A stretch of DNA of 64,000 nucleotides from Onchidella celtica (lineage: Eukaryota; Mollusca; Gastropoda; Systellommatophora; Onchidiidae): positions 33,491,961 to 33,555,960 of the forward strand of contig OZ007574.1 in the NCBI GenBank assembly GCA_963931925.1. The letters run 5' to 3'. Of this stretch, positions 1 through 64,000 are shown one piece after another (the stretch's first letter is position 1; every line of letters begins with the position of its first letter). The notes beneath the pieces are model-generated. The model searched no databases, was not told the origin of the DNA, and saw nothing but the letters and a program-made list of their open reading frames with translations. Position numbers and translations under genes: made by a program.

Positions 1-117
1 ACATAGACCCCGTCCACCAACAGATAAACAAGATATCTTTCTAATTATTCAAAGAGACATGAACACAGAGATATACTTGCAAATTGAATACATTAAACTC
101 TGATGGCTATTTCTCAG

Positions 118-227
118 ACCTGGGTGGACGAGTTGTTACAATGGAATCCAGCCGAATATGGAGGCATCGATGAAATGCTCGTTTTCCAGACTGAAATATG
201 GAAGCCTGACATAATGTTAGAAAACAC
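118..227 (+). CDS. Gene 1 exon, loop A region (110 bp)
   Basis: Acceptor tttctcag before 118 and donor gtaagt at 228. It starts on a codon boundary (TWVDELLQWNPAEYGGID) and ends two bases into a codon. The 110-bp length equals the classical exon 4 of vertebrate nicotinic subunit genes. The loop A tyrosine of PDILLYN is replaced by glutamate (PDIMLEN). Confidence 0.9.
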
Positions 228-752
228 GTAAGTTATTGAGACTAATATCTGAAAATAGTTGCAGTTTTCTCCCCTAGATCATCCGTTTTTTTCTTCCTTT
301 TCATCCCAGCATTCTCCGTCCTGGAAAAAAAAAAATAGAGAAAATGAGTTCGAAGGAAATGTGTTTGAGGATTGTCAAATATTAATTTTGGACAGTTTCA
401 ACCAGAAAAGCTTAAAGGGTGTGACCTAGCGAAGGGAAAGGACGGTAGAGGAATGGACAAAGAGAGAATGTGAGACATTAAAAAGGATTACAAACTTCTG
501 GTTTAGGAACTGTACCCTGGCAAATAGTGTCCCTGTTATCCTGAACGTATTGGTTTGTCGAGCATTATCTTACTATTAAAAAATAAAATACAGTGTCGGG
601 AGTGTTTCATTACGATGCATTCTGGGCCCTTTCTTTGCTCAGCACTTCAATGACAGTTTCCAAAAATTATAAAAGTGTCAACTTATCTCTGACCCAGTCT
701 CCTTTGTTTCGACCTATTGTCTGCATTGAAATTTCAGGCAATCTCTTTAAGT

Positions 753-789
<37 letters not shown>

Positions 790-3700
790 ACAAATTGGGA
801 GAGAGAAGGGTGGGAACTCAGGTCTGAGTTTGGGTTTTAGGGCGCGTCGGCACGATAACGGCCACTTTGCGCTTTTCGCGAGATATTCTATAGTAAGATT
901 GAGACATTGTCACTATCATATTTGTCGCGAATGTGGTTATAGCAAACGACTGCAATTCAAGAGGAAAACACACACTCGACGAACACACTAGCTTTCCTAC
1001 TGGAATTAATTAACAACTCAAATGAATTAGTTTTGTCAGACCTGTAGGGCCACAATAATGTATTGAGTTAGCTGAATACAGATAACATATATAAATGAAA
1101 TGACTATCAGGGTAACTGCAAAATAAGAATACAAATTTAGAATGGACTAAAAGGTCCTAGTACTGGATCAAATATAACTAATGACTCATAGGATATTTAA
1201 TACAAATTATAGTCTTCGCTGTCTCAGCACACGCCAACTCAATTGCAATGGCTCAAGTCATATATTATAATACTGGCACTGCCTGGCTGTGACTCTAGGA
1301 GTAGACTCTCATACTGCTGGTAACATCTGAATTCTGACATACAATTACAATGCATACCATTTTTCCCTGGCCGTCTAGAACCAGGGAATATCAACAATAG
1401 CGTTGCATGGTGGACAAAGTCCGGGTAGCTATTAGCTGGAGCTCGTCATTTCTAGGCTCCTCATATAGATAGTCTGCTCTATTGCGTCTCTGTTCCGATC
1501 TGGCTCGAAATTAGCCGACCACTCCGCAGTGGATACTTTTCTGCATGTGATAATTTACATAGGTATGGACTGACTTTTATAATGTCTAGCCACCTGCAAC
1601 TACCGTCCAAATCCCTAGATTTGATTGGTGCGGCATGCGAGCTGAGCTCGCAGTATCAATTTATTCTATTGTGTAAGTCGGTTACGGCCTTGCACTAAGA
1701 CAGACAAGGTCGTCTTCTAAATAGGTTAATAAAAATTAAATCCAAAAATCTTATTAAATTGACTCAGCACGAACCACTGAATGTCAACAGTCAATTACAA
1801 CCACCTCACACCCCCTTACAATGCTATTAAATCACGAACTGGAGCTGCTCTGCCATCCCTGGTTTACCTACACATATTCCTTTTTAACCATCTACAGTTT
1901 TTATGTCAACAAAAAAACACTCAAAACATGTTGCTCACTAAAACAGCTCAAGGACACTTCACTAGGTAGCTTTTAAAAAAAAACTCTGAATTCAACCCGT
2001 GACCTAGCACGGCATTTATACACTTAACCTGCTCTTGACAATATTCATGTCTTTTAATAATATATTGAGGATTTATAGTGATACTGATTATGATACTTTG
2101 TTTGCTGCTGAATTGTGGAGCCTTAATTGTTTAGGTAATGCTATATCACATATAAGTAGTTTAAAATCATCTAAATTTAACTATAATTACCATGGACTTG
2201 ATGAAAAAGAACAGGAAAAAAGGGGGATCGTTTTTCAGAATTTTACTAATGTTAGTAGCATTGAGTTCTGTCAATTTTACCTTTTATGACTTGTGAGTAC
2301 CTTGTGAATCCCGATGCCAGAGAAAAGAACTTTAGTCACTGAGGAAATGTTCATTTTGTTTCTTCCGCGAAGGCCAATATGATAATATAACACCATTTGT
2401 TCATTCTGAGAAGTCCTTCTGGATAGTCGACATTTTTTTCTCGTAATAGATATTTAACCTTGCACATAACAGACAATGCCTTCTGAGGGGGTCTCGTTGT
2501 GTAGTTTGGCATAACATTGTGAAATACATGTAGTATTTTGAAGATGCAGGTGACAATAGTGCTAATCTAAAGATGTGAATATGTGCATTCTGCCAGGGCC
2601 ACGCATCACCGAGAACCTGGCACGGTCCATACGCTAATGAGTGTGTGGTATACGGGTTCGGTCCGCTGGGAACCAGGCGTCGTCGCTGAGACAAGTTGTA
2701 TAGTGGACATCACCAAATATCCATTTGATACACAGATATGTGACCTGAGCTATCTCAGCTGGATGCGTACAAACAAGTGAGTAAATCGTCACGCTCATAA
2801 GCTCATAATTGCCTAACTCAGAGTTAATCAATTTGCATTCTTTGTCATTGTCGAAAATGCAAAGTCTGATTACCTAGTTTGAATTGAACAGGGACCTGTT
2901 GAAAAGGAAGCTCCTAGAAGGTGGGAACCCAAACTGCGCAAGTCAAAAGTCAGACGGGCACAGGGCCGGGGCGAGGCCTGGTGGTTTTTCTACAATGCAA
3001 AATGCCTGTCCCCCACGTTTTACCATCCATCGTGAAACAGTTTTTAAACTCTTCTGTAAAATGCTGAAATGCTAATGAACTTGACGAAATGTTCCATTAA
3101 ACAGGTGGCAGTGCAGATGTCTAGGCTGTTTGCACTTTCTTTGTCAATGGGTTTTTCAAGGCATAGAGAAGGAAACGAGAAAGGGCAACAATTCGAATAT
3201 GGTGGATCGGAGTTTGTTTGTTTTTTGTCTTTAATATTTGTACCGTTTCGCGCTCCTTGCATTTTGTATCTCCTTTCCTTTTTACAAACACCCAAATGTT
3301 TAATGCAAAGAAGACCCTTAATTTCCAAATTTCACTGGCCCATTATGCAGATAGTACACCTACCTTGTACGATACTGAAAATGAAACTGCATTCAATGAT
3401 TACAAGGGGCTCTTTCAGTGAATCGTGCCAGATAGCATCCAAACTTTTGCCTGCGTCCTCTACATGGGGGTCACAGCTGAATGCATGTGATTCGTTATAT
3501 TTTTATACCCAAAAGTGGTGAAGCCATAGTGATGCAACGTCAACACACACAAAAAAATACACTGTCTTGTAGTACCGTTTATTCAAACCGCAGCACCATC
3601 TCAGCAATCTCCTGAGATCCACGAAAGACATTGAAAATCCCCCCCCCCTTCACCCTCCACCTACCCCGCCACCATTCTCCAGACCCCCCCCCCCTCTTCC

Positions 3701-6700
3701 CACTCATTGCGTGTTCACGCTCACTTGATCCGAGTCCACTAAAGAGTACATTACAGTCCCTGTGGAAATAAATAATCTAGTTTTTTTTACAAGATAACTT
3801 TGCCCCTTGGTAAATCTCTGTTTCCAAATTTGGTAATAATAATAATAATACTACTTAGCAATTATAACCTGGCTTCATCCCGTTAGCAACCAGTCTGTAA
3901 GCGCTTTACAACATTAATATCATGTAAATCACACATACAATACATAGGCATACTCTGGGAAAACAAAAGCTTGATGGACACTCAGGTGGTAAAAAGATGA
4001 CTCTTGAGCTGCTGTTTAAAAGTCATTAAATGTTCAGTCTCTCTCAAAGACAGACGCAGAGAATTCCAAATCTGAGGCCCAGAGTAAGAAAAAGATTTTT
4101 CACCCATGGTCTTAGGGGACATCTTTGGAATTTTACACTTTCTAGTGTCTGCAGATGATCTAAGATGTCGTGAAAGTGCTTTGTGAGTCAAAAGATCACT
4201 TAAATAATTTGGTTTGTATATGCATTGTGACACAGGGTAACCAGCTTATATATTATTCGTTTTTCTACCGGCAGCCAGTGCAGGCTCTGCAGTAGAGATG
4301 ATGCATGATCTCTTTCCTTTTCTTAAGGATTTATTGTGCTGCATTATTCTGTACTTTTTGCAGTTTTTAAACAAAAAATTTCTGCGGTAGTTCAGCAAGT
4401 AATAAGTTAATGTAGTCGGATTGTGACAACATGAGCGAATTTGCCAATAGGGTGGCGTTGACAGTCGAAATAGTGTGCCTTATTTTACCTATTTTCTTGA
4501 TTTTCTATGTACATTCTTCGAATCAGGTGATTGACTTCATTGGTCATAGATAATTCATTATCGAACAAAACACCAAGATTTCTAGCGCATTTCCAAAATC
4601 GGATAGGGCAACTTGAATCATTTGTGTAGCGTTAAAAAAGGCATCATAGGATCAATTATACCGATTTTGCGCTTTCAGTATATTTCAAAAGTTTAACCTC
4701 TTTACTATTCCTTTTCCAAATGATACTCCTATTTAAGAAGGGTAAATGCCCCAGAACTGTCTTTGAATCGAGTCACTATTAATATATTTTTTATTAAAAG
4801 CTGAAACTTTGAAAGCAATTTTGTTAAAACTGTGGTCGTGTCACTTCCTGTCTTTCATAGGCTGTATCTTCTCTGCTCATTAAATTACAGCAATATTTCT
4901 TTTACAAAATGAAAGGACTATGAGTATCCTATTTGGTGATAACAATATCTCCATATCACCAGAATGCGCGAAGTGCCTCATTTTGTCCGGCGACTACACA
5001 TTTTGTTTCAAGTAAAAAGTGTCATCTCGTTTGAATTGCAAGGGGATTGCTTCATAACCTTACATTAAAATCGGTAAGAGGCAACAGTTGCAGATACACT
5101 AGGAGTTTACCAGTTTTTGATACCCAATATCTAGGGAGTAAATGACCTATTTATACATGTTAGAAAAAACTAAAACTCAATACTGTTACTGTTAGAAAAC
5201 AGTCCAAATTCATGGCATGTGCACAATTTTAGCATGGTAGTCCCAAATAATAATGATAAAATAATATTTGTTTCATGAAACGAGCTATAATTTGTGCTAT
5301 TTTACTCTGACAGTTGCGATTGCAGCTGGAATGGATAGGCTCATGGACCCTTTTCATTTACCGTCCTCCATAAAATGTGATTTGCAAACAAAATGGCGGC
5401 GTGCCCCATTTGTAGGGCGGAAGCGGTGGGCAACGGTCGAACGATGCCATCCTCTTGTTGGGCACCCAACTGTACAAACCCGTTACGTGCTGGTTCTGGC
5501 ATAAAAGTGCATCTTTGCTTAGACTGTGCACATATTCCGATGCCATCACTAGGGCAAGTGGAGGTTTTTGCCCTACACGGTGCTTTTCGAAGCCGTGCGG
5601 CTCCCCGCAAACAACCGTAACGCGGAAGTGAAAAGGGTCTACACATTTCCAGATCTCAAACCAAAAAAAGTGCGACGCTCAAATTACCACGAACAAGTTT
5701 AATTCATAGAATCAATGTAATAAGCAATAGATGCAAGCGTCACCCATAATAAACATTTAGTTTGTAATGAATATTGTCAGAATATATACAGTCAGTCTCA
5801 GGACTACCAAGGTTGGGCACGTATTCATTTGGCAGTGGCTACGGTTACGGCAGCCAGTGAATACAACTCACCATTTTTCTTTGTTTGGCTTTACTCCCGC
5901 TCGAGCGCCAATGGCTACCCCAGCCCCTTTTCGCCTGATCAGTCAATCTGACCACCGCCCATTGATACAAACTGACTAGACTCTCACGCCCCCCAAGTCC
6001 ATCTGACCATTCTAATGCACACTTGAATTGACAATTGGATGAACCAACAAAATTAATAAGTACAGAAAAAATAGACATTGTTTTTTTATCAAAAAGTGGC
6101 GCTCCTCCCGTTTTTTGTCTATTGGGATATGAGCGTAATCTGCCGTAAACGTAGCCACTCCGTTTTTTGTCTATTGGGATATGAGCGTAATCTGCCGTAA
6201 ACGTAGCCACTCCGTTTTTTTTCTATTGGGATATGAGCGTAATCTGCCGTAAACGTAGCCACTCCGTTTTTTTTCTATTGGGATATGAGCGTAATCTGCC
6301 GTAAACGTAGCCACTCCGTATTCATTTTTACCTACAACATAATTCCAGGGCCGTTTTAGCATCATTATGGGCCCCTGGGCAAAGCAATAGGATTTTCTTC
6401 CCCGCTCAAAAACCAATGTAAATTTGCATGTAGGGGCCCCACTAAAGCCTTGCGGCCCGTGGGCAACTGCCCAATGTGCCCGTACGTTTAGATGGCCCTG
6501 CATCATTCATATAACGGCTCGTAAATTTCAGTATTTCTCAGCAATCTTCATTTGCATTTTATTTCTCCAGGTCATTGAAGGTCGTACCAGAAGCCCCGGA
6601 TGTCTCTCTGGAGTTGCTGTTACCTAATGGGGAGTGGGATATTACTCATGCCAAGTTGGAAGGAATACGTTATCCTTCTACCTATAGGTATGTTATCCTA

Positions 6701-9700
6701 TAGGTATGTTATCCTATAGGTATGTTATCCTATAGGTATGTTATCCAAAGCGATTCCCCTTTCCCTTTTGCATTTGTTTTCCTTTTGTTTTCTTCAATCA
6801 TCCTGTTATGTAATGGTAAGGACCTTTGGTGGCTGCTAAACAGATATCGGTGGCAAAACACTCTGTCTTAAAGAGTTGTATATGGGATTTAAAAAGTAAA
6901 ATAGAAACAATGAAGAGAGTTTGGGGGGGGGGGGGGGAGAGCATAAAGAGGCGGGGTCAAAGTTGAAAAAATGAGAGTCTTAGAGGGAAAGACTGAGAGG
7001 GTTCACGGTGAGGGAATAACCGTGTGCTTGTATTTGAGGGTGATATAAGCCCACTGATATTTAAGTGTCATATACACCCATTGACATTTAAATGTTATTT
7101 CAACCCCTTGGCACGTAAGCGTCATAAAAACCCGCTGGCTTTCAGTGCCATATCAACCCACAGGCACTGTAAGTGTCATATGAACCTATTGGTATTTAAG
7201 TAGCATATAAACCCACTAGTATAAATATTTAAGTGTCACATAAACCCACTGGTATTTAAGTGTCATCTATGTCCAGTGGCATTTAAGTCTCATAATTGTA
7301 AGCCCCCTGGCATTAAAGTGGTATAAACCCACTGGCATTTAAATGTCATATAAACCCACTGGCATTTAAGTGCTATGTAAACCCGCTGGAATCTAAGTGT
7401 CATATAAACATACTGGCATTTAAGTGTCATATAAACCCACTGGTTTTTAAATGTCACATAAACCCACGGGCATTTAAGTGTTATAGAAACCCACTGACAT
7501 GCTAACCTGCTGGAAATGGGTGCAATTTAATGCCAGCTCGAAAGGAATCGAGCAAAAGAAGAGTATTAGGCTTCTAGTTCGTACACTTTGTTTCTCTAAA
7601 ATGTCTCCCCAGAACCGGCTATGTACACACCGGTGTTCAATTTACCTTCCATATGCACCGGAAACGATTCTTCTTTATCCTGAACACCTTGATCCCTGTG
7701 ATGCTGCTGTCCAATCTGAACGTCTTGGTGTTTATTCTACCGTCATCCTGCGGAGAGCGGATGGGGCTGGCTGTCACGGTTTTGCTAGCGTTTACCGTTT
7801 ACCTCAGTATCATCAGCGAAAACATACCGCAGACTTCAAAAGACATTTCCATTTATAGTAAGTCACTTTCAAGGTTAACATTTCTGCCCTCAAGTGTCAT
7901 TTCACATGATTTTTTTTTTTTAATGAAATTTGAAACTTGATATTTTAGGTCGGAGTGATTAAAAGTTTGTTTTCGTTTCTGTTCTCTTTTTAATAATACA
8001 TTTTGCGTGATTTCTAGAAAACTGATTTGACATTTATATTCTAAATTTAAAAAGTGTCATTTTTTGGTTTAGATTTGGGATAAGATGGAAAGTGATGCAA
8101 ATCTCAGCCGCTCTTAGGTTTTAAATCTGAATTTGTTTAAAATAGCCCTTTAGTTTTCACTGCCATCTTTATCCGACGACCAGATGGTTGCTATGGTGTT
8201 GAAGTTACCTTAAAAAAAAAAAAAACTTATTGAAGTAGGATATGCCATCCTATAGACCAGTGGTCCCCAAACCCCCGGGCCGCGGACCGATCGCGGTCCG
8301 TGGATCAATTGGTACTGGGCCGCACAAGAAACATTTAATTATCTCCATTTTATCTACTATCTGAGTTAAACTATTTTTTATTCAACTACGTTCGAAACAA
8401 CAACTCTGCCGGTGTTCTGGATTACAATCATGGCGGAATACCCTGAGATCGCCACCACAGCACTTAAGACCCTATTGCCATTTCCAAAATCTTATCTGTG
8501 TGAAGCGGGGTTTTCTGCAATGACAGCAACAAAAACAAAACAACAGAGTAAACTGGACATAAGCAATACACTTCGGGTGTCATTGTCTCCTATTACCCCC
8601 AGATGGAACCGTCTCGTTGCAGAAAAACAAGCTCAGGGTTCTCATTGATTTAGCCTTCTGGTGAGTTAAAATGTTAAATCACTCTATATTTTTATTTTTT
8701 TTTGGTGTAACTGTATTTTCTTTTGAAGGTATGTTTAAATACAATTAAATCAAAATTATTAAATTAAAACAATCTAAAATATAAATAATCAACGCCCCCC
8801 GCCCCCCCCCCCCCCCAGCGGGCCGCGGTAAAATTATCAAATGTTGACCGGTCCGCGGCAATAAAAAGGTTGGGGACCACTGCTATAGACGACAGAGCAT
8901 TCAATTCTACATGGGTTTGGGTCTTTATTTCATGAGGTTCCCTGCTCTTGGCATTTACACCTGACTTTTTTTGTTTTTAGTTTTCTTGTTAATGTTTTTG
9001 TGTATTTTTGTGGTAGGGATTTTTTTTTAATTTACCTCTAGTCAGCGGCCATGTTAGGCTTGCTCTTCTCGATTTCCAGCTGCCAAGATATCTTTACCGT
9101 GCGCAACGTGCACACGGACCTTCCGAGCTTTTCGTCCTTATCCGACAAGACCAGGTGCTTGATACTACCTACCATAGGATCAGGGGCAGGAATTACCAAA
9201 ATTCCAACACGCCTGCACCGACCAGGAGTCGAACCCAATGTCCTCGGTATGAGGCGAACTCCTTGCCTCTATATTAACATGTCCCCTTCAGCTCTCTGTG
9301 CAATCCGTATTTGGCGTTTTATATTTCCTGTCTTGCTTTTCTCCAGCCATCTACCTCACTGTACTGCTGAGTCTGAGTACGGCTTCTGTGGTGTGTGCAG
9401 GAATTGTGCTCAATATCCATTTCCGTGACCCTGATCAGCCGGTGCCCCAGTGCTTAATATCGTTCTTTGGCAGGATGTACGTGAACGAGAACATAGTTCA
9501 GTCAGAAATCAGGTAAGACCAGGACCGAATTAAGAGCTGTGGAGGCCCTAAGCACTTAACAGATTTTTGTGCCCCCTTATACTGTATTTTATGTAATGCA
9601 AACGATGAAGCGTTCTCCATTGAATGTATACGGCCACATTAGACACAGGACAATTTTTTTATACATCTAAAAATTTAAGGAAAGCAAATCTTATACACCA

Positions 9701-12256
9701 GCATAATTATACTTTAATTTTTTTCATTTATTGCTTGGGGCCCACTGTTTGTGGATCCTGGCTTAGCTGCACCATTTGCAGTTTTGCACCATATGGTTCA
9801 TGGTAAATCTGGCAAAGAAAAATTTCTGTGGTGCCCACTTTCCAGGATGCCCTAAGCACGCGCTTATTTTGCTCAATGGTTAATCCAGCCCTGGGGACGT
9901 ACGAATGGTGCAGAGGTGAGAGTCAACCCCACTGGCCCAATTCCATGCCATTTCAATACTATGTATCTTTCACGACTGGCCGATGCTCGGCACCATTTAC
10001 ACGACCTAAATATGGAACTGGCAAGTGTGTCTTTATAATGAGTTGAAAAACTTTGATACAACTCTTGTTCATAAGCACTTTAGCTGCTAATGCACTTTCT
10101 CATGAGATTTTACACTATCACAATTATCCATTTTGACACCCATCCTCAATCTGATCATCTGTGTTGGACAGATTCTACCCGCACCAGCAACCTGCTTTCT
10201 CTTCTGTGCTTCCCCTTTAGTTACGTCCAAGAACTACGAAGGAGAGAGACCAATGTTGGTGGGACGAAATCAAGTAGGATTATTAGACGTCTAGATATGA
10301 AAGAAATTGTCATTTGTGAAGATATTCTTTTTCTTTTTCATTTCGGCCTGCCTCTTGATTATGATAAATCTGAGTACTACTTTTTTTTTTTCGCAGGGAA
10401 AAACCTCATGAGCTGTCAAAGGTGAGTCACCTAGTCAAGGTTAGGCTCTGGTTGGGAGTAACTGCTTAGGCTTTGGTTGGGAGCCATAACGAAAAAGCTA
10501 GGACCTCGATAAAACGGATTCTGAACTGGGCAGAACAGATTTTCAACAAAAAAAATCGGTCATAACGTTTATCAGATTGTGGACTAGAGCCATCAGTAAG
10601 CCGACACATGAAAGTACCAGACATATCAAATTCTCATCAGAGTAGACTCAGAAGTCTTTTTAGTCCTTGCTCTAGTAACTCCACACACATGATGCAAATC
10701 AAGAAACTCCTGTTCCACTGGGTCAGGTGTCGGGACAAAAGTAGTCCGCATACCCACAGTAGCGTGTCCACAGATCATGTCAGATTATAAAAAAACAAAC
10801 ATTATGGAACGGGGCATTGCTGCTATAATATGCATAGTGCACAGTATAACTATTTGAATATATGGTTGAATTAGAATACTTTTGCCAGTAAAAAATGTTA
10901 TCGGAAAAAGGCGAAGTGTTTGCCAAAGTATGGGATTTAGGAGATCCAGTGTCTCTCAAAATACAAATGGGCGTAACAGAAGAAAAATCACTTCAAAGTG
11001 ATACAAAGCCTTTTGCATGAAACCTTTAAAAATGTCCATAATAAGATTAATGTGAGACTTTGTCACATTATCACGTTTAACTCTGCGAAGCCTGACTTAG
11101 TAGACATAAAAACCGTGGGCTTTGCAAATTCTTTCTTATTATTAAGCTTAATGTAGTCTGCAATCAGATTACCAGTAGATTAACAATAATTGCAAACAGT
11201 AGATAGAACTGTCATGTCTCTCGTCAGACGTAGCTGCATGTGGGCTTTGTAACATCGCGGATGGTCCTTGCCTTTGTATCATGGTGTATAGATTGTGACC
11301 TTTGCCAAATGTCTGAATGGTTGCGGATGGGAACATGGTTGACCATATGCATTTCTTGTTCTGACTGGCGTGCTGCTGTGCATGAAGGACTGGGGGCATA
11401 GATATACACTACCAAACGACTGGGGGTGACTCTTTTGGGTGAAAATGTGTGGATTTGGCCTATTTGTGAGTGATTAATTTTAACAAAAAGCCCGCTGCTT
11501 GTCTCAAATTCGTGTACCTGGCCATTTTTTTTTTTTTGTCATTTAGTTTTTTTATGTTAACATGGTCACCAGCCCGGCAAGAACAATTCTTTCCTGCCCT
11601 TTATTCGTTTGTTTGTTAAATCGTTCTTATACTAAATTTACCATTGCCGTGTGTCTTGGTGCTGTTTTGACCGCCATGTATTTTTAACGCTGTTTGTTCT
11701 GTAGCAGCCACTGGTTCCACCTATTTGTCCAGCTCACCACCAGAAAACGCTACATGTGATCAAATTCGCATCCGAAACAGAGACTGGAAATGAAACCAAA
11801 ATGGGAATGGCCACCCCAGCAGCCGACGGCAACGCCAGCAACAGGGCTACCATGGTCGTGCCCGAGCAAGTTCCAACACAAGAAAAAAACACCGACGCCG
11901 ACTCTGCCACGGAAGGACGTCCAGGAAACAAAAGAGACAATGCAAACGCATCAGAACATCAGACGGCGCCGACACTAGTGTCCTTCTCAGATGCAGAGGA
12001 AGAGGAGCACGGCGATCATCGGCGCGGAAGCCAAGGGTCATACCGAGGAAGACAGAGTTCTGAAGAGTTACTCCTCGGGTCTTTTGCGCGCGATATTCAA
12101 CAACTTGTTTTAGACCTAAAAAGAGAAAAGAAATATGACGTTGAAATCTCGTGGCACGACATTGGCACCGCCATGGATCGTTTTTGTTTCTGGGTATTTT
12201 TTTTCGTCACCTGTTCTGTCAACGTAGCAGTAATATTCTTGTTGGAATTTTATTAA
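118..12256 (+). CDS. Nicotinic-acetylcholine-receptor-like subunit, gene 1 (5' partial, seven exons)
   Basis: Pentameric Cys-loop ligand-gated ion channel subunit of the plasma membrane. Exons 118-227, 2597-2776, 6571-6687, 7613-7857, 9347-9512, 10397-10421 and 11744-12256 join with matching phases into 451 codons plus stop; the first exons lie left of the window. Order of parts: loop A region (IWKPDIMLEN), the Cys-loop CIVDITKYPFDTQIC with exactly 13 residues between cysteines, the loop B tryptophan (LSYLSW), NGEWD, TM1, TM2 (GERMGLAVTVLLAFTVYL), TM3, a short acidic cytoplasmic loop, an amphipathic helix and TM4 (CFWVFFFVTCSVNVAVIF). Loop C has no CC pair, so it is not a classical alpha subunit. 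GER before TM2 and no extra proline suggest cation selectivity. Gene 2 at 31903-57978 is a tandem paralogue with the same exon sizes. Ligand and partners cannot be inferred. Family assignment is very secure; exact loop exon usage is less so. Confidence 0.9.
228..2596 (+). other. Gene 1 intron with GA microsatellite
   Basis: Intron between the loop A exon and the Cys-loop exon. It holds a (GA)n tract at about 759-786 and a short LINE tail (listed separately). The part from about 2000 onwards aligns with 43850-44430 of gene 2. The rest shows nothing I can name. Confidence 0.7.
825..885 (-). mobile_element. I/Nimb-like LINE 3' tail fragment
   Basis: On the minus strand this reads gcgcaaagtggccgttatcg followed by tgccgacgcgcc, the same 3' end found twice downstream of the RNase H-bearing LINE remnant at 48150-48520. 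It is a severely 5'-truncated insertion in a gene 1 intron. Confidence 0.55.
2597..2776 (+). CDS. Gene 1 exon, loop E to Cys-loop and loop B (180 bp)
   Basis: Acceptor tctgccag, donor gtgagt at 2777; phase 2 at both ends. It encodes the Cys-loop and the YLSWMRTN loop B segment. It combines what vertebrates split into exon 5 (80 bp) and the first part of exon 6, so an ancestral intron is missing and a different one follows the loop B tryptophan. Confidence 0.9.
3838..4640 (-). mobile_element. L2-like LINE 3' fragment
   Basis: A minus-strand reading at 3982-4233 gives the typical C-terminal block of L2-type ORFs (PKTMGEKSFSYSGPQIWNSL, then LMTFKQQLKSHLF). Further 5' the sequence reads RNLGVLFDNELSMTNEVNHL in another stretch. 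The (AAT)n run at 3838-3850 is its 3' tail. It belongs to the same family as the longer copy at 37492-40311. It is 5'-truncated and decayed. Confidence 0.8.
5346..5640 (+). mobile_element. MITE carrying a THAP-domain first exon (type A)
   Basis: Imperfect terminal inverted repeats (gacccttttcatttaccg at the left; gacccttttcacttccg as complement of the right end) flank about 295 bp. Inside, ATG at 5444 opens MPSSCWAPNCTN then GSGIKVH, matching the start of THAP zinc-finger domains. THAP domains head P-element and Kolobok transposases, so this looks like an internally deleted DNA transposon that kept its first coding exon. No clear target duplication was found. It is in a gene 1 intron. Confidence 0.6.
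5831..6317 (+). mobile_element. Mutator-like MITE with 10-bp target duplication
   Basis: Terminal inverted repeats (ggcagtggctacggttacgg at the left; ggagtggctacgtttacgg as complement of the right end) are flanked by a perfect 10-bp duplication gtattcattt at 5821-5830 and 6318-6327. Target duplications of 9-11 bp are typical of Mutator-like elements. Gene 2 keeps the empty site near 45475. The right part is a four-unit tandem repeat. No transposase is visible. Confidence 0.75.
6110..6317 (+). repeat. 4 x 52-bp tandem repeat at the MITE right end
   Basis: Units start at 6110, 6162, 6214 and 6266 and are almost identical. Each contains ctattgggatatgagcg and the terminal-inverted-repeat sequence, so the right terminus itself has been multiplied. 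Confidence 0.92.
6346..6500 (+). mobile_element. hAT-like MITE (155 bp)
   Basis: The ends cagggccgttttag and, in complement, cagggccatctaaac form inverted repeats. The flanks cataattc (6338-6345) and catcattc (6501-6508) are an 8-bp target duplication with one difference, the length expected of hAT elements. It lies just 70 bp before the 6571 exon of gene 1. Confidence 0.7.
6571..6687 (+). CDS. Gene 1 exon, NGEWD to loop C (117 bp)
   Basis: Acceptor atttctccag, donor gtatgt at 6688; phase 2 at both ends. It encodes LLPNGEWDITHAKLEGIRYP, the strand before loop C, and lacks vicinal cysteines. The donor lies in the first unit of a 16-bp tandem repeat that carries three more identical donor sequences. 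Confidence 0.88.
6681..6744 (+). repeat. Four tandem 16-bp units that replicate a splice donor
   Basis: The unit cctataggtatgttat occurs four times in perfect tandem, so potential donors TATAG^GTATGTT lie at 6688, 6704, 6720 and 6736. Only the first keeps the frame open: any later donor reads into CTATAG, an in-frame TAG. Gene 2 has a single copy at the same place (donor at 45680), so the array arose after duplication. Confidence 0.92.
7041..7500 (+). repeat. Intronic minisatellite, about 17 units of about 27 bp
   Basis: Degenerate units of the form tataaacccactggcattta plus agtgtca fill most of the intron before the TM1-TM2 exon. The same repeat, with about 7-8 units, sits in the equivalent intron of gene 2 (45968-46175), so it predates the duplication. 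Confidence 0.9.
7613..7857 (+). CDS. Gene 1 exon, TM1-TM2 (245 bp)
   Basis: Acceptor tctccccag, donor gtaagt at 7858; enters in phase 2 and leaves in phase 1. It encodes VQFTFHMHRKRFFF, TM1 with its conserved proline, and TM2. By alignment the pore positions are -1' Glu, 2' Gly, 6' Thr, 9' Leu, 13' Val and 20' Glu. Confidence 0.93.
8258..8882 (+). mobile_element. hAT (ZBED5/Buster-like) deletion derivative
   Basis: The element starts cagtggtccccaaacc and ends ggttggggaccactg, is 625 bp long, and is flanked by a perfect 8-bp target duplication ctatagac (8250-8257, 8883-8890). An internal reading at 8412-8648 gives the C-terminal dimerisation end of a hAT transposase (PFPKSYLCEAGFSAMTATKT, then LDISNTLRVSLSPITPRW), strongly resembling ZBED5/SCAND3-type proteins. 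The rest of the transposase is absent. Gene 2 keeps the empty site near 48630. Confidence 0.9.
9040..9270 (-). mobile_element. Possible tRNA-derived SINE
   Basis: On the minus strand the segment contains gggttcgactcctggtc, a good match to the RNA polymerase III B box, preceded by cgcctcataccgaggacatt. The block is missing from the equivalent intron of gene 2. I see no convincing A box or target duplication, so this is tentative. Confidence 0.4.
9347..9512 (+). CDS. Gene 1 exon, TM3 and loop start (166 bp)
   Basis: Acceptor ttctccag, donor gtaaga at 9513; phase 1 in, phase 2 out. It encodes TM3 (IYLTVLLSLSTASVVCAGIV) and the conserved membrane-exit segment LNIHFRDPDQPVPQC. A transposon-like sequence begins 7 bp into the following intron. 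Confidence 0.9.
9520..9893 (+). mobile_element. hAT-like MITE next to a splice donor
   Basis: The ends caggaccgaattaag and, in complement, cagggctggattaacc form imperfect inverted repeats about 374 bp apart. The left end starts 7 bp after the donor of the TM3 exon. The target duplication is degenerate or absent. Gene 2 has no such block at its corresponding donor (48874). Confidence 0.5.
10397..10421 (+). CDS. Gene 1 cytoplasmic-loop micro-exon (25 bp)
   Basis: Acceptor ttttttcgcag and donor gtgagt at 10422 enclose one base plus eight codons (EKPHELSK). The phase change 2 to 0 is exactly what is needed to connect TM3 to the last exon. The surrounding sequence aligns with the 52-bp exon at 56332-56383 of gene 2. 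Confidence 0.7.
10422..11743 (+). other. Gene 1 last intron, no recognised content
   Basis: The stretch between the micro-exon and the last exon contains short poly-T runs and nothing I recognise. The final part aligns with 57290-57540 of gene 2. Confidence 0.6.
11744..12256 (+). CDS. Gene 1 last exon, cytoplasmic loop, amphipathic helix and TM4
   Basis: The acceptor is caccaccag before 11744; the nearer tccag at 11733 would give the wrong phase. It encodes a Glu/Asn/Thr/Ala-rich loop of about 120 residues, a helix with SFARDIQQLVLDLKREKK, then ISWHDIGTAMDRF and TM4, with the stop ending at 12256. The protein ends directly after TM4, so the outer tail is very short. Confidence 0.88.
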   Translation, partial: KTLHVIKFASETETGNETKMGMATPAADGNASNRATMVVPEQVPTQEKNTDADSATEGRPGNKRDNANASEHQTAPTLVSFSDAEEEEHGDHRRGSQGSYRGRQSSEELLLGSFARDIQQLVLDLKREKKYDVEISWHDIGTAMDRFCFWVFFFVTCSVNVAVIFLLEFY

Positions 12257-12330
12257 CATCAGTCGCAATGTGTGACAGTACTGACAGTTTCTTAGAGATG
12301 AAACTAAAGCGACTTATTATTTTTTTCTGA

Positions 12331-12336
12331 AATAAA
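12331..12336 (+). promoter_or_regulatory. Gene 1 polyadenylation signal
   Basis: AATAAA lies 75 bp after the stop codon. The block around it aligns with 58070-58115 of gene 2, where the hexamer is GATAAA. Confidence 0.7.
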
Positions 12337-13010
12337 TTGTTTCTCATCAAATGCTATTTCATTTTTTTTTCTTGATCACCGCGTGTTATGTTATAGTAAA
12401 ACCAAAAATGGAAATATGAATATGAATTAAAGTGAACCTCCCCAAATCTCCCCAAATCTCCCCAAATGCACGACACCTGTTGTAACAAAATAATATTAGT
12501 AAACCATTAGTGCTGTGCATGAAAAAACTGTTGGGTACATACTGTTAGATTCCTAAGTCATGCAGTTTGACTACTAATAATAATAATATTAATAGGCCAG
12601 TCCAGTCTACATCACCATTCCTGCACTGTTTTCATTGCACACCCCCCCCCCACCCGCCCCCCCCCCCAAATAATTTTGGCTTCATTCTGAAGAAGTCCTT
12701 TACCGATTTCCATAGTTTTGGACCTCCATTTGTCTAGGTCCGACCACGATATGTTGAAAGATTGACGAGAGAGAGAGAGAGAGAGAGAATTTATAAATAT
12801 TTAAATATATATATATATGTTACTCTTTTTTTTTAATTGTTATTCTTTATAAACTATATATCATCATTCTATAATGTCACAATGGTAAATAATCCATTTA
12901 TATTGTCTTATCATGGTATAGCGACCATCACTGTTCAGTACTGGAGATTTCATTCTTAATGGAACACGTAACTATCAGTGATGCTATATATATATATATA
13001 TGGCCTTTAG
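12337..13010. other. Intergenic sequence with simple repeats
   Basis: Holds three tandem copies of ctccccaaat near 12437, a C-rich tract at 12642-12667, (GA)n at about 12768-12789 and short (TA)n runs. No gene is seen. Confidence 0.7.
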
Positions 13011-13830
13011 CGTCTTTACAGACGGTCTTAGCAGCTAGAATATTCACTTTCACCCTGACCGACAGCCCCCCTCGTGGCCCATTCCACCAATGTTTGACCC
13101 GAGAGTGCGATGGCAGCGACCGCAGGTCAGTCCCCTGGGTTCACCCCGGCGAGTGCCCTCACTCCGCCTCTGTCGCCCCGTCAGGCACGTCTCTCTTGCC
13201 CCGAAGTCCACTGCGAGCGTGTCATTGCGCAATTTTTGTCTCCATCTGCTTCGATCATCCGCAAGGTTCTCCCATTCATTGGGGTCGATGTTGAATGCTC
13301 TCATCGTGACCTTGCAAGTGTCTTTGAATCGCAGATGTGGCCTACCTCTGGGTCGGCCGCCAGTAGCAAGCTCCCCGTAGAGAATCCGTCTGGGGATGCG
13401 ATCACTTTCCACACGGTGGAGATGTCCAAGCCACCGCAGTCTTCTCCTGCCCAGGAGAGCCCGAGCCGATGGAATGCCGGCTCGGCCCAGAACTTCGATA
13501 TCTGAGATCCTGTTCTGCCACTTGATCTTGAGAACTTTGCGTAGGCAGCGCAGGTGGAAGGAGTTGAGGGATCTTTCATGTTTGGAGTAGGTGGTCCATG
13601 TCTCTGAGCCATACAGCAGGGTGCTTAGGACGCAAGTTTGGCACACGAGTACCTTTGCTTTGATGGTCAGCTTGCTATTGCTCCACACCCTTTTTGAGAG
13701 TTTGCCAAAAGCTGTGGCCGCCTTTCCTATTCTGGCATTTATTTCAGTTGTTATGTCTGTGCTACCACCGATGGCCGAGCCCAGGTAGCAGAACTTTCCC
13801 ACCCGCTCCAGAGGAGAGCCATTCAGCTAT
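13011..13830 (-). mobile_element. RTE-X-like LINE 3' fragment
   Basis: A minus-strand frame (13802 to 13050) encodes the C-terminal part of an endonuclease/reverse-transcriptase polyprotein: VGKFCYLGSAIGGSTDI, CVLSTLLYGSETWTTYSKHE, CLRKVLKIKWQNRI and LRRLRWLGHLHRV-like motifs, then a possible Cys/His end. It resembles the same region of the LINE at 60109-63336. The catalytic YADD region is absent, so it is 5'-truncated. Confidence 0.8.
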
Positions 13831-15097
13831 GATTTGTAAATAATACAGTTATTCCTTTGGGAACAGTTGTAGCATTATCTGAGGCAGTTGAATGATATAA
13901 GAATTTCATGAAAAAGCACACTGTACATAAGTGATTACTTTTTGCATTTTCGCAATAAACAAATGCTATATATATCTAAAGTAACATAGTTAGTCCTTTT
14001 GTAGACTGTCCAGCGCAGACCTTAACTTTATTCATGTTTTGAAATGTTTCTTTATTTTTATTATTGTTTCTTTAGTTCTTGTTCAGTCATTAACTTTAAT
14101 TTGAATGTTACTTGCCGTTTTTTCTTGGTGAGAGAAAGCGCGGCCGCCAGAGGTGAGAATTGGTGACAGTTTGTACAGTGAAGGCACACATCATTTTCCT
14201 TCTTAATGCAGACTATGTCAATCGCAAATCATGGAAAATGACAATAATAAATAATTTTAAATGTGAAGTCCTCGCGATATTTAATGTTTTGGGTGAAATT
14301 TACCGAACTTTATGTACTCATTGTACTGTAATAATTAGCTTGCACAGCGCTCAAATCCACAAAACATGATCTCCTCCAACTCCAAGGCGCTGAACTAAAC
14401 TTAGAAACAGGATATACATAAGATCAATTTATCTTGCTCCCACTCACACACACACATTTTGCAAAGCTGAATCGGCTCTCATCCTCCAACCTCTGTGGCC
14501 AACAGGGACACGCCTAAACAATTCAGTTTTGAGTCTGTTATTAAACGTGATGATGTTGTCATTTTTTTCCTGCTGTCTGCACTAGTGTTGTCCCACAATT
14601 TAGGCCGACCAATAGAAAAGGCCAATCGAACAGAAAAAGACCTTTATCAGTAAGACGTGTGTAAAATGTGATGGTTGTACACTGAAGACGCACAATGGCA
14701 ACAGAACTGCAACACCTGCAACAGTAAAAATAAAAATGTTGTTAGGGGAACGTAGACAAAATAATTGTGTTGTCAATTTTAATTTTGTGAAACTCAGTCA
14801 ATCATTGTTTGAACAATACCACCCAGTTTGTTTTTGTTTTTATGAAAAGATAGTTAACGTACTTCTAGTTTTATTTCGAACGGCTTGAGACTTTTTTTTT
14901 TTACCTGCAAAGCGAAAGAATATTTAAAAGATGGGTGTGCATCAGAAACCAAATCGGACGTGAAATTAAATTTCAACTTCTAAAGTAACCTGTATCTCAT
15001 CTGACAAAGATTGTTTGTCCCCTAGCGTGCCTTCAAATTATTAATAATTGTATTATAAATATTTATCAGGTTTTGGCTTCGAAATATCTCATTTATG
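13831..15097. other. AT-rich intergenic sequence
   Basis: No gene, RNA or recognised repeat was seen between the LINE fragment and the satellite array. Confidence 0.6.
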
Positions 15098-16718
15098 TAA
15101 TTTTTATTTTATTTTTTTCTTTAATTTATTTATATATATATTTTATTTTTTTCTTTAATTTATTTATATATATATTTTATTTTTTTCTTTAATTTATTTA
15201 TATATATATTTTATTTTTTTCTTTAATTTATTTATATATATATTTTATTTTTTTCTTTAATTTATTTATATATATATTTTATTTTTTTCTTTAATTTATT
15301 TATATATATATTTTATTTTTTTCTTTAATTTATTTATATATATATTTTATTTTTTTCTTTAATTTATTTATATATATATTTTATTTTTTTCTTTAATTTA
15401 TTTATATATATTTTATTTTTTTCTTTAATTTATTTATATATATATTTTATTTTTTTCTTTAATTTATTTATATATATATTTTATTTTTTTCTTTAATTTA
15501 TTTATGTATATATTTTATTTTTTTTTTTAATTTATTTATATATATATTTTATTTTTTTCTTTAATTTATTTATATATATATTTTATTTTTTTCTTTAATT
15601 TATTTATATATATATTTTATTTTTTTTTTTAATTTATTTATATATATATTTTATTTTTTTCTTTAATTTATTTATATATATATTTTATTTTTTTTTTTAA
15701 TTTATTTATATATATATTTTATTTTATTTTTTAATTTATTTATATATATATTTTATTTTTTTCTTTAATTTATTTATATATATATTTTATTTTTTTCTTT
15801 AATTTATTTATATATATATTTTATTTTTTTCTTTAATTTATTTATATATATATTTTATTTTTTTCTTTAATTTATTTATATATATATTTTATTTTTTTCT
15901 TTAATTTATTTATATATATATTTTATTTTTTTCTTTAATTTATTTATATATATATTTTATTTTTTTTTAAAATTTATTTATATATATATTTTATTTTTTT
16001 CTTTAATTTATTTATATATATTTTTTATTTTTTTCTTTAATTTATTTATATATATATTTTATTTTTTTCTTTAATTTATTTATATTTATTTTTTATTTTT
16101 TTCTTTAATTTATTTATATATATATTTTATTTTTTTCTTTAATTTATTTATATATATATTTTATTTTTTTCTTTAATTTATTTATATTTATATTTTATTT
16201 TTTTCTTTAATTTATTTATATATATATTTTATTTTTTTCTTTAATTTATTTATATATATATTTTATTTTTTTCTTTAATTTATTTATATATATATTTTAT
16301 TTTTTTCTTTAATTTATTTATATATATATTTTATTTTTTTCTTTAATTTATTTATATATATATTTTATTTTTTTCTTTAATTTATTTATATATATATTTT
16401 ATTTTTTTCTTTAATTTATTTATATATATATTTTATTTTTTTCTTTAATTTATTTATATATATATTTTATTTTTTTCTTTAATTTATTTATATATATATT
16501 TTATTTTTTTCTTTAATTTATTTATATATATATTTTATTTTTTTCTTTAATTTATTTATATATATATTTTATTTTTTTCTTTAATTTATTTATATATATA
16601 TTTTATTTTTTTCTTTAATTTATTTATATATATATTTTATTTTTTTCTTTAATTTATTTATATATATATTTTATTTTTTTCTTTAATTTATTTATATATA
16701 TATTTTATTTTTTTTTAA
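15098..16718. repeat. Satellite array, about 47 copies of a 34-bp AT-only unit
   Basis: The unit is ttaatttatttatatatata followed by ttttatttttttct. It repeats with period 34 for about 1.6 kb, with rare variants (tatttata, tttttttt in place of tttttctt, one shortened unit). Almost all C residues on this strand fall at one position per unit. Confidence 0.95.
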
Positions 16719-17429
16719 ATTATTTTATTCTTTTTTTTTTTTTGTATTGTTCTTGCTGAGACAATTATCATCTTCATCGTTTATTTTTGTGGCAACTTAT
16801 TTTGCTCTTAATTCCGTTCTTTCACTTTTTTTCTTTCCATTTTCTTCTTTTTTATTTTCAAGTAGTTAAATACGTTTCTTCTCCAACTTCTTGACAGGTT
16901 TGGTCACTTTTGAATAAAAGGCTGGGTTGCCATTTCTTTGTTCTCGCTGTGGTTTGTTTGTTCGTTTGTTCGTTTCTAGTTTCTTTCATTTGTTCCTTCT
17001 AAAAATATTTTGATGGTAGTTTCAGTAACGCAGACATGAAGAATAAGAAAAGAAACAAAATGATGAAAAGAAAAGATTGAAAGAACGGAAGCAAAATAAT
17101 GCAATGGAAACAAGAATAGGTTATACAAAAATAAACAAATAAAGAAAAAAAAAAGTGGGGGCGGGGGGAGGAGGAGGGGGGGGGGGCTGGGGAAAGACGA
17201 AGCAAACAAAAAGGGAAATAAGCGAATTTTTTTTTTTTTTTAATTTTAAGACTTGGCGCTGCAATTTTACAAACAAAAGTGGGGCTTAGAAAGATGGCAT
17301 TCCAAAAGGGTATTTCTTTTTAGGAAGTGTATATCCGTACAACATGTTTACCAAAAACGGCGACTGGTGAAGGTTTGCTGACACAAAACTTGGTACCGGT
17401 ATGATGTTCACGAATTTAAGGTGACAACA
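16719..17429. other. Intergenic sequence, low-complexity tracts
   Basis: Contains poly-T near 16730, a G-rich tract at 17157-17189 and poly-T at 17227-17241. No gene is seen. Confidence 0.6.
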
Positions 17430-17555
17430 CATGGAATAGTCAGATGGACCTGGGGGCCTGAGGGTCTAGTCAGTTTGTATCAGTGGGCGGTAGTCAGATT
17501 AACTAATCAGGCGAAAAGGGGTTGGGGTTGCCGTTGGTGATCGACGTACAATCTC
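17430..17555 (-). mobile_element. Fragment of the Mutator-like MITE family
   Basis: Aligns in reverse complement with about 5900-6010 inside the MITE at 5831-6317; shared blocks include tctagtcagtttgtatca and caggcgaaaagggg. Termini are not preserved here. Confidence 0.65.
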
Positions 17556-17774
17556 CAGCAGAAGTCGGATTGTATTGCTACTAAGCCGATTCATATTTTT
17601 TTTAAACTATGCAAATTAACAAGGTCAGTAATATAGTATTCCGGTGTGTGTTCTACGTCATCGAATTGTGTGCGTTGTACGGATATGCACTGTGCGCTTC
17701 CTTTTTTTTTAATACAGCGCAGTTTCTCCAGACACTTGTTATATATAACCTCTCAGAGTGTTTCGAATTACTTT

Positions 17775-18500
17775 GAAATGTTTCTCAAGTATTAACATTA
17801 TTGTTTTTACTCCACATTCCGAGATAATGCAAGTTGAATGAACGTGGCTCGAGCTGCAGAAATGAAACAATTAATTCTTGCAAGCAGTAGATGTAAACAT
17901 ATCTAAGCGTCAATAACAGACGTATATTAACATTTCTCAATATGTGAAGCAGTTCAGCGCGGATCTTCCAAATAGACGTATTACTGTAACTGCTATTATT
18001 AATAGTTTCATCTTCAAATTGTTGAATTATGTTTTTCAAAAACTAATATGGGTATCTGTCTATGATAATATGCAGTAAAGTTCAACCTTAGCGGTCTGGT
18101 ATATTTTATACGATTCTTTAAAATATTGGACTCGCAATGTTTAGCAATATAGGGGGTATAGTTTTGATTTTGTCCAATAAATTGCTTGTAATAAGCACAG
18201 ATCAGTACGAATAACCTTCATGTGGTAGGAAATTGGATTCTTTTTAATTTGATGTATATTAGGTATGGGTATCTCTTTGATACGTGGCTGGATACAACTT
18301 CATTCTAGTAGTTTTGGCTGAAAAGAGCGCTAATCTGTAATGTCACGTAAGCGGTGTTTTTGAGGAATTTCTTAGCGTTGCCACCCTTTATCTCATTATA
18401 TCCGGCATTTTCAGCAGCTCAAAGTGATTCTCCTAATATTTATAGCAAAATCAGGAGGATTGGCCCCCGTCTATTAATAGCAACAGCGTGCACGTGTTGC
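17775..18500 (+). repeat. Duplicated 5'-flank segment, copy A (LTR-free)
   Basis: Aligns collinearly with 28540-28763, 29871-30212 and 31413-31590, the region just upstream of gene 2. Shared blocks include attggactcgcaatgttta and cgttgccaccctttatctca. Copy A lacks the two LTR insertions of copy B and thus shows both pre-insertion sites. No receptor exon follows it within 10 kb. Confidence 0.85.
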
Positions 18501-20965
18501 GCACTTATGGGCGTGGGAGACTGTATTTAATACATGTTCAGTTTGGTGCGATTTCTATGTCAACAGCCAAGAAAGGAATGCTAGGCTCATTAGAAGCCAC
18601 GCAGCTAGACAGCACATTGTAACTTTTAATGAGAATTCCTTTTTTGTCGCTAAACTATGATATTCTGGGACGGAAAATACAGCCGAAATACTTTCATCTC
18701 CCACTGGAAAATGGAACCTCATGAATAGCGGTATCCATTGGCTGTGGGACAAGAGAGAATACTGCCTTCAGTAATCGAACGTTGTGGTGAGTGTGTCTCC
18801 CATTATCTTTGTGGTACTTCATCTCACTGATCCAGACTGCAACGTTCTTAATCGAGTTTTCAATTCGGCTTACATGGAAGGCGACGGCCAAATGGGTGGG
18901 AGAGAAGAGAGAGAATGTACGAAATGGATGAGAGGGGTGTGGGGGGGGGGGGGTTAAGGGGACCAAGCTGGTTTCATCTTGACCAACGACACAAAGGAGA
19001 TGCGCGGAAGATGTTGTCAGAAGGCTCTGGCGTGACGGAAGGAATGATCGGAATGAATCTAATAATGGAAATAAAGATCCGAAAAGAAGGAATAATGACT
19101 GAGAAAGGGCAAAAAAAGAAAAAAAAAACAACCAAAGGACGGTATGAAGAGGTGGGAAGAAACAGGACGGGTAGGACAGACTAGAAGATCCACAGATAGT
19201 GAGAAGCAACGAGGGGTGGTGAAAAAACGTATTACTTTTAGTTTTACTTGTGTTTTCTGAGCAGCACAAAAAGTTTCAATAATGTCATTCAACGCTATCT
19301 TCCTCCCTTCGGGCTCACTTCTTGAGTATCCATCCCCTCCCCGGGTCTTCTTTCTTTCACTCACTTGCTGTTCATATTATCTATTCATCCCTTCAGAAGT
19401 CTTAATCCCACTGCAAATTCAGCATTGATAGCTTCGGGCCTGAAAGTCGAGATGTCTTAAGTTTCCATTAGTCAGATGGATATAATCGGAAACGTGTTGA
19501 CTGGAAGTGCAGGTGTGAGTGGGCCTCGCGCCGGTAAGATCATGAAACCTTGACAATTCAGCGTTTTGGTTGGGTTGTTTGATGAAAATTAGTTAGTTTC
19601 ACTGTTCATTGTTTGCTTGCTGTAGGAGGGAGTCATTGGTTTTCCTTTGTTTTCGACCTCATGTTTTTTCTGACACTTACATTTAACGAAAGTCGTTATT
19701 GAAATGAACTCGTCATGGTCGTGAATGGCTTTTATTTTTTATGTACACGAATACATTAAAAAGTTATTTCTAACTGGCAAACTTTCTGAAAATGGCGGTA
19801 AAGATATATGTTCATGCTCATTATTACCCTTTATTTACTGACGGGACTTAAAAGTCCCTTCCACATTTTCACCCTCCCAAATGCTGAGAACTCTTCCAAT
19901 CTACTTATCCACCTTTTTACAAGCGTTAATAACTTCCGCTTATTTCCATTTTCCCCCTTCAATGTGATTGCCTTCACGCAGAGCGAAATTCTAGAGCTCG
20001 AAAGTTGTGTTGTATTGCCGAGAACTAACAGGTGAATATCCCTGGCCCAGATTGTTCTTATTTATTCATATGCTAGCTGAGTTCCCGGCCCTGCCCGGGA
20101 TAAATCGATTTATTAGTTTCAGTTCTGGGTGATTATTATGGGCCTGCTTCATTAATTTTGCCTGTTCCTTTAGCTTTATTTTATTTTTGTCTGTTTGTTT
20201 CTTTGTTTTTAGATACGTTTTATTGCTCTTCCTTTGCGCGTTGACGTCCTGCGCGTCCCGCCAGCATCCGTCAAATCCTCCCCCCCCCCCCAAATATTTT
20301 TTGTTTCGTGTGTGGCAAACAGCCATGTCCACAACCCCCCCCCCCCACCCTCCCCCAACAAAACCCACTATAGACTGTCTCCCCTGCTAATGGCAAGGGC
20401 GACAACAATTAAATAAATAAATAAAACATACATTTGTAAACATTTACCGCCCTTGCTGTGGGGATAAATCCTTCTAAGTTATAAGGATCCCCCACTACCC
20501 CCCCCCCTCACCCATGATAGGAATCTTTACTCTCTCCTTTTTTCTTTTTTTTTCGGGCGCCAACAAACAAGGAAAGAAGAAGATACCCATATGGGAGCCC
20601 TTTTGAGGGCTAGGAAAACCACGAAGAAGACAGAAAGAAAACAAGAAAAGGAGGCACAAATGCCCACGGCAGCGACACCTCCAAAAAGAAAGATCTCAAT
20701 TCATCGTGAAAGGCGCATAATGGCTGTGATAATTTACAATTTTGAATTTTTTGTTCACAACTCTTGACATAGTGAGCTCCAAGTTTTCATACAGTACCTG
20801 CCAAATATAACATAACACAAGTATACTACAACTCCTCGTATACATGCTGACAAATATGAAAACATGGACAAGGCAGAAAATATAAAATTCAGATTGTAAA
20901 CTGTAGCATGTTTGTTTGGTGCTTTTTCTTTTTCTAGAAAGTAGAAGGGAAGCACTGGAGGTCCA
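18501..20965. other. Intergenic sequence, no supported gene
   Basis: Several open frames are due to low-complexity (poly-C near 20280 and 20335, poly-G at 18943-18953). No splice-consistent or conserved coding sequence was recognised. Confidence 0.55.
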
Positions 20966-21172
20966 TATCTATCTCTCTCTTTCTCTCTCTTTCTGTGTAT
21001 GTGTGTCGCTCTCTCTCTCTCTCTTTCTTTCTCATTCTCTCTATTTTCCCTTCGCTCTGTTTCTCATTCTCTCTCTCTGTTTCTCATTCTTTCTCTCTCT
21101 CTCTCTCCCTCTCTCCTTCTCTTTCTCATTCTCTCTGTCTCTCGCTTTCTCACTCCCTCTCTTTCTCTCTGT
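20966..21172. repeat. CT-rich microsatellite region
   Basis: About 200 bp of imperfect (CT)n with ctttctctctc and ctcattctctctc variants. Confidence 0.9.
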
Positions 21173-21525
21173 AGGAGTGTTTAAGTGGTTGAATGATGTT
21201 TTTTTTTTTTCAGGCATTTGCATGGAGTAACGTTCTTTTCCTCCAAGTTGCGGCCATTGCACATCGACACATACTCTTCCGACTCGGTGCCCCAGGTCCC
21301 CGTAAAGTTCATTGGAGTCTTTACCTCTAGACTAGTCCACAATAATGTTATTTTATTTTCTCCCTTCGTTCTTTATAGTTTTCCTGCTTTTCAGAGGTAA
21401 TTGGAATGTTGTTGGAGTCTGCCTGTCTTATTCTAAATAGAGCGAGAGCTTTAATCGTTCATGCCAGAATGCATTTTACGAAAGTAATCGTCTCGGCGAA
21501 AATTTTGCATCAGTTGTACATGATT

Positions 21526-21833
21526 AGAGAGTATGTATTTATAGAGGGATCTCACTTCCGCCCAAAGGTCGTTGAGGTAACAATAATTGAAAGAGACTGT
21601 CTTCACCAAAGATAGTGTGCACATCTGTAAACTGTGGTTGTTCATATTTTGGGGCTCCTTGAAGCTATATAGAGCCATTTGTGAAAATGCACAAACGGGT
21701 ATTGTTTTTACCGCACCGACCGAGACTACTTTCCGCTCCATGCTGATGGTGGTTTCGAGGGGTCTCTCGCGCCTCGCGGTGCAAATCGACCAATAGTGAA
21801 CCTTTCTATACAATATACTCTGACATGACTGTA
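21526..21833. mobile_element. MITE family with agagagtat ends, copy 1
   Basis: About 310 bp with terminal inverted repeats (left agagagtatgtatttataga; complement of right agagtatattgtatagaaag). Aligns through most of its length with the copy at 43491-43833; shared blocks include caccaaagatagtgtgca and gcaaatcgaccaatagtgaa. No coding capacity. Confidence 0.75.
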
Positions 21834-21854
21834 TCTTCAGCTTGATAGAACCTC

Positions 21855-22211
21855 TATAGGTAGAATGCGCGTGACGTCACAGAGTTTTTGTTTTGTACTT
21901 CCGGCCAAACAAGATGGCCGGTGGATCAGCTGATGAGTGTAACTTCGAGATGTGTCTAAGCAGTTAAAATGCCTGCTGGTTGCATTGCAGTTGACTGTTA
22001 TGACAGGGGTGGAAAGGATGTATCCAAGCTGGTCAGATTCCCTGCCATCCGTGTAAACAAGAGAAAGGAAGTGAAAGAATTGACCGAACGTCTCCCATGT
22101 GCATATACACACGTGTCATTGTTTACAGTAGTGAACTCGCCGCCGATTGGTTCGCGACGCCTTAAGTGGGTCCGGACAGACAAGATGGCGGATATGCGCA
22201 TTCTACCTATA
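21855..22211 (+). mobile_element. THAP-headed MITE (type B), copy 1
   Basis: Terminal inverted repeats tataggtagaatgcgc are exact at both ends of a 357-bp element. ATG at 21969 opens MPAGCIAVDCYDRGGKD and continues to VRFPAIRVNK and KEVKELTE, which looks like the N-terminal part of a THAP zinc finger (Cys-x4-Cys, then an RFP motif). A splice-like gtgcat/gta boundary follows, then non-coding sequence. It starts 21 bp after another MITE. Copy 2 lies at 50604-51031. Confidence 0.68.
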
Positions 22212-22623
22212 ATAGTAGGGGGGCCAACTTGCTCTATCTCTTCAAATAAGCGTTGAACCTTGCGCTAAAAAAATATACTCTTGTTTGTTGTATTTTCATT
22301 TAAAGTGATCCCTTGGGCGTAAGAAACTGCCGGATATATTTGGCTAAAGGGTGGCATTACGTATGTAGACGCGGTTTTGTCCCCAATTTCATTTAGATAA
22401 TATAGCTCAATTTTAACGGGGGTGGGATAAGAAAATATTCACTACTTTCTTGGTTTTCTACCAAAAAGCTTTGTTACTCTACATACTTACTCTCAAATAG
22501 ACAGACCAGGAATAAAAAGCTTCAAACGTATTATTTGTTCATTATTCTGCATATCATGGGTCCAGAAGTGTGTACACATTAAAACAATCTGAAAATTTCG
22601 AATAAATCATTTAGGATCCATGT

Positions 22624-25190
22624 TTGGAGTGTCTAATTTTCAAAGGTGACAGTCATAGTAGTTATGTTCCCCCACGAGCAAATGTAAATACTGTAGCTAA
22701 CATTATATCAGATCATGTACATCGTCAACAAACAATTACACCAGATGAAGTTATTTTGGTCACTGGCGACTTCAACAGCTGCTCGCTAGAAAGTGTCCTG
22801 CCAACCTTTCATCAATACGTCACTTGTTCCACCCGTAATGACAGGACTATTGACCTATGTTACTGCAACGTCAAAATCGCTTACAAGGCCAAGACTCTTC
22901 CACCTCTTGGTGAATCGGATCATAACATGACATACCTTCTGCCAGCACACAGACCGAAGATCAAGTCAGTCAAACCCATTAAAAAGACTGTTACTATCTA
23001 GAATGACAGTGTATGTAAAAAGATGCGTAGATGTTTTGAATGTACTGACTGGTCTGTTTTTCACCATGCTTGTGACAATATTCATGATCTGACTTATACA
23101 ATATCCGAGTATGTCAAGTTTTGTGAAGTCCTTCTCTGTGAGCAGAGGCAGATGACATGTTTTTCTAATAACAAGCCATGGATTAATAAAGAGATAAAAT
23201 TATTATTAAATGAAAAGAAAAGAATGTCCATGAAGAAGAGTGCACAGGGTAAGAAAGAGATTCAAAAGAAACTGAAAGCAAAAATTAAAATAGGCAAAGT
23301 TGAGTATAAAAATAACTTGAACAACAGTTTGCGTCAAATAATCACGGGGACGCATGAAACTGCCTGAAGAGGGTCGTGGGGTACTCACCTAAACAAATGC
23401 GTATTGATGTTTTAAATGGAAATGAATATGTCAATGAACTAAGTAAATTCTATGCTCGTTTTGACACCCATGGCTTCACAGAAAATATAGAGAAGATAAA
23501 AACAAAATCATTGAACAATTTGTTTAAATGAGGAGCCCATTGTTGTGAGCGAGCTTGAGGTAATTAGAGTCTTTTCTCCTTAAATGTAAACAAAGCTTGT
23601 GGCCCTGATGGGATGAAAGGTAAAATTCTTAACATATGCTCAAGTCAATTAGCAAAGGTGTTCACACCTATTTTCAACATGTCACTAATGAGCCATATTG
23701 TTCCTATTTATTGAAAAACATCAGAGATAATACCTGTGTCAAAAAGGGAAAGAGTGTCCGAAATGAATGACTTACGTCCTGTCGCTCTCACATCAGTGTT
23801 AATGAAATGTTTGGAGGAAATTGTACTGTCTAGGCTCCTGTCCTTTACTAAATCATTCCAAGACCCAATGCAGTTTGCCTACCGTGAACAGAGAGGTGTT
23901 GATGATGCCATACTTTACTTTTTAGACAATATTTATAAACATATTGACTCACCCAAGAACTATGCCAGGGTGTTATTCGTTGATTTTTCAAGGGCCTTCA
24001 ACCAATCCAACCTCATTTACTTGTTTCACAACTTTTAAACATGCGGGTGAACAAAAATCTTGTGGCATGGACTTTAGACTTTCTTATCCATCGACCCCAG
24101 TATGTTAAATTAAAGGCAAGTAACAGTCACAAGGGTACCGACACACGTTATTACATTCCATCTAATATTTCCATCAACTCAGGCGCCCCCCAGGGCTGCG
24201 TGTTGTCACCTGCCCGTTTTACTACTTTATACAAGCCAGTGCAGAAGTCAGCATGCAAATATCCCACTAATCAAGTTTGCAGATGATACCACCATACAGG
24301 GATTGATTTCTGCCCCAACTGATGAAGACGCTTATTTTAATACTACACAATGGTTTATGCAGTGGTGTGAAGATCACTTCTTATTATTACTTATTATTAA
24401 ATGTAGAGAAAACAACGGAAATGGTAATTGATTTCAGAATAACTGTAACATCATTTCCACCACTTAAAATTTATAATCAAAATGTTGATAGAGTCGAGTC
24501 TTATCTGGGAATCCATGTTGACTCCAAACTCGACTGGCACGCTCATACCAGTTCACGCAAAGGCAAACAAACGCATATATTTCCTGAGGAAACTTAGATC
24601 ACTAAATTAATGTAGATAAAACACTCATTCAGATGTTTTATAAATCAAATATCAAGAGTATCATTCTATTTTGTATTACAGCCTGGGGAGGAAATGCAAA
24701 GGAGCAAGACAAGAAGAAAATTAACAACTCTATTATCAAAAAAGCTTGCCATCATTTTTACAGTGAATACGTGGACGTTGATGAGTTATTCGTGCATTCG
24801 TGCAAACAGAAACTAAAATCAGTTCTAAATGATTGCTCCCACCCCTTGTTCCATCAGATAGTCCGATCCGATAGAAGTGGACGAATTCAATATTTAAAAA
24901 CAAACAGAGAGCGTTATTGGCGATCTTTTTTGCCATCCGCAATTCGAAGTAGCAGTATTTCTTGATATAGTAGTATGCTGTTGTTAGTTTTTCCTAATGG
25001 ATTGTTCTTACAGTGTGTGAGCAATGTTCTTACTTGTTGGTAATCTTGTGTGAGCATTGTGCTTGTGTGCGTTAAAGACTTGTAGGTCTTAGATATTGAA
25101 TTTGCTGTTGTACTGTTACTAAATGCTGTGACGGCAAATTTCCTGGAAACAGGATAATAAAGTCATATCTTATCTTATATTATCTTAATA
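22624..25190 (+). mobile_element. Rex1/Babar-like LINE, decayed
   Basis: Endonuclease pieces come first (YVPPRANVNTVANI, ILVTGDFNS, TLPPLGESDHN at 22670-22980), then a linker, then reverse transcriptase pieces: LRPVALTSVLMKCLEEIVLS at about 23770, RVLFVDFSRAFN at 23970, NSGAPQGCVLSP at 24178, LNVEKTTEMVIDF at 24400 and a C-terminal HPLFHQIVRSDRSG at 24840. The reading frame changes at least four times and the FADDT box sits out of frame at about 24280. The 3' end aataaagtcatatcttatct is typical of Rex-type tails. Not functional. Confidence 0.82.
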
Positions 25191-26239
25191 TGGTACTATC
25201 TAAATGTTTTTACCACAGATGTCTTAGAAAGATGCTACAAACATGTTTTAATTTGCTAATTGTAACATTAATCCCCCAAGAATATAAATTTAGAATTTCT
25301 AAACGTTTTTTGATAAGAATTATAGCACTCATTTCTCCTGCTCCGTCATTCTGAGTACTAAGAACAACCATTACCACTGTAATAAATTTCTGTAGTTTTA
25401 CCAATCTGTTACCAAAAATTTTCCTTTTGGGTGCTCTCTGTGCCATTGTTACCTCTTAATAACAAATTGTTCTCAAACTGATGCAATTCGAGTGTGGCTT
25501 CTGTGTAAGGCTATCTGAGCCTAGCGATTGGACGTATGGAAAATTTTATCGCTGAATTAGGTTGTCAGATAGTTACTGATCTCGGTTCAGTTTGATGCCA
25601 AATGAGGCCAGTTGAATTTTTTTTTATGAGAGCCAAAATGCTTCGCTATCATCAGTAACAATGCTTTCGTAAGCACCGATACTAGGCACCCACGGTACTG
25701 CAACACTAGCGATCCTTTGATGTTCCATCTTGTGACGTCACAATATCGATGCCGAATATCGATGATCCTGCACACGATACTGTTCGATCTAGGGAAATAT
25801 TGAATGAGGTACAATTCCAGCTGACAGGAGGACGGTAAACTGACTGACCAGCCTGCGGCGAGCTGGGCACTGAGATCAGTCGTCAAAGACCTCTTGAGGA
25901 TTCACCACCAAATTAATTCACTAAATTCGCAAGATGGTGGACCCTAGACATGCGTGAACAGAAAACTGGGAAGTCAACGAACGATGCAATCGTGGACAAA
26001 CTGCTTTGCAGTGACTGTTCATCATGACTGTTTTTGTACTGGCAGAAAACGATGGGGGGGGGGGGTGACTGGCCTTTTCATTTGATTGCAGCGGGAGGAT
26101 CGTGAGTGTGACATAGCATTTGGTCAGATCTTTTCACTGAAATGACCTAAATGCCCCCCACCCCCTTCCCAAGACTTCAGTAGAAAACTGATAAACCCAT
26201 CGGTGGTCAAGTTATTTAACCACATATGAAACTGTATAA
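25191..26239. other. Intergenic sequence, no supported gene
   Basis: Contains a poly-G run at 26055-26065 and short inverted sequence around tcgatgccgaatatcgatga at 25746. Nothing else is recognised. Confidence 0.5.
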
Positions 26240-26623
26240 GTGCAAGGGATAGATTTACAAGAGGGAGAAAACAAATTTCTTCAAATGCATTGCTTATCTT
26301 CTTACGTTTTTAGCTGTAAATATTTGAAACATTGTACTTTTCCTTCATCGGTAGAAAAAAAAATGAAATTTTTGCATAGAGTGTGTAGAATAATAATTGG
26401 GCAAAAGAGAGTGTCATCTGAAGTTTTGAGAACACATTATTGTGTGTTTCACGGTAGGGCCATAGATATAGCTTCCACTCTTGAGCTAAATATTGATCCT
26501 GAATTCAACTGTGCACGCGTTTCTAGCCTAATAGAGACTTTGTTCTCATTACAACTCACTCAATGTCGTCATCTCTCTTTGGTCAAATGGTGGAAATGCA
26601 TTCTACCAGCAAGCCAGTGTTGA
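26240..26623 (+). pseudogene. Possible LINE C-terminal fragment
   Basis: The frame contains KKMKFLHRVCRIIIGQKRVS followed by a helical stretch, which vaguely resembles the C-terminal region of Rex1-like ORFs (K-N-V-I-x-A-x-x-I-x-G). The resemblance is weak and the fragment has no flanking hallmark. Confidence 0.3.
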
Positions 26624-27124
26624 AACAAAGTGTGTACGATTTCTACTGAAAATTTCACCATGGGGTTTCAGATGTAGACATCCTTGCTGCCTGTGGACCC
26701 ATGCCACGATCAGTTTCCCCAAACAAAGTGTCTGACTTTATCATTTCAGCGGTGAAGGGACTTATCTTTCGTGATGAGAATGCTCGTATTCTGTATGTGG
26801 TTTTCGATGCGTGTTTCAAACTAAGTAGAAAGTCCTGCTGCATGCCCCCCCCCCCCATCCTCGCCCACCCTATCCAGAGAGGACTCAATCGTCTTTTTTT
26901 TGTTAACACTACCAAGAGCCGTCGCGTCCTCAGCAGACCCTTTTTCTCACCGTTGCTACGTAAGAAGAACAAACTAGACGGATGACTATCAGCCAGGTGA
27001 GGTCTCTGTAGCATTAAGTGAGTACACATCGCATTGTCATAGGCCCAGAGCCACAACCAGTACAATTGGGGGGGGGGGTGGAATTCAGCACACATTTATC
27101 AATCACGAGAAAGCTGGTGTTATT

Positions 27125-27490
27125 GTGGAATATCACATGATTCAGGAAATCAGTGATGGGCATCATAACATTAAAGACAACTCGGACGACACGGTCGTAC
27201 TGCCATATCTCGCTGACATACTGTACGTGGAAAGGCATGGAAGTCTGGTCAATACAGTACCTTTCATGAAGGTATTATTGCCATTCAGTAATGTCTTGTC
27301 CGTTAATATTGTTTGTCAGCATCCCCGAAGCCATCACGCTGAACATCTTTGCAATCCATGTCCTCACTGGGCGGGACACTGTTTCCTCGTTTGCTGTCAT
27401 TGGAAACGCTACAGTTTTTACCAAGTTAAACAAAAAATGTTCTCTGGTCTTCCAAGAATTGGTAACACGTATTAAACAGAAGAAGAAATC
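27125..27490 (+). pseudogene. Remnant of an uncharacterised ORF with HVLTGRDTVSSFAVIG motif
   Basis: One frame carries IFAIHVLTGRDTVSSFAVIG and TVFTKL. This resembles the HALTGCDTVSSFxGIGKKT block I associate with unnamed, often mobile-element-borne invertebrate proteins. The part before it (IKDNSDDTVVLPYLADIL) sits in another frame, so the gene is broken. Function unknown. Confidence 0.4.
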
Positions 27491-28763
27491 ATAGAATTCT
27501 GCTTCACTTCATAGCTTCGCTGCATCATCAGGCGCCGGGGACATTCTTGAGGAAAATACATCTTTTCAGCACGAAAATTGCAGCCAAGAGGTATGTCACA
27601 CCAAAGCTGCTAAGCTTTTCACCATCTATGAACAGTATCAGGCACAATGTCTGGACGTTCAGCATCAGGTGTTACCGTGGAAAGTTGCCGGTGGCTCATT
27701 TCCAAACTTCAACCCTCTGCACTGTGTCTACATAGTCTGTGGAGATGCAGCTGAGAGCATCAAAAAGGCTCTTAACCTGTTTAGATGTGGTTGCAAAACG
27801 AGCTGCAGCACACGCTAATGTACTGACGTATTCAGTTGTGCAAACGAAAGCAGGCAACCTCTATAGCAATCCTGTCAAAGATGTAGCAGCTGAGACGAAT
27901 CCAGCTGAAGACCACTAAAAACCAGTTTCCTACCTCATTGGTGAATTGGATGTGACTCACCTAAAAATGAGAATTCTCCCATTGACGTTACTATGGTTGA
28001 AGTAATGGGGCATTGGTGAATCACTGATGACATGAAAGAATATTATCATTAATGACCTCAATTACATATTTATGGATACGGTGGTGATCAGTTTTAGGTG
28101 TCTTTGGAGACTAAATGCATCTGTATCACTCCTCACCCATTCGACAATGGGTTTGTTCGAATTAAGATTAAACAATTGGCACCAAATGTATCTATTTTGA
28201 TATGTTTCTGTTTGTTTTTACAAAATCCATTATTTCCAACTGAAAAAAAACAACACTTTGAAAGTTGTTCTCTATAAAATTGCAGTGTGAAGAATACCGG
28301 ACCTTTTCAATGGCGGCTATCTTGGAGTTCGTCATTTATTGAGAAACGCCCAAATTCTCACAGGTGGCATCGATCGGATCTGGAACCGGAATTTAATTTT
28401 CATTCAAAACCGACAGGAAACTTTCAATATACATGTACATCAAGTTACGAAACAGGGTATACTTAGGCCACGCTAAGACTGATAGTTTGTTGGAGGTTGT
28501 TCTGCAGATCGCACTGGACAGCACAGAGGGGTTTGTCTATTTGACTTGTTTCTCAAGCATTAATATATTGTTTCCACAGCACATTCCGATAAAATTCAAG
28601 TTGAATGAACCTGGCTTGAATTGCAGTAAGGAAACAACTAACCTTGCTAGCAATATTGTATACATATCTAAGCGTCAACAACAGACCTAACGTACTATTA
28701 CTAACATTATTCTCAGTATGTGAAGCAGTTATGAGCGGATCCTCTAAATAGACGTATTATTGT

Positions 28764-29865
28764 GTAACAAATCCCAGATTGGGAGATGCCCTCAATACGA
28801 CAGCCGAACAATCACAAACAAACAAGTATAGCAATTAACAAAACAGTCAAGCAGGCTCACACATTTATTATAACATTAATAAGTACAATCCAATAAATAC
28901 CATACAGTACTCGTTCCCCTCAATCATTCATTCCACTTCCAGTTCCACGACAGTATATTCACTTCTTTAAAATATGAAATTTTGGCCTCAGCCTAACATC
29001 AATGTCTGCACTACCTTGCAGTTCAATATCTTAATACATGTATCTCATAAATATGGCCAGCCTCGATTCCCCGAATCAGACTGCCACGGATACTGTGCTG
29101 CCTGTCGGCCTTACGCCACAGCTACCCTTGGCGGAGCATCCAGATACTGGCGTACATCCCCAGCCCTGTCTATGTCCTCTAGGTCCTGACGGTGGCATCA
29201 CAGCCCGACCCCGTCACTTCAGTTACGGCCGCTACAGCTTACAGCCTGTACCCGGCACCTATAAAGAATAACATCACATCTCTATAATACTATGTACTTA
29301 CTATACACTCACCACTCATTACGACCCATCAAGCGTACACACAACATTCCACATTTCACCCACCACACAGCCAACACTCACGCAAACACTACACAGCCGC
29401 ACATCTCTACTGTAACACACACTCACAGTATTACACAGCACTCCGACTATGCTAAGAATCCATGCTCCTAACATACGTATCTCGCTCATTGTTCACATCT
29501 ATTTATACAGTAATGAATTACTTGCACACTCCTTAAGTCCTCGCATATAACTTATTTGCATCATTATCATCATCAGAATATAGTAGATTTATCATCACAA
29601 TTACAAATCCTTATAATTCAACCTACCAGTCTTCACTGGAATACATCAAACTCCCGACTGCCTCTCACACGTCTGTTCTCTTGAACTTCTGAGCTTGCAG
29701 TGACTTTTCATTACCCAGACGCTACCTCAATAACTCCAACACTTTTCTCGTGTCATTGCACGCTTTCAAGTTAACTGTCTGCCTCAACTATCCCGTGAGT
29801 TAATCTTACAACTCTATACCCACTTTACAGCAATCCCTTTAATCGCGCTCACTCCACTTGTGACA
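28764..29865 (-). mobile_element. Solo LTR (family 1, minus orientation)
   Basis: A fossil LTR of 1102 bp with TG...CA ends (tgtaacaaatcccag; ccacttgtgaca) and a 5-bp target duplication (tattg/tactg). Copy A at about 17974 shows the uninserted site. It shares its sequence with the LTRs at 30218-31407 and 59120. No internal retroelement coding region is attached. Confidence 0.85.
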
Positions 29866-30217
29866 TACTGTAACTGCTATAATTAATAATTTCATCTTCA
29901 AATTGTTGAATTATGTTTTCAAAAACTAGTATGGGTCTATGATAATAGGTAGTAAAGTTCAACTTTAACCATCTGGTATATTTTATAAGATTTTTTAAAA
30001 TATTGGACTCGCAATGTTTAGCGATATAAAGGGTGTAGTTTTGATTTTGACCAATAGATTTCATGTAATAAACACAAATCAGTACGAATAAATTTCATGT
30101 GGTAGGAAATTGGATTCTTTTTAATTTATGTATATTAGGCATGGGTATCTCTTTGATATTTGGCTGGGTACAACTTTATTACTGTCATTTTGGCTGAAAA
30201 GAACGCTAATCTATTAT

Positions 30218-31407
30218 TGTCACGAGTGGAGTGAGCGATAGTTAATAATTACGGGGGGAAAGGAGGAGAGTAAAATTAACGCACGTAGACAAGTAAGTTA
30301 AAGCGTGCATGTTGTGAGTGGTGGGGGGTCTGAATGAGGCGAAAGCGCTGTATTACTATCACTGCAAGTTAGAAGGTCCTACTGAACGGACGCTAGTAAG
30401 AGCCCAGCGGGCGAACATAAGGGGAGCAGTCGGAAGACGGATGAGAGTGTTTTTTCCAGTGATGACTGGTAGGTAGAACGTTGATTGATAATTATGATTG
30501 ATGTATTATATTATATTCGTCTATTACCATGATGTAAATAAGTATATGTGAGGAATGTGGAAGTCCTTGATATTGGATATAGCAATGTGCGCCATGAGCG
30601 ATAGATGAAAGTGAGTTCATGGATTTGTAGCACGAGTGAGTATTGTGTACTACGATGGAGGTGTGTTACCGTAAGATATTTGGTGAGTGAAATGTGAACT
30701 ATTGTGTGTACGCTTCATGGGTTGTAAGGAGAGGTGGAGTGAATAGAAAGGGTATGTTATTATACCAATGTAATGTTATTCTTGTAGGTGTCGGGGACGG
30801 GTTAAAGAGCCGCCTCGGTGAGCATAGGGGATAGGCCAGCATAGGGCCGGAGGCCACACATAGGCCAGAAGTGAGGCTGTCGGTGCAGGACAGTAGAGGC
30901 ACATAAAGTCGTGGCAGTCAGGCCACGGACAGGGACGTAGATATGAGCGTGAATGTGATAATGTACTATTGCCATGTTGATGGGCTATTGAAATGATAAT
31001 GTGCTATTGCCATGTTGATGGGCTATTGAAATGATAATGTGCTATTGCCCTGCTGAGGGGCTAGTGGAATGCTAAGGTGTATGACAATAGGAAGGTGATG
31101 TTGAGAGACTGCGGGGCCAGTGAATTATTAATGTGCTATTAAGACCCTGAGGGGAGAGGCTGAGGCCGAAGTGCCTTTAGGAGTAACTACCGGGTTGTGG
31201 ATCCGAGGAAGAGTGCATGTGAGAATAAGGCCGTTGCACGGCAGTTAATTTCAATAATATAATGTATGTAATTGCGCTATTATCTGTATAATTATGTTTA
31301 ATAAATGTGTGAGTCTGATGGGTTGTTCTGTTAAGTGTCAAACTTGTTCGTTCGTGATTGTTGTCCTGTCATAACTTATTACATCTCCCAGTCTGGGATT
31401 TGTGACA
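30218..31407 (+). mobile_element. Solo LTR (family 1, plus orientation)
   Basis: A fossil LTR of 1190 bp with ends tgtcacgagtggag and ctgggatttgtgaca and a perfect 5-bp target duplication attat (30213-30217, 31408-31412). AATAAA at about 31300 lies roughly 100 bp before the 3' end, as expected for an R/U5 boundary. Copy A near 18341 preserves the empty site. The LTR at 28764-29865 lies 352 bp away in opposite orientation, so the two are separate insertions. Confidence 0.88.
30955..31072 (+). repeat. 3 x 38-bp tandem repeat inside the LTR
   Basis: Units contain gataatgtgctattgccatg and tgatgggctattgaaat. The third is more diverged. Confidence 0.85.
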
Positions 31408-31902
31408 ATTATGTCACGTGGGGGTGTTTTTGAGGAATTTCTTAACGTTGCCACCCTTTATCTCATTATATCCGGCATATTCAGTGGCCCAAAGTGGTTC
31501 TCCTAATATTTATAACAAAATCATGAGTATATATTTTTGTGCAAGGTTCCCGGCCATTTGATGGCTTGCCCTCCAGCCCCCTACTAATAATACTGACATC
31601 GCATTTTGCTCCAGTTTTCAGACAGTCACTGGTATACGTGATGCTGTTTTATAAATACCACCATTATCGGAAGAAAAAAAAAGCTTCCTGGACAGTTTTT
31701 CCTCGTTGGAAAAACAGACCATGATGACATATGGATACGTCTGCTCATTATTTCCGCCTTTGCCTGTTTAGTTAAACAAAAATCGCAAACTAATCAAGCA
31801 TTACGAGAAATTTAGATTTTCCTAGTACTTTCATTATTGGATTTCCACACTGGTGAATACTGAACTTTTCGTGATTAAAAATCTGTTGAAATTCTGTTTC
31901 AG

Positions 31903-32045
31903 TCACCATTGAAAGCTCTGAACACATCAGAAAGCTGAGGCACGATTTGCTCCACGACTACCATCGGGATATCTTGCCCGTACGCAACCAAAGCGTTCCT
32001 GTGACAGTTTCTGTTGGATTTTATCTCATCATGTTAGAACAATTG
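31903..32045 (+). CDS. Gene 2 exon 2, N-terminal helix and beta-1
   Basis: Acceptor ctgtttcag, donor gtgagt at 32046; enters in phase 1. It encodes IESSEHIRKLRHDLLHDYHR then PVRNQSVPVTVSVGFYLIML, equivalent to the LLxxYxxxxRPVxNxSxxVxVxxGLxLxQI block of the family. At 143 bp it is close to the usual exon 2 length of about 140-146 bp. Confidence 0.88.
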
Positions 32046-34108
32046 GTGAGTTTTTGGTGACGATAAAAGCTTACATAACACAGTAAAAAGAAGGAAGTTG
32101 AAACGGCATGGACAGGTGACAAGAGCCAGTGGACTATCAAAGACCATACTCCAGGGTACAGTTCAGGAAGGAGACGGGGCAGATAAAGAAAGCAATGGTC
32201 GGACAAAACTACTGAATGGACAGGGGGGGGGGAAACTTTGCCACAACACAGGCAAATGCCCATGACCGCCAAAGGTGGAGGCAGTTGGTGCGACGCTCGC
32301 TAGTGCAGCGCCCCCACGACTCCGGGGGGAATTAAGGGGTCCAGAGAATCCAGAGAATAGCATACATCAGGCGTGTAGTTAATATCTAGCATTCCTAATC
32401 GTGTCGGGCATCCCAAACGCGGCAGGTCTCCCGAACTTGGCAGTCTGCACACGCTACACAAAATTTTAGCAAACACTTCAAGGCACTAAACAACATCAAT
32501 TTCACACCCTGTGCAAAATTTTGATGCCAATGTACCGAATGACCCACACGGTGCATGCTTGTCAACTGAGAGACAAAAGCTTTTGAATCCCCTGAAATCA
32601 AAATTAAAATTGAATGCATTATGGTCAACTGATTTGCCTCTCCTTTTTCGTGTCCAAATGATCTTACCTCTTTTGAAGCCACTTTCACTCATACGGTGTT
32701 GAAGTTTGCTCTCATTTCGGACGCAGGGTTAGAACTAGTGCGCACTGGGTGTGGAATCTGCCACGTTTGGGAGACCTGCCATGTTACTGTGCGGACAGAG
32801 TGGAGTCGCTTTCACCGCACCAGTCCCTCGCCAGCACCAAAGAGTCACCAGTTTGCCGACCCTGAAATTTAATCCATTTAATTAGAGTTGGACGAGACAG
32901 AGTGGAAGCCGCTCCCCGCCCCGCACCAGCACCAACCGCGCACCAAAAATAATTGGGGCCTGCTAACTTAGTGCTAAAATTCCAGTCACCTTCTCGCACC
33001 AGTCGTCAGAAAGCGACTCCACTCTGTTCCTTCCTCTCACCTTCTTTGGTGCGCCCCAAAATGGTGAGGGGCTGGTGCGGTGCAAGCGACTCCACTCTGC
33101 CCGTACTTTTAGGGAGGCTCGACACCATTAGGAGTCCTACAAATATAACAGCTGTGCACTGTCTACTGAATTTAACAGCCATTGAATTTCCACAACCACT
33201 GGATTTTTTTCTTCTGAATTTTGGCAAGATACTGTTTCCGCTGACTCCCAAAGTTATGCTGCATTCATGCACCGATTATTATGACCATGTTTGCACTTCA
33301 GTATAATGGCAAGCCCTCTTTGTTTCAACTTCTCTTTAACCTTTCCATACTCAAAATCTTGACTCGTATACTGATCTCCAAAATTTACGATAAATCTACC
33401 TTTTTGGGGGGCAAGTAAGACTGGTGTTTCAACGTCGTAAAATCACATTGACATAGGTATTTAGACATCTGATAATTGAGAGCCAAAATCTTACCATCTT
33501 AATAATAACAATCTTATTATAAAAAAAAATAGTGGTGGGAGTAATTCATTGTGGTGCGATTTTGCTCAATGCTAGAGCCTAAATGACAGTTTCAACAATT
33601 ATAAAGTTAATTTTCCTAAGTGTCAACGAACCCAGTCCAATCGCTTTTGAATCGACCGATTATGTTGATTCAAGTTTCAGGTATTTTTAAACTAAAAGTC
33701 GTAAAAAAGTAAAATACAATGATCTTTGTTTTGGCTCCCTGTAGTGAGCCCGCCGCACCGGAAACGATGTATTAATACGCGTTCAATTCGGTGCGCGCAA
33801 TTTCCATACCAGAACTGAGTGGCGTACTGCTCAGGAGCGCATGAAATCTGTCTGTAGTAAGACTGTAAAATATGGGAAGCTTTCTAGACCAAAAAGAGAG
33901 AGAGAGAGATGGTACGGTGGGCTCACAGGTTTATCTCGGATAATGCCGGGAACTTCATCTAGTCTAGTAATAATGATAATAATAAAGTTCATTTATATAG
34001 CGCATATCCAGAGATGCTCCATGTGCTTTACAATAAATGCAGAAACAGAACAAATCTCATTCCTAACAACTGACCACACACACAAAGGCACACACACACA
34101 AACAAACA

Positions 34109-34183
<75 letters not shown>

Positions 34184-37100
34184 TCACACACACACAAACA
34201 TCAATAGGCCTACATGTCAGACTATACATCAAAGTGTTTTCTGAAGAGATAGGTCTTCATTTCAGATCTAAAAAGTGCCTCGCTTTCTATGTTTCGAATA
34301 TTTGGTGGTAAGGCGTTCCATACAGCTGGTGCCCACACAGAAAACGCTCTCTCTCCAAATTTTTTTGTTTTAGCAAATTTAGATTCTAATCGTTTTTTAT
34401 CAGAAGATCTTAATGCTCTAGATGATTTATATGGATGAATAGAGTTTATAAGATAAAGAGGAGCATTGTTGTACTGACATTTGTAGCATAACACTGCAAA
34501 TTTTAAAATCTATCCTTGCCTTTACAGGGAGCCAATGAAGACTAATAAGCAAAGGTGTAACATGTTCTCTTCTACGTTGTTTTAGTATTAATCGAGGAGC
34601 AGTTTTGAAGTCTCTGAAGTTTGCTAATTTGTTCTGCTGGAAGGTTTTTAAAAAGAGAGTTGCAATAGTCAAACGAGAAAAAATGAAGGATGAAACCAAA
34701 ACTTGCATTGACTCTTTAGGGAGTATTAATGATAGTTTACTTAACCTACGTAATTCTAAATATAGTGATTTTGACAGGTTGTTGATGTGATGTACCATTG
34801 ACAAGTTGCAGTCGAAAATAACACCAAGATTCTTTGCTTTCACTGATGTTTCAATCGTTTTTTGCTCGATAGTCATTTGACTGATGTTTATGTTAGGTGT
34901 ATTCTTACCATGGCATACTAAAATTTCAGTCTTCTCTTCGTTCATTTTCAATTTGTTTTCATTCATCCAGGACTGAACTTGAGAGATACAGTTTTCTGTC
35001 TTGCTCACCAGCATGAACATATTTGATGGTTCGTCAGAAACATAGAGCTAGGTGTCATCAGCATACTTATGATAGTTAAACATTACAATTTTGAATAATT
35101 TTGCCTAAAGGCTGCATATATAAAGTATACAGTAAAGGACCAAGAACGGACCCCTGCGGGACTCCGAACTGTAATGGGAATTCTTTGGAAAAAGTGTGGT
35201 TCACATAAATTCTTTGAGTGCGATTTTGTAAATAGCTTTCAAACCAGTTTAAAACAGTTCCAGACAAACCAAAAGCGGTACTCAGTCTATTTAAAAGAAT
35301 TTTGTGATCGATAGTGTCGGCCATTATATTGAATAAATGGATAATAGAGAAACGGGTGTACTTCTAAAAGGCGAGGAGTGGCTGTAATGATGCTGACGCG
35401 CTGTTAAATTCAAACTCAAACTCATTCTGATGAAAGATGATGGAATGTGGAACTGAAAACTTTAACTTCTGATACCCTTAACAGATCTTCTCATGTGTTT
35501 ACTTTCATGTGTTTCTCTTTGTTTGCTTTCAGAACATGAAGGCGCAAATTATGTCGACCAATGGGTATTTGAAACTTGTAAGTACAAATTGTGATGTTTG
35601 AGGTCAGCTAATACGAAATGCAAGGGACACATGGCCCCGGACAATATGTGAAATAATGTTTAGAAGACGAACTACAATATTGTTCTTCAAAATGATAGGT
35701 TGTTTTTTTAAATTTGTTTTGGTTCTGCATTTTCGCTATGCCAAGTAAACATTAAGAAGCTCAATTGTGCAACTGTTCGTTCATTCAACACTTCTTGACA
35801 CAACGGCATTATCTTAAATATTTAACATCAATTTGTTTTCAAGATTAGTATATACACAGGTGAACGGGCATTAAAACATATGAAGTATCAATATGTACAG
35901 TTTAAATCAAAATATTAGTAAACGAAGATGCCTTGCTGTGATGTTTCCACTTTCTCTCACTCTTCCTCTCACTAACTTTCTTCTGACACCAGCCGTGATA
36001 GGCACGGCACAAACACACTATCTCTCTTCTATAAGTTATAACAAACGATATCTGTATTGCTTATCTATACAATAATTATTAATTCATTCAATAATAATAG
36101 GAACATAGGTCATACAATTTCACGTGAATTTCGATGGGATGAAATCAATGCAAATCAGTACATGATAATTAAAAGGGCTTCGTAATATTCAATTTCTAGC
36201 ACATTTTATAAAACACATGGGTACATTCAGCGTAAGGAAACCTCTCCTTTAGGGGTGTATGGCGCTATCTGGGAGCTGGTTCTTCCTCTCTACTCTGGCT
36301 TGACTGCGCAGTTAGATCAACAGGTATCGGCAGGTACCAATAGGTCGGGAAGCCAAGAAGCCACGATGTCGTTAATCAAAGTACAAGAAGTTGAGAAGCC
36401 AAGAAGCCACGATGTCGTTAATCAAAGTACAAGAAGTTGAGAAGCCAAGAAGCCACGATGTCGTTAATCAAAGTACAAGAAGTTGAGAAGCCAAGAAGGT
36501 GTTGTTCTTCCTCCTCTGTAGAGAAACAATCGCAACTTCCTAATCTACTGCTGGAAGGCATGACTTCCATACTTACTCCATGACGGATATTCATCATTAA
36601 TACTTTTAACCGCTGACACTGTTATAAGTCAGGCTGCAGCTCCCATACTCCATAGCCTCCCATATAGGCAATAGAATAAACGATCAATACAGTTTTAATG
36701 ATATTTACACGTTCCCCACGAAGAATAACGCTCTCTCTAACAGACCCCATCCTATAAGGTTTCATAACATATATATAACGGCGTTTCCGTGACTCTCTCA
36801 GAGGCAGTAGTTATACCAAAGTAAACCCCCTAGATTTAGGTTCTACAATTATGACCATTAAGTAAAATACACATACATCGTACAATTAACTTACCACTCA
36901 GCAACAGCTCAAATGCCGACAAGATACCAAAGATACCACGCTCTGACAAAGGATGTTTGCGGGTTCCCTGACCTTCCCCACTCACGAGACTAGTACAAAG
37001 TTACAGTTGCAGTTGTGGTCTCCTCTTCGGCACGAAGCTGGTGAGTGCTCTCAGCGGTCTGAAGTTGGAAGGAGCGTTCGGGGATTTATACCCAGTCAGG

Positions 37101-40100
37101 TAGCGTCCCAAGACGCTCACCGAGTGTACATTAGATATCCTAATAGCCACCCCCGTCGACTCCACGTCAAATACTATTGAAGCATCTCTACCCCCCAAGC
37201 AATTCCCAGGTGATCTGATCGTCAATTACGGCGGTCAAGTAAACACTACCCTTTTCGGGTGTCAAAGCGCTTTCCGTTGCATCCCTTACTTTCCCCCTCT
37301 GGCCTACAATAACTCTGTCTCCCCGCCGTCAACTATCTTCCCACGCTAGTTATACCTTGCCAATCTGTCACCCTGTTACACTTGCAAAGGCAGAAAAAAT
37401 GTGATGGGAATATGTGGTATAGCAGTAAATTGTCGAACCAGGCGAGTGGGTAAATCCTTGCACATTTCGGTAATTTCATGAAAACCCCGTTTTGGGGCAG
37501 GAATTTCATGTAATCCGTAAAGTCTCAGGGGATTTCATGGATTCATTAAATAAAATGACCAGTGATTCACAAAATTCCGGAATTGCGTGTGATAATAATC
37601 AAGTAATTAATAGTAACAAAGAGCGTGATGCTATTATTGAAGATGAACTGACACCTCCTAATTTCAAAATTAAATCTTTTCCTCGGAAAAATCGTCTTGG
37701 AGGCGGGATCGCTGTAATTTTCAGAAAATCACTTGAACCAAAAATTGTTATTAAACCGGAAACTAGCTACCAACCTGAAACATTTGAGATTATGGAGCTA
37801 TCATTAGATCTTGGCACCAAAGTCTTTCATTTTGTCTGCATTTATCGAGCGTCAGGCAGTAAAACCAATTTTCTGAGTGAACTTGAAGTTCTCCTACCAC
37901 GCTTAACCTGCGAGAAAGGATACCCTGTTCTTTTGGGTGATCTTAATTTTCATTTTGATTCTGAAACATCATCTGAAGTAAAACGACTTAAAGAACTTAT
38001 CGACCAATGCAACATGTCTCAGATAATCAAATGTCCAACTCATCGAGATGGTCACATCTTAGATTTAGTGATCATCAAACAAACCTTGAGCACCTTCACC
38101 AACACCGCCGTCCTAGAAAAACTCATTTCGGATCATAAAACCATCGTACTCGATATTGATTTCGCAAAGCCAAATATCATTAAAAAAGTTGTGTCGTCCA
38201 GAGACATAAAAGGTATCGACATCAATGCCTTCAAGACGGAAATGGCCAATGCTCTCGAGAACTTTGAAGGCGACATCACATCTTATAATAACATCCAGCA
38301 AGATCTACTTCAGCGACATGCACCTATCAAGACCAGGTCAATCTCCAACAGACCGTTCGCTCCATGGTACACCCTAGATGTCAAGGCAGCCAAAGCAGAA
38401 TGTCGCAAAGCAGAAAGGAAATGGTTAAAGACAGGTCTTACAGTCCACAAGGACATTTTCAAACACCAGAAGAACAAATGGAAATGTGTTATTAAACTTG
38501 CAAAAAAAGACTTCTATGTCACTAAACTTCAAAATTCTACATCTTGTAAGGAACTTTTTAGTATTTGTGATGAACTCACAGGGAAAAGAAAGGAAACACC
38601 TCTACCCACAATTTACGAGAACAATTTGTTGCCCAATGTTTTTGCTGATTATTTTGATAAAAAAGTTACAACTATCCGAGAAAATCTTGACAGTTTTGAT
38701 GCCATTGATCATTTTGATGAGTTTCAGGGAAATCCTATAGACACTTTTGGTGTTGTGTCGAATGAATCTGTAAAATCTATCATCATGGCATCGCCATCAA
38801 AATGTTGTGACCTCGATCCTATTCCTACATTTTTGGTTAGATCTTGTATTGATGAACTGGTTCCAACTATTACAAAAATAATAAACAACTCTATTTTAAG
38901 TGGGTCTGTCCCTGATTATTTTAAAACAGCCTGGGTAACACCACTTTTGAAAAAAACGACTCTTGATCAAAACATGTTGCAAAATTATAGACCCGTCTCA
39001 AACCTTCCTTTTCTTTCAAAAATCCTTGAAAAGGTGATATTACAACAACTAATGTGTCATTTGAGAAATAATGACCTGTTGGAACCATTTCAATCTGCTT
39101 ACAGAAGTAACCACAGTACTGAAACTGCACTATTAAGAATCATGAATGACATATTAGTAAAGGCAGATTCTGGAAATATTACTCTGCTAAATTTGTTGGA
39201 TCTATCAGCAGCGTTCGACACCATCGACCACGAAATCCTGCTCAGAAGGCTAGAAACATCGTTTGGAATCAGAGGGGTCGCCCTTAAATGGGTCGAATCT
39301 TATCTGTCAAATCGCCACCAATTTGTTGTAACCAACAAAATAAGATCTTTTTCCTATGCGCTTCAGTATGGCGTACCACAAGGCTCAGTGCTTGGTCCTA
39401 TTTTGTTTACTATCTATACTATTCCACTTGCACATGAAATGAAGAAATTTAATTTACAATATCATTTCTATGCTGATGATACCCAGCTCTACAGTTCTGC
39501 CTTGCCATGCGATGTCGACAGCCTTCTGCAGCAGGCTGGAAACTGTATAACAGAAATTAAAAGCTGGATGAACCAAAACAAACTGGCTCTAAATGAGGAT
39601 AAAACTGAGGTTATTTTATTAGGCCGTGAGCGGGTTCTGCAAGAAGTGGACAGAACTGAGATGATAATTGGCACTAATTCAATAGAAATTTCAAAAAAAG
39701 TAAAAAACCTAGGGGTTTACATTGATTCGAATCTTTCTATGTCGTCTCAGGTTAGTCACCTCATTCGCATTCTATACATGGAAATCTGGAAAATCGGTAA
39801 AATCAGACATCTTATTTCAACTGAAACTGCGGCTGTTTTAGTAAATTCTTTTGTACTTTCAAAGCTTGACTATTGCAACTCCCTTTTGGCTGGAATTTCA
39901 CAAAAAAATATTAGAAAACTCCAAATTGCTCAAAACAATGCAGCGAGACTTGTTTTGAAGAAAAAGAAAAGAGATTCAGCACTGCCACTTCTGCAGAGTT
40001 TGCACTGGCTGCCAGTTGAGAAAAGAATAATGTACAAATTGTCATCCATTTGTCACAAATGTGTCAATAATACTGCTCCATCGTACCTAGTTGATTTAAC

Positions 40101-43100
40101 TGATTACTATGTTCCATCTCGTCAACTAAGATCATCATCTGACACTACAAAATTGAAAGTACCTAAAATGAATCTGTCCACTGTAGGAGAAAAGTCCTTT
40201 TCATTTCTTGGCCCTACCATCTGGAACACTCTTCCAAAGACAACCAGGGAAATTAATGACATTGGTTCTTTCAAATGCCATCTGAAGACCCATTTCTTTC
40301 AGGCAAACTAGGCTAGGTGTTTTTCGGCAGCAACAATAGTAAATATTTTTGAATTTCTTTTGTGTATGCGTGTGTGTGTGTGTGTGTAAGAGTTTGTTAA
40401 AGCGCCCAGAGCTTGTCATCGACGGGGTTGGGCGCTATATAAATGCAATATATTATTATTATTATTATTAACAATATTTTTTTCTTTATTCAACCCGAAT
40501 CAATCTAGTGGATAGAATAAAAAGTTTTTGCAATGCAACAGTGGTGTCTATTTATTGCAAAAATTTTCACCGTGGTAGCATATATTATAGAGTTGAACTT
40601 GAACATTTTACTACTTGATGAATTTTTGACGTTTCCGTTCGGGTACACATGAAAACACAGCCTAACATAAATGATAGTGTGAACCATAATTTTTATTTTG
40701 TTGATTATGTTTCATATTGTTGATGACGACACTTAAGATTTTTAATTATTTTGCATTGAATCTCATAATTTGAAACAAAAATAGAGGGGGGTGGTGGTGA
40801 CTCTTGAACACCATACATTGGAATCAGAAGACAAGACCACTTAATAGTGAGAACTTGCGGTGGATCTAATGTGATGAAAAAGGGAGGGCGGGGGAAGGGG
40901 GAAATAACTCCGAGGCGCCATATTTCAATTTAAATGATAGGATACATTTGGCGACCTAAATTCTTATTTGTTCTAGCTCCATTTTCTCAAGAACTGGAGA
41001 TCTTTTGATGTGTAGAAGAGGTATAACATATGCGCACTTTGACACTCGTTTAAAATTCGTTGTGGCACTTACCAAGCTGTTTCACCGTTCCGATATATTC
41101 TAACTCTTCATCATAATAACTACAGCCGCAACATCTAGCGTTGAATTTCTCAGTTGTGCAGAAAGTGGAGTTGGAACAACTAAGAATTAAGGTCGCGATT
41201 TCGAGCACGAATGAAAACATAGAAAAAAAATGCAAACGCCCCACCATAGTGATATATGAAATTGTCGACACAAATTCCATTGAATTAGGCCTACAACGAA
41301 ATCTAGTTACGCTGTGAATTTCAAGGCATTGTGTTGGAACGGGAAGTATTAGTGAAAGAGTAAAATGAAATATATTTTGTTATACTTTGTCTGTTTTGCA
41401 GCTTCTAGCGTGTTCATCTGCTTGGTGGAAGTGAAACGCTGAGGGGGGGGGGGGGGGGGGGGTGGAGGCATTGACGGAGGAAACGAAAAAGATTCAAGTT
41501 TGGAAGAAACAAAATGATTCTGAAGTAGACTTCAGGATTGTCTTTAGCTCTGTTATTTTGATTCATTTTCCCTAAAAACGGCAATAATCCCACAAGAAGT
41601 CTCTGCTCGGGAGAAACATTACATAGAGCCTCTTTCTCAACAGATAAACATAAAATTCGTCGGGTATTTGCCACATTGTTGTGTGTACATTTTTGCCCTT
41701 TTCGAAAAAAATGAGAACTGAAGTTTGGTCGGCAAAGGAGCATAAAGCAATAAGTCGCAAGTACATATCTCGAAAAGTTTTAAACCGATTGGAATAACAC
41801 TTAAACATAAAGAAATTAGGAGTGAGGGAGCCATTTTCATGACAAAACCTCAAAACTGGCAAAATGTCGCATACAACAGTACGGCAAATACCCCTCGAAT
41901 CTTTCCAATTATTCAAGGACAAGTGAACACAGATACGCTTCGGCAAACACAATAGCGGCCCATTCATGCTCAAGCCGAAATCACTAAGCCCATTTGTCAA
42001 TTCGGTTTGATGGCCTTCCCCATTCACGTTCAGTTCGTCTTGTTAATTCGGCTTGATGCAGCAGGCAACACGGAGGAGACATTGTTTTGGGTTCTCTGGC
42101 TGTTCTGATTTTAAAGAAAAAGAAAAGGAAATCATTGTGGACGAAACAATGGCTATTGACCAAGCACGTTCAGAGCCGCATAAATCTTTTGGAGGAACCG
42201 AGGCTCAGTCCATTGGATTTTCAAAATTTCCTGAGAATGGACGGGCTTGTAAATTTGACACTGTCGCTCTGTGTAGCTCTTGATCTTCCAAAAACATTAG
42301 ATTTGAAAGTACCACCAGTTTTGGAACACAGACATCTTCTTCCCCCGCTCCGGATACCTTGCTGCCATGCTTTGTACTTTCTTCAGTCCTTTTCTAAAAC
42401 ATATTCGCAGTGCATTTATTTTCGTTTTTTACAAATATGCAATCGGCAGGGGGTTCAGAGTCTTTGACAAAGTCCACCAGTTTTCCAGAGTCAAAATTGT
42501 TTCCTTTTTCTCTTTTACCAAATTTTGGCTTTGCATAAAGCCTTGCTGCGACCTCACAGTTTTTCTGTGGTTTTCATAATAGTTTTCCATAGCATACTCT
42601 TTCATCACTCTTTTAGTGTAATCTTTTGGCTCCTTTCCACAAACATTCAAATGACTTGTACATGTCAATAGAGTTTAACGATTTTCCTTTGGACCACGAA
42701 GTCATTCTTTATTGTACTGTCTTCACTTTCCAGCTAAGTAAAATAATAAACTAAACACGCTGAGCGATGCACAGCACTAAGTCTACACACCACACATTAT
42801 GCCATCAGACAATAGTCGGAATGGGGTGAGAGGGGCTCAGCGTCACTCTTGGCTTGGCGGCTTGACGGGGAAAAAATCTGGCAGAACCTGATCGCCGTCA
42901 AGCCAAACTATTTCCCCACTCACGCTCAGTTCTACTCGTCAGTCCGACTTGATCAAGCTGAACTGACAATTCGGCTTGAGCGTGAACAGGCCCCCTAATG
43001 CCTATTTCTCAGGCCTGGATAGACGAGTTTTTACAGTGGAAGCCAGCTGACTATGGAGGCATTGATGAAATGTTCCTATTCCAAAACGAAGTATGGCAGC

Positions 43101-46100
43101 CGGACATATTGTTAGAAAACACGTGAGTTACTGATGCTGCGTCTCTCATGTCTGAAAAGCGCTATAGTTCTCCCAAAGATCATCTGTTTTTCTTCTATTT
43201 TCATCAAGGCATTCTTCATCCCTGAAAACAATAAAATATCTCGCCCTGCTTTTAGCAAGTGCGATAACCAATCAAAAGCAAAACAAACCTTCTTACCGCC
43301 CCTATCATGAGTGGCGGCGACAGGAAATCAAACAAAACTTGAAAAAAATTCCGCCCTACCCCCGGGCGTATCATCGATGTCAACAGTGCAACAATTCGCA
43401 TCGTTCCCCTTCATAATTGAACGGAAAAGAATAGTACTCACCGTATTTATGCGTTCGCAATTTGTGGAAATATAGTGAAAGAAGGAATGATTTATCCAGA
43501 GAGTATAGATGTATAGAGAGGGTTCACTTTCGCCAAATCGCGAAACTAGGTCGCTGCGGTAAACAAGAAATAGGAGAATTGAAAGAGATATTCTTCACCA
43601 AAGATAGTGTGCATATCTGTTTATTGTGGTTTGTTCATATTTTTGGGCTGCTTGAAACTATTTAGAACCGTTTTTAAGCTCCTACGCCCCGTGGAAATGC
43701 ACAAATGAGTATTGTTTACCGCAGTGACCTACTTTCCGCTCCATGTTAACAGTGGTTTCGCAGAGCCTCCCGTGTCTCGCAGTGCAAATCGACCAATAGT
43801 GAACCCTCTCTCTATGTATACTCTCTGGTTCATCCCTGTCTTCTGTGTCTCGGGTGATCGATTATGATGCTGTGTTTGCTACTGAATTTTGGAGACTTAT
43901 TTTTATGGGTGACGTAATATCACATATTTTTAGTCATATGAAGTCAGTGCTATAAACACATCTAAATATAATCGTATTATTTACCATGGACATAAAAATT
44001 GGAAAAAGAACGGGGAAGAGACGGACGGGTATCGTTTTTCCGAACTTAAGCTAACGTGAGTATCATCAATTTCTGTCAGTTTCACCTCCTGTGACTTGTG
44101 AGTACCTTATGAATAGCGATACCAAAGAGAAGAAAGTCACTGAGGAAATGTTCACTTTGTTTCTTCCGCGAAGGCCAATATGATACTATAGCAAACACTT
44201 GTTCATTTTGAGAAGTCCACCGCGTGTATTCCCCTCCCTCCCCCTCCCCCTCCCCCTCCCCCTTCTTTTTTTTTTTTTTGTGGTAAAGGACATCTAGCCT
44301 TGTACTTAATAGACATTGCCTTCTGAGGGGGTCTCGCTGCATAGTTTGCCATAACATTGTGAAATACATGTACTTTTTGAACATGCAGGTGGCGATAATG
44401 CTAATTTTAAGATTGAGTGTGTGCATTCTGACAGGGCCACGCATCACCGAGAACTAGGCACGCGCCATACTTTAGTGAGTGTATTGCATACTGGCACGGT
44501 CCACTGGGAACCAGGCGTCGTCGCTGACACCAGTTGTGTCGTGGACATCACCAAGTATCCTTTTGATGCACAGACATGTGACCTGTCCTATCTTACTTGG
44601 ATGCGTACCAACTGGTGAGTAAATGTTCCATTAAACAGTTGGCAGTACAAATGTTGAGGCTATATTTTGCACTTTCTTTGTCGCAGTGCTTTTCAAGACA
44701 TTGAGAGGAGAATGAGAAGAGGCAACATTTCCAATTTGGTGGGTTGAAATTTCATGTCCTAGTCTTTGATATCCTTCCGTTTCGTATCCCTCTCCACTTT
44801 GTTTCTCTTTTTTTCTTGTGTCCATGGCAGCTTTAAATGCGAGAAGACTGCAGCCCCATCGATTAATAGTAAGACTGGTTTCTCTTGCAAGCAGCTTACC
44901 ATGACTCATATTGCAACTTTACTGAGATTCTAGGGTCTTTTTCTGAGGACACCCATTGAATGAATTTAACCCTTTTAAACAATATAGTTATATAATTACA
45001 TAACGTCCGTGCTATTAGCAGTGGCCTTGTGGTTATGTTGATGCGTACGAATTCGGATGGTCCCAGATTCGGCGGAGTCCAATTCGGGTGGTCCCAGATT
45101 CGGCGGAGTCCACAGTGTAATCTGAGTAGATTTTCACGGCATTTTCATGATAGTAAATATCATTATCTAAGCGGAGAAAACGACAAACACAGATACTTCC
45201 GTGATTCAGGTGCCTTCCTGACCAGTTGATATTCACTTGGCCAGATAGCTGGGCCTGTCACCACTCGCGGTGGACAAAAGGTGTAACACTTCGCTTCCCA
45301 AAACAAGACAGTGCGACACTGAAATTACCAAGAACAAATTTATTGCACAGAATTAATGAAAGTGCGTGAAGTAGGAGTAAATACAAAAATGTAACCCACA
45401 CCTTTTTTTGTGTGTGTGATGAACATTATCAGAATATACATAGTCAGTCTTAGGACTACCAAAGTTGAGAACGTGTTCGTGTTGGCCTACAACATAATCC
45501 ACATAGCAGCTGGTGAATTTCAGTGTTTCTCAGTAATCTTCGTTTATATTTAATTTCTCCAGGTCAGTGATTCTTGAGCCTGAAAACGCGTATGTCGACA
45601 CGGCAGATGTGCTACCGAATGGGGAATGGGATATTACCTCTACGGGGGTGTTCGAACATCAGTATCCTACTACCTATAGGTATGAAATCCGTCGTGACAA
45701 TTCCTCCCTTGTGTATTTTTTTCTCTTTGTTTCGTTCACTTTTTTATGGAAGCGTGAAGGTATTTTACGAGTGCTAAACAAATGTCGATGTCAAAGCTCT
45801 ATCCTTGAGAGTTTTACCTGGGATTTAAAGCTAGCAAGATGGAAACAGTGAAGAGAGATTGGGGGAAGGAACACGCATAAAGGGGCGGGGGTAAACGTCG
45901 AATAAATGAACGGGGTAAGGAGAGAGAAAGCTTGAGAGCTTCCGGGATGAGCGAATAACCGTGTGCGGATATTTAAGTGTCGTATAAACCCGCTGGTATG
46001 TAAGTGTCATATAAACCCATTGGTATTTAAGTGCCTTATGAACCCACTGATATTTAAGTGTCATATAAACCCATCGGTATTTTAGTGCCATATAAACCCA

Positions 46101-49100
46101 TTGGTATTTAATTGCCATATCAACCCATTGGTATTTAAGTACCATATAAACCCACTGGTATTTAAGTGTTATCCACTAGCCTGTTGGATAGACTTGCAAA
46201 TTCTTGCAAACTCGAAAAAAATCGAGCTGTAGACGAGTATTGAGCTTCAAGCCAGTCACTGCCAGTAACCATTCCTGATGTTCTTTGCTCCCAAAATGTC
46301 TCCCCAGAACCGGCGCGGTACACACCGTTCTGACGTTTAGATTGGAATTGTATCGGAAACGATTCTTCTACATCCCTTCTACTCTGGTTCCAGTGTTGCT
46401 GCTGTCTACTCTGAACGTCTTAGTGTTTATTCTGCCTTCAGACTGCGGAGAGCGGATGGGGCTAGCTATCACCCTTTTGCTAGCGTTTACCGTTTATCTC
46501 AGTATCATCAGTGAAAACATACCTGAGACATCACAACACATTTGTATCTTAAGTAAGTCCCTTTCATAGTTAACATTAGTGTGCTGAAGTGTCATTTCAC
46601 TCCAATTTTTATACTGAAATTTGAAACTTAATAAATACCATTAGGTATGAGTCACTGAAAGTTTGTTTCCGTTTTGCTTTATTTTTTTTTAATGTTCCTT
46701 ATTTTCCAGAAAACTCATTTGACATTTTTATTCTAAATCAGTAAAGTGTCTTTTTTTTTTTTTAAGTTTTGGGGCGAGATTGTGTAGATTTCAAATCCGA
46801 GGTGTACACTATGCCTTCGGATCCAATATGCTTTCGGCACCTCTCCAGTCGAAAGTCTGTATATGGAGGCAAATGAAGCGTCACTGTCCATCAGAAGAGA
46901 AACTCTCTCTTCAGTATGGATTAAAATTGTCTCCTCATCCAGACAATCCCGCTTACAATTTAGTTCTCAACCAAATACACATTTAAAATTTATAATCTTT
47001 TCAAGGTGTCACCCCTTCTGTTTGCCGTTGAAGTCAGTCTTTGCTGGCAAAGGCCGAAATCCGACCGTATGAGGAGGAAAATGACCCATTTCCTGCCATC
47101 CCACCACGGCTAAGTCATATTCCAAACATTATTTTAGATCTCGCGGCATGTCCGGAGAACAACACCAGGCCAGAAACCTACAAAGAAATGTTTAGATAGG
47201 TACTCAGTAAATACCCTGATCACAGGCCTTTTTACATAGGCGGCTCCAAAGACACATGATTCGGTAGGAGCCGCCTCATTCTCAAGTGCAGATTGCAAAA
47301 CCGAATGCCTCAGACTCAACCCCAAAGCCTGTCTTTACCGCTGAAATTCATGCTATCAACTTAGCCAATTCCCGACAGGGACTCTTCATTATCTTTTCTG
47401 ATTCGCTCTCCTACTCCCAGGCTTTAAAAACCCCAATATGAACACGCATGGAGTCAATAATCTGTTACAACGTCTTCATAAGCTGTCCAACAGGGAATAT
47501 GAAATTGTTCTCTGTTGGGTCCCTGGCCACACTGGCAAAAGAAACATTGAAACACCCACCACAACACCTAGAAATACCATACACTGACTTTAAACCCGCT
47601 ATTCATAACTTCATTACATCAAGATGACAGAAAAGATGGAATGAACAAACATCAAATAAACTACATTTTATCGAAGATCAACTTGGACAATGGACTCATG
47701 CCTCTCAACAAAATCGGAGAGATGAAATTGTCCTTAGTAGACCCCGTCCGAATCATATCCACCTCACACATCGTTCTTTTCTTAGGGGGATGATCCCCCC
47801 AGAATGTGTGGTATACAACTGCCAACTATCAATAAAACATTTTAACTGAATATGTAGACGTCATGAATCTCCGAAGAAGGTACAATGCCTGAGGGTCCAT
47901 GAAAGAATTATTTTCTGACATGGACCCGCAACGCATCCTGTCCTTTCTGAGAGAGGCTGAGATCTACAACTTGATTTAATAACTTTTACACTCGTTTTCA
48001 AAACTTTTTACAGATCTATACAGAACAACTGTTTTTTTTTTAGAATTTTACCAATGTGTAACAACTATATGATTGTATATAATTCTATGTTAAACTTAAA
48101 AGCTCTGAATATGAAATATAAACAAAGAAAGTGTACCCAAACAGACCGTGAAGGTTGCAAAGTGGCCGTTATCGTGCCGACGCGCCATAAAATCCAAAAC
48201 CCAAAAAGCAAAACAAATCGGATCCATGAAAGAATTACTTTCTGACGTGGACTCGCAGCGCGTCCTGTCCTTTCTGAAAGAGGCTAAGATCTACAACTTG
48301 ATTTAAAACCTTTTTTTTTTTTACAAAACTCTTTTCAAATCCATACAAAACAACTTTTGAGAATTTTACAAGTATAATCAAGTGTGTACGGAACTATTGA
48401 ATTCCACCAGTGAAATTTAGAGTGATGAAGCTCTGAATGCCAAACACAAATAAAGTACCCAAGCAGACCGTGAAAGGCGCAAAGTGGCCGTTGTCATGTC
48501 GACGCGCCTTAAAACCCAAATACAAACTCAAAACCCCTTATTGTTCATGATTGTCTTTATCCGAGGACCAAAATCTGCTACAGTGTTGAAGCTACTTTTT
48601 AAAAACCTCAGTCAGAATTTACGCCCTGTTATAGACGACAGATCATTCAATTCTCTATGTAATCCGTACTGGCTTTTTTTTATATTTCCTGTCTGTCTTT
48701 TCTCCAGCCATCTACCTTACTATACTGCTGGGTCTGAGCACGGCTTCTGTGGTATGTGCAGGAATTGTACTCAATGTCCATTTCCGTGACCCTGATCAGC
48801 CTGTGCCCCACTGCTTGATCTCGTTCTTTGGCAGCATTTGCCTGGACGAGGGAAAAATTAAGTTGAGATTGAGGTAAGACATAGAACAGTGCAGAGCCGT
48901 GAGTCCACCACACAAACCCCACACCCTCAAGCCATTTTTTAAGTCTTTGTGTGCCAATCACCGAGATATCGGTTCTTCCACTGGTCACGTTTGTGCCAAT
49001 CACCGATGTATCGGTGCACAAGAGTGCTGGGCTATTTTGTTTTGGGGAAGATAGAAAATTGATTTTCTGTTCATAAATGTTGCTGTAGTTAGTCTTCATT

Positions 49101-52100
49101 CACCTCCGCCACTATTTCCTTCCTGTATCAGCAAATGTACAAAAATTCATGGCACTCAAAGGGTTAAACTACTGTTGTGGTTCAGCGGCACCAACATCAA
49201 AATACCTCCTAAAAAAATCTTAAACACCTGAGTTTACGCACTTTTTCCGACAACAGTTGATTAAACTAGCAATGTGTAAAGAGAGACGAAGAACAAAATC
49301 TTTATCATGCTTTTCCACTTTACCCCTCCGAAAATGCCTTTTTTTGTTTTGTTGTGAGGCTCCAAAAAGTCGTTAGTAAATAGTAAAAATGTTATTAGTG
49401 TCCACGTAATTTATCGTCAAAAATTGAGGCAGAACACAAAATTTCGTAACACTGGGTTTCGCAGTTATAAAGTTTAAATGCTTACACGTTCGCCCTGTAG
49501 GTTCATTATATATTATGATAATTATGCTTCTCAAAATTTGTCATTCTCGTCCGGTTAAAGTTCAAAACTCAAATCTACCGAGTACTTGCTTTATATGAGA
49601 CATGCTCAGAAATTATGTTCAGGTAAGGTACGCAAGCATGCTTCAAATTTTAACATTTTTATTCATTCCGTGAATTGTTTCCATGATGGTGAAGAAATCA
49701 TATTTCAAAAGAAGATACTTCCGTTTGTTTTATTTTTTCAAGCTTGGGCAGGGGCTGGAGGGGGGAGGGGAGGAGGCTCAATTGTTGTGGCTCTTTTCGG
49801 TTAGCTTTCATTTTGGGAATTCATGTTCATCTCAGGGATCCACGTTAAGATAAGATAAGAATCACATTATTATCCCATAAGGGAAATTCTTTTTCGCAGA
49901 GTGTTTAACAGCACACACGTGGTGCACATATCTTACGTATCATTATATAAACAAATTCAATAAGTCAATTACAGACATACATGAAGTGACATGGTAAAGA
50001 ACCTTAGTGAAATGTGGCACACATCTAGTTCAAATGACTTGCTGAGGCGAATTGCGGGGGGCAAAAAGATCTTCTGTATCTTTCCCTGTTAGTTTTCATG
50101 TGCATCATTCTGTTGCTCTTGGGTGATCTAGAAATTTGATGAAACAGGGGATGGTGGCTGTCATTTAAGATGGACATGTATTTCTTCACACAAGCATTTG
50201 AGTACAGATGGTTAAAACTGACAAATGCCGTGTCTTTCATGGTAGACAGACAGGCGGGCAGGGCAGACGGACGGGTAGGTAGGTGGGAATATAGGTAGGT
50301 AGGTAGGTAGTTAGGTAGATAGGTAGGTAAACCGATTGATGTGGGCAGGTGGGTGCTTCATGATGACTCAATGGATTTAGATGCGGCAGCTAGTCACAAA
50401 CACTGTATCGTTAACGTACTTTCTCACAAAGCTATCCAATATCACAATTTTTACACTCATCCTCAATCTGCCCATCTATCCATTCATCCACTCACTAACA
50501 TGCTCTGGTCTACCCGCAGGAAACAGTCAGCTTGGAGCAAGGGCACACGCCTAAGCGACACGGAAAGGTCAGAAATTTATCTAAACAACAAACACATAAT
50601 TGTTATAGGTAGGATGTGCATGATGTCGCAGTGTTTTTGTTTTGGTCTTCCGAAACTAAAGACGCCAGGTGGATCAGCTGATTAGTGTAACTTCGAGATA
50701 TGTCTAAACGGTTAAAATGTCTTCTGGTTGCCACGTAGTTGATTGTTATGACAAGGGTGGAAAGGATGGATCCAGGATGCTCAGATTCCCTACCATCCGT
50801 GTAAACAAGGGAAAGGAAGTGAAAGAATTAACCGAGCCTCTCCCATTAAACATGTACACACGTGCCGTTATTTACAGTAGCGAACTAGTTTTAGCTCGCC
50901 GACGGTTGGTTGGTGGCGCCTCCCGTGTTCGCAGTTCAAATCAGCTAACGAATCAAAATCAGTGCCACAATCGCCATGGTGATGCGTGGGTCTGGTCACT
51001 AAAGATGGCGGATATGCGCATTCTACCCATAGTCCCTGCAGAAATAAATGAACAAATATTTTTCAAGCTAACTCCGCCCTTGGGTAATTCGTGTGTCCTA
51101 TTTAGTATGGCCTTCTGAACCAGTTTGTCTTAAGTAAAAATGTTTTTGCGTTTAAATTGCAAAAATGGACAACGAGATTGCTTTGTAATTTTATATTTTC
51201 AATTTTTGAATTTAAATGAACACTAGGAATTTTACTGAACACGTCATGACAGTGAGATAACCACGATTGGAGATATATATATATCGATAATACTGGTTTT
51301 GGTTTTAGTCAATATAAGATGTTCACAGTGCATGATAAAAATGTATGGTAGTATGGTATAGATATGTAGCAACTATCGGGGCGGACTATCAGAATGCCCA
51401 TAACCGATTTCTTTACAATAAACTCCTAGTGTTCACGCAAGTCTTCTGTTATTGATTTTAATGCAAGATTATTAAAAGCAATCCCTTCACGACTTTTTCC
51501 TTCTGTTGCAATTTTAAAAGAGAAAATATTTTCAGTTAGACAAACTGGTTTAGAATGCCATTCCAAATTTGAATACACGTACTTACCCAGGGGTGAAGTT
51601 ATCCTGAAAAAAAAAAAAGACAACTTATAGTTCATTTCCGTCTGTCAAGAGTATAATCATGCGATATTTCCTCAGATAATTGACAAGTGTTTTCAATCGT
51701 TATGATAAGCTGATCACAGTGACTGATCTACTATGAAACAAATGAAGTGTAAGCTTCAGGGCCCCAAATCCCGGAGGAATTTTGGATGTTGCCCTACTTT
51801 TGCTGGTTGCGAAGGGGCCCCATAACAGTTCAAGCTTTCATCATCATCATTGCCTTTCTCACCCTGGATCAGGGTATAGGCCACCAACAAACACTTTCCA
51901 TCCCTCTCTATCATGGGCCAGCCTCTTTACATTATTCCAAGTCTTTCCGCTTCGTTGCACATCATTTTCTCTGGCTCTTCTCCACGTTCCGCGCGGCCTT
52001 CCTCTTGATCTCTTGCCCTGGGGATTCCAATCCAATACCTTCTTCGTGATGTTGTTTCCTGGCCTCCTGAGAGTGTGGCCGATCCATCTCCATCGCCTCC

Positions 52101-55100
52101 TACCAATTTCCTCTCTGACTGGGCTCTGTCTTGTTCTTTTCCATACAATTTCATTGCTGACCTTGTCTGTCCATCTGATCTTAAGTAGCTTCCTCAAACA
52201 TCTGTTGATGAAAACTTGGATTCTCTTTATGCAGGCCTGGGACGCATTCCAAGTCTCACATCCATACAACAGGACTGACTTCACGTTCGAGTTGAATATC
52301 CTCAGCTTTGTTTTTAGAGATATATCCTTGGTTCTCCAAATCTTGCTTAAGGACGTGAAAGCTGCCTGTGCCTTTCCAATTCGTGCTTTGACTTCTGCCT
52401 CTGTTCCTCCCTTATTGTCAATGATACTACCAAGATAGCAGAAGGACTCTACATCTTCCAGTGGTTGATCTCCTACTCTGACTTGTGCGCTTGGGGGTGC
52501 AACAATTTTTAGGACCTTCGACTTCGCAGGATGTATCCTCAATCCAATAGATTCTGAAATTTTGTTTAGAGCTGTAGTCTTTGCTTGCATCTGGTCGTGT
52601 GTGTGCGACAATAGTGCCAAGTCATCTGCAAAATCTAGATCGTCCAGCTGTGTCCATGGGGTCCATTGTATGCCATTTCTTCCTCCACTGGTGGTTTCTT
52701 TCATAAGCCAATCAATCACCAGGATAAACAGAAATGGGGACAGCAAACAACCCTGCCTAACACCAGTCTTGATATCAAAGCTGTCAGTAAGCTCGCAATC
52801 GTGTACGACTCTGCAACTTGTCCCCTCGTACATGCTCTTGATAAGGTTCACCATCTTCTCTGGGATTCCATAATGTCTCAATATTCTCCACAGTGTTTCT
52901 CTATCGATGCTATCAAAGGCCTTCTCGTAGTCAAGGAAGTTCACTATCAGTTGGGAGTTCCACTCTAGCGACTGCTCTACTATGATTCTCAGCGTGGCGA
53001 TCTGGTCGGTGGTTGATCGATTACTCCTGAAACCAGCTTGCTCCTCACGAAGTTTTTGGTCTGTTGCATTCTGTATTCGCTTGAGAATAATCCGGTTGAA
53101 AACCTTTCCTGGGATGGAGAGAAGTGTGATTCCTCTGTAGTTACTACAATTGCTGAGGTCCCCTTTTTTTGGAAGCTTCACGGGGTGTCCTTCCTTCCAG
53201 TCCTTTGGAAACTTGCCTCCGATCCAAATCCTCGAGAATAGTGAGTGCAGACCCTCTGCAGCCCCAGCAGCATCTGCCTTCAGCGCCTCTGGTGGGATCT
53301 GGTCTGGTCCAGCTGCCTTGCCTCGATTTAACTGCTTTATGGCATCATTAATCTCTGCTTTAGTCGGAGGGTCGCAACTGATCGGTAAATCATTTCTTGC
53401 GGGTAGAATGTCGGGTGGGTTGCTTGGTGGAGGTCTGTTCAAGAGGCTGTTAAAATGTTCTATCCATCTTTTTGCCTGAGCTTCCTTTCCAAAAATAGCC
53501 TTCCTGTTGTAATCCTTGACAGGAACTTCAGGTTTTCCATATTTTCCAGCAAGAGTCTTTGTAGTCTGGTAGAGGATCCTCATGTGTCCTCCTGTTGCTG
53601 CCTTCTCTGCTTTCTCTGCTAACATTCCTATGAACTCCTCTTTGTCTTTTTTAATTGATTTTTTGACCTCTTTAGCTGATGCTCGGTACTCTTCCTGGTT
53701 ACCAACTCTTGAGCTTCTTGTACGACTTGCATTTACCTGTTCTTTTAGGTCTCTTCTTATCCTTATCAAGTCCAGTGATTTTTGACTGATCCATTCCTTG
53801 TGTTCCACTTTCTTTTCCCCAAGAACATCCTGGCATGTCGATGTAAATACTCCTTTTACCTTAGCCCAGTGAGTCTCCAAATCTACTGTCTCTTCGAGGT
53901 CAACAAGGGGTTTGAATCTATTCCTCAGTGTCAGCTGGAACTCTTCCTTCTTGTCTCCATCCAGAAGGCTCACTTGAAACTTTCTCCTCTTTGTTCCTGC
54001 TCTGGTACCTTGTTTCTTGAGGCGGAGTTTGAGTCTTGCCAGCAGCATGTGATGGTCAGATCCAACATCAGCTCCTCTCTGTACTATGACATCCTCCAGT
54101 GAGCGTCTGAATCGTCGGGTGATGTAAAAGTGGTCAATCTGGTTTTCAGTTACTCCATCCGGTGAAATCCAAGTGGCTTTATGGATCCTCTTGTGTGGGA
54201 ATACTGAACCTCCAATCACATAGCTGTTAAATGCGCAGAAACTTGCAAACCGCTCTCCATTCTCATTCATTTGTCCCAAACCATTGCACCCCATAATGTC
54301 CTCATACCCTGTATTGTCCTGTCTTATCTTGGCATTGGCGTCTCCCATTATAATGTTCACATCTTTTCTTGGCAATGTGTCAGCTATTTCCTGAAGCTGG
54401 TTGTAGAAATCGTCCTTGTCCTCATCGGTTGCTTCATTTGTTGGGGCGTATATCTGCACAATGTTCATGTTGATGTTCTTGTTCTTTGTAGTAAATAATG
54501 CCAATATAATTCTCCTTCCGTAGGGTTCCCATCCCCTCAGTGACCTCTGGGCGTGCTTGCTCAAAATGATCGCTACTCCTTCTGTATGCTTTTTGTCCTC
54601 CCTTCCAGAATACAAAATCTTTTCCCCAGAAGTAAGTTGTTTCAGTCCGGACTGTATCCAGCGGGTCTCGCTAACTCCATGTATGTGCAGTCTGTATCGC
54701 CTCATCTCCATTGTAACCTGGGCACTCTTTCCTGCTTCATACATGGAGCGGACATTCCACGACGCAATCCGGAGTGACTTGTTTGATGAAGGAGCAGTCA
54801 GGCCAGTGGAGTCCTTTCGGCTTTGTCCATTGTCCTTCATTGAATCTACAGGTGCAGATGCTCCCCCTTCTCCCAAGATAAAAGACTGATTTAAAGTATT
54901 TGCTTGTGTTTCTGTAACTGGTTTATTTTTACAGGGTGGGTAGTTGGCCCACCGCCAACTGGCTCTTCTCGGGAGACCAGGACCTTTGCACCTTAAGTCG
55001 CCTCTTACGACACGCAGTATCACGTCAGATGTATTCTTTGCTGTCCCTCTTCTGCAAGAGGGCCCCGCATCTGCACGGGCGAGTTCAAGCTTTAGGGTCC

Positions 55101-57978
55101 CAAAAATAATGTAGGTCCGCCACTACTAGCTGAACGACTTAGATGCTACTATTGTTCACAACTAATGAATTGCTAAAATGCACTTTCTCATGACGCCATC
55201 CGTTGTCACAATTGTGCATTCTGCATTTTGGCACTCATCCTTCATCTGGATCATCCACTCACTAACGTGCTCTGGTTTATCCATAGGCGAAATGACAGTC
55301 CGGTAGCATATATTATGGAAAGGTTTGTCATTACCCCAAACAATGAACAAAATAATCATACAAGATTTCCTATTTAATGATTTTTTTTCCTGAAGGCAAC
55401 TTTAAATAACCGGCAAATGTGTCCAATAGTTAGGCTTCATTTACATTACCAAAATTTAGAAGTAGACATTTAATCATTGCTGCCTCGCCATTTTGAACTT
55501 GTAACCAAAAAAGAAAGAAAAGTATTTGTGCAAAATGTAGTAGCAGAAAGATAGGCACAATATAAGAAATTGACGAAGTTTTTAAAAGCCAAAGCCACAG
55601 AAAATCTGTGGGATCTCAGCGCAGCTTGATGCAAAGTCAAAATATGACACAAGGCAAAAGTTGTAGGTAGTGAAGACTTGTGTAAGAAATAATATCAAAA
55701 TGATACAATAAAACGCAAACTAAAGCTTTTCGGTGTTTAAACCTTCATATGGAAAGGAAACCAAAGATAATAGGTGGCAAAATTGAACCAATAAAACAAT
55801 GACACGTTTTTAAAAAATGTAGAATATAAATTAATATGAGCTCTTGTATGCGAGCCCACACTTAGATTTTCACCACATTGATTCAATATTCTACTTTTCT
55901 TTTTATTTGTATAATTGTTTTATTGGTTAAGGTTTAAGAACCGAAAGCTTGATTTGTCTTCCCTTTTCCTTTGCGTTTTATTGTAAGGCTTTGGTATTAT
56001 GCCTTACGCGCGGCTTTGCTATCTACAACTGTTTCTTTTCGCCATATTGTAACTTCACAATATGACCAATAGATTCTTAAAGTCTTTTCAAATAAACTGC
56101 CATTTCAAACTTCGAACTTATCCTTGTTCAAAGTGAATAAGGCCAAGATTTACGAGCTATAGAAATTGGGAGAAACTAGGACAATGTTGATGAGACGAAG
56201 TAAAGTAGGAGATGATATATTAGACAGACAGATTATTATGAACAAAACATGGTCATTAGTGAACATTTTCTTTTTCATTTTGGTCTACATGTTATTTATG
56301 ATAAACCAGTGTATTACTTTGTTTTTCGCAGGGGAAGAACCCAGTTTGATCATTCGGAACCCAGCCATCAAAATCATTCAAATGTAAGGCAAGTTGTTAT
56401 GGTAGTCACTGCTTAATCTTTTGTCGAGTGAAAAAAAAAATGCACGTTGACATGGCTCTTTGAATGTAATATGGATCGAGTTTAATCTGATTGATTTCCA
56501 AGTGGCGGCAGTGAAAAGAAAGGACTGTATTTTCAAGAGTCAACAGTATTTTTTGTTGTTGTTGTTTTTGGTGCTGCTGCTATTAAATTTTGTCGATGCC
56601 AGATTTCAAAGTGGACAACTCAACAATCCTAATGTTTTGCAATGCATTATAAAAGTAAGGTTAATATTTAGTGTATGTGCGCGTGTAGTGCCCTCCTGTT
56701 GTGACTTTGAACTGAGCAGTGAACACTAGATCTAAAACCGAGACTTCCCTTGTTTTGTTTTGAACTATGTTATGTCGTCACTTCCGTCGGGCTGAGGTAT
56801 TGAGCCCCACGACTTTACTGTATTGTGTGTCCCAATTGTGACCATGTAAGACCAAGAAACGTCGTGAGCCCTGTCATTTGTGTAATAAAACTGTCGCGGT
56901 GAGACTTGTGAAACGATGTTCTCGTCTGTGTTGATCAAGCTGTGGTTTGTGGACTCTGTAAAGTTTAATTATGGAACTCTCACTGATCAGCATATTCATG
57001 GTTATACCAAAAATTATACCCTTTCTTCGGTAAAAAAGACAATTTCAGTGAATAATGTGGATTGTTTTATCATTCCCACATAACAATTTCTAGCACACAT
57101 ACGCCAGCCTTCCCCAATATTACTTACTTTTCTAACTTGCATGCATCATGGCCGTACCGAGCAGTTTTGGACCAATCAGATTTCCTCCATTTTACATGAA
57201 TATGTCATCTTTTGGCCAACATGCCAGTCGTTTCAATATCTAAGCTTTGTCTTTCAAACAGAATCTAGAACAGTATTATGGTACGGTTTTCGATAACACC
57301 ACTAAAACGTAATGCTAAATAATTTCAACAAAAAGCCTCCTGCCAGTCCCGAACTCGTGTAAGTGGCAAGACTATTAAGTTTTTGAGGCTAAAGTTCTCA
57401 CTGGGCAAGAACAACTCTTTCCTGCTGTTTATTTGTTTGTTTACTTTATTTACGATTGCCTTGTGTCATGGTGCTGTTTTGTCCGACATGTACTTATTAA
57501 CGCTATTTATTTGTGCCCTCTGGTTCCACCCCAGCACCAGAAAACGCCACGAACGAAACAATTCACTTCCGAAACAGAGGTTGAGGATGAAACCAAAGAG
57601 GAGGCGGTTACCGCCAAAGCCGCCGACACCGCCAACAGCGGTGCCAACAAAGACGTGCCTGACCAAGTTCGAACACAACAAAATGACACCGCCGGCGACC
57701 CTGCCACCGGCGGACTTGCAACGGAAAATGAAACGGTGACGGTTGCAGAGGAAGAGGACCCCTCCGGCGCTCAGGTCATACGAGACAAGAAGAGGTCGCT
57801 CATCGGGGTTTTTGCTCATGAAATGAGGAAACTGATTGATCATATAAAGAAAGGGCAAGATGATCGCGACATCACGTGGTACGACATTGCCTGTGCCATG
57901 GATCGCTTCTTCTTCTGGGTATTTTTGATCGCCACCGGTTCCGTCAATATAATAGTATTGCTCTTGTTGACTTACTGA
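31903..57978 (+). CDS. Nicotinic-acetylcholine-receptor-like subunit, gene 2 (eleven exons, first exon not found)
   Basis: Cys-loop channel subunit paralogous to gene 1. Exons 31903-32045, 35533-35577, 43013-43122, 44435-44614, 45563-45679, 46308-46552, 48708-48873, 50520-50567, 55287-55322, 56332-56383 and 57541-57978 join in frame to 525 codons plus stop. It begins with the N-terminal helix region (SSEHIRKLRHDLLHDYHRDI) and a glycosylation sequon NQS, followed by loop D (NGYLKL, Tyr in place of the usual Trp), loop A (PDILLEN), the Cys-loop CVVDITKYPFDAQTC, loop B LTW, TM1-3, a loop of about 175 residues and TM4. There is no vicinal Cys pair. The signal-peptide exon must end in phase 1, as in classical family members, but I could not identify it. 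Introns are swollen by at least seven transposon insertions. Confidence 0.9.
32428..32784. mobile_element. MITE with ggcaggtctccc ends
   Basis: Inverted ends: left ggcaggtctcccgaacttgg at about 32428, complement of right ggcaggtctcccaaacgtgg ending near 32782. About 355 bp, no coding capacity. It abuts the next inverted-repeat element. Confidence 0.6.
32790..33106. mobile_element. MITE/foldback with agagtggagtcgctt ends
   Basis: Left cagagtggagtcgctttcac and the complement of the right end cagagtggagtcgcttgcac are about 40-bp inverted repeats around 315 bp, with a further internal cactctgttcc copy. No target duplication was identified. Confidence 0.6.
33107..33960 (+). other. Gene 2 intron sequence, nothing recognised
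   Basis: Part of the intron between exons 2 and 3. I see no conserved coding or repeat family here. Confidence 0.5.
33962..35330 (-). mobile_element. L2-like LINE, 5'-truncated and decayed
   Basis: Minus-strand pieces: DTIDHKILLNRL and FGVPQGSVLGPLLYTLYMQP (35324-35076), the YADDT box with an in-frame stop just after it (about 35060), SWMNENKLKMNEEKTEILVC (about 34950) and RAFSVWAPAVWNALPPNIRN (about 34330). The 3' tail is the (AAT)n-rich run at 33968-33985 after a tatatagcgc block. A (CT)n microsatellite is embedded in its 3' region. Confidence 0.82.
34111..34182. repeat. (CT)n microsatellite, about 36 units
   Basis: An almost perfect dinucleotide tract, flanked by (CA)n-like sequence on both sides. 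Confidence 0.95.
35533..35577 (+). CDS. Gene 2 exon 3, loop D (45 bp)
   Basis: Acceptor gctttcag, donor gtaagt at 35578. It encodes fifteen codons, NMKAQIMSTNGYLKL, matching DEKNQxLTTNxWLxx. The 45-bp size is the classical exon 3 size. The loop D tryptophan of agonist-binding subunits is tyrosine here. Confidence 0.9.
35937..37380 (-). mobile_element. Solo LTR (family 2)
   Basis: A fossil LTR of about 1.44 kb. On the minus strand it begins tgtaacagggtgacag and ends catcaca, flanked by a perfect 5-bp target duplication cttgc (35932-35936, 37381-37385). A minus-strand TATA box (gggtataaatcccc) lies near 37090, consistent with a U3 promoter. No internal coding region. It sits in the gene 2 intron after exon 3. 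Confidence 0.75.
36351..36498. repeat. About 3 x 46-bp tandem repeat
   Basis: Units contain aagccacgatgtcgttaatc and aaagtacaagaagttgagaa. It lies inside the family 2 LTR. Confidence 0.9.
37492..40311 (+). mobile_element. L2-clade LINE ORF (endonuclease-reverse transcriptase, 939 codons)
   Basis: A single open frame with endonuclease motifs RLGGGIAVIFRKSL, FHFVCIYRASGS, VLLGDLNFHFD, HILDLVII and LISDHKTIVLDID, then reverse transcriptase motifs LQNYRPVSNLPFLSKILEKV, LLDLSAAFDTIDHE, YGVPQGSVLGPILFTIY and YHFYADDTQLY, and the C-terminal EKSFSFLGPTIWNTLP block. The first third of the endonuclease (with the catalytic Asn and Glu of the APE fold) is missing before FKIKSFPRKN, so the copy is 5'-truncated although its frame is open. 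The 3' end gcgctatataaatgcaatat and (TTA)n at 40448-40469 is a classic L2 tail. It lies in sense orientation in a gene 2 intron. Confidence 0.88.
40470..41954 (+). other. Gene 2 intron sequence before exon 4
   Basis: Contains a G18-20 run at about 41443-41461. The last 90 bp (41870-41954) align with the first 90 bp of the window, the corresponding intron of gene 1. Nothing else is recognised. Confidence 0.6.
41955..42995 (+). mobile_element. PIF/Harbinger-like DNA transposon (1.04 kb)
   Basis: Terminal inverted repeats share catgctcaagccgaaa at the left and cacgctcaagccgaatt in complement at the right. A frame at 42087-42467 reads KKKKRKSLWTKQWLL followed by LSPLDFQNFLRMDGL, which matches the N-terminal RRRWWVRPWL...ELxxxDxxxFxxFLRM block of Harbinger transposases; the catalytic part is missing. 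The 3-bp target duplication expected for Harbinger is not clear. The right end stops 17 bp before exon 4 of gene 2; gene 1 has no insertion there. Confidence 0.7.
43013..43122 (+). CDS. Gene 2 exon 4, loop A region (110 bp)
   Basis: Acceptor atttctcag, donor gtgagt at 43123. It encodes AWIDEFLQWKPADYGGID and ends with PDILLEN. A DNA transposon ends only 17 bp upstream of the first base. Confidence 0.92.
43491..43833. mobile_element. MITE family with agagagtat ends, copy 2
   Basis: Terminal inverted repeats (agagagtatagatgtataga; complement of right agagagtatacatagagaga). Aligned with the copy at 21526-21833. It lies in the intron after exon 4 of gene 2. Confidence 0.75.
44435..44614 (+). CDS. 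Gene 2 exon, Cys-loop and loop B (180 bp)
   Basis: Acceptor tctgacag, donor gtgagt at 44615; phase 2 at both ends, same length as in gene 1. It encodes the Cys-loop and YLTWMRTN. Confidence 0.92.
45053..45116. repeat. 2 x 32-bp tandem repeat
   Basis: Two units with ggtcccagattcggcggagt. Confidence 0.9.
45563..45679 (+). CDS. Gene 2 exon, NGEWD to loop C (117 bp)
   Basis: Acceptor tttctccag, donor gtatga at 45680. It encodes DVLPNGEWDITSTGVFEHQY and PTTYR, without vicinal cysteines. Confidence 0.9.
45968..46175 (+). repeat. Intronic minisatellite, about 7-8 units of about 27 bp
   Basis: Same unit (tataaacccattggtattta) and same intron position as 7041-7500 in gene 1. Confidence 0.88.
46308..46552 (+). 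CDS. Gene 2 exon, TM1-TM2 (245 bp)
   Basis: Acceptor ctccccag, donor gtaagt at 46553. The TM2 pore positions match gene 1: -1' Glu, 2' Gly, 6' Thr, 9' Leu, 13' Val, 20' Glu. Confidence 0.93.
46780..48520 (+). mobile_element. I/Nimb-like LINE 3' part with RNase H domain, decayed
   Basis: Starts with remnants of SLQYGLKLSPHPDNPAYN (46905), then an RNase H domain: VFTAEIHAINLANS (47325), IFSDSLSYSQAL (47390) and IVLCWVPGHTG (47505), then the C-terminal HIHLTHRSFLRGMIPPECVV (47755). Carrying an RNase H after the RT is typical of the I/Nimb group, known from snails as Nimbus. Several frame changes and stops are seen. The 3' end gtgccgacgcgcc is duplicated (see separate entry). It lies in the intron between the TM1-2 and TM3 exons of gene 2. 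Confidence 0.78.
47880..48520 (+). repeat. Tandem duplication of the LINE 3' end, about 2 x 315 bp
   Basis: Blocks such as cctgtcctttctgagagagg / cctgtcctttctgaaagagg (47938, 48264) and gcaaagtggccgtt (48157, 48479) repeat with the same spacing. Identity is moderate, so the duplication is old or came in with a variant tail. Confidence 0.8.
48708..48873 (+). CDS. Gene 2 exon, TM3 (166 bp)
   Basis: Acceptor ttctccag, donor gtaaga at 48874. It encodes IYLTILLGLSTASVVCAGIV and NVHFRDPDQPVPHC. Confidence 0.9.
49848..50262 (-). mobile_element. Rex1-like LINE 3' fragment
   Basis: The minus-strand frame 50240-50025 gives SILNDSHHPLFHQISRS and MKTNRERYRRSFCPPQF, the same C-terminus as the LINE at 22624-25190. 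Its tail ttatcttatcttaac is at 49848-49860. 5'-truncated; in a gene 2 intron. Confidence 0.8.
50270..50335. repeat. (TAGG)n-type microsatellite
   Basis: Imperfect aggtaggtaggt tract immediately 5' of the paralogous exon A block. Confidence 0.85.
50520..50567 (+). CDS. Gene 2 cytoplasmic-loop exon A (48 bp)
   Basis: Acceptor tacccgcag, donor gtcaga at 50568; phase 2 to 2, coding for KQSAWSKGTRLSDTE. Upstream intron sequence aligns with that before exon B at 55287, so the two exons look like a tandem exon duplication. Skipping it would keep the frame. Confidence 0.65.
50604..51031 (+). mobile_element. THAP-headed MITE (type B), copy 2
   Basis: Ends tataggtaggatgtgc and (complement) tatgggtagaatgcgc form inverted repeats 428 bp apart. 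ATG at 50717 opens MSSGCHVVDCYDKGGKDGSR and continues to LRFPTIRVNKGKEVKELTE, a THAP-like N-terminus homologous to copy 1. It starts 36 bp after the donor of loop exon A of gene 2. Confidence 0.68.
51839..55081 (-). mobile_element. Full-length RTE-like LINE with intact ORF
   Basis: 3.24 kb flanked by a perfect 12-bp target duplication agttcaagcttt (51827-51838, 55082-55093), with an (ATG)n tail at its 3' end (51839-51850). The length, single ORF and short UTRs fit the RTE clade. A younger insertion within the intron between loop exons A and B of gene 2, antisense to the gene. Confidence 0.9.
51859..55023 (-). CDS. RTE-like endonuclease-reverse transcriptase (1054 codons)
   Basis: Open over the whole element. 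The apurinic-type endonuclease spans residues of about 90-340: LRIASWNVRSMYEAGKSAQ, HGVSETRWIQS, VQIYAPTNEATDEDKDDFYN, VNIIMGDANAKI, ATWISPDGVTENQIDHFYIT and GSDHHMLLARL. Reverse transcriptase motifs: NYRGITLLSIPGKVFNRII, EQAGFRSNRSTTDQI, VNFLDYEKAFDSIDRE, TGVRQGCLLSPFLFILVIDW and LDFADDLALLSHT, with the FADD catalytic pair. The C-terminal part has CETWNASQACIKRIQ and RRWRWIGHTLRR. All key residues are present, so it could encode active enzyme; whether it is transcribed is unknown. RTE clade by size and tail; a Nimb-like placement is not excluded. Confidence 0.88.
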   Translation of the reverse strand: MILRVVRGDLRCKGPGLPRRASWRWANYPPCKNKPVTETQANTLNQSFILGEGGASAPVDSMKDNGQSRKDSTGLTAPSSNKSLRIASWNVRSMYEAGKSAQVTMEMRRYRLHIHGVSETRWIQSGLKQLTSGEKILYSGREDKKHTEGVAIILSKHAQRSLRGWEPYGRRIILALFTTKNKNINMNIVQIYAPTNEATDEDKDDFYNQLQEIADTLPRKDVNIIMGDANAKIRQDNTGYEDIMGCNGLGQMNENGERFASFCAFNSYVIGGSVFPHKRIHKATWISPDGVTENQIDHFYITRRFRRSLEDVIVQRGADVGSDHHMLLARLKLRLKKQGTRAGTKRRKFQVSLLDGDKKEEFQLTLRNRFKPLVDLEETVDLETHWAKVKGVFTSTCQDVLGEKKVEHKEWISQKSLDLIRIRRDLKEQVNASRTRSSRVGNQEEYRASAKEVKKSIKKDKEEFIGMLAEKAEKAATGGHMRILYQTTKTLAGKYGKPEVPVKDYNRKAIFGKEAQAKRWIEHFNSLLNRPPPSNPPDILPARNDLPISCDPPTKAEINDAIKQLNRGKAAGPDQIPPEALKADAAGAAEGLHSLFSRIWIGGKFPKDWKEGHPVKLPKKGDLSNCSNYRGITLLSIPGKVFNRIILKRIQNATDQKLREEQAGFRSNRSTTDQIATLRIIVEQSLEWNSQLIVNFLDYEKAFDSIDRETLWRILRHYGIPEKMVNLIKSMYEGTSCRVVHDCELTDSFDIKTGVRQGCLLSPFLFILVIDWLMKETTSGGRNGIQWTPWTQLDDLDFADDLALLSHTHDQMQAKTTALNKISESIGLRIHPAKSKVLKIVAPPSAQVRVGDQPLEDVESFCYLGSIIDNKGGTEAEVKARIGKAQAAFTSLSKIWRTKDISLKTKLRIFNSNVKSVLLYGCETWNASQACIKRIQVFINRCLRKLLKIRWTDKVSNEIVWKRTRQSPVREEIGRRRWRWIGHTLRRPGNNITKKVLDWNPQGKRSRGRPRGTWRRARENDVQRSGKTWNNVKRLAHDREGWKVFVGGLYPDPG
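55287..55322 (+). CDS. Gene 2 cytoplasmic-loop exon B (36 bp)
   Basis: Acceptor tatccatag, weaker donor gtttgt at 55323; phase 2 to 2, coding for RNDSPVAYIME. Its upstream block shares catccactcactaac and tgctctgg with exon A. The gene 1 counterpart near 10190 has lost a usable exon. Confidence 0.55.
56332..56383 (+). CDS. Gene 2 cytoplasmic-loop exon C (52 bp)
   Basis: Acceptor tttttcgcag, donor gtaagg at 56384; phase 2 to 0, coding for GRTQFDHSEPSHQNHSN. It is orthologous in position to the 25-bp exon of gene 1. Confidence 0.7.
57541..57978 (+). CDS. Gene 2 last exon, loop, amphipathic helix and TM4
   Basis: The acceptor is agcaccag before 57541; accag six bases upstream (exon start 57535) is also in phase and adds two residues. 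It encodes an Ala/Thr/Glu-rich loop, LIGVFAHEMRKLIDHIKKG, then ITWYDIACAMDRF and TM4 (FWVFLIATGSVNIIVLLLL). Confidence 0.88.
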   Translation, partial: KTPRTKQFTSETEVEDETKEEAVTAKAADTANSGANKDVPDQVRTQQNDTAGDPATGGLATENETVTVAEEEDPSGAQVIRDKKRSLIGVFAHEMRKLIDHIKKGQDDRDITWYDIACAMDRFFFWVFLIATGSVNIIVLLLLTY

Positions 57979-58078
57979 CGTCAGCACAATGTATGACCCT
58001 TTTCTGCTAATGAATCCGTAGGCCTAGCGTCTGATCTTTTTCTGACTCAAAAAGTCAGGTCATCTGATGTGAAGACGA

Positions 58079-58084
58079 GATAAA
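58079..58084 (+). promoter_or_regulatory. Likely gene 2 polyadenylation signal (GATAAA)
   Basis: Occupies the position that aligns with the AATAAA of gene 1, about 100 bp after the stop. GATAAA is a known weaker variant. Confidence 0.45.
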
Positions 58085-59119
58085 TTTGACTACTTAGATG
58101 CTGTTTCATTTCCTTGGATCAATTTCAGTTACCTCCATGTACATTCACAATACAAAACTCTTTAGATTTTTGCAATGCATAGCACCCGTTTCATTGTTTA
58201 AGTCGCATGTATGCATTTCTATGTGAATGTGATGTAGCGAGACGTCCTAATATAAGGATCTTACTAGCTTAAATTATGATTACCCTCTGCAGAGGGTCAC
58301 GCTTGGCCCCTGGAGGAGGGGGTGGATCCTTTGATACTTATGGTGTGAAGAGAGTCATTAAGGACCCTTTAGCATAAAATATGATCTCAATGAAGATTCA
58401 TAAATTAATACAGATAATCTACACATAAATAAATGCCAATACGGTAACAGAAACTAATGAATATTCAAAGTTTCTTATGTTATCAGTCGATTAAATTAAA
58501 ACAAAAGTAATACTCTATGGGCATTTCCGATCTGGCCTGGGCCTATTCCCGGCAATGCAAGGGCATGGCTAGATGTCCGAGCTCCATAAAGATTTAATTC
58601 AATTTTTAATACAAAGTTATAGTGCGCAGTAGGAATGAGAGGTCCCTGATTAAGGTGAATCTTTCCAAATAAGATAATAATATTAGATGTGTGGACTGAC
58701 TCTTCTCGTAATAGAGAAGTCAGGTGCCTAACCTAGAACCACGAATGGTTCAGCTGGTGTTGTTCAGTTACGCGTTGGCCTTTCCCATACATTCGTGAAT
58801 AGAACGGAGTATTTGTCAGCCTTATAAGGACAACAGATTTAGACATCTTACATAGAAGCTGAGAATCGTAAGGTTCTCTTGATACTTGGAGGGAAACGGT
58901 AAAACAGTAGGCCTCTTTAGGCGGATGCTAAGACAAAATTCAAAATTAATTCCCATTAAAATCTAAGAAAACCCATTAGGCAATAATGCATAAGTGCATA
59001 AATCATAAGTGTTACCGAAAAGGTCTTCATCACTGGCGGATCTATTATGAAGCTATGGAAGCTTAACTGAGTTCTTTTATACCAAGGGTCAGCAAAGTGG
59101 TCGATATGGCTATCCAAGG
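58085..59119. other. Sequence downstream of gene 2, nothing recognised
   Basis: No gene, repeat family or RNA was recognised between the gene 2 end and the third LTR. Confidence 0.5.
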
Positions 59120-59965
59120 TGTAACAAATCCCAGACTGGGAGATGTACTGATTATGACAGGACAACAATCACGAACGAACAAGTATAACACTTAACAGAA
59201 CAACCAAACAGACTCACACATTTATTATACATAAAGATAAAGATATACGTGCAATTACATACGTTACATTATTCAATTCAAATACCATCCAATGGTCATC
59301 ATTCCCAACATTCATTCGATCTCTGGGTCCACAACCCGATAGTTACTTATCTAAATATACTCCGGCCTCAGCCTCACATCAATGTATGTACTACTTGCGG
59401 CCTATCTTACTGGCTCCTGCTCAACTTAACCTCAATATCTTAATCTCAACTCAATATCTCAATATCACATCAACATCTTAATATCACATTAATATCTCAA
59501 TTCATACGTCCCTGCCTGTGGCCAGACTGCCACGACTAATGGGCCCTCGCTGTCCTACGCGACAGCTTCACTCAAGCTGGCCTGTGGGTAGCCTTCTGCC
59601 TAACCCATGCATCTCACTATGCTGGCCTATCCCCTGCACTAGTCTCTCCACCACGGGTAGCTTCACTGCCCGACCCCGACACCTATAAGAATAACATTAC
59701 ATCTCTATAATACATACAATTACTATCCACTTCACCACTCATTACGAACCATCAAGCGTACACACAACAGTCCACATTTCACTCACCACACATCTGCACT
59801 TCTCTACGGTAACACACCTCCACCGCATTACACAGTACTAAGACTCGCTACGAATCCATGATCCTAACTTACATCTATCGCTCATTGCGCACATCTCTAT
59901 ACACAGTAATCAATGACTTTCACATTCGTCACATATAACTTATTTACATCATGGTCATAGGAGAA
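59120..59965 (-). mobile_element. LTR (family 1), interrupted by a LINE
   Basis: A fossil LTR that begins tgtaacaaatcccagactgg and follows the sequence of the LTRs at 28764-29865 and (in complement) 30218-31407 as far as ttacatcatggtcatag. There the 3' end of the minus-strand LINE begins. The rest of the LTR, if it survives, lies beyond the window. Confidence 0.75.
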
Positions 59966-60108
59966 TAATAATAATAGTTCGTCCATCAGGTATGATGATG
60001 ACCCTAACAACACCAGAGGAATAAAGAACAGAAATTGTTGAGAATTTCAACACATGGACAATAAAGAGAAGTAAAGGACACAGAGGACAGAATGGAAAGA
60101 CTGTTCTT

Positions 60109-62259
60109 TCATGACTTATGGCTTCTCATGTGACTGATAAGTCCTATTTTTGCCCTGCAGACCCTTCCGCATAAGTGACAAGAATGCTCCGTTGGTTCAG
60201 TACCACTGGGCCTTTTCTTGCGCCATTCTCTTTTTTTGATAGCCTGCTGGACTCTGTCAGCTTCCCATGCTTTGCTGCCTCTGGTAAGGGCCGCCCTCCA
60301 ATTTGCTCGATCAAGCGAGAGCTTTTCCCACTCACTCACATCAATGGCAAAGGCCTTCAGTGATTGCTTGAGAGTGTCTTTGTAACGTCTCTTTGGGGCC
60401 CCAACATTCCTCGTTCCATTGGAGAGCTCAGAGAAGAAGATTTGCTTAGGGAGTCTGGAGTCGGGCATTCTGACAACATGTCCTGCCCAACGTAGCTGAA
60501 TTTTTTTCAGGTGGCAGAAGATACTCAATTCCTTGGCACGATTGAGGACCTCAGTGTCTGGAATTTTATCCTGCCATTTGATCCTTAGGATCTTTCTAAG
60601 GCAGGCCAGATGAAAGTGATTTAGTTTTCTGGCATGCGATTGGTACACTGTCCAGGTTTCAGCCCCATAGAGTAGGGTGGGAAGGACCACAGCATTGTAC
60701 ACTTTCAGCTTAGTGTCTGTGCGAATGCCGGCAACATCCCACACTCTCTTTCGAAGCCTGCCAAATGCAGAGCTGGCTTTGCTGATTCTTGAGAGAATTT
60801 CAGTATCAACACGAGCCGTGGAAGACAGTGTACTGCCAAGATAGGTGAAGTTCTCCGACACCTTCAGAAGACTGTCATGGACTTTGATATTTGGGGTCAC
60901 AGGATACTTTTCGTCTAGAGTAGGCTGATGGAGCACTTCCGTCTTCTTTGTGCTTATTGTGATGCCAAAGTTGTCACAGGCACTAGAGAACTTATCAACA
61001 CAGTTTTGCATGCTATCCTCATCGTGTGCCAGAAGTGCACAATCATCAGCAAATAGTAGGTCACAGACTTGAGTACTTTTGGTTTTGGTTTTTGCCTGAA
61101 GTCTCCTGAGGTTGAATAGACTGCCATCAGTTCGGTACTTGATGCTTACCCCTTGAGGAGGAGAGCTAAAGGCTTCTTGTAGCATTGCAGAGAACATGAT
61201 GCTGAACAGAGTTGGGGCTAAGACACAACCCTGTTTTACCCCATTTGTGACAGCAAAGGGCTCTGAAACACTGCCGTTACTTTTGACTGCAGCTTGCATG
61301 CCATCATGAAACTGGCGCACTATTGTGATGAATTCGGGTGGACACCCAAACTTCGCCAAGATTTTCCAGAGGCCTTCAGGACACACTGTATCAAATGCTT
61401 TTGTGAGGTCAACAAATTTTATGTACAGCGCTTTATTTTGTTCCATGCATTTTTCCTGAAGCTGTCTGGCAGCAAAGATAATATCCGCCGTTCCCCTCGC
61501 TTTACGAAAGCCACATTGGCTCTCGGGAAGCAAGTCATTTGACGAGAGGTGATCAAGAAGGCGATTCAGAAGCATTCTTGCCAATATTTTGCCAGCAATT
61601 GAAAGTAGAGAGATTCCCCGATGGTTGTCACAGACTTGGCTGTCCCCTTTGTTTTTGTACAGATGGATGATTGAAGCATCTTTGAAGTCCTGTGGCAGCT
61701 TCCCTGCTTTCAACATATGGTTGAACAACTCGGTCAACCTTTCAATAAGCTTTCCTCCACCGAAGGCATACACCTCAGCAGGAATTGAATCCACGCCTGG
61801 TGATTTGTTAAAGGACATCTGATTTGTGGCAGTCCGGGTCTCATTTGCTGTGAATGGCTTGGCAAGAGCTGCATTAATAGGAGTCTGAGGGAGGCGGTCA
61901 ATGGACTCAGTATTTATATTTGATGGCCGATTTAGCACACCTCCGAAATGTTCTGCCCAACGCTGAATTATGGCATTCAATTCAACAATGCGTGTTGAAC
62001 CATCTGACGCAAGAAGTGGCGTAGTGCCAGAGCGGGATGGTCCAAACACAGCTCGGAGGCTCTCAAAGAACTTTCTAGTGTTGTTTGTGTCGGCATATTT
62101 CTGAGTTTCTCTTACTCGCTCTTCAAGCCAGTCATTTTTCATTTTCCTCAGCTTCTTCTGGAGTACACCCTTACATGCACGCAGTGCATCAGCTTTTGCT
62201 GTGGAAGAGGGGTCACTGCAGTGAGCTTGGATGAGACTATTTTTTTCTTTGATGAGCAC
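60109..62259 (-). CDS. LINE reverse transcriptase with C-terminal zinc finger
   Basis: Reverse transcriptase motifs: DNHRGISLLSIAGKILARML, ESQCGFRKARGTADIIFAAR, IKFVDLTKAFDTVCPEG, GVKQGCVLAPTLFSIMFSAM and DLLFADDCALLAHDED. The maturase-like C-terminal part (LLYGAETWTVYQSHARKLNH, LRKILRIKWQDKIPD, LRWAGHVVRM) is followed by CHLCGRVCRAKIGLISHMRS, a C2H2 finger found at the end of related chordate and molluscan LINE ORFs. In frame with the endonuclease block but separated from it by one stop. Confidence 0.88.
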   Translation of the reverse strand: MLIKEKNSLIQAHCSDPSSTAKADALRACKGVLQKKLRKMKNDWLEERVRETQKYADTNNTRKFFESLRAVFGPSRSGTTPLLASDGSTRIVELNAIIQRWAEHFGGVLNRPSNINTESIDRLPQTPINAALAKPFTANETRTATNQMSFNKSPGVDSIPAEVYAFGGGKLIERLTELFNHMLKAGKLPQDFKDASIIHLYKNKGDSQVCDNHRGISLLSIAGKILARMLLNRLLDHLSSNDLLPESQCGFRKARGTADIIFAARQLQEKCMEQNKALYIKFVDLTKAFDTVCPEGLWKILAKFGCPPEFITIVRQFHDGMQAAVKSNGSVSEPFAVTNGVKQGCVLAPTLFSIMFSAMLQEAFSSPPQGVSIKYRTDGSLFNLRRLQAKTKTKSTQVCDLLFADDCALLAHDEDSMQNCVDKFSSACDNFGITISTKKTEVLHQPTLDEKYPVTPNIKVHDSLLKVSENFTYLGSTLSSTARVDTEILSRISKASSAFGRLRKRVWDVAGIRTDTKLKVYNAVVLPTLLYGAETWTVYQSHARKLNHFHLACLRKILRIKWQDKIPDTEVLNRAKELSIFCHLKKIQLRWAGHVVRMPDSRLPKQIFFSELSNGTRNVGAPKRRYKDTLKQSLKAFAIDVSEWEKLSLDRANWRAALTRGSKAWEADRVQQAIKKREWRKKRPSGTEPTEHSCHLCGRVCRAKIGLISHMRSHKS

Positions 62260-62361
62260 TTTGATTTCATTATCATTATCATTGAACCAGTCCTGGTGCT
62301 TGCGGACAGGAAAACCAACTGTGCTGCTGGCGCAAGAGTGTACAGTCCTATTTAGGTCAGT

Positions 62362-63336
62362 CTAGCTCTGTTCAATGTTCTCAGGGTCAAAAGTTACGCA
62401 ATCCAATTTTGAGGAGAGTTCTGAGGAGAGCTCGCTCTGTTTCTCAGCTGAGCAGAGTTTTGAAACATTTAGGCGTTTAGGTGGCGCTTTCCCTTGAGGG
62501 CGTCTATTGCGCCTCAATGTTAGTCTGAGCTTGCAAACAATGAGTCTGTGGTCAGTTCCACACTCGGCACCACACATCGCCTTTGTTACAAGGACATCCT
62601 TTCTGTCAGTCTTCCTCACAATGACATAGTCTATGAGATGCCAATGCTTTGAGCGGGGATGCATCCATGACGTTCTGTTTCTCACGGGGAGACTAAAATT
62701 TGTGTTGGTAATGAACAGGCCAAATTCAGCGCACAAAGTAAGTAAGCGCAACCCATTGTTATTGCATGAACCAACTCCATGAGGGCCCAAAACATTTGGC
62801 CACGCTGAGATTTCGGAGCCAACCCTAGCATTGAAGTCCCCCAAGAGAATCAGCTTATCAGCTGCCGGGACAGAGCATATGACAGATTCTAGATCAGAAT
62901 AGAACTTGTCTTTGGCTTCATCTGGGTTTGTCATGGTGGGCGCATATGCGCTAATGAGAGTGGCTGACTGGCTTTTCCCAACTGGGATCCTGAGTGTCAT
63001 TAGCCTGTCATTTATTTCAATCGGCATGGACTGCAAGTTTCTGACAAGGTCATTTTTAATTGCAAACCCAACACCATGCTGTCTCGGTTCGACTGCACCC
63101 TTGCCTTTCCAGAAGAAGGTGTATCCACCACTGAGCTCTTTGAGTTGGCCACTATCAGGGAGTCTGGTCTCACTGAGTGCCACTATGTCCAGGTTGTACC
63201 TGCTGAGCTCAATGGCAATAAGTGCAGTGCGTCTTTCCGGGTTGTTTGAGTTGTCCTGTAGTGTGCGTATATTCCAGGCTCCTAGCCTGAGTAAGCTGAA
63301 TTTCTTTTCGTTTCGACCGCAAAAAGGGATCCCCAC
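62362..63336 (-). CDS. LINE endonuclease domain
   Basis: Motifs in order: LRLGAWNIRTLQD, DIVALSETRLPDSGQL, LISAYAPTMTNPDEAKDKF, LILLGDFNARVGSE, RTSWMHPRSKHWHLIDYVIV and CGTDHRLIVCKLRLTLRR, i.e. the catalytic Asn, Glu, Asp-x-Asn and terminal Asp-His of the APE fold. It ends at a TAG beyond which the same frame continues (TDLNRTVHSC...) into the RT. Confidence 0.88.
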   Translation of the reverse strand: MGIPFCGRNEKKFSLLRLGAWNIRTLQDNSNNPERRTALIAIELSRYNLDIVALSETRLPDSGQLKELSGGYTFFWKGKGAVEPRQHGVGFAIKNDLVRNLQSMPIEINDRLMTLRIPVGKSQSATLISAYAPTMTNPDEAKDKFYSDLESVICSVPAADKLILLGDFNARVGSEISAWPNVLGPHGVGSCNNNGLRLLTLCAEFGLFITNTNFSLPVRNRTSWMHPRSKHWHLIDYVIVRKTDRKDVLVTKAMCGAECGTDHRLIVCKLRLTLRRNRRPQGKAPPKRLNVSKLCSAEKQSELSSELSSKLDCVTFDPENIEQS

Positions 63337-64000
63337 TGGTCGCGGTATACCAGTCAGGGTGATGTGAAGTGGGCTTTCTTTTGGGCGCCTTTTCTAGCCC
63401 CTTCCTCAGTTGAGGTGAGCAGTGCTATCCTTAAATAAGGCTGCTCAGCTACTGTGGGTGCTGCCTCCCCACGCCTCCACTTCAATCGACGATGAAGCGA
63501 CCATAGCCCACAGCCACCAACGTGTAGGTCTGTGCTAACAGCTTCCAGTCTATCCAAACCTGCTGCCACCGCACTCGCCCATCGCCGTTGGAATTTTGAG
63601 AGGAAAGAAGACGAACGCAAAGATGAAAGAAGACGAGGTGGGTGTTAAGACTGGCGCAAAGAGTTTGTTTTTAGTGAAAAAGAGCTGCGCAAACATCAGA
63701 CTCACTCTCTCGCCTGGACACAACTTATCCAAGTGGCAAGACAAGGTCAAGACGACTGGAAATGTATCCAGGTGCAGGAGGATGCCAGAGGGACAGTCAT
63801 ATTGCCTGACCGGCTGCCTGTAGGCTACTCCACAGCCTCGCAGTCCCAACTGACTAGGGTGAAAGACCCAAACCAAAGAACACCAATACTGGTGGATGCT
63901 CTGTGTCACGATATCCAGGCCAGAGTGACGGTATATTGCCATCTGCCCTATCAATCAACCACTGGCCTGCTGCCACCAGCTTCGAAGCTGCGTCCGGGAA

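Follow-up and report, generated by a model that had tools for sequence, protein, structure and literature searches.

In muscle nicotinic acetylcholine receptors (nAChRs) the β, γ, δ and ε subunits are accessory to α subunits in heteropentamers. The muscle-type non-alpha subunits have no loop C cysteine pair and do not provide the principal face of the acetylcholine (ACh) site. A cation-selective pore is recognized by Glu at the -1' position and by the absence of an anion-channel-type insertion before TM2. Chemotactile receptors of cephalopods are also derived from nAChRs, and these are duplicated and have divergent pockets. In the oyster Crassostrea gigas, 72 of 132 nAChRs are found in tandem arrays; the cysteine pair is kept in 33 of the 132 and is missing from the other 99 (PMC6896357). 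Another lophotrochozoan subunit, the nAChR-like Alpo4 of the annelid Alvinella pompejana, uses its loop B Trp to hold a sterol detergent in the orthosteric site (PMC10338036).

The window, meaning the whole stretch of 64,000 nucleotides analysed here, is C8:33491961-33555960 in the 1.14 Gb genome of the gastropod Onchidella celtica. In keeping with a mollusc, the genome has 33 matches to the haemocyanin beta-sandwich domain (Pfam PF14830), a domain typical of molluscs, and every one is on contig C7. Gene 1 and gene 2, both on the + strand of the window, encode nicotinic-like (nAChR) subunits. The two are probably lineage-specific, tandemly duplicated molluscan non-alpha subunits that, judged from their sequences, would act as accessory members of cation-conducting heteropentamers. 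They had been described as a tandem pair. The tandem order is right, but the two are only the last of at least six head-to-tail genes. A Pfam domain search and a search of the genome with the TM exon of gene 2 place the six-gene array on one strand at C8:33.25-33.55 Mb, in the order c1 (33.25 Mb), c2 (33.30), c3 (33.35), c4 (33.47), gene 1 and gene 2. Relatives dispersed elsewhere number at least three, at C3:43.04 Mb, C6:32.39 Mb and C8:21.04 Mb, with 65, 62 and 60% identity to the gene 2 TM exon. The next dispersed gene by E-value has 45% and c1 itself 48%; certain C7 genes reach 55-57%, but over part of the exon only. All of these belong to a large family, since the Pfam search gave at least 140 Cys-loop receptor TM matches in the genome. 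Contigs C15, C7 and C9 hold more large clusters of Cys-loop receptor matches, several with long open frames. When the gene 1 and gene 2 regions were compared on the plus strand, 19 distinct DNA blocks were found (from 24 match rows, six of which overlap on a minisatellite and exon 7). The blocks keep their order and include introns, and the two genes therefore originated by segmental tandem duplication.

Seven matched exons were recovered for each gene, and in both they measure 143, 45, 110, 180, 117, 245 and 166 bp. All fourteen have AG/GT borders, and joining them produces no stops or frameshifts. The joined proteins have 334 residues each, 224 of them at identical positions (67% protein identity). 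Exons 2 and 3 of gene 1 precede the window by 5 to 6 kb. The feature starts within it at position 118, as the sequence-only reading had it, with exon 4 of gene 1 (118-227, 110 bp, bounded by AG/GT and equal in length to its gene 2 counterpart). This exon encodes loop A, with the Glu codon at 220-222. Exon 5 (2597-2776) carries the Cys-loop and the loop B Trp, exon 6 (6571-6687) the fast-evolving loops F and C, exon 7 (7613-7857) TM1-TM2 with the 2' Gly codon at 7764-7766, and exon 8 (9347-9512) TM3. The last exon (open frame 11705-12256, 5' border uncertain) holds TM4 preceded by the last part of the M3-M4 loop. Gene 2 lies wholly downstream on the same strand. Its exon 2 (31903-32045), part of the N-terminal ligand-binding domain, pairs with the gene 1 exon upstream of the window. 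There follow exon 3 (35533-35577, 45 bp, loop D with the Tyr codon at 35566-35568), exon 4 (43013-43122, loop A Glu codon 43115-43117), exon 5 (44435-44614, Cys-loop and loop B Trp), exon 6 (45563-45679, loops F and C), exon 7 (46308-46552, TM1-TM2, 2' Gly codon 46459-46461), exon 8 (48708-48873, TM3) and a last exon with the M3-M4 loop end and TM4 (open frame 57379-57978, 5' border again uncertain). A first exon, for the signal peptide, was not found for either gene. Between the TM3 and TM4 exons, acceptors with a good pyrimidine tract are all out of phase, and those in phase have no such tract; a small exon is therefore probably missing there. One bridging candidate, suggested by alignment near 10230 and 56190, was ruled out by stops in gene 2.

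Both genes belong to the nAChR branch of the Cys-loop receptors. The Pfam ligand-binding domain (Neur_chan_LBD) was matched with E values of 4.7e-48 for gene 1 and 4.0e-48 for gene 2, and the membrane domain (Neur_chan_memb) with 4.9e-22 and 1.1e-22, the latter matches extending through TM3. The Cys-loop and four TMs read earlier in both genes were recovered when the proteins were re-derived from the exons and by the Pfam domains, with TM4 assigned by position, hydrophobicity and the similarity of gene 1 to gene 2 and not by a Pfam match. For gene 1, the one compared with solved structures, the best 47 of the 60 listed (352 matched) are nAChR subunits; the α7 subunit heads them at 6.3e-57, and the first 5-HT3A is at 1.5e-40. 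Neither gene qualifies as an nAChR alpha subunit, as the adjacent loop C Cys pair and the loop A Tyr are both missing.

The pocket residues described earlier are present. At loop A, WKPDIMLEN in gene 1 and WQPDILLEN in gene 2 align with WKPDILLYN of α7, so that Glu stands in place of Tyr. The loop B Trp is kept in both (LSW and LTW), and neither joined protein contains an adjacent Cys pair, nor did exons 6 and 7 of c1-c4 show one. Gene 2 has Tyr at loop D (NGYLKL), as had been noted. Gene 1 has the same residue (NMKSQIMTTNGYLKL), encoded in an exon upstream of the window.

Across the array and its relatives these positions behave differently. Loop A is Tyr in c1, Asp in c2 and c3, and Glu in c4, gene 1, gene 2 and the C3 and C8:21.04 Mb relatives; for the C6:32.39 Mb relative no loop A exon was found within 3.25 kb. 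An acid (Glu or Asp) is thus present in 7 of the 8 clade members read, in contrast to none of 22 other genes read. The sample behind this count was 27 matches listed, of which two are clade members and one (reverse strand of L089) was excluded as a chance match; the non-clade readings are 19 plus L007, L008 and L065, whereas the matches of L067 and L069 were truncated and give no reading. An acidic loop A is a real marker of the clade in this genome. Loop B is Trp in 8 of 9 clade members and Phe in c2. In the five array genes read at loop D, Tyr is found in gene 1, gene 2 and probably c1 (where exon 3 is a weak match, E 0.05), and Trp in c2 and c3.

The pore entrance has Glu at -1', Arg at 0' and Gly at 2', and CGERMG aligns without a gap to SGEKIS of α7, leaving no insertion before TM2. 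This pore signature is of the cation type, and cation selectivity would be expected from it. The 2' Gly itself is present in both genes as first read (TM2 CGERMGLAV in gene 1 and CGERMGLAI in gene 2). The view that it is unusual does not survive comparison within the same genome: among 54 sampled TM2 exons (54 of the 83 matches listed for the gene 2 TM exon, not a random draw) the counts at 2' are 15 Ser, 14 Gly, 13 Thr, 5 Ala, 2 Cys, 2 Val, and one each of Gln, Met and Ile. Gly also occupies 2' in a muscle-type beta subunit. The array, from c1 to gene 2, reads I, T, V, A, G, G at this position, and the dispersed relatives have G (C3), A (C8:21.04 Mb) and S (C6). As a clade marker 2' Gly was rejected, with 11 of its 14 sampled carriers outside the clade and c4 combining loop A Glu with 2' Ala; inside the clade its value as a mark may be limited to gene 1, gene 2 and the C3 gene. 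Single-residue oddities in a molluscan nAChR should be judged against the genome's own large family.

Two trees bear on how these residues arose. The first used TM1-TM2 only (52 rows, 75 columns, the 2' column still included, and rows below 55 residues left out, three of which, L052, L054 and L062, have 2' Gly). The array genes with the C3 and C6 relatives form one group of eight at 97/95, and the C8:21.04 Mb gene joins next at 97/72. On the best TM tree 2' Gly requires 6 changes, and 4-6 over the bootstrap trees; the well supported branches force 3. The second, smaller tree was built from three joined exons in 13 rows, after deletion of the loop A and 2' columns. It unites the nine clade members at 93/96, just below the tool's own mark for firm support, and places gene 1, gene 2 and the C3 gene together at 83/86. 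Loop A acid takes 2 changes on this tree, where the C6 gene was scored non-acidic for lack of data, and well supported branches force 1, but only 5% of bootstrap trees bring the rows with an acidic loop A together. The acid may therefore have arisen once. The sequence-only reading had proposed a subfamily defined by loop A Glu together with 2' Gly; the clade and, as its mark, the loop A acid (Glu or Asp) hold up, and 2' Gly drops out as a defining mark. That reading over-interpreted the pore and under-read the extent of the feature. The expansion is ordinary and lineage-specific, with the acidic loop A as its one useful clade marker. In a literature search of partial coverage (titles and the starts of abstracts) the clade was not named.

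The residues that seemed odd are not new to the family. Among the sequences of solved structures, an epsilon subunit has the loop A Glu (WLPEIVLENN), and a non-neuronal beta subunit has the loop D Tyr (STKVYLDLEW) and the 2' Gly (GEKMGLSIF), as the two window genes do; every one of these oddities thus has a precedent in a known subunit. We take these two to be the muscle-type subunits. In the vertebrate muscle-type receptor the three residues are split over two subunits, whereas in the window genes they occur all together. The muscle-type subunits are not orthologous to the window genes, which fall in a separate mollusc clade (in the TM tree muscle beta clusters with beta2, away from them), and the likeness is one of parallel change.

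With such parallels known, the two genes most likely encode ordinary helper subunits and not a new kind of receptor. Their products, whose principal face would not by itself complete an ACh site, would fill accessory or structural positions next to alpha subunits in cation-conducting heteropentamers. The 2' side chain (I, T, V, A, G, G) may then tune permeation from paralogue to paralogue. Dependence on other subunits, which had been offered earlier as a possibility, appears the likeliest condition for both. The accessory role is favoured by the six-gene array, the intact exons, the low dN/dS, the muscle-type precedents, the clade support and the oyster parallels. On the other side, the loop B Trp kept in nearly all members is not obviously needed by a purely structural principal face, the loop D Tyr (gene 1, gene 2, probably c1) alters the complementary face too, and the muscle-type precedents are parallel changes, not orthology.

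The oyster offers a close parallel for the expansion as a whole. There too the family is large, arranged in tandem arrays and mostly without the Cys pair (PMC6896357). In contrast to the intron-rich array in O. celtica, arrayed copies are intron-poor in 68% of cases in C. gigas and 82% in Pinctada fucata martensii (PMC6896357). The portions of that article consulted contain no discussion of an acid at loop A.

Selection has not acted evenly on these genes. In the three pairwise comparisons among gene 1, gene 2 and c4, dN/dS over five exons is 0.34-0.42 overall, with 0.22-0.35 in exons 4, 5 and 7 (loop A, Cys-loop and TM1-TM2) and 0.35-0.57 in exon 8, some of the exon blocks reaching a base or two into an intron. 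All three genes are constrained by purifying selection. In exon 6 (loops F and C) the ratio is 0.82-0.87, versus 0.27-0.35 for the other four exons pooled. Codon shuffling of exon 6 against the rest gave p values of 0.050, 0.023 and 0.013 for dN/dS and of 0.0006 or less for dN, all post hoc, as exon 6 was picked after the per-exon values had been seen. This agonist-lid region is relaxed or diversifying, two states that the data cannot separate. Among control pairs from the same genome, L007-L008 has the loop F/C excess (1.10 vs 0.47 and 0.10) and L057-L064 lacks it (0.47 vs 0.54 and 0.38). Silent sites are saturated in L003-L004 and L004-L005, which have little or no dN excess in loops F/C, and L001-L002 was excluded because its Cys-loop was not placed. 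With the excess present in one of two informative control pairs, it is therefore not specific to the clade.

A fast-evolving lid could accompany a changed agonist, in which the acid of loop A and the Trp of loop B would together bind an amine, some other organic cation or a molecule from the environment. Chemoreceptors derived from nAChRs exist, and together with the orphan Alpo4 they are what this explanation can be likened to, the cephalopod chemotactile receptors by description only. We regard it as possible though rather unlikely. The acid is nearly constant in the clade while the loop B Trp stays, and exon 6 is the exon that stands out in dN/dS, but the epsilon subunit has a loop A Glu too and the L007-L008 control has the same excess, though L057-L064 does not. 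Alpo4 (8bx5) is instructive on both sides. It is the fourth solved-structure match of the gene 1 loop D to loop B region, and it resembles the window genes as a lophotrochozoan nAChR-like subunit with a loop B Trp, through which its orthosteric ligand is held (PMC10338036). Its pocket, however, has aromatic residues in loops A, C and D (Phe in loop A, Tyr residues in loop C, Trp in loop D), whereas the window genes have an acid at loop A (PMC10338036). A bolder version joins pocket and pore: the replacement of the loop A Tyr by an acid, with the loop B Trp kept, would give a charged pocket for a non-ACh ligand, and the 2' series of the array would be a graded permeation set. This combination is doubtful. 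The array is a natural series differing at the 2' pore residue, and useful as such for testing permeation tuning.

Decay into redundant duplicates with no distinct function is improbable. Certain features would suit it: the gene 1 exon 6 donor lies inside a tandem repeat of perfect 16-bp units, the loop F/C exon evolves at a nearly neutral rate, and the M3-M4 link lacks a fitting splice solution. Against these stand the seven joined exons of both genes, free of stops and frameshifts, and the low dN/dS of the loop A, Cys-loop and TM1-TM2 exons in all three pairs. A special subfamily marked jointly by 2' Gly and loop A Glu can hardly be upheld, for although gene 1, gene 2 and the C3 gene have both residues and group together with both columns removed, the neighbour c4 pairs its Glu with Ala and most sampled carriers of 2' Gly lie outside the clade. 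The two genes are better seen as accessory non-alpha subunits.

The window also contains repeats. At 6681-6746 a 16-bp unit (CCTATAGGTATGTTAT) occurs four times without mismatch and runs across the end of gene 1 exon 6. The splice donor of that exon is therefore repeated; read-through to the later donors meets a stop. No tandem repeat of this 16-bp type appears at gene 2 exon 6 in the repeat listing. In both genes a 27-bp minisatellite shortly precedes the TM1-TM2 exon; the two, at 7032-7500 (about 17 copies) and 45970-46168 (about 7), are closely similar. At 15133-16743 an AT-rich satellite repeats a 34-bp unit about 48 times at 97% match. Three long coding stretches of non-LTR retrotransposons (endonuclease and reverse transcriptase) are found at 37474-40311 (+), in a gene 2 intron, at 51859-55122 (-), between the TM3 and TM4 exons of gene 2, and at 60109-63393 (-), this last one split over two frames. 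The final 2390 bp of the window (61611-64000) are 98.9% identical to C8:33464001-33466389, beside c4, in a match that reaches the ends of both compared stretches; it covers part of a reverse-transcriptase/endonuclease element, which suggests recent transposition.
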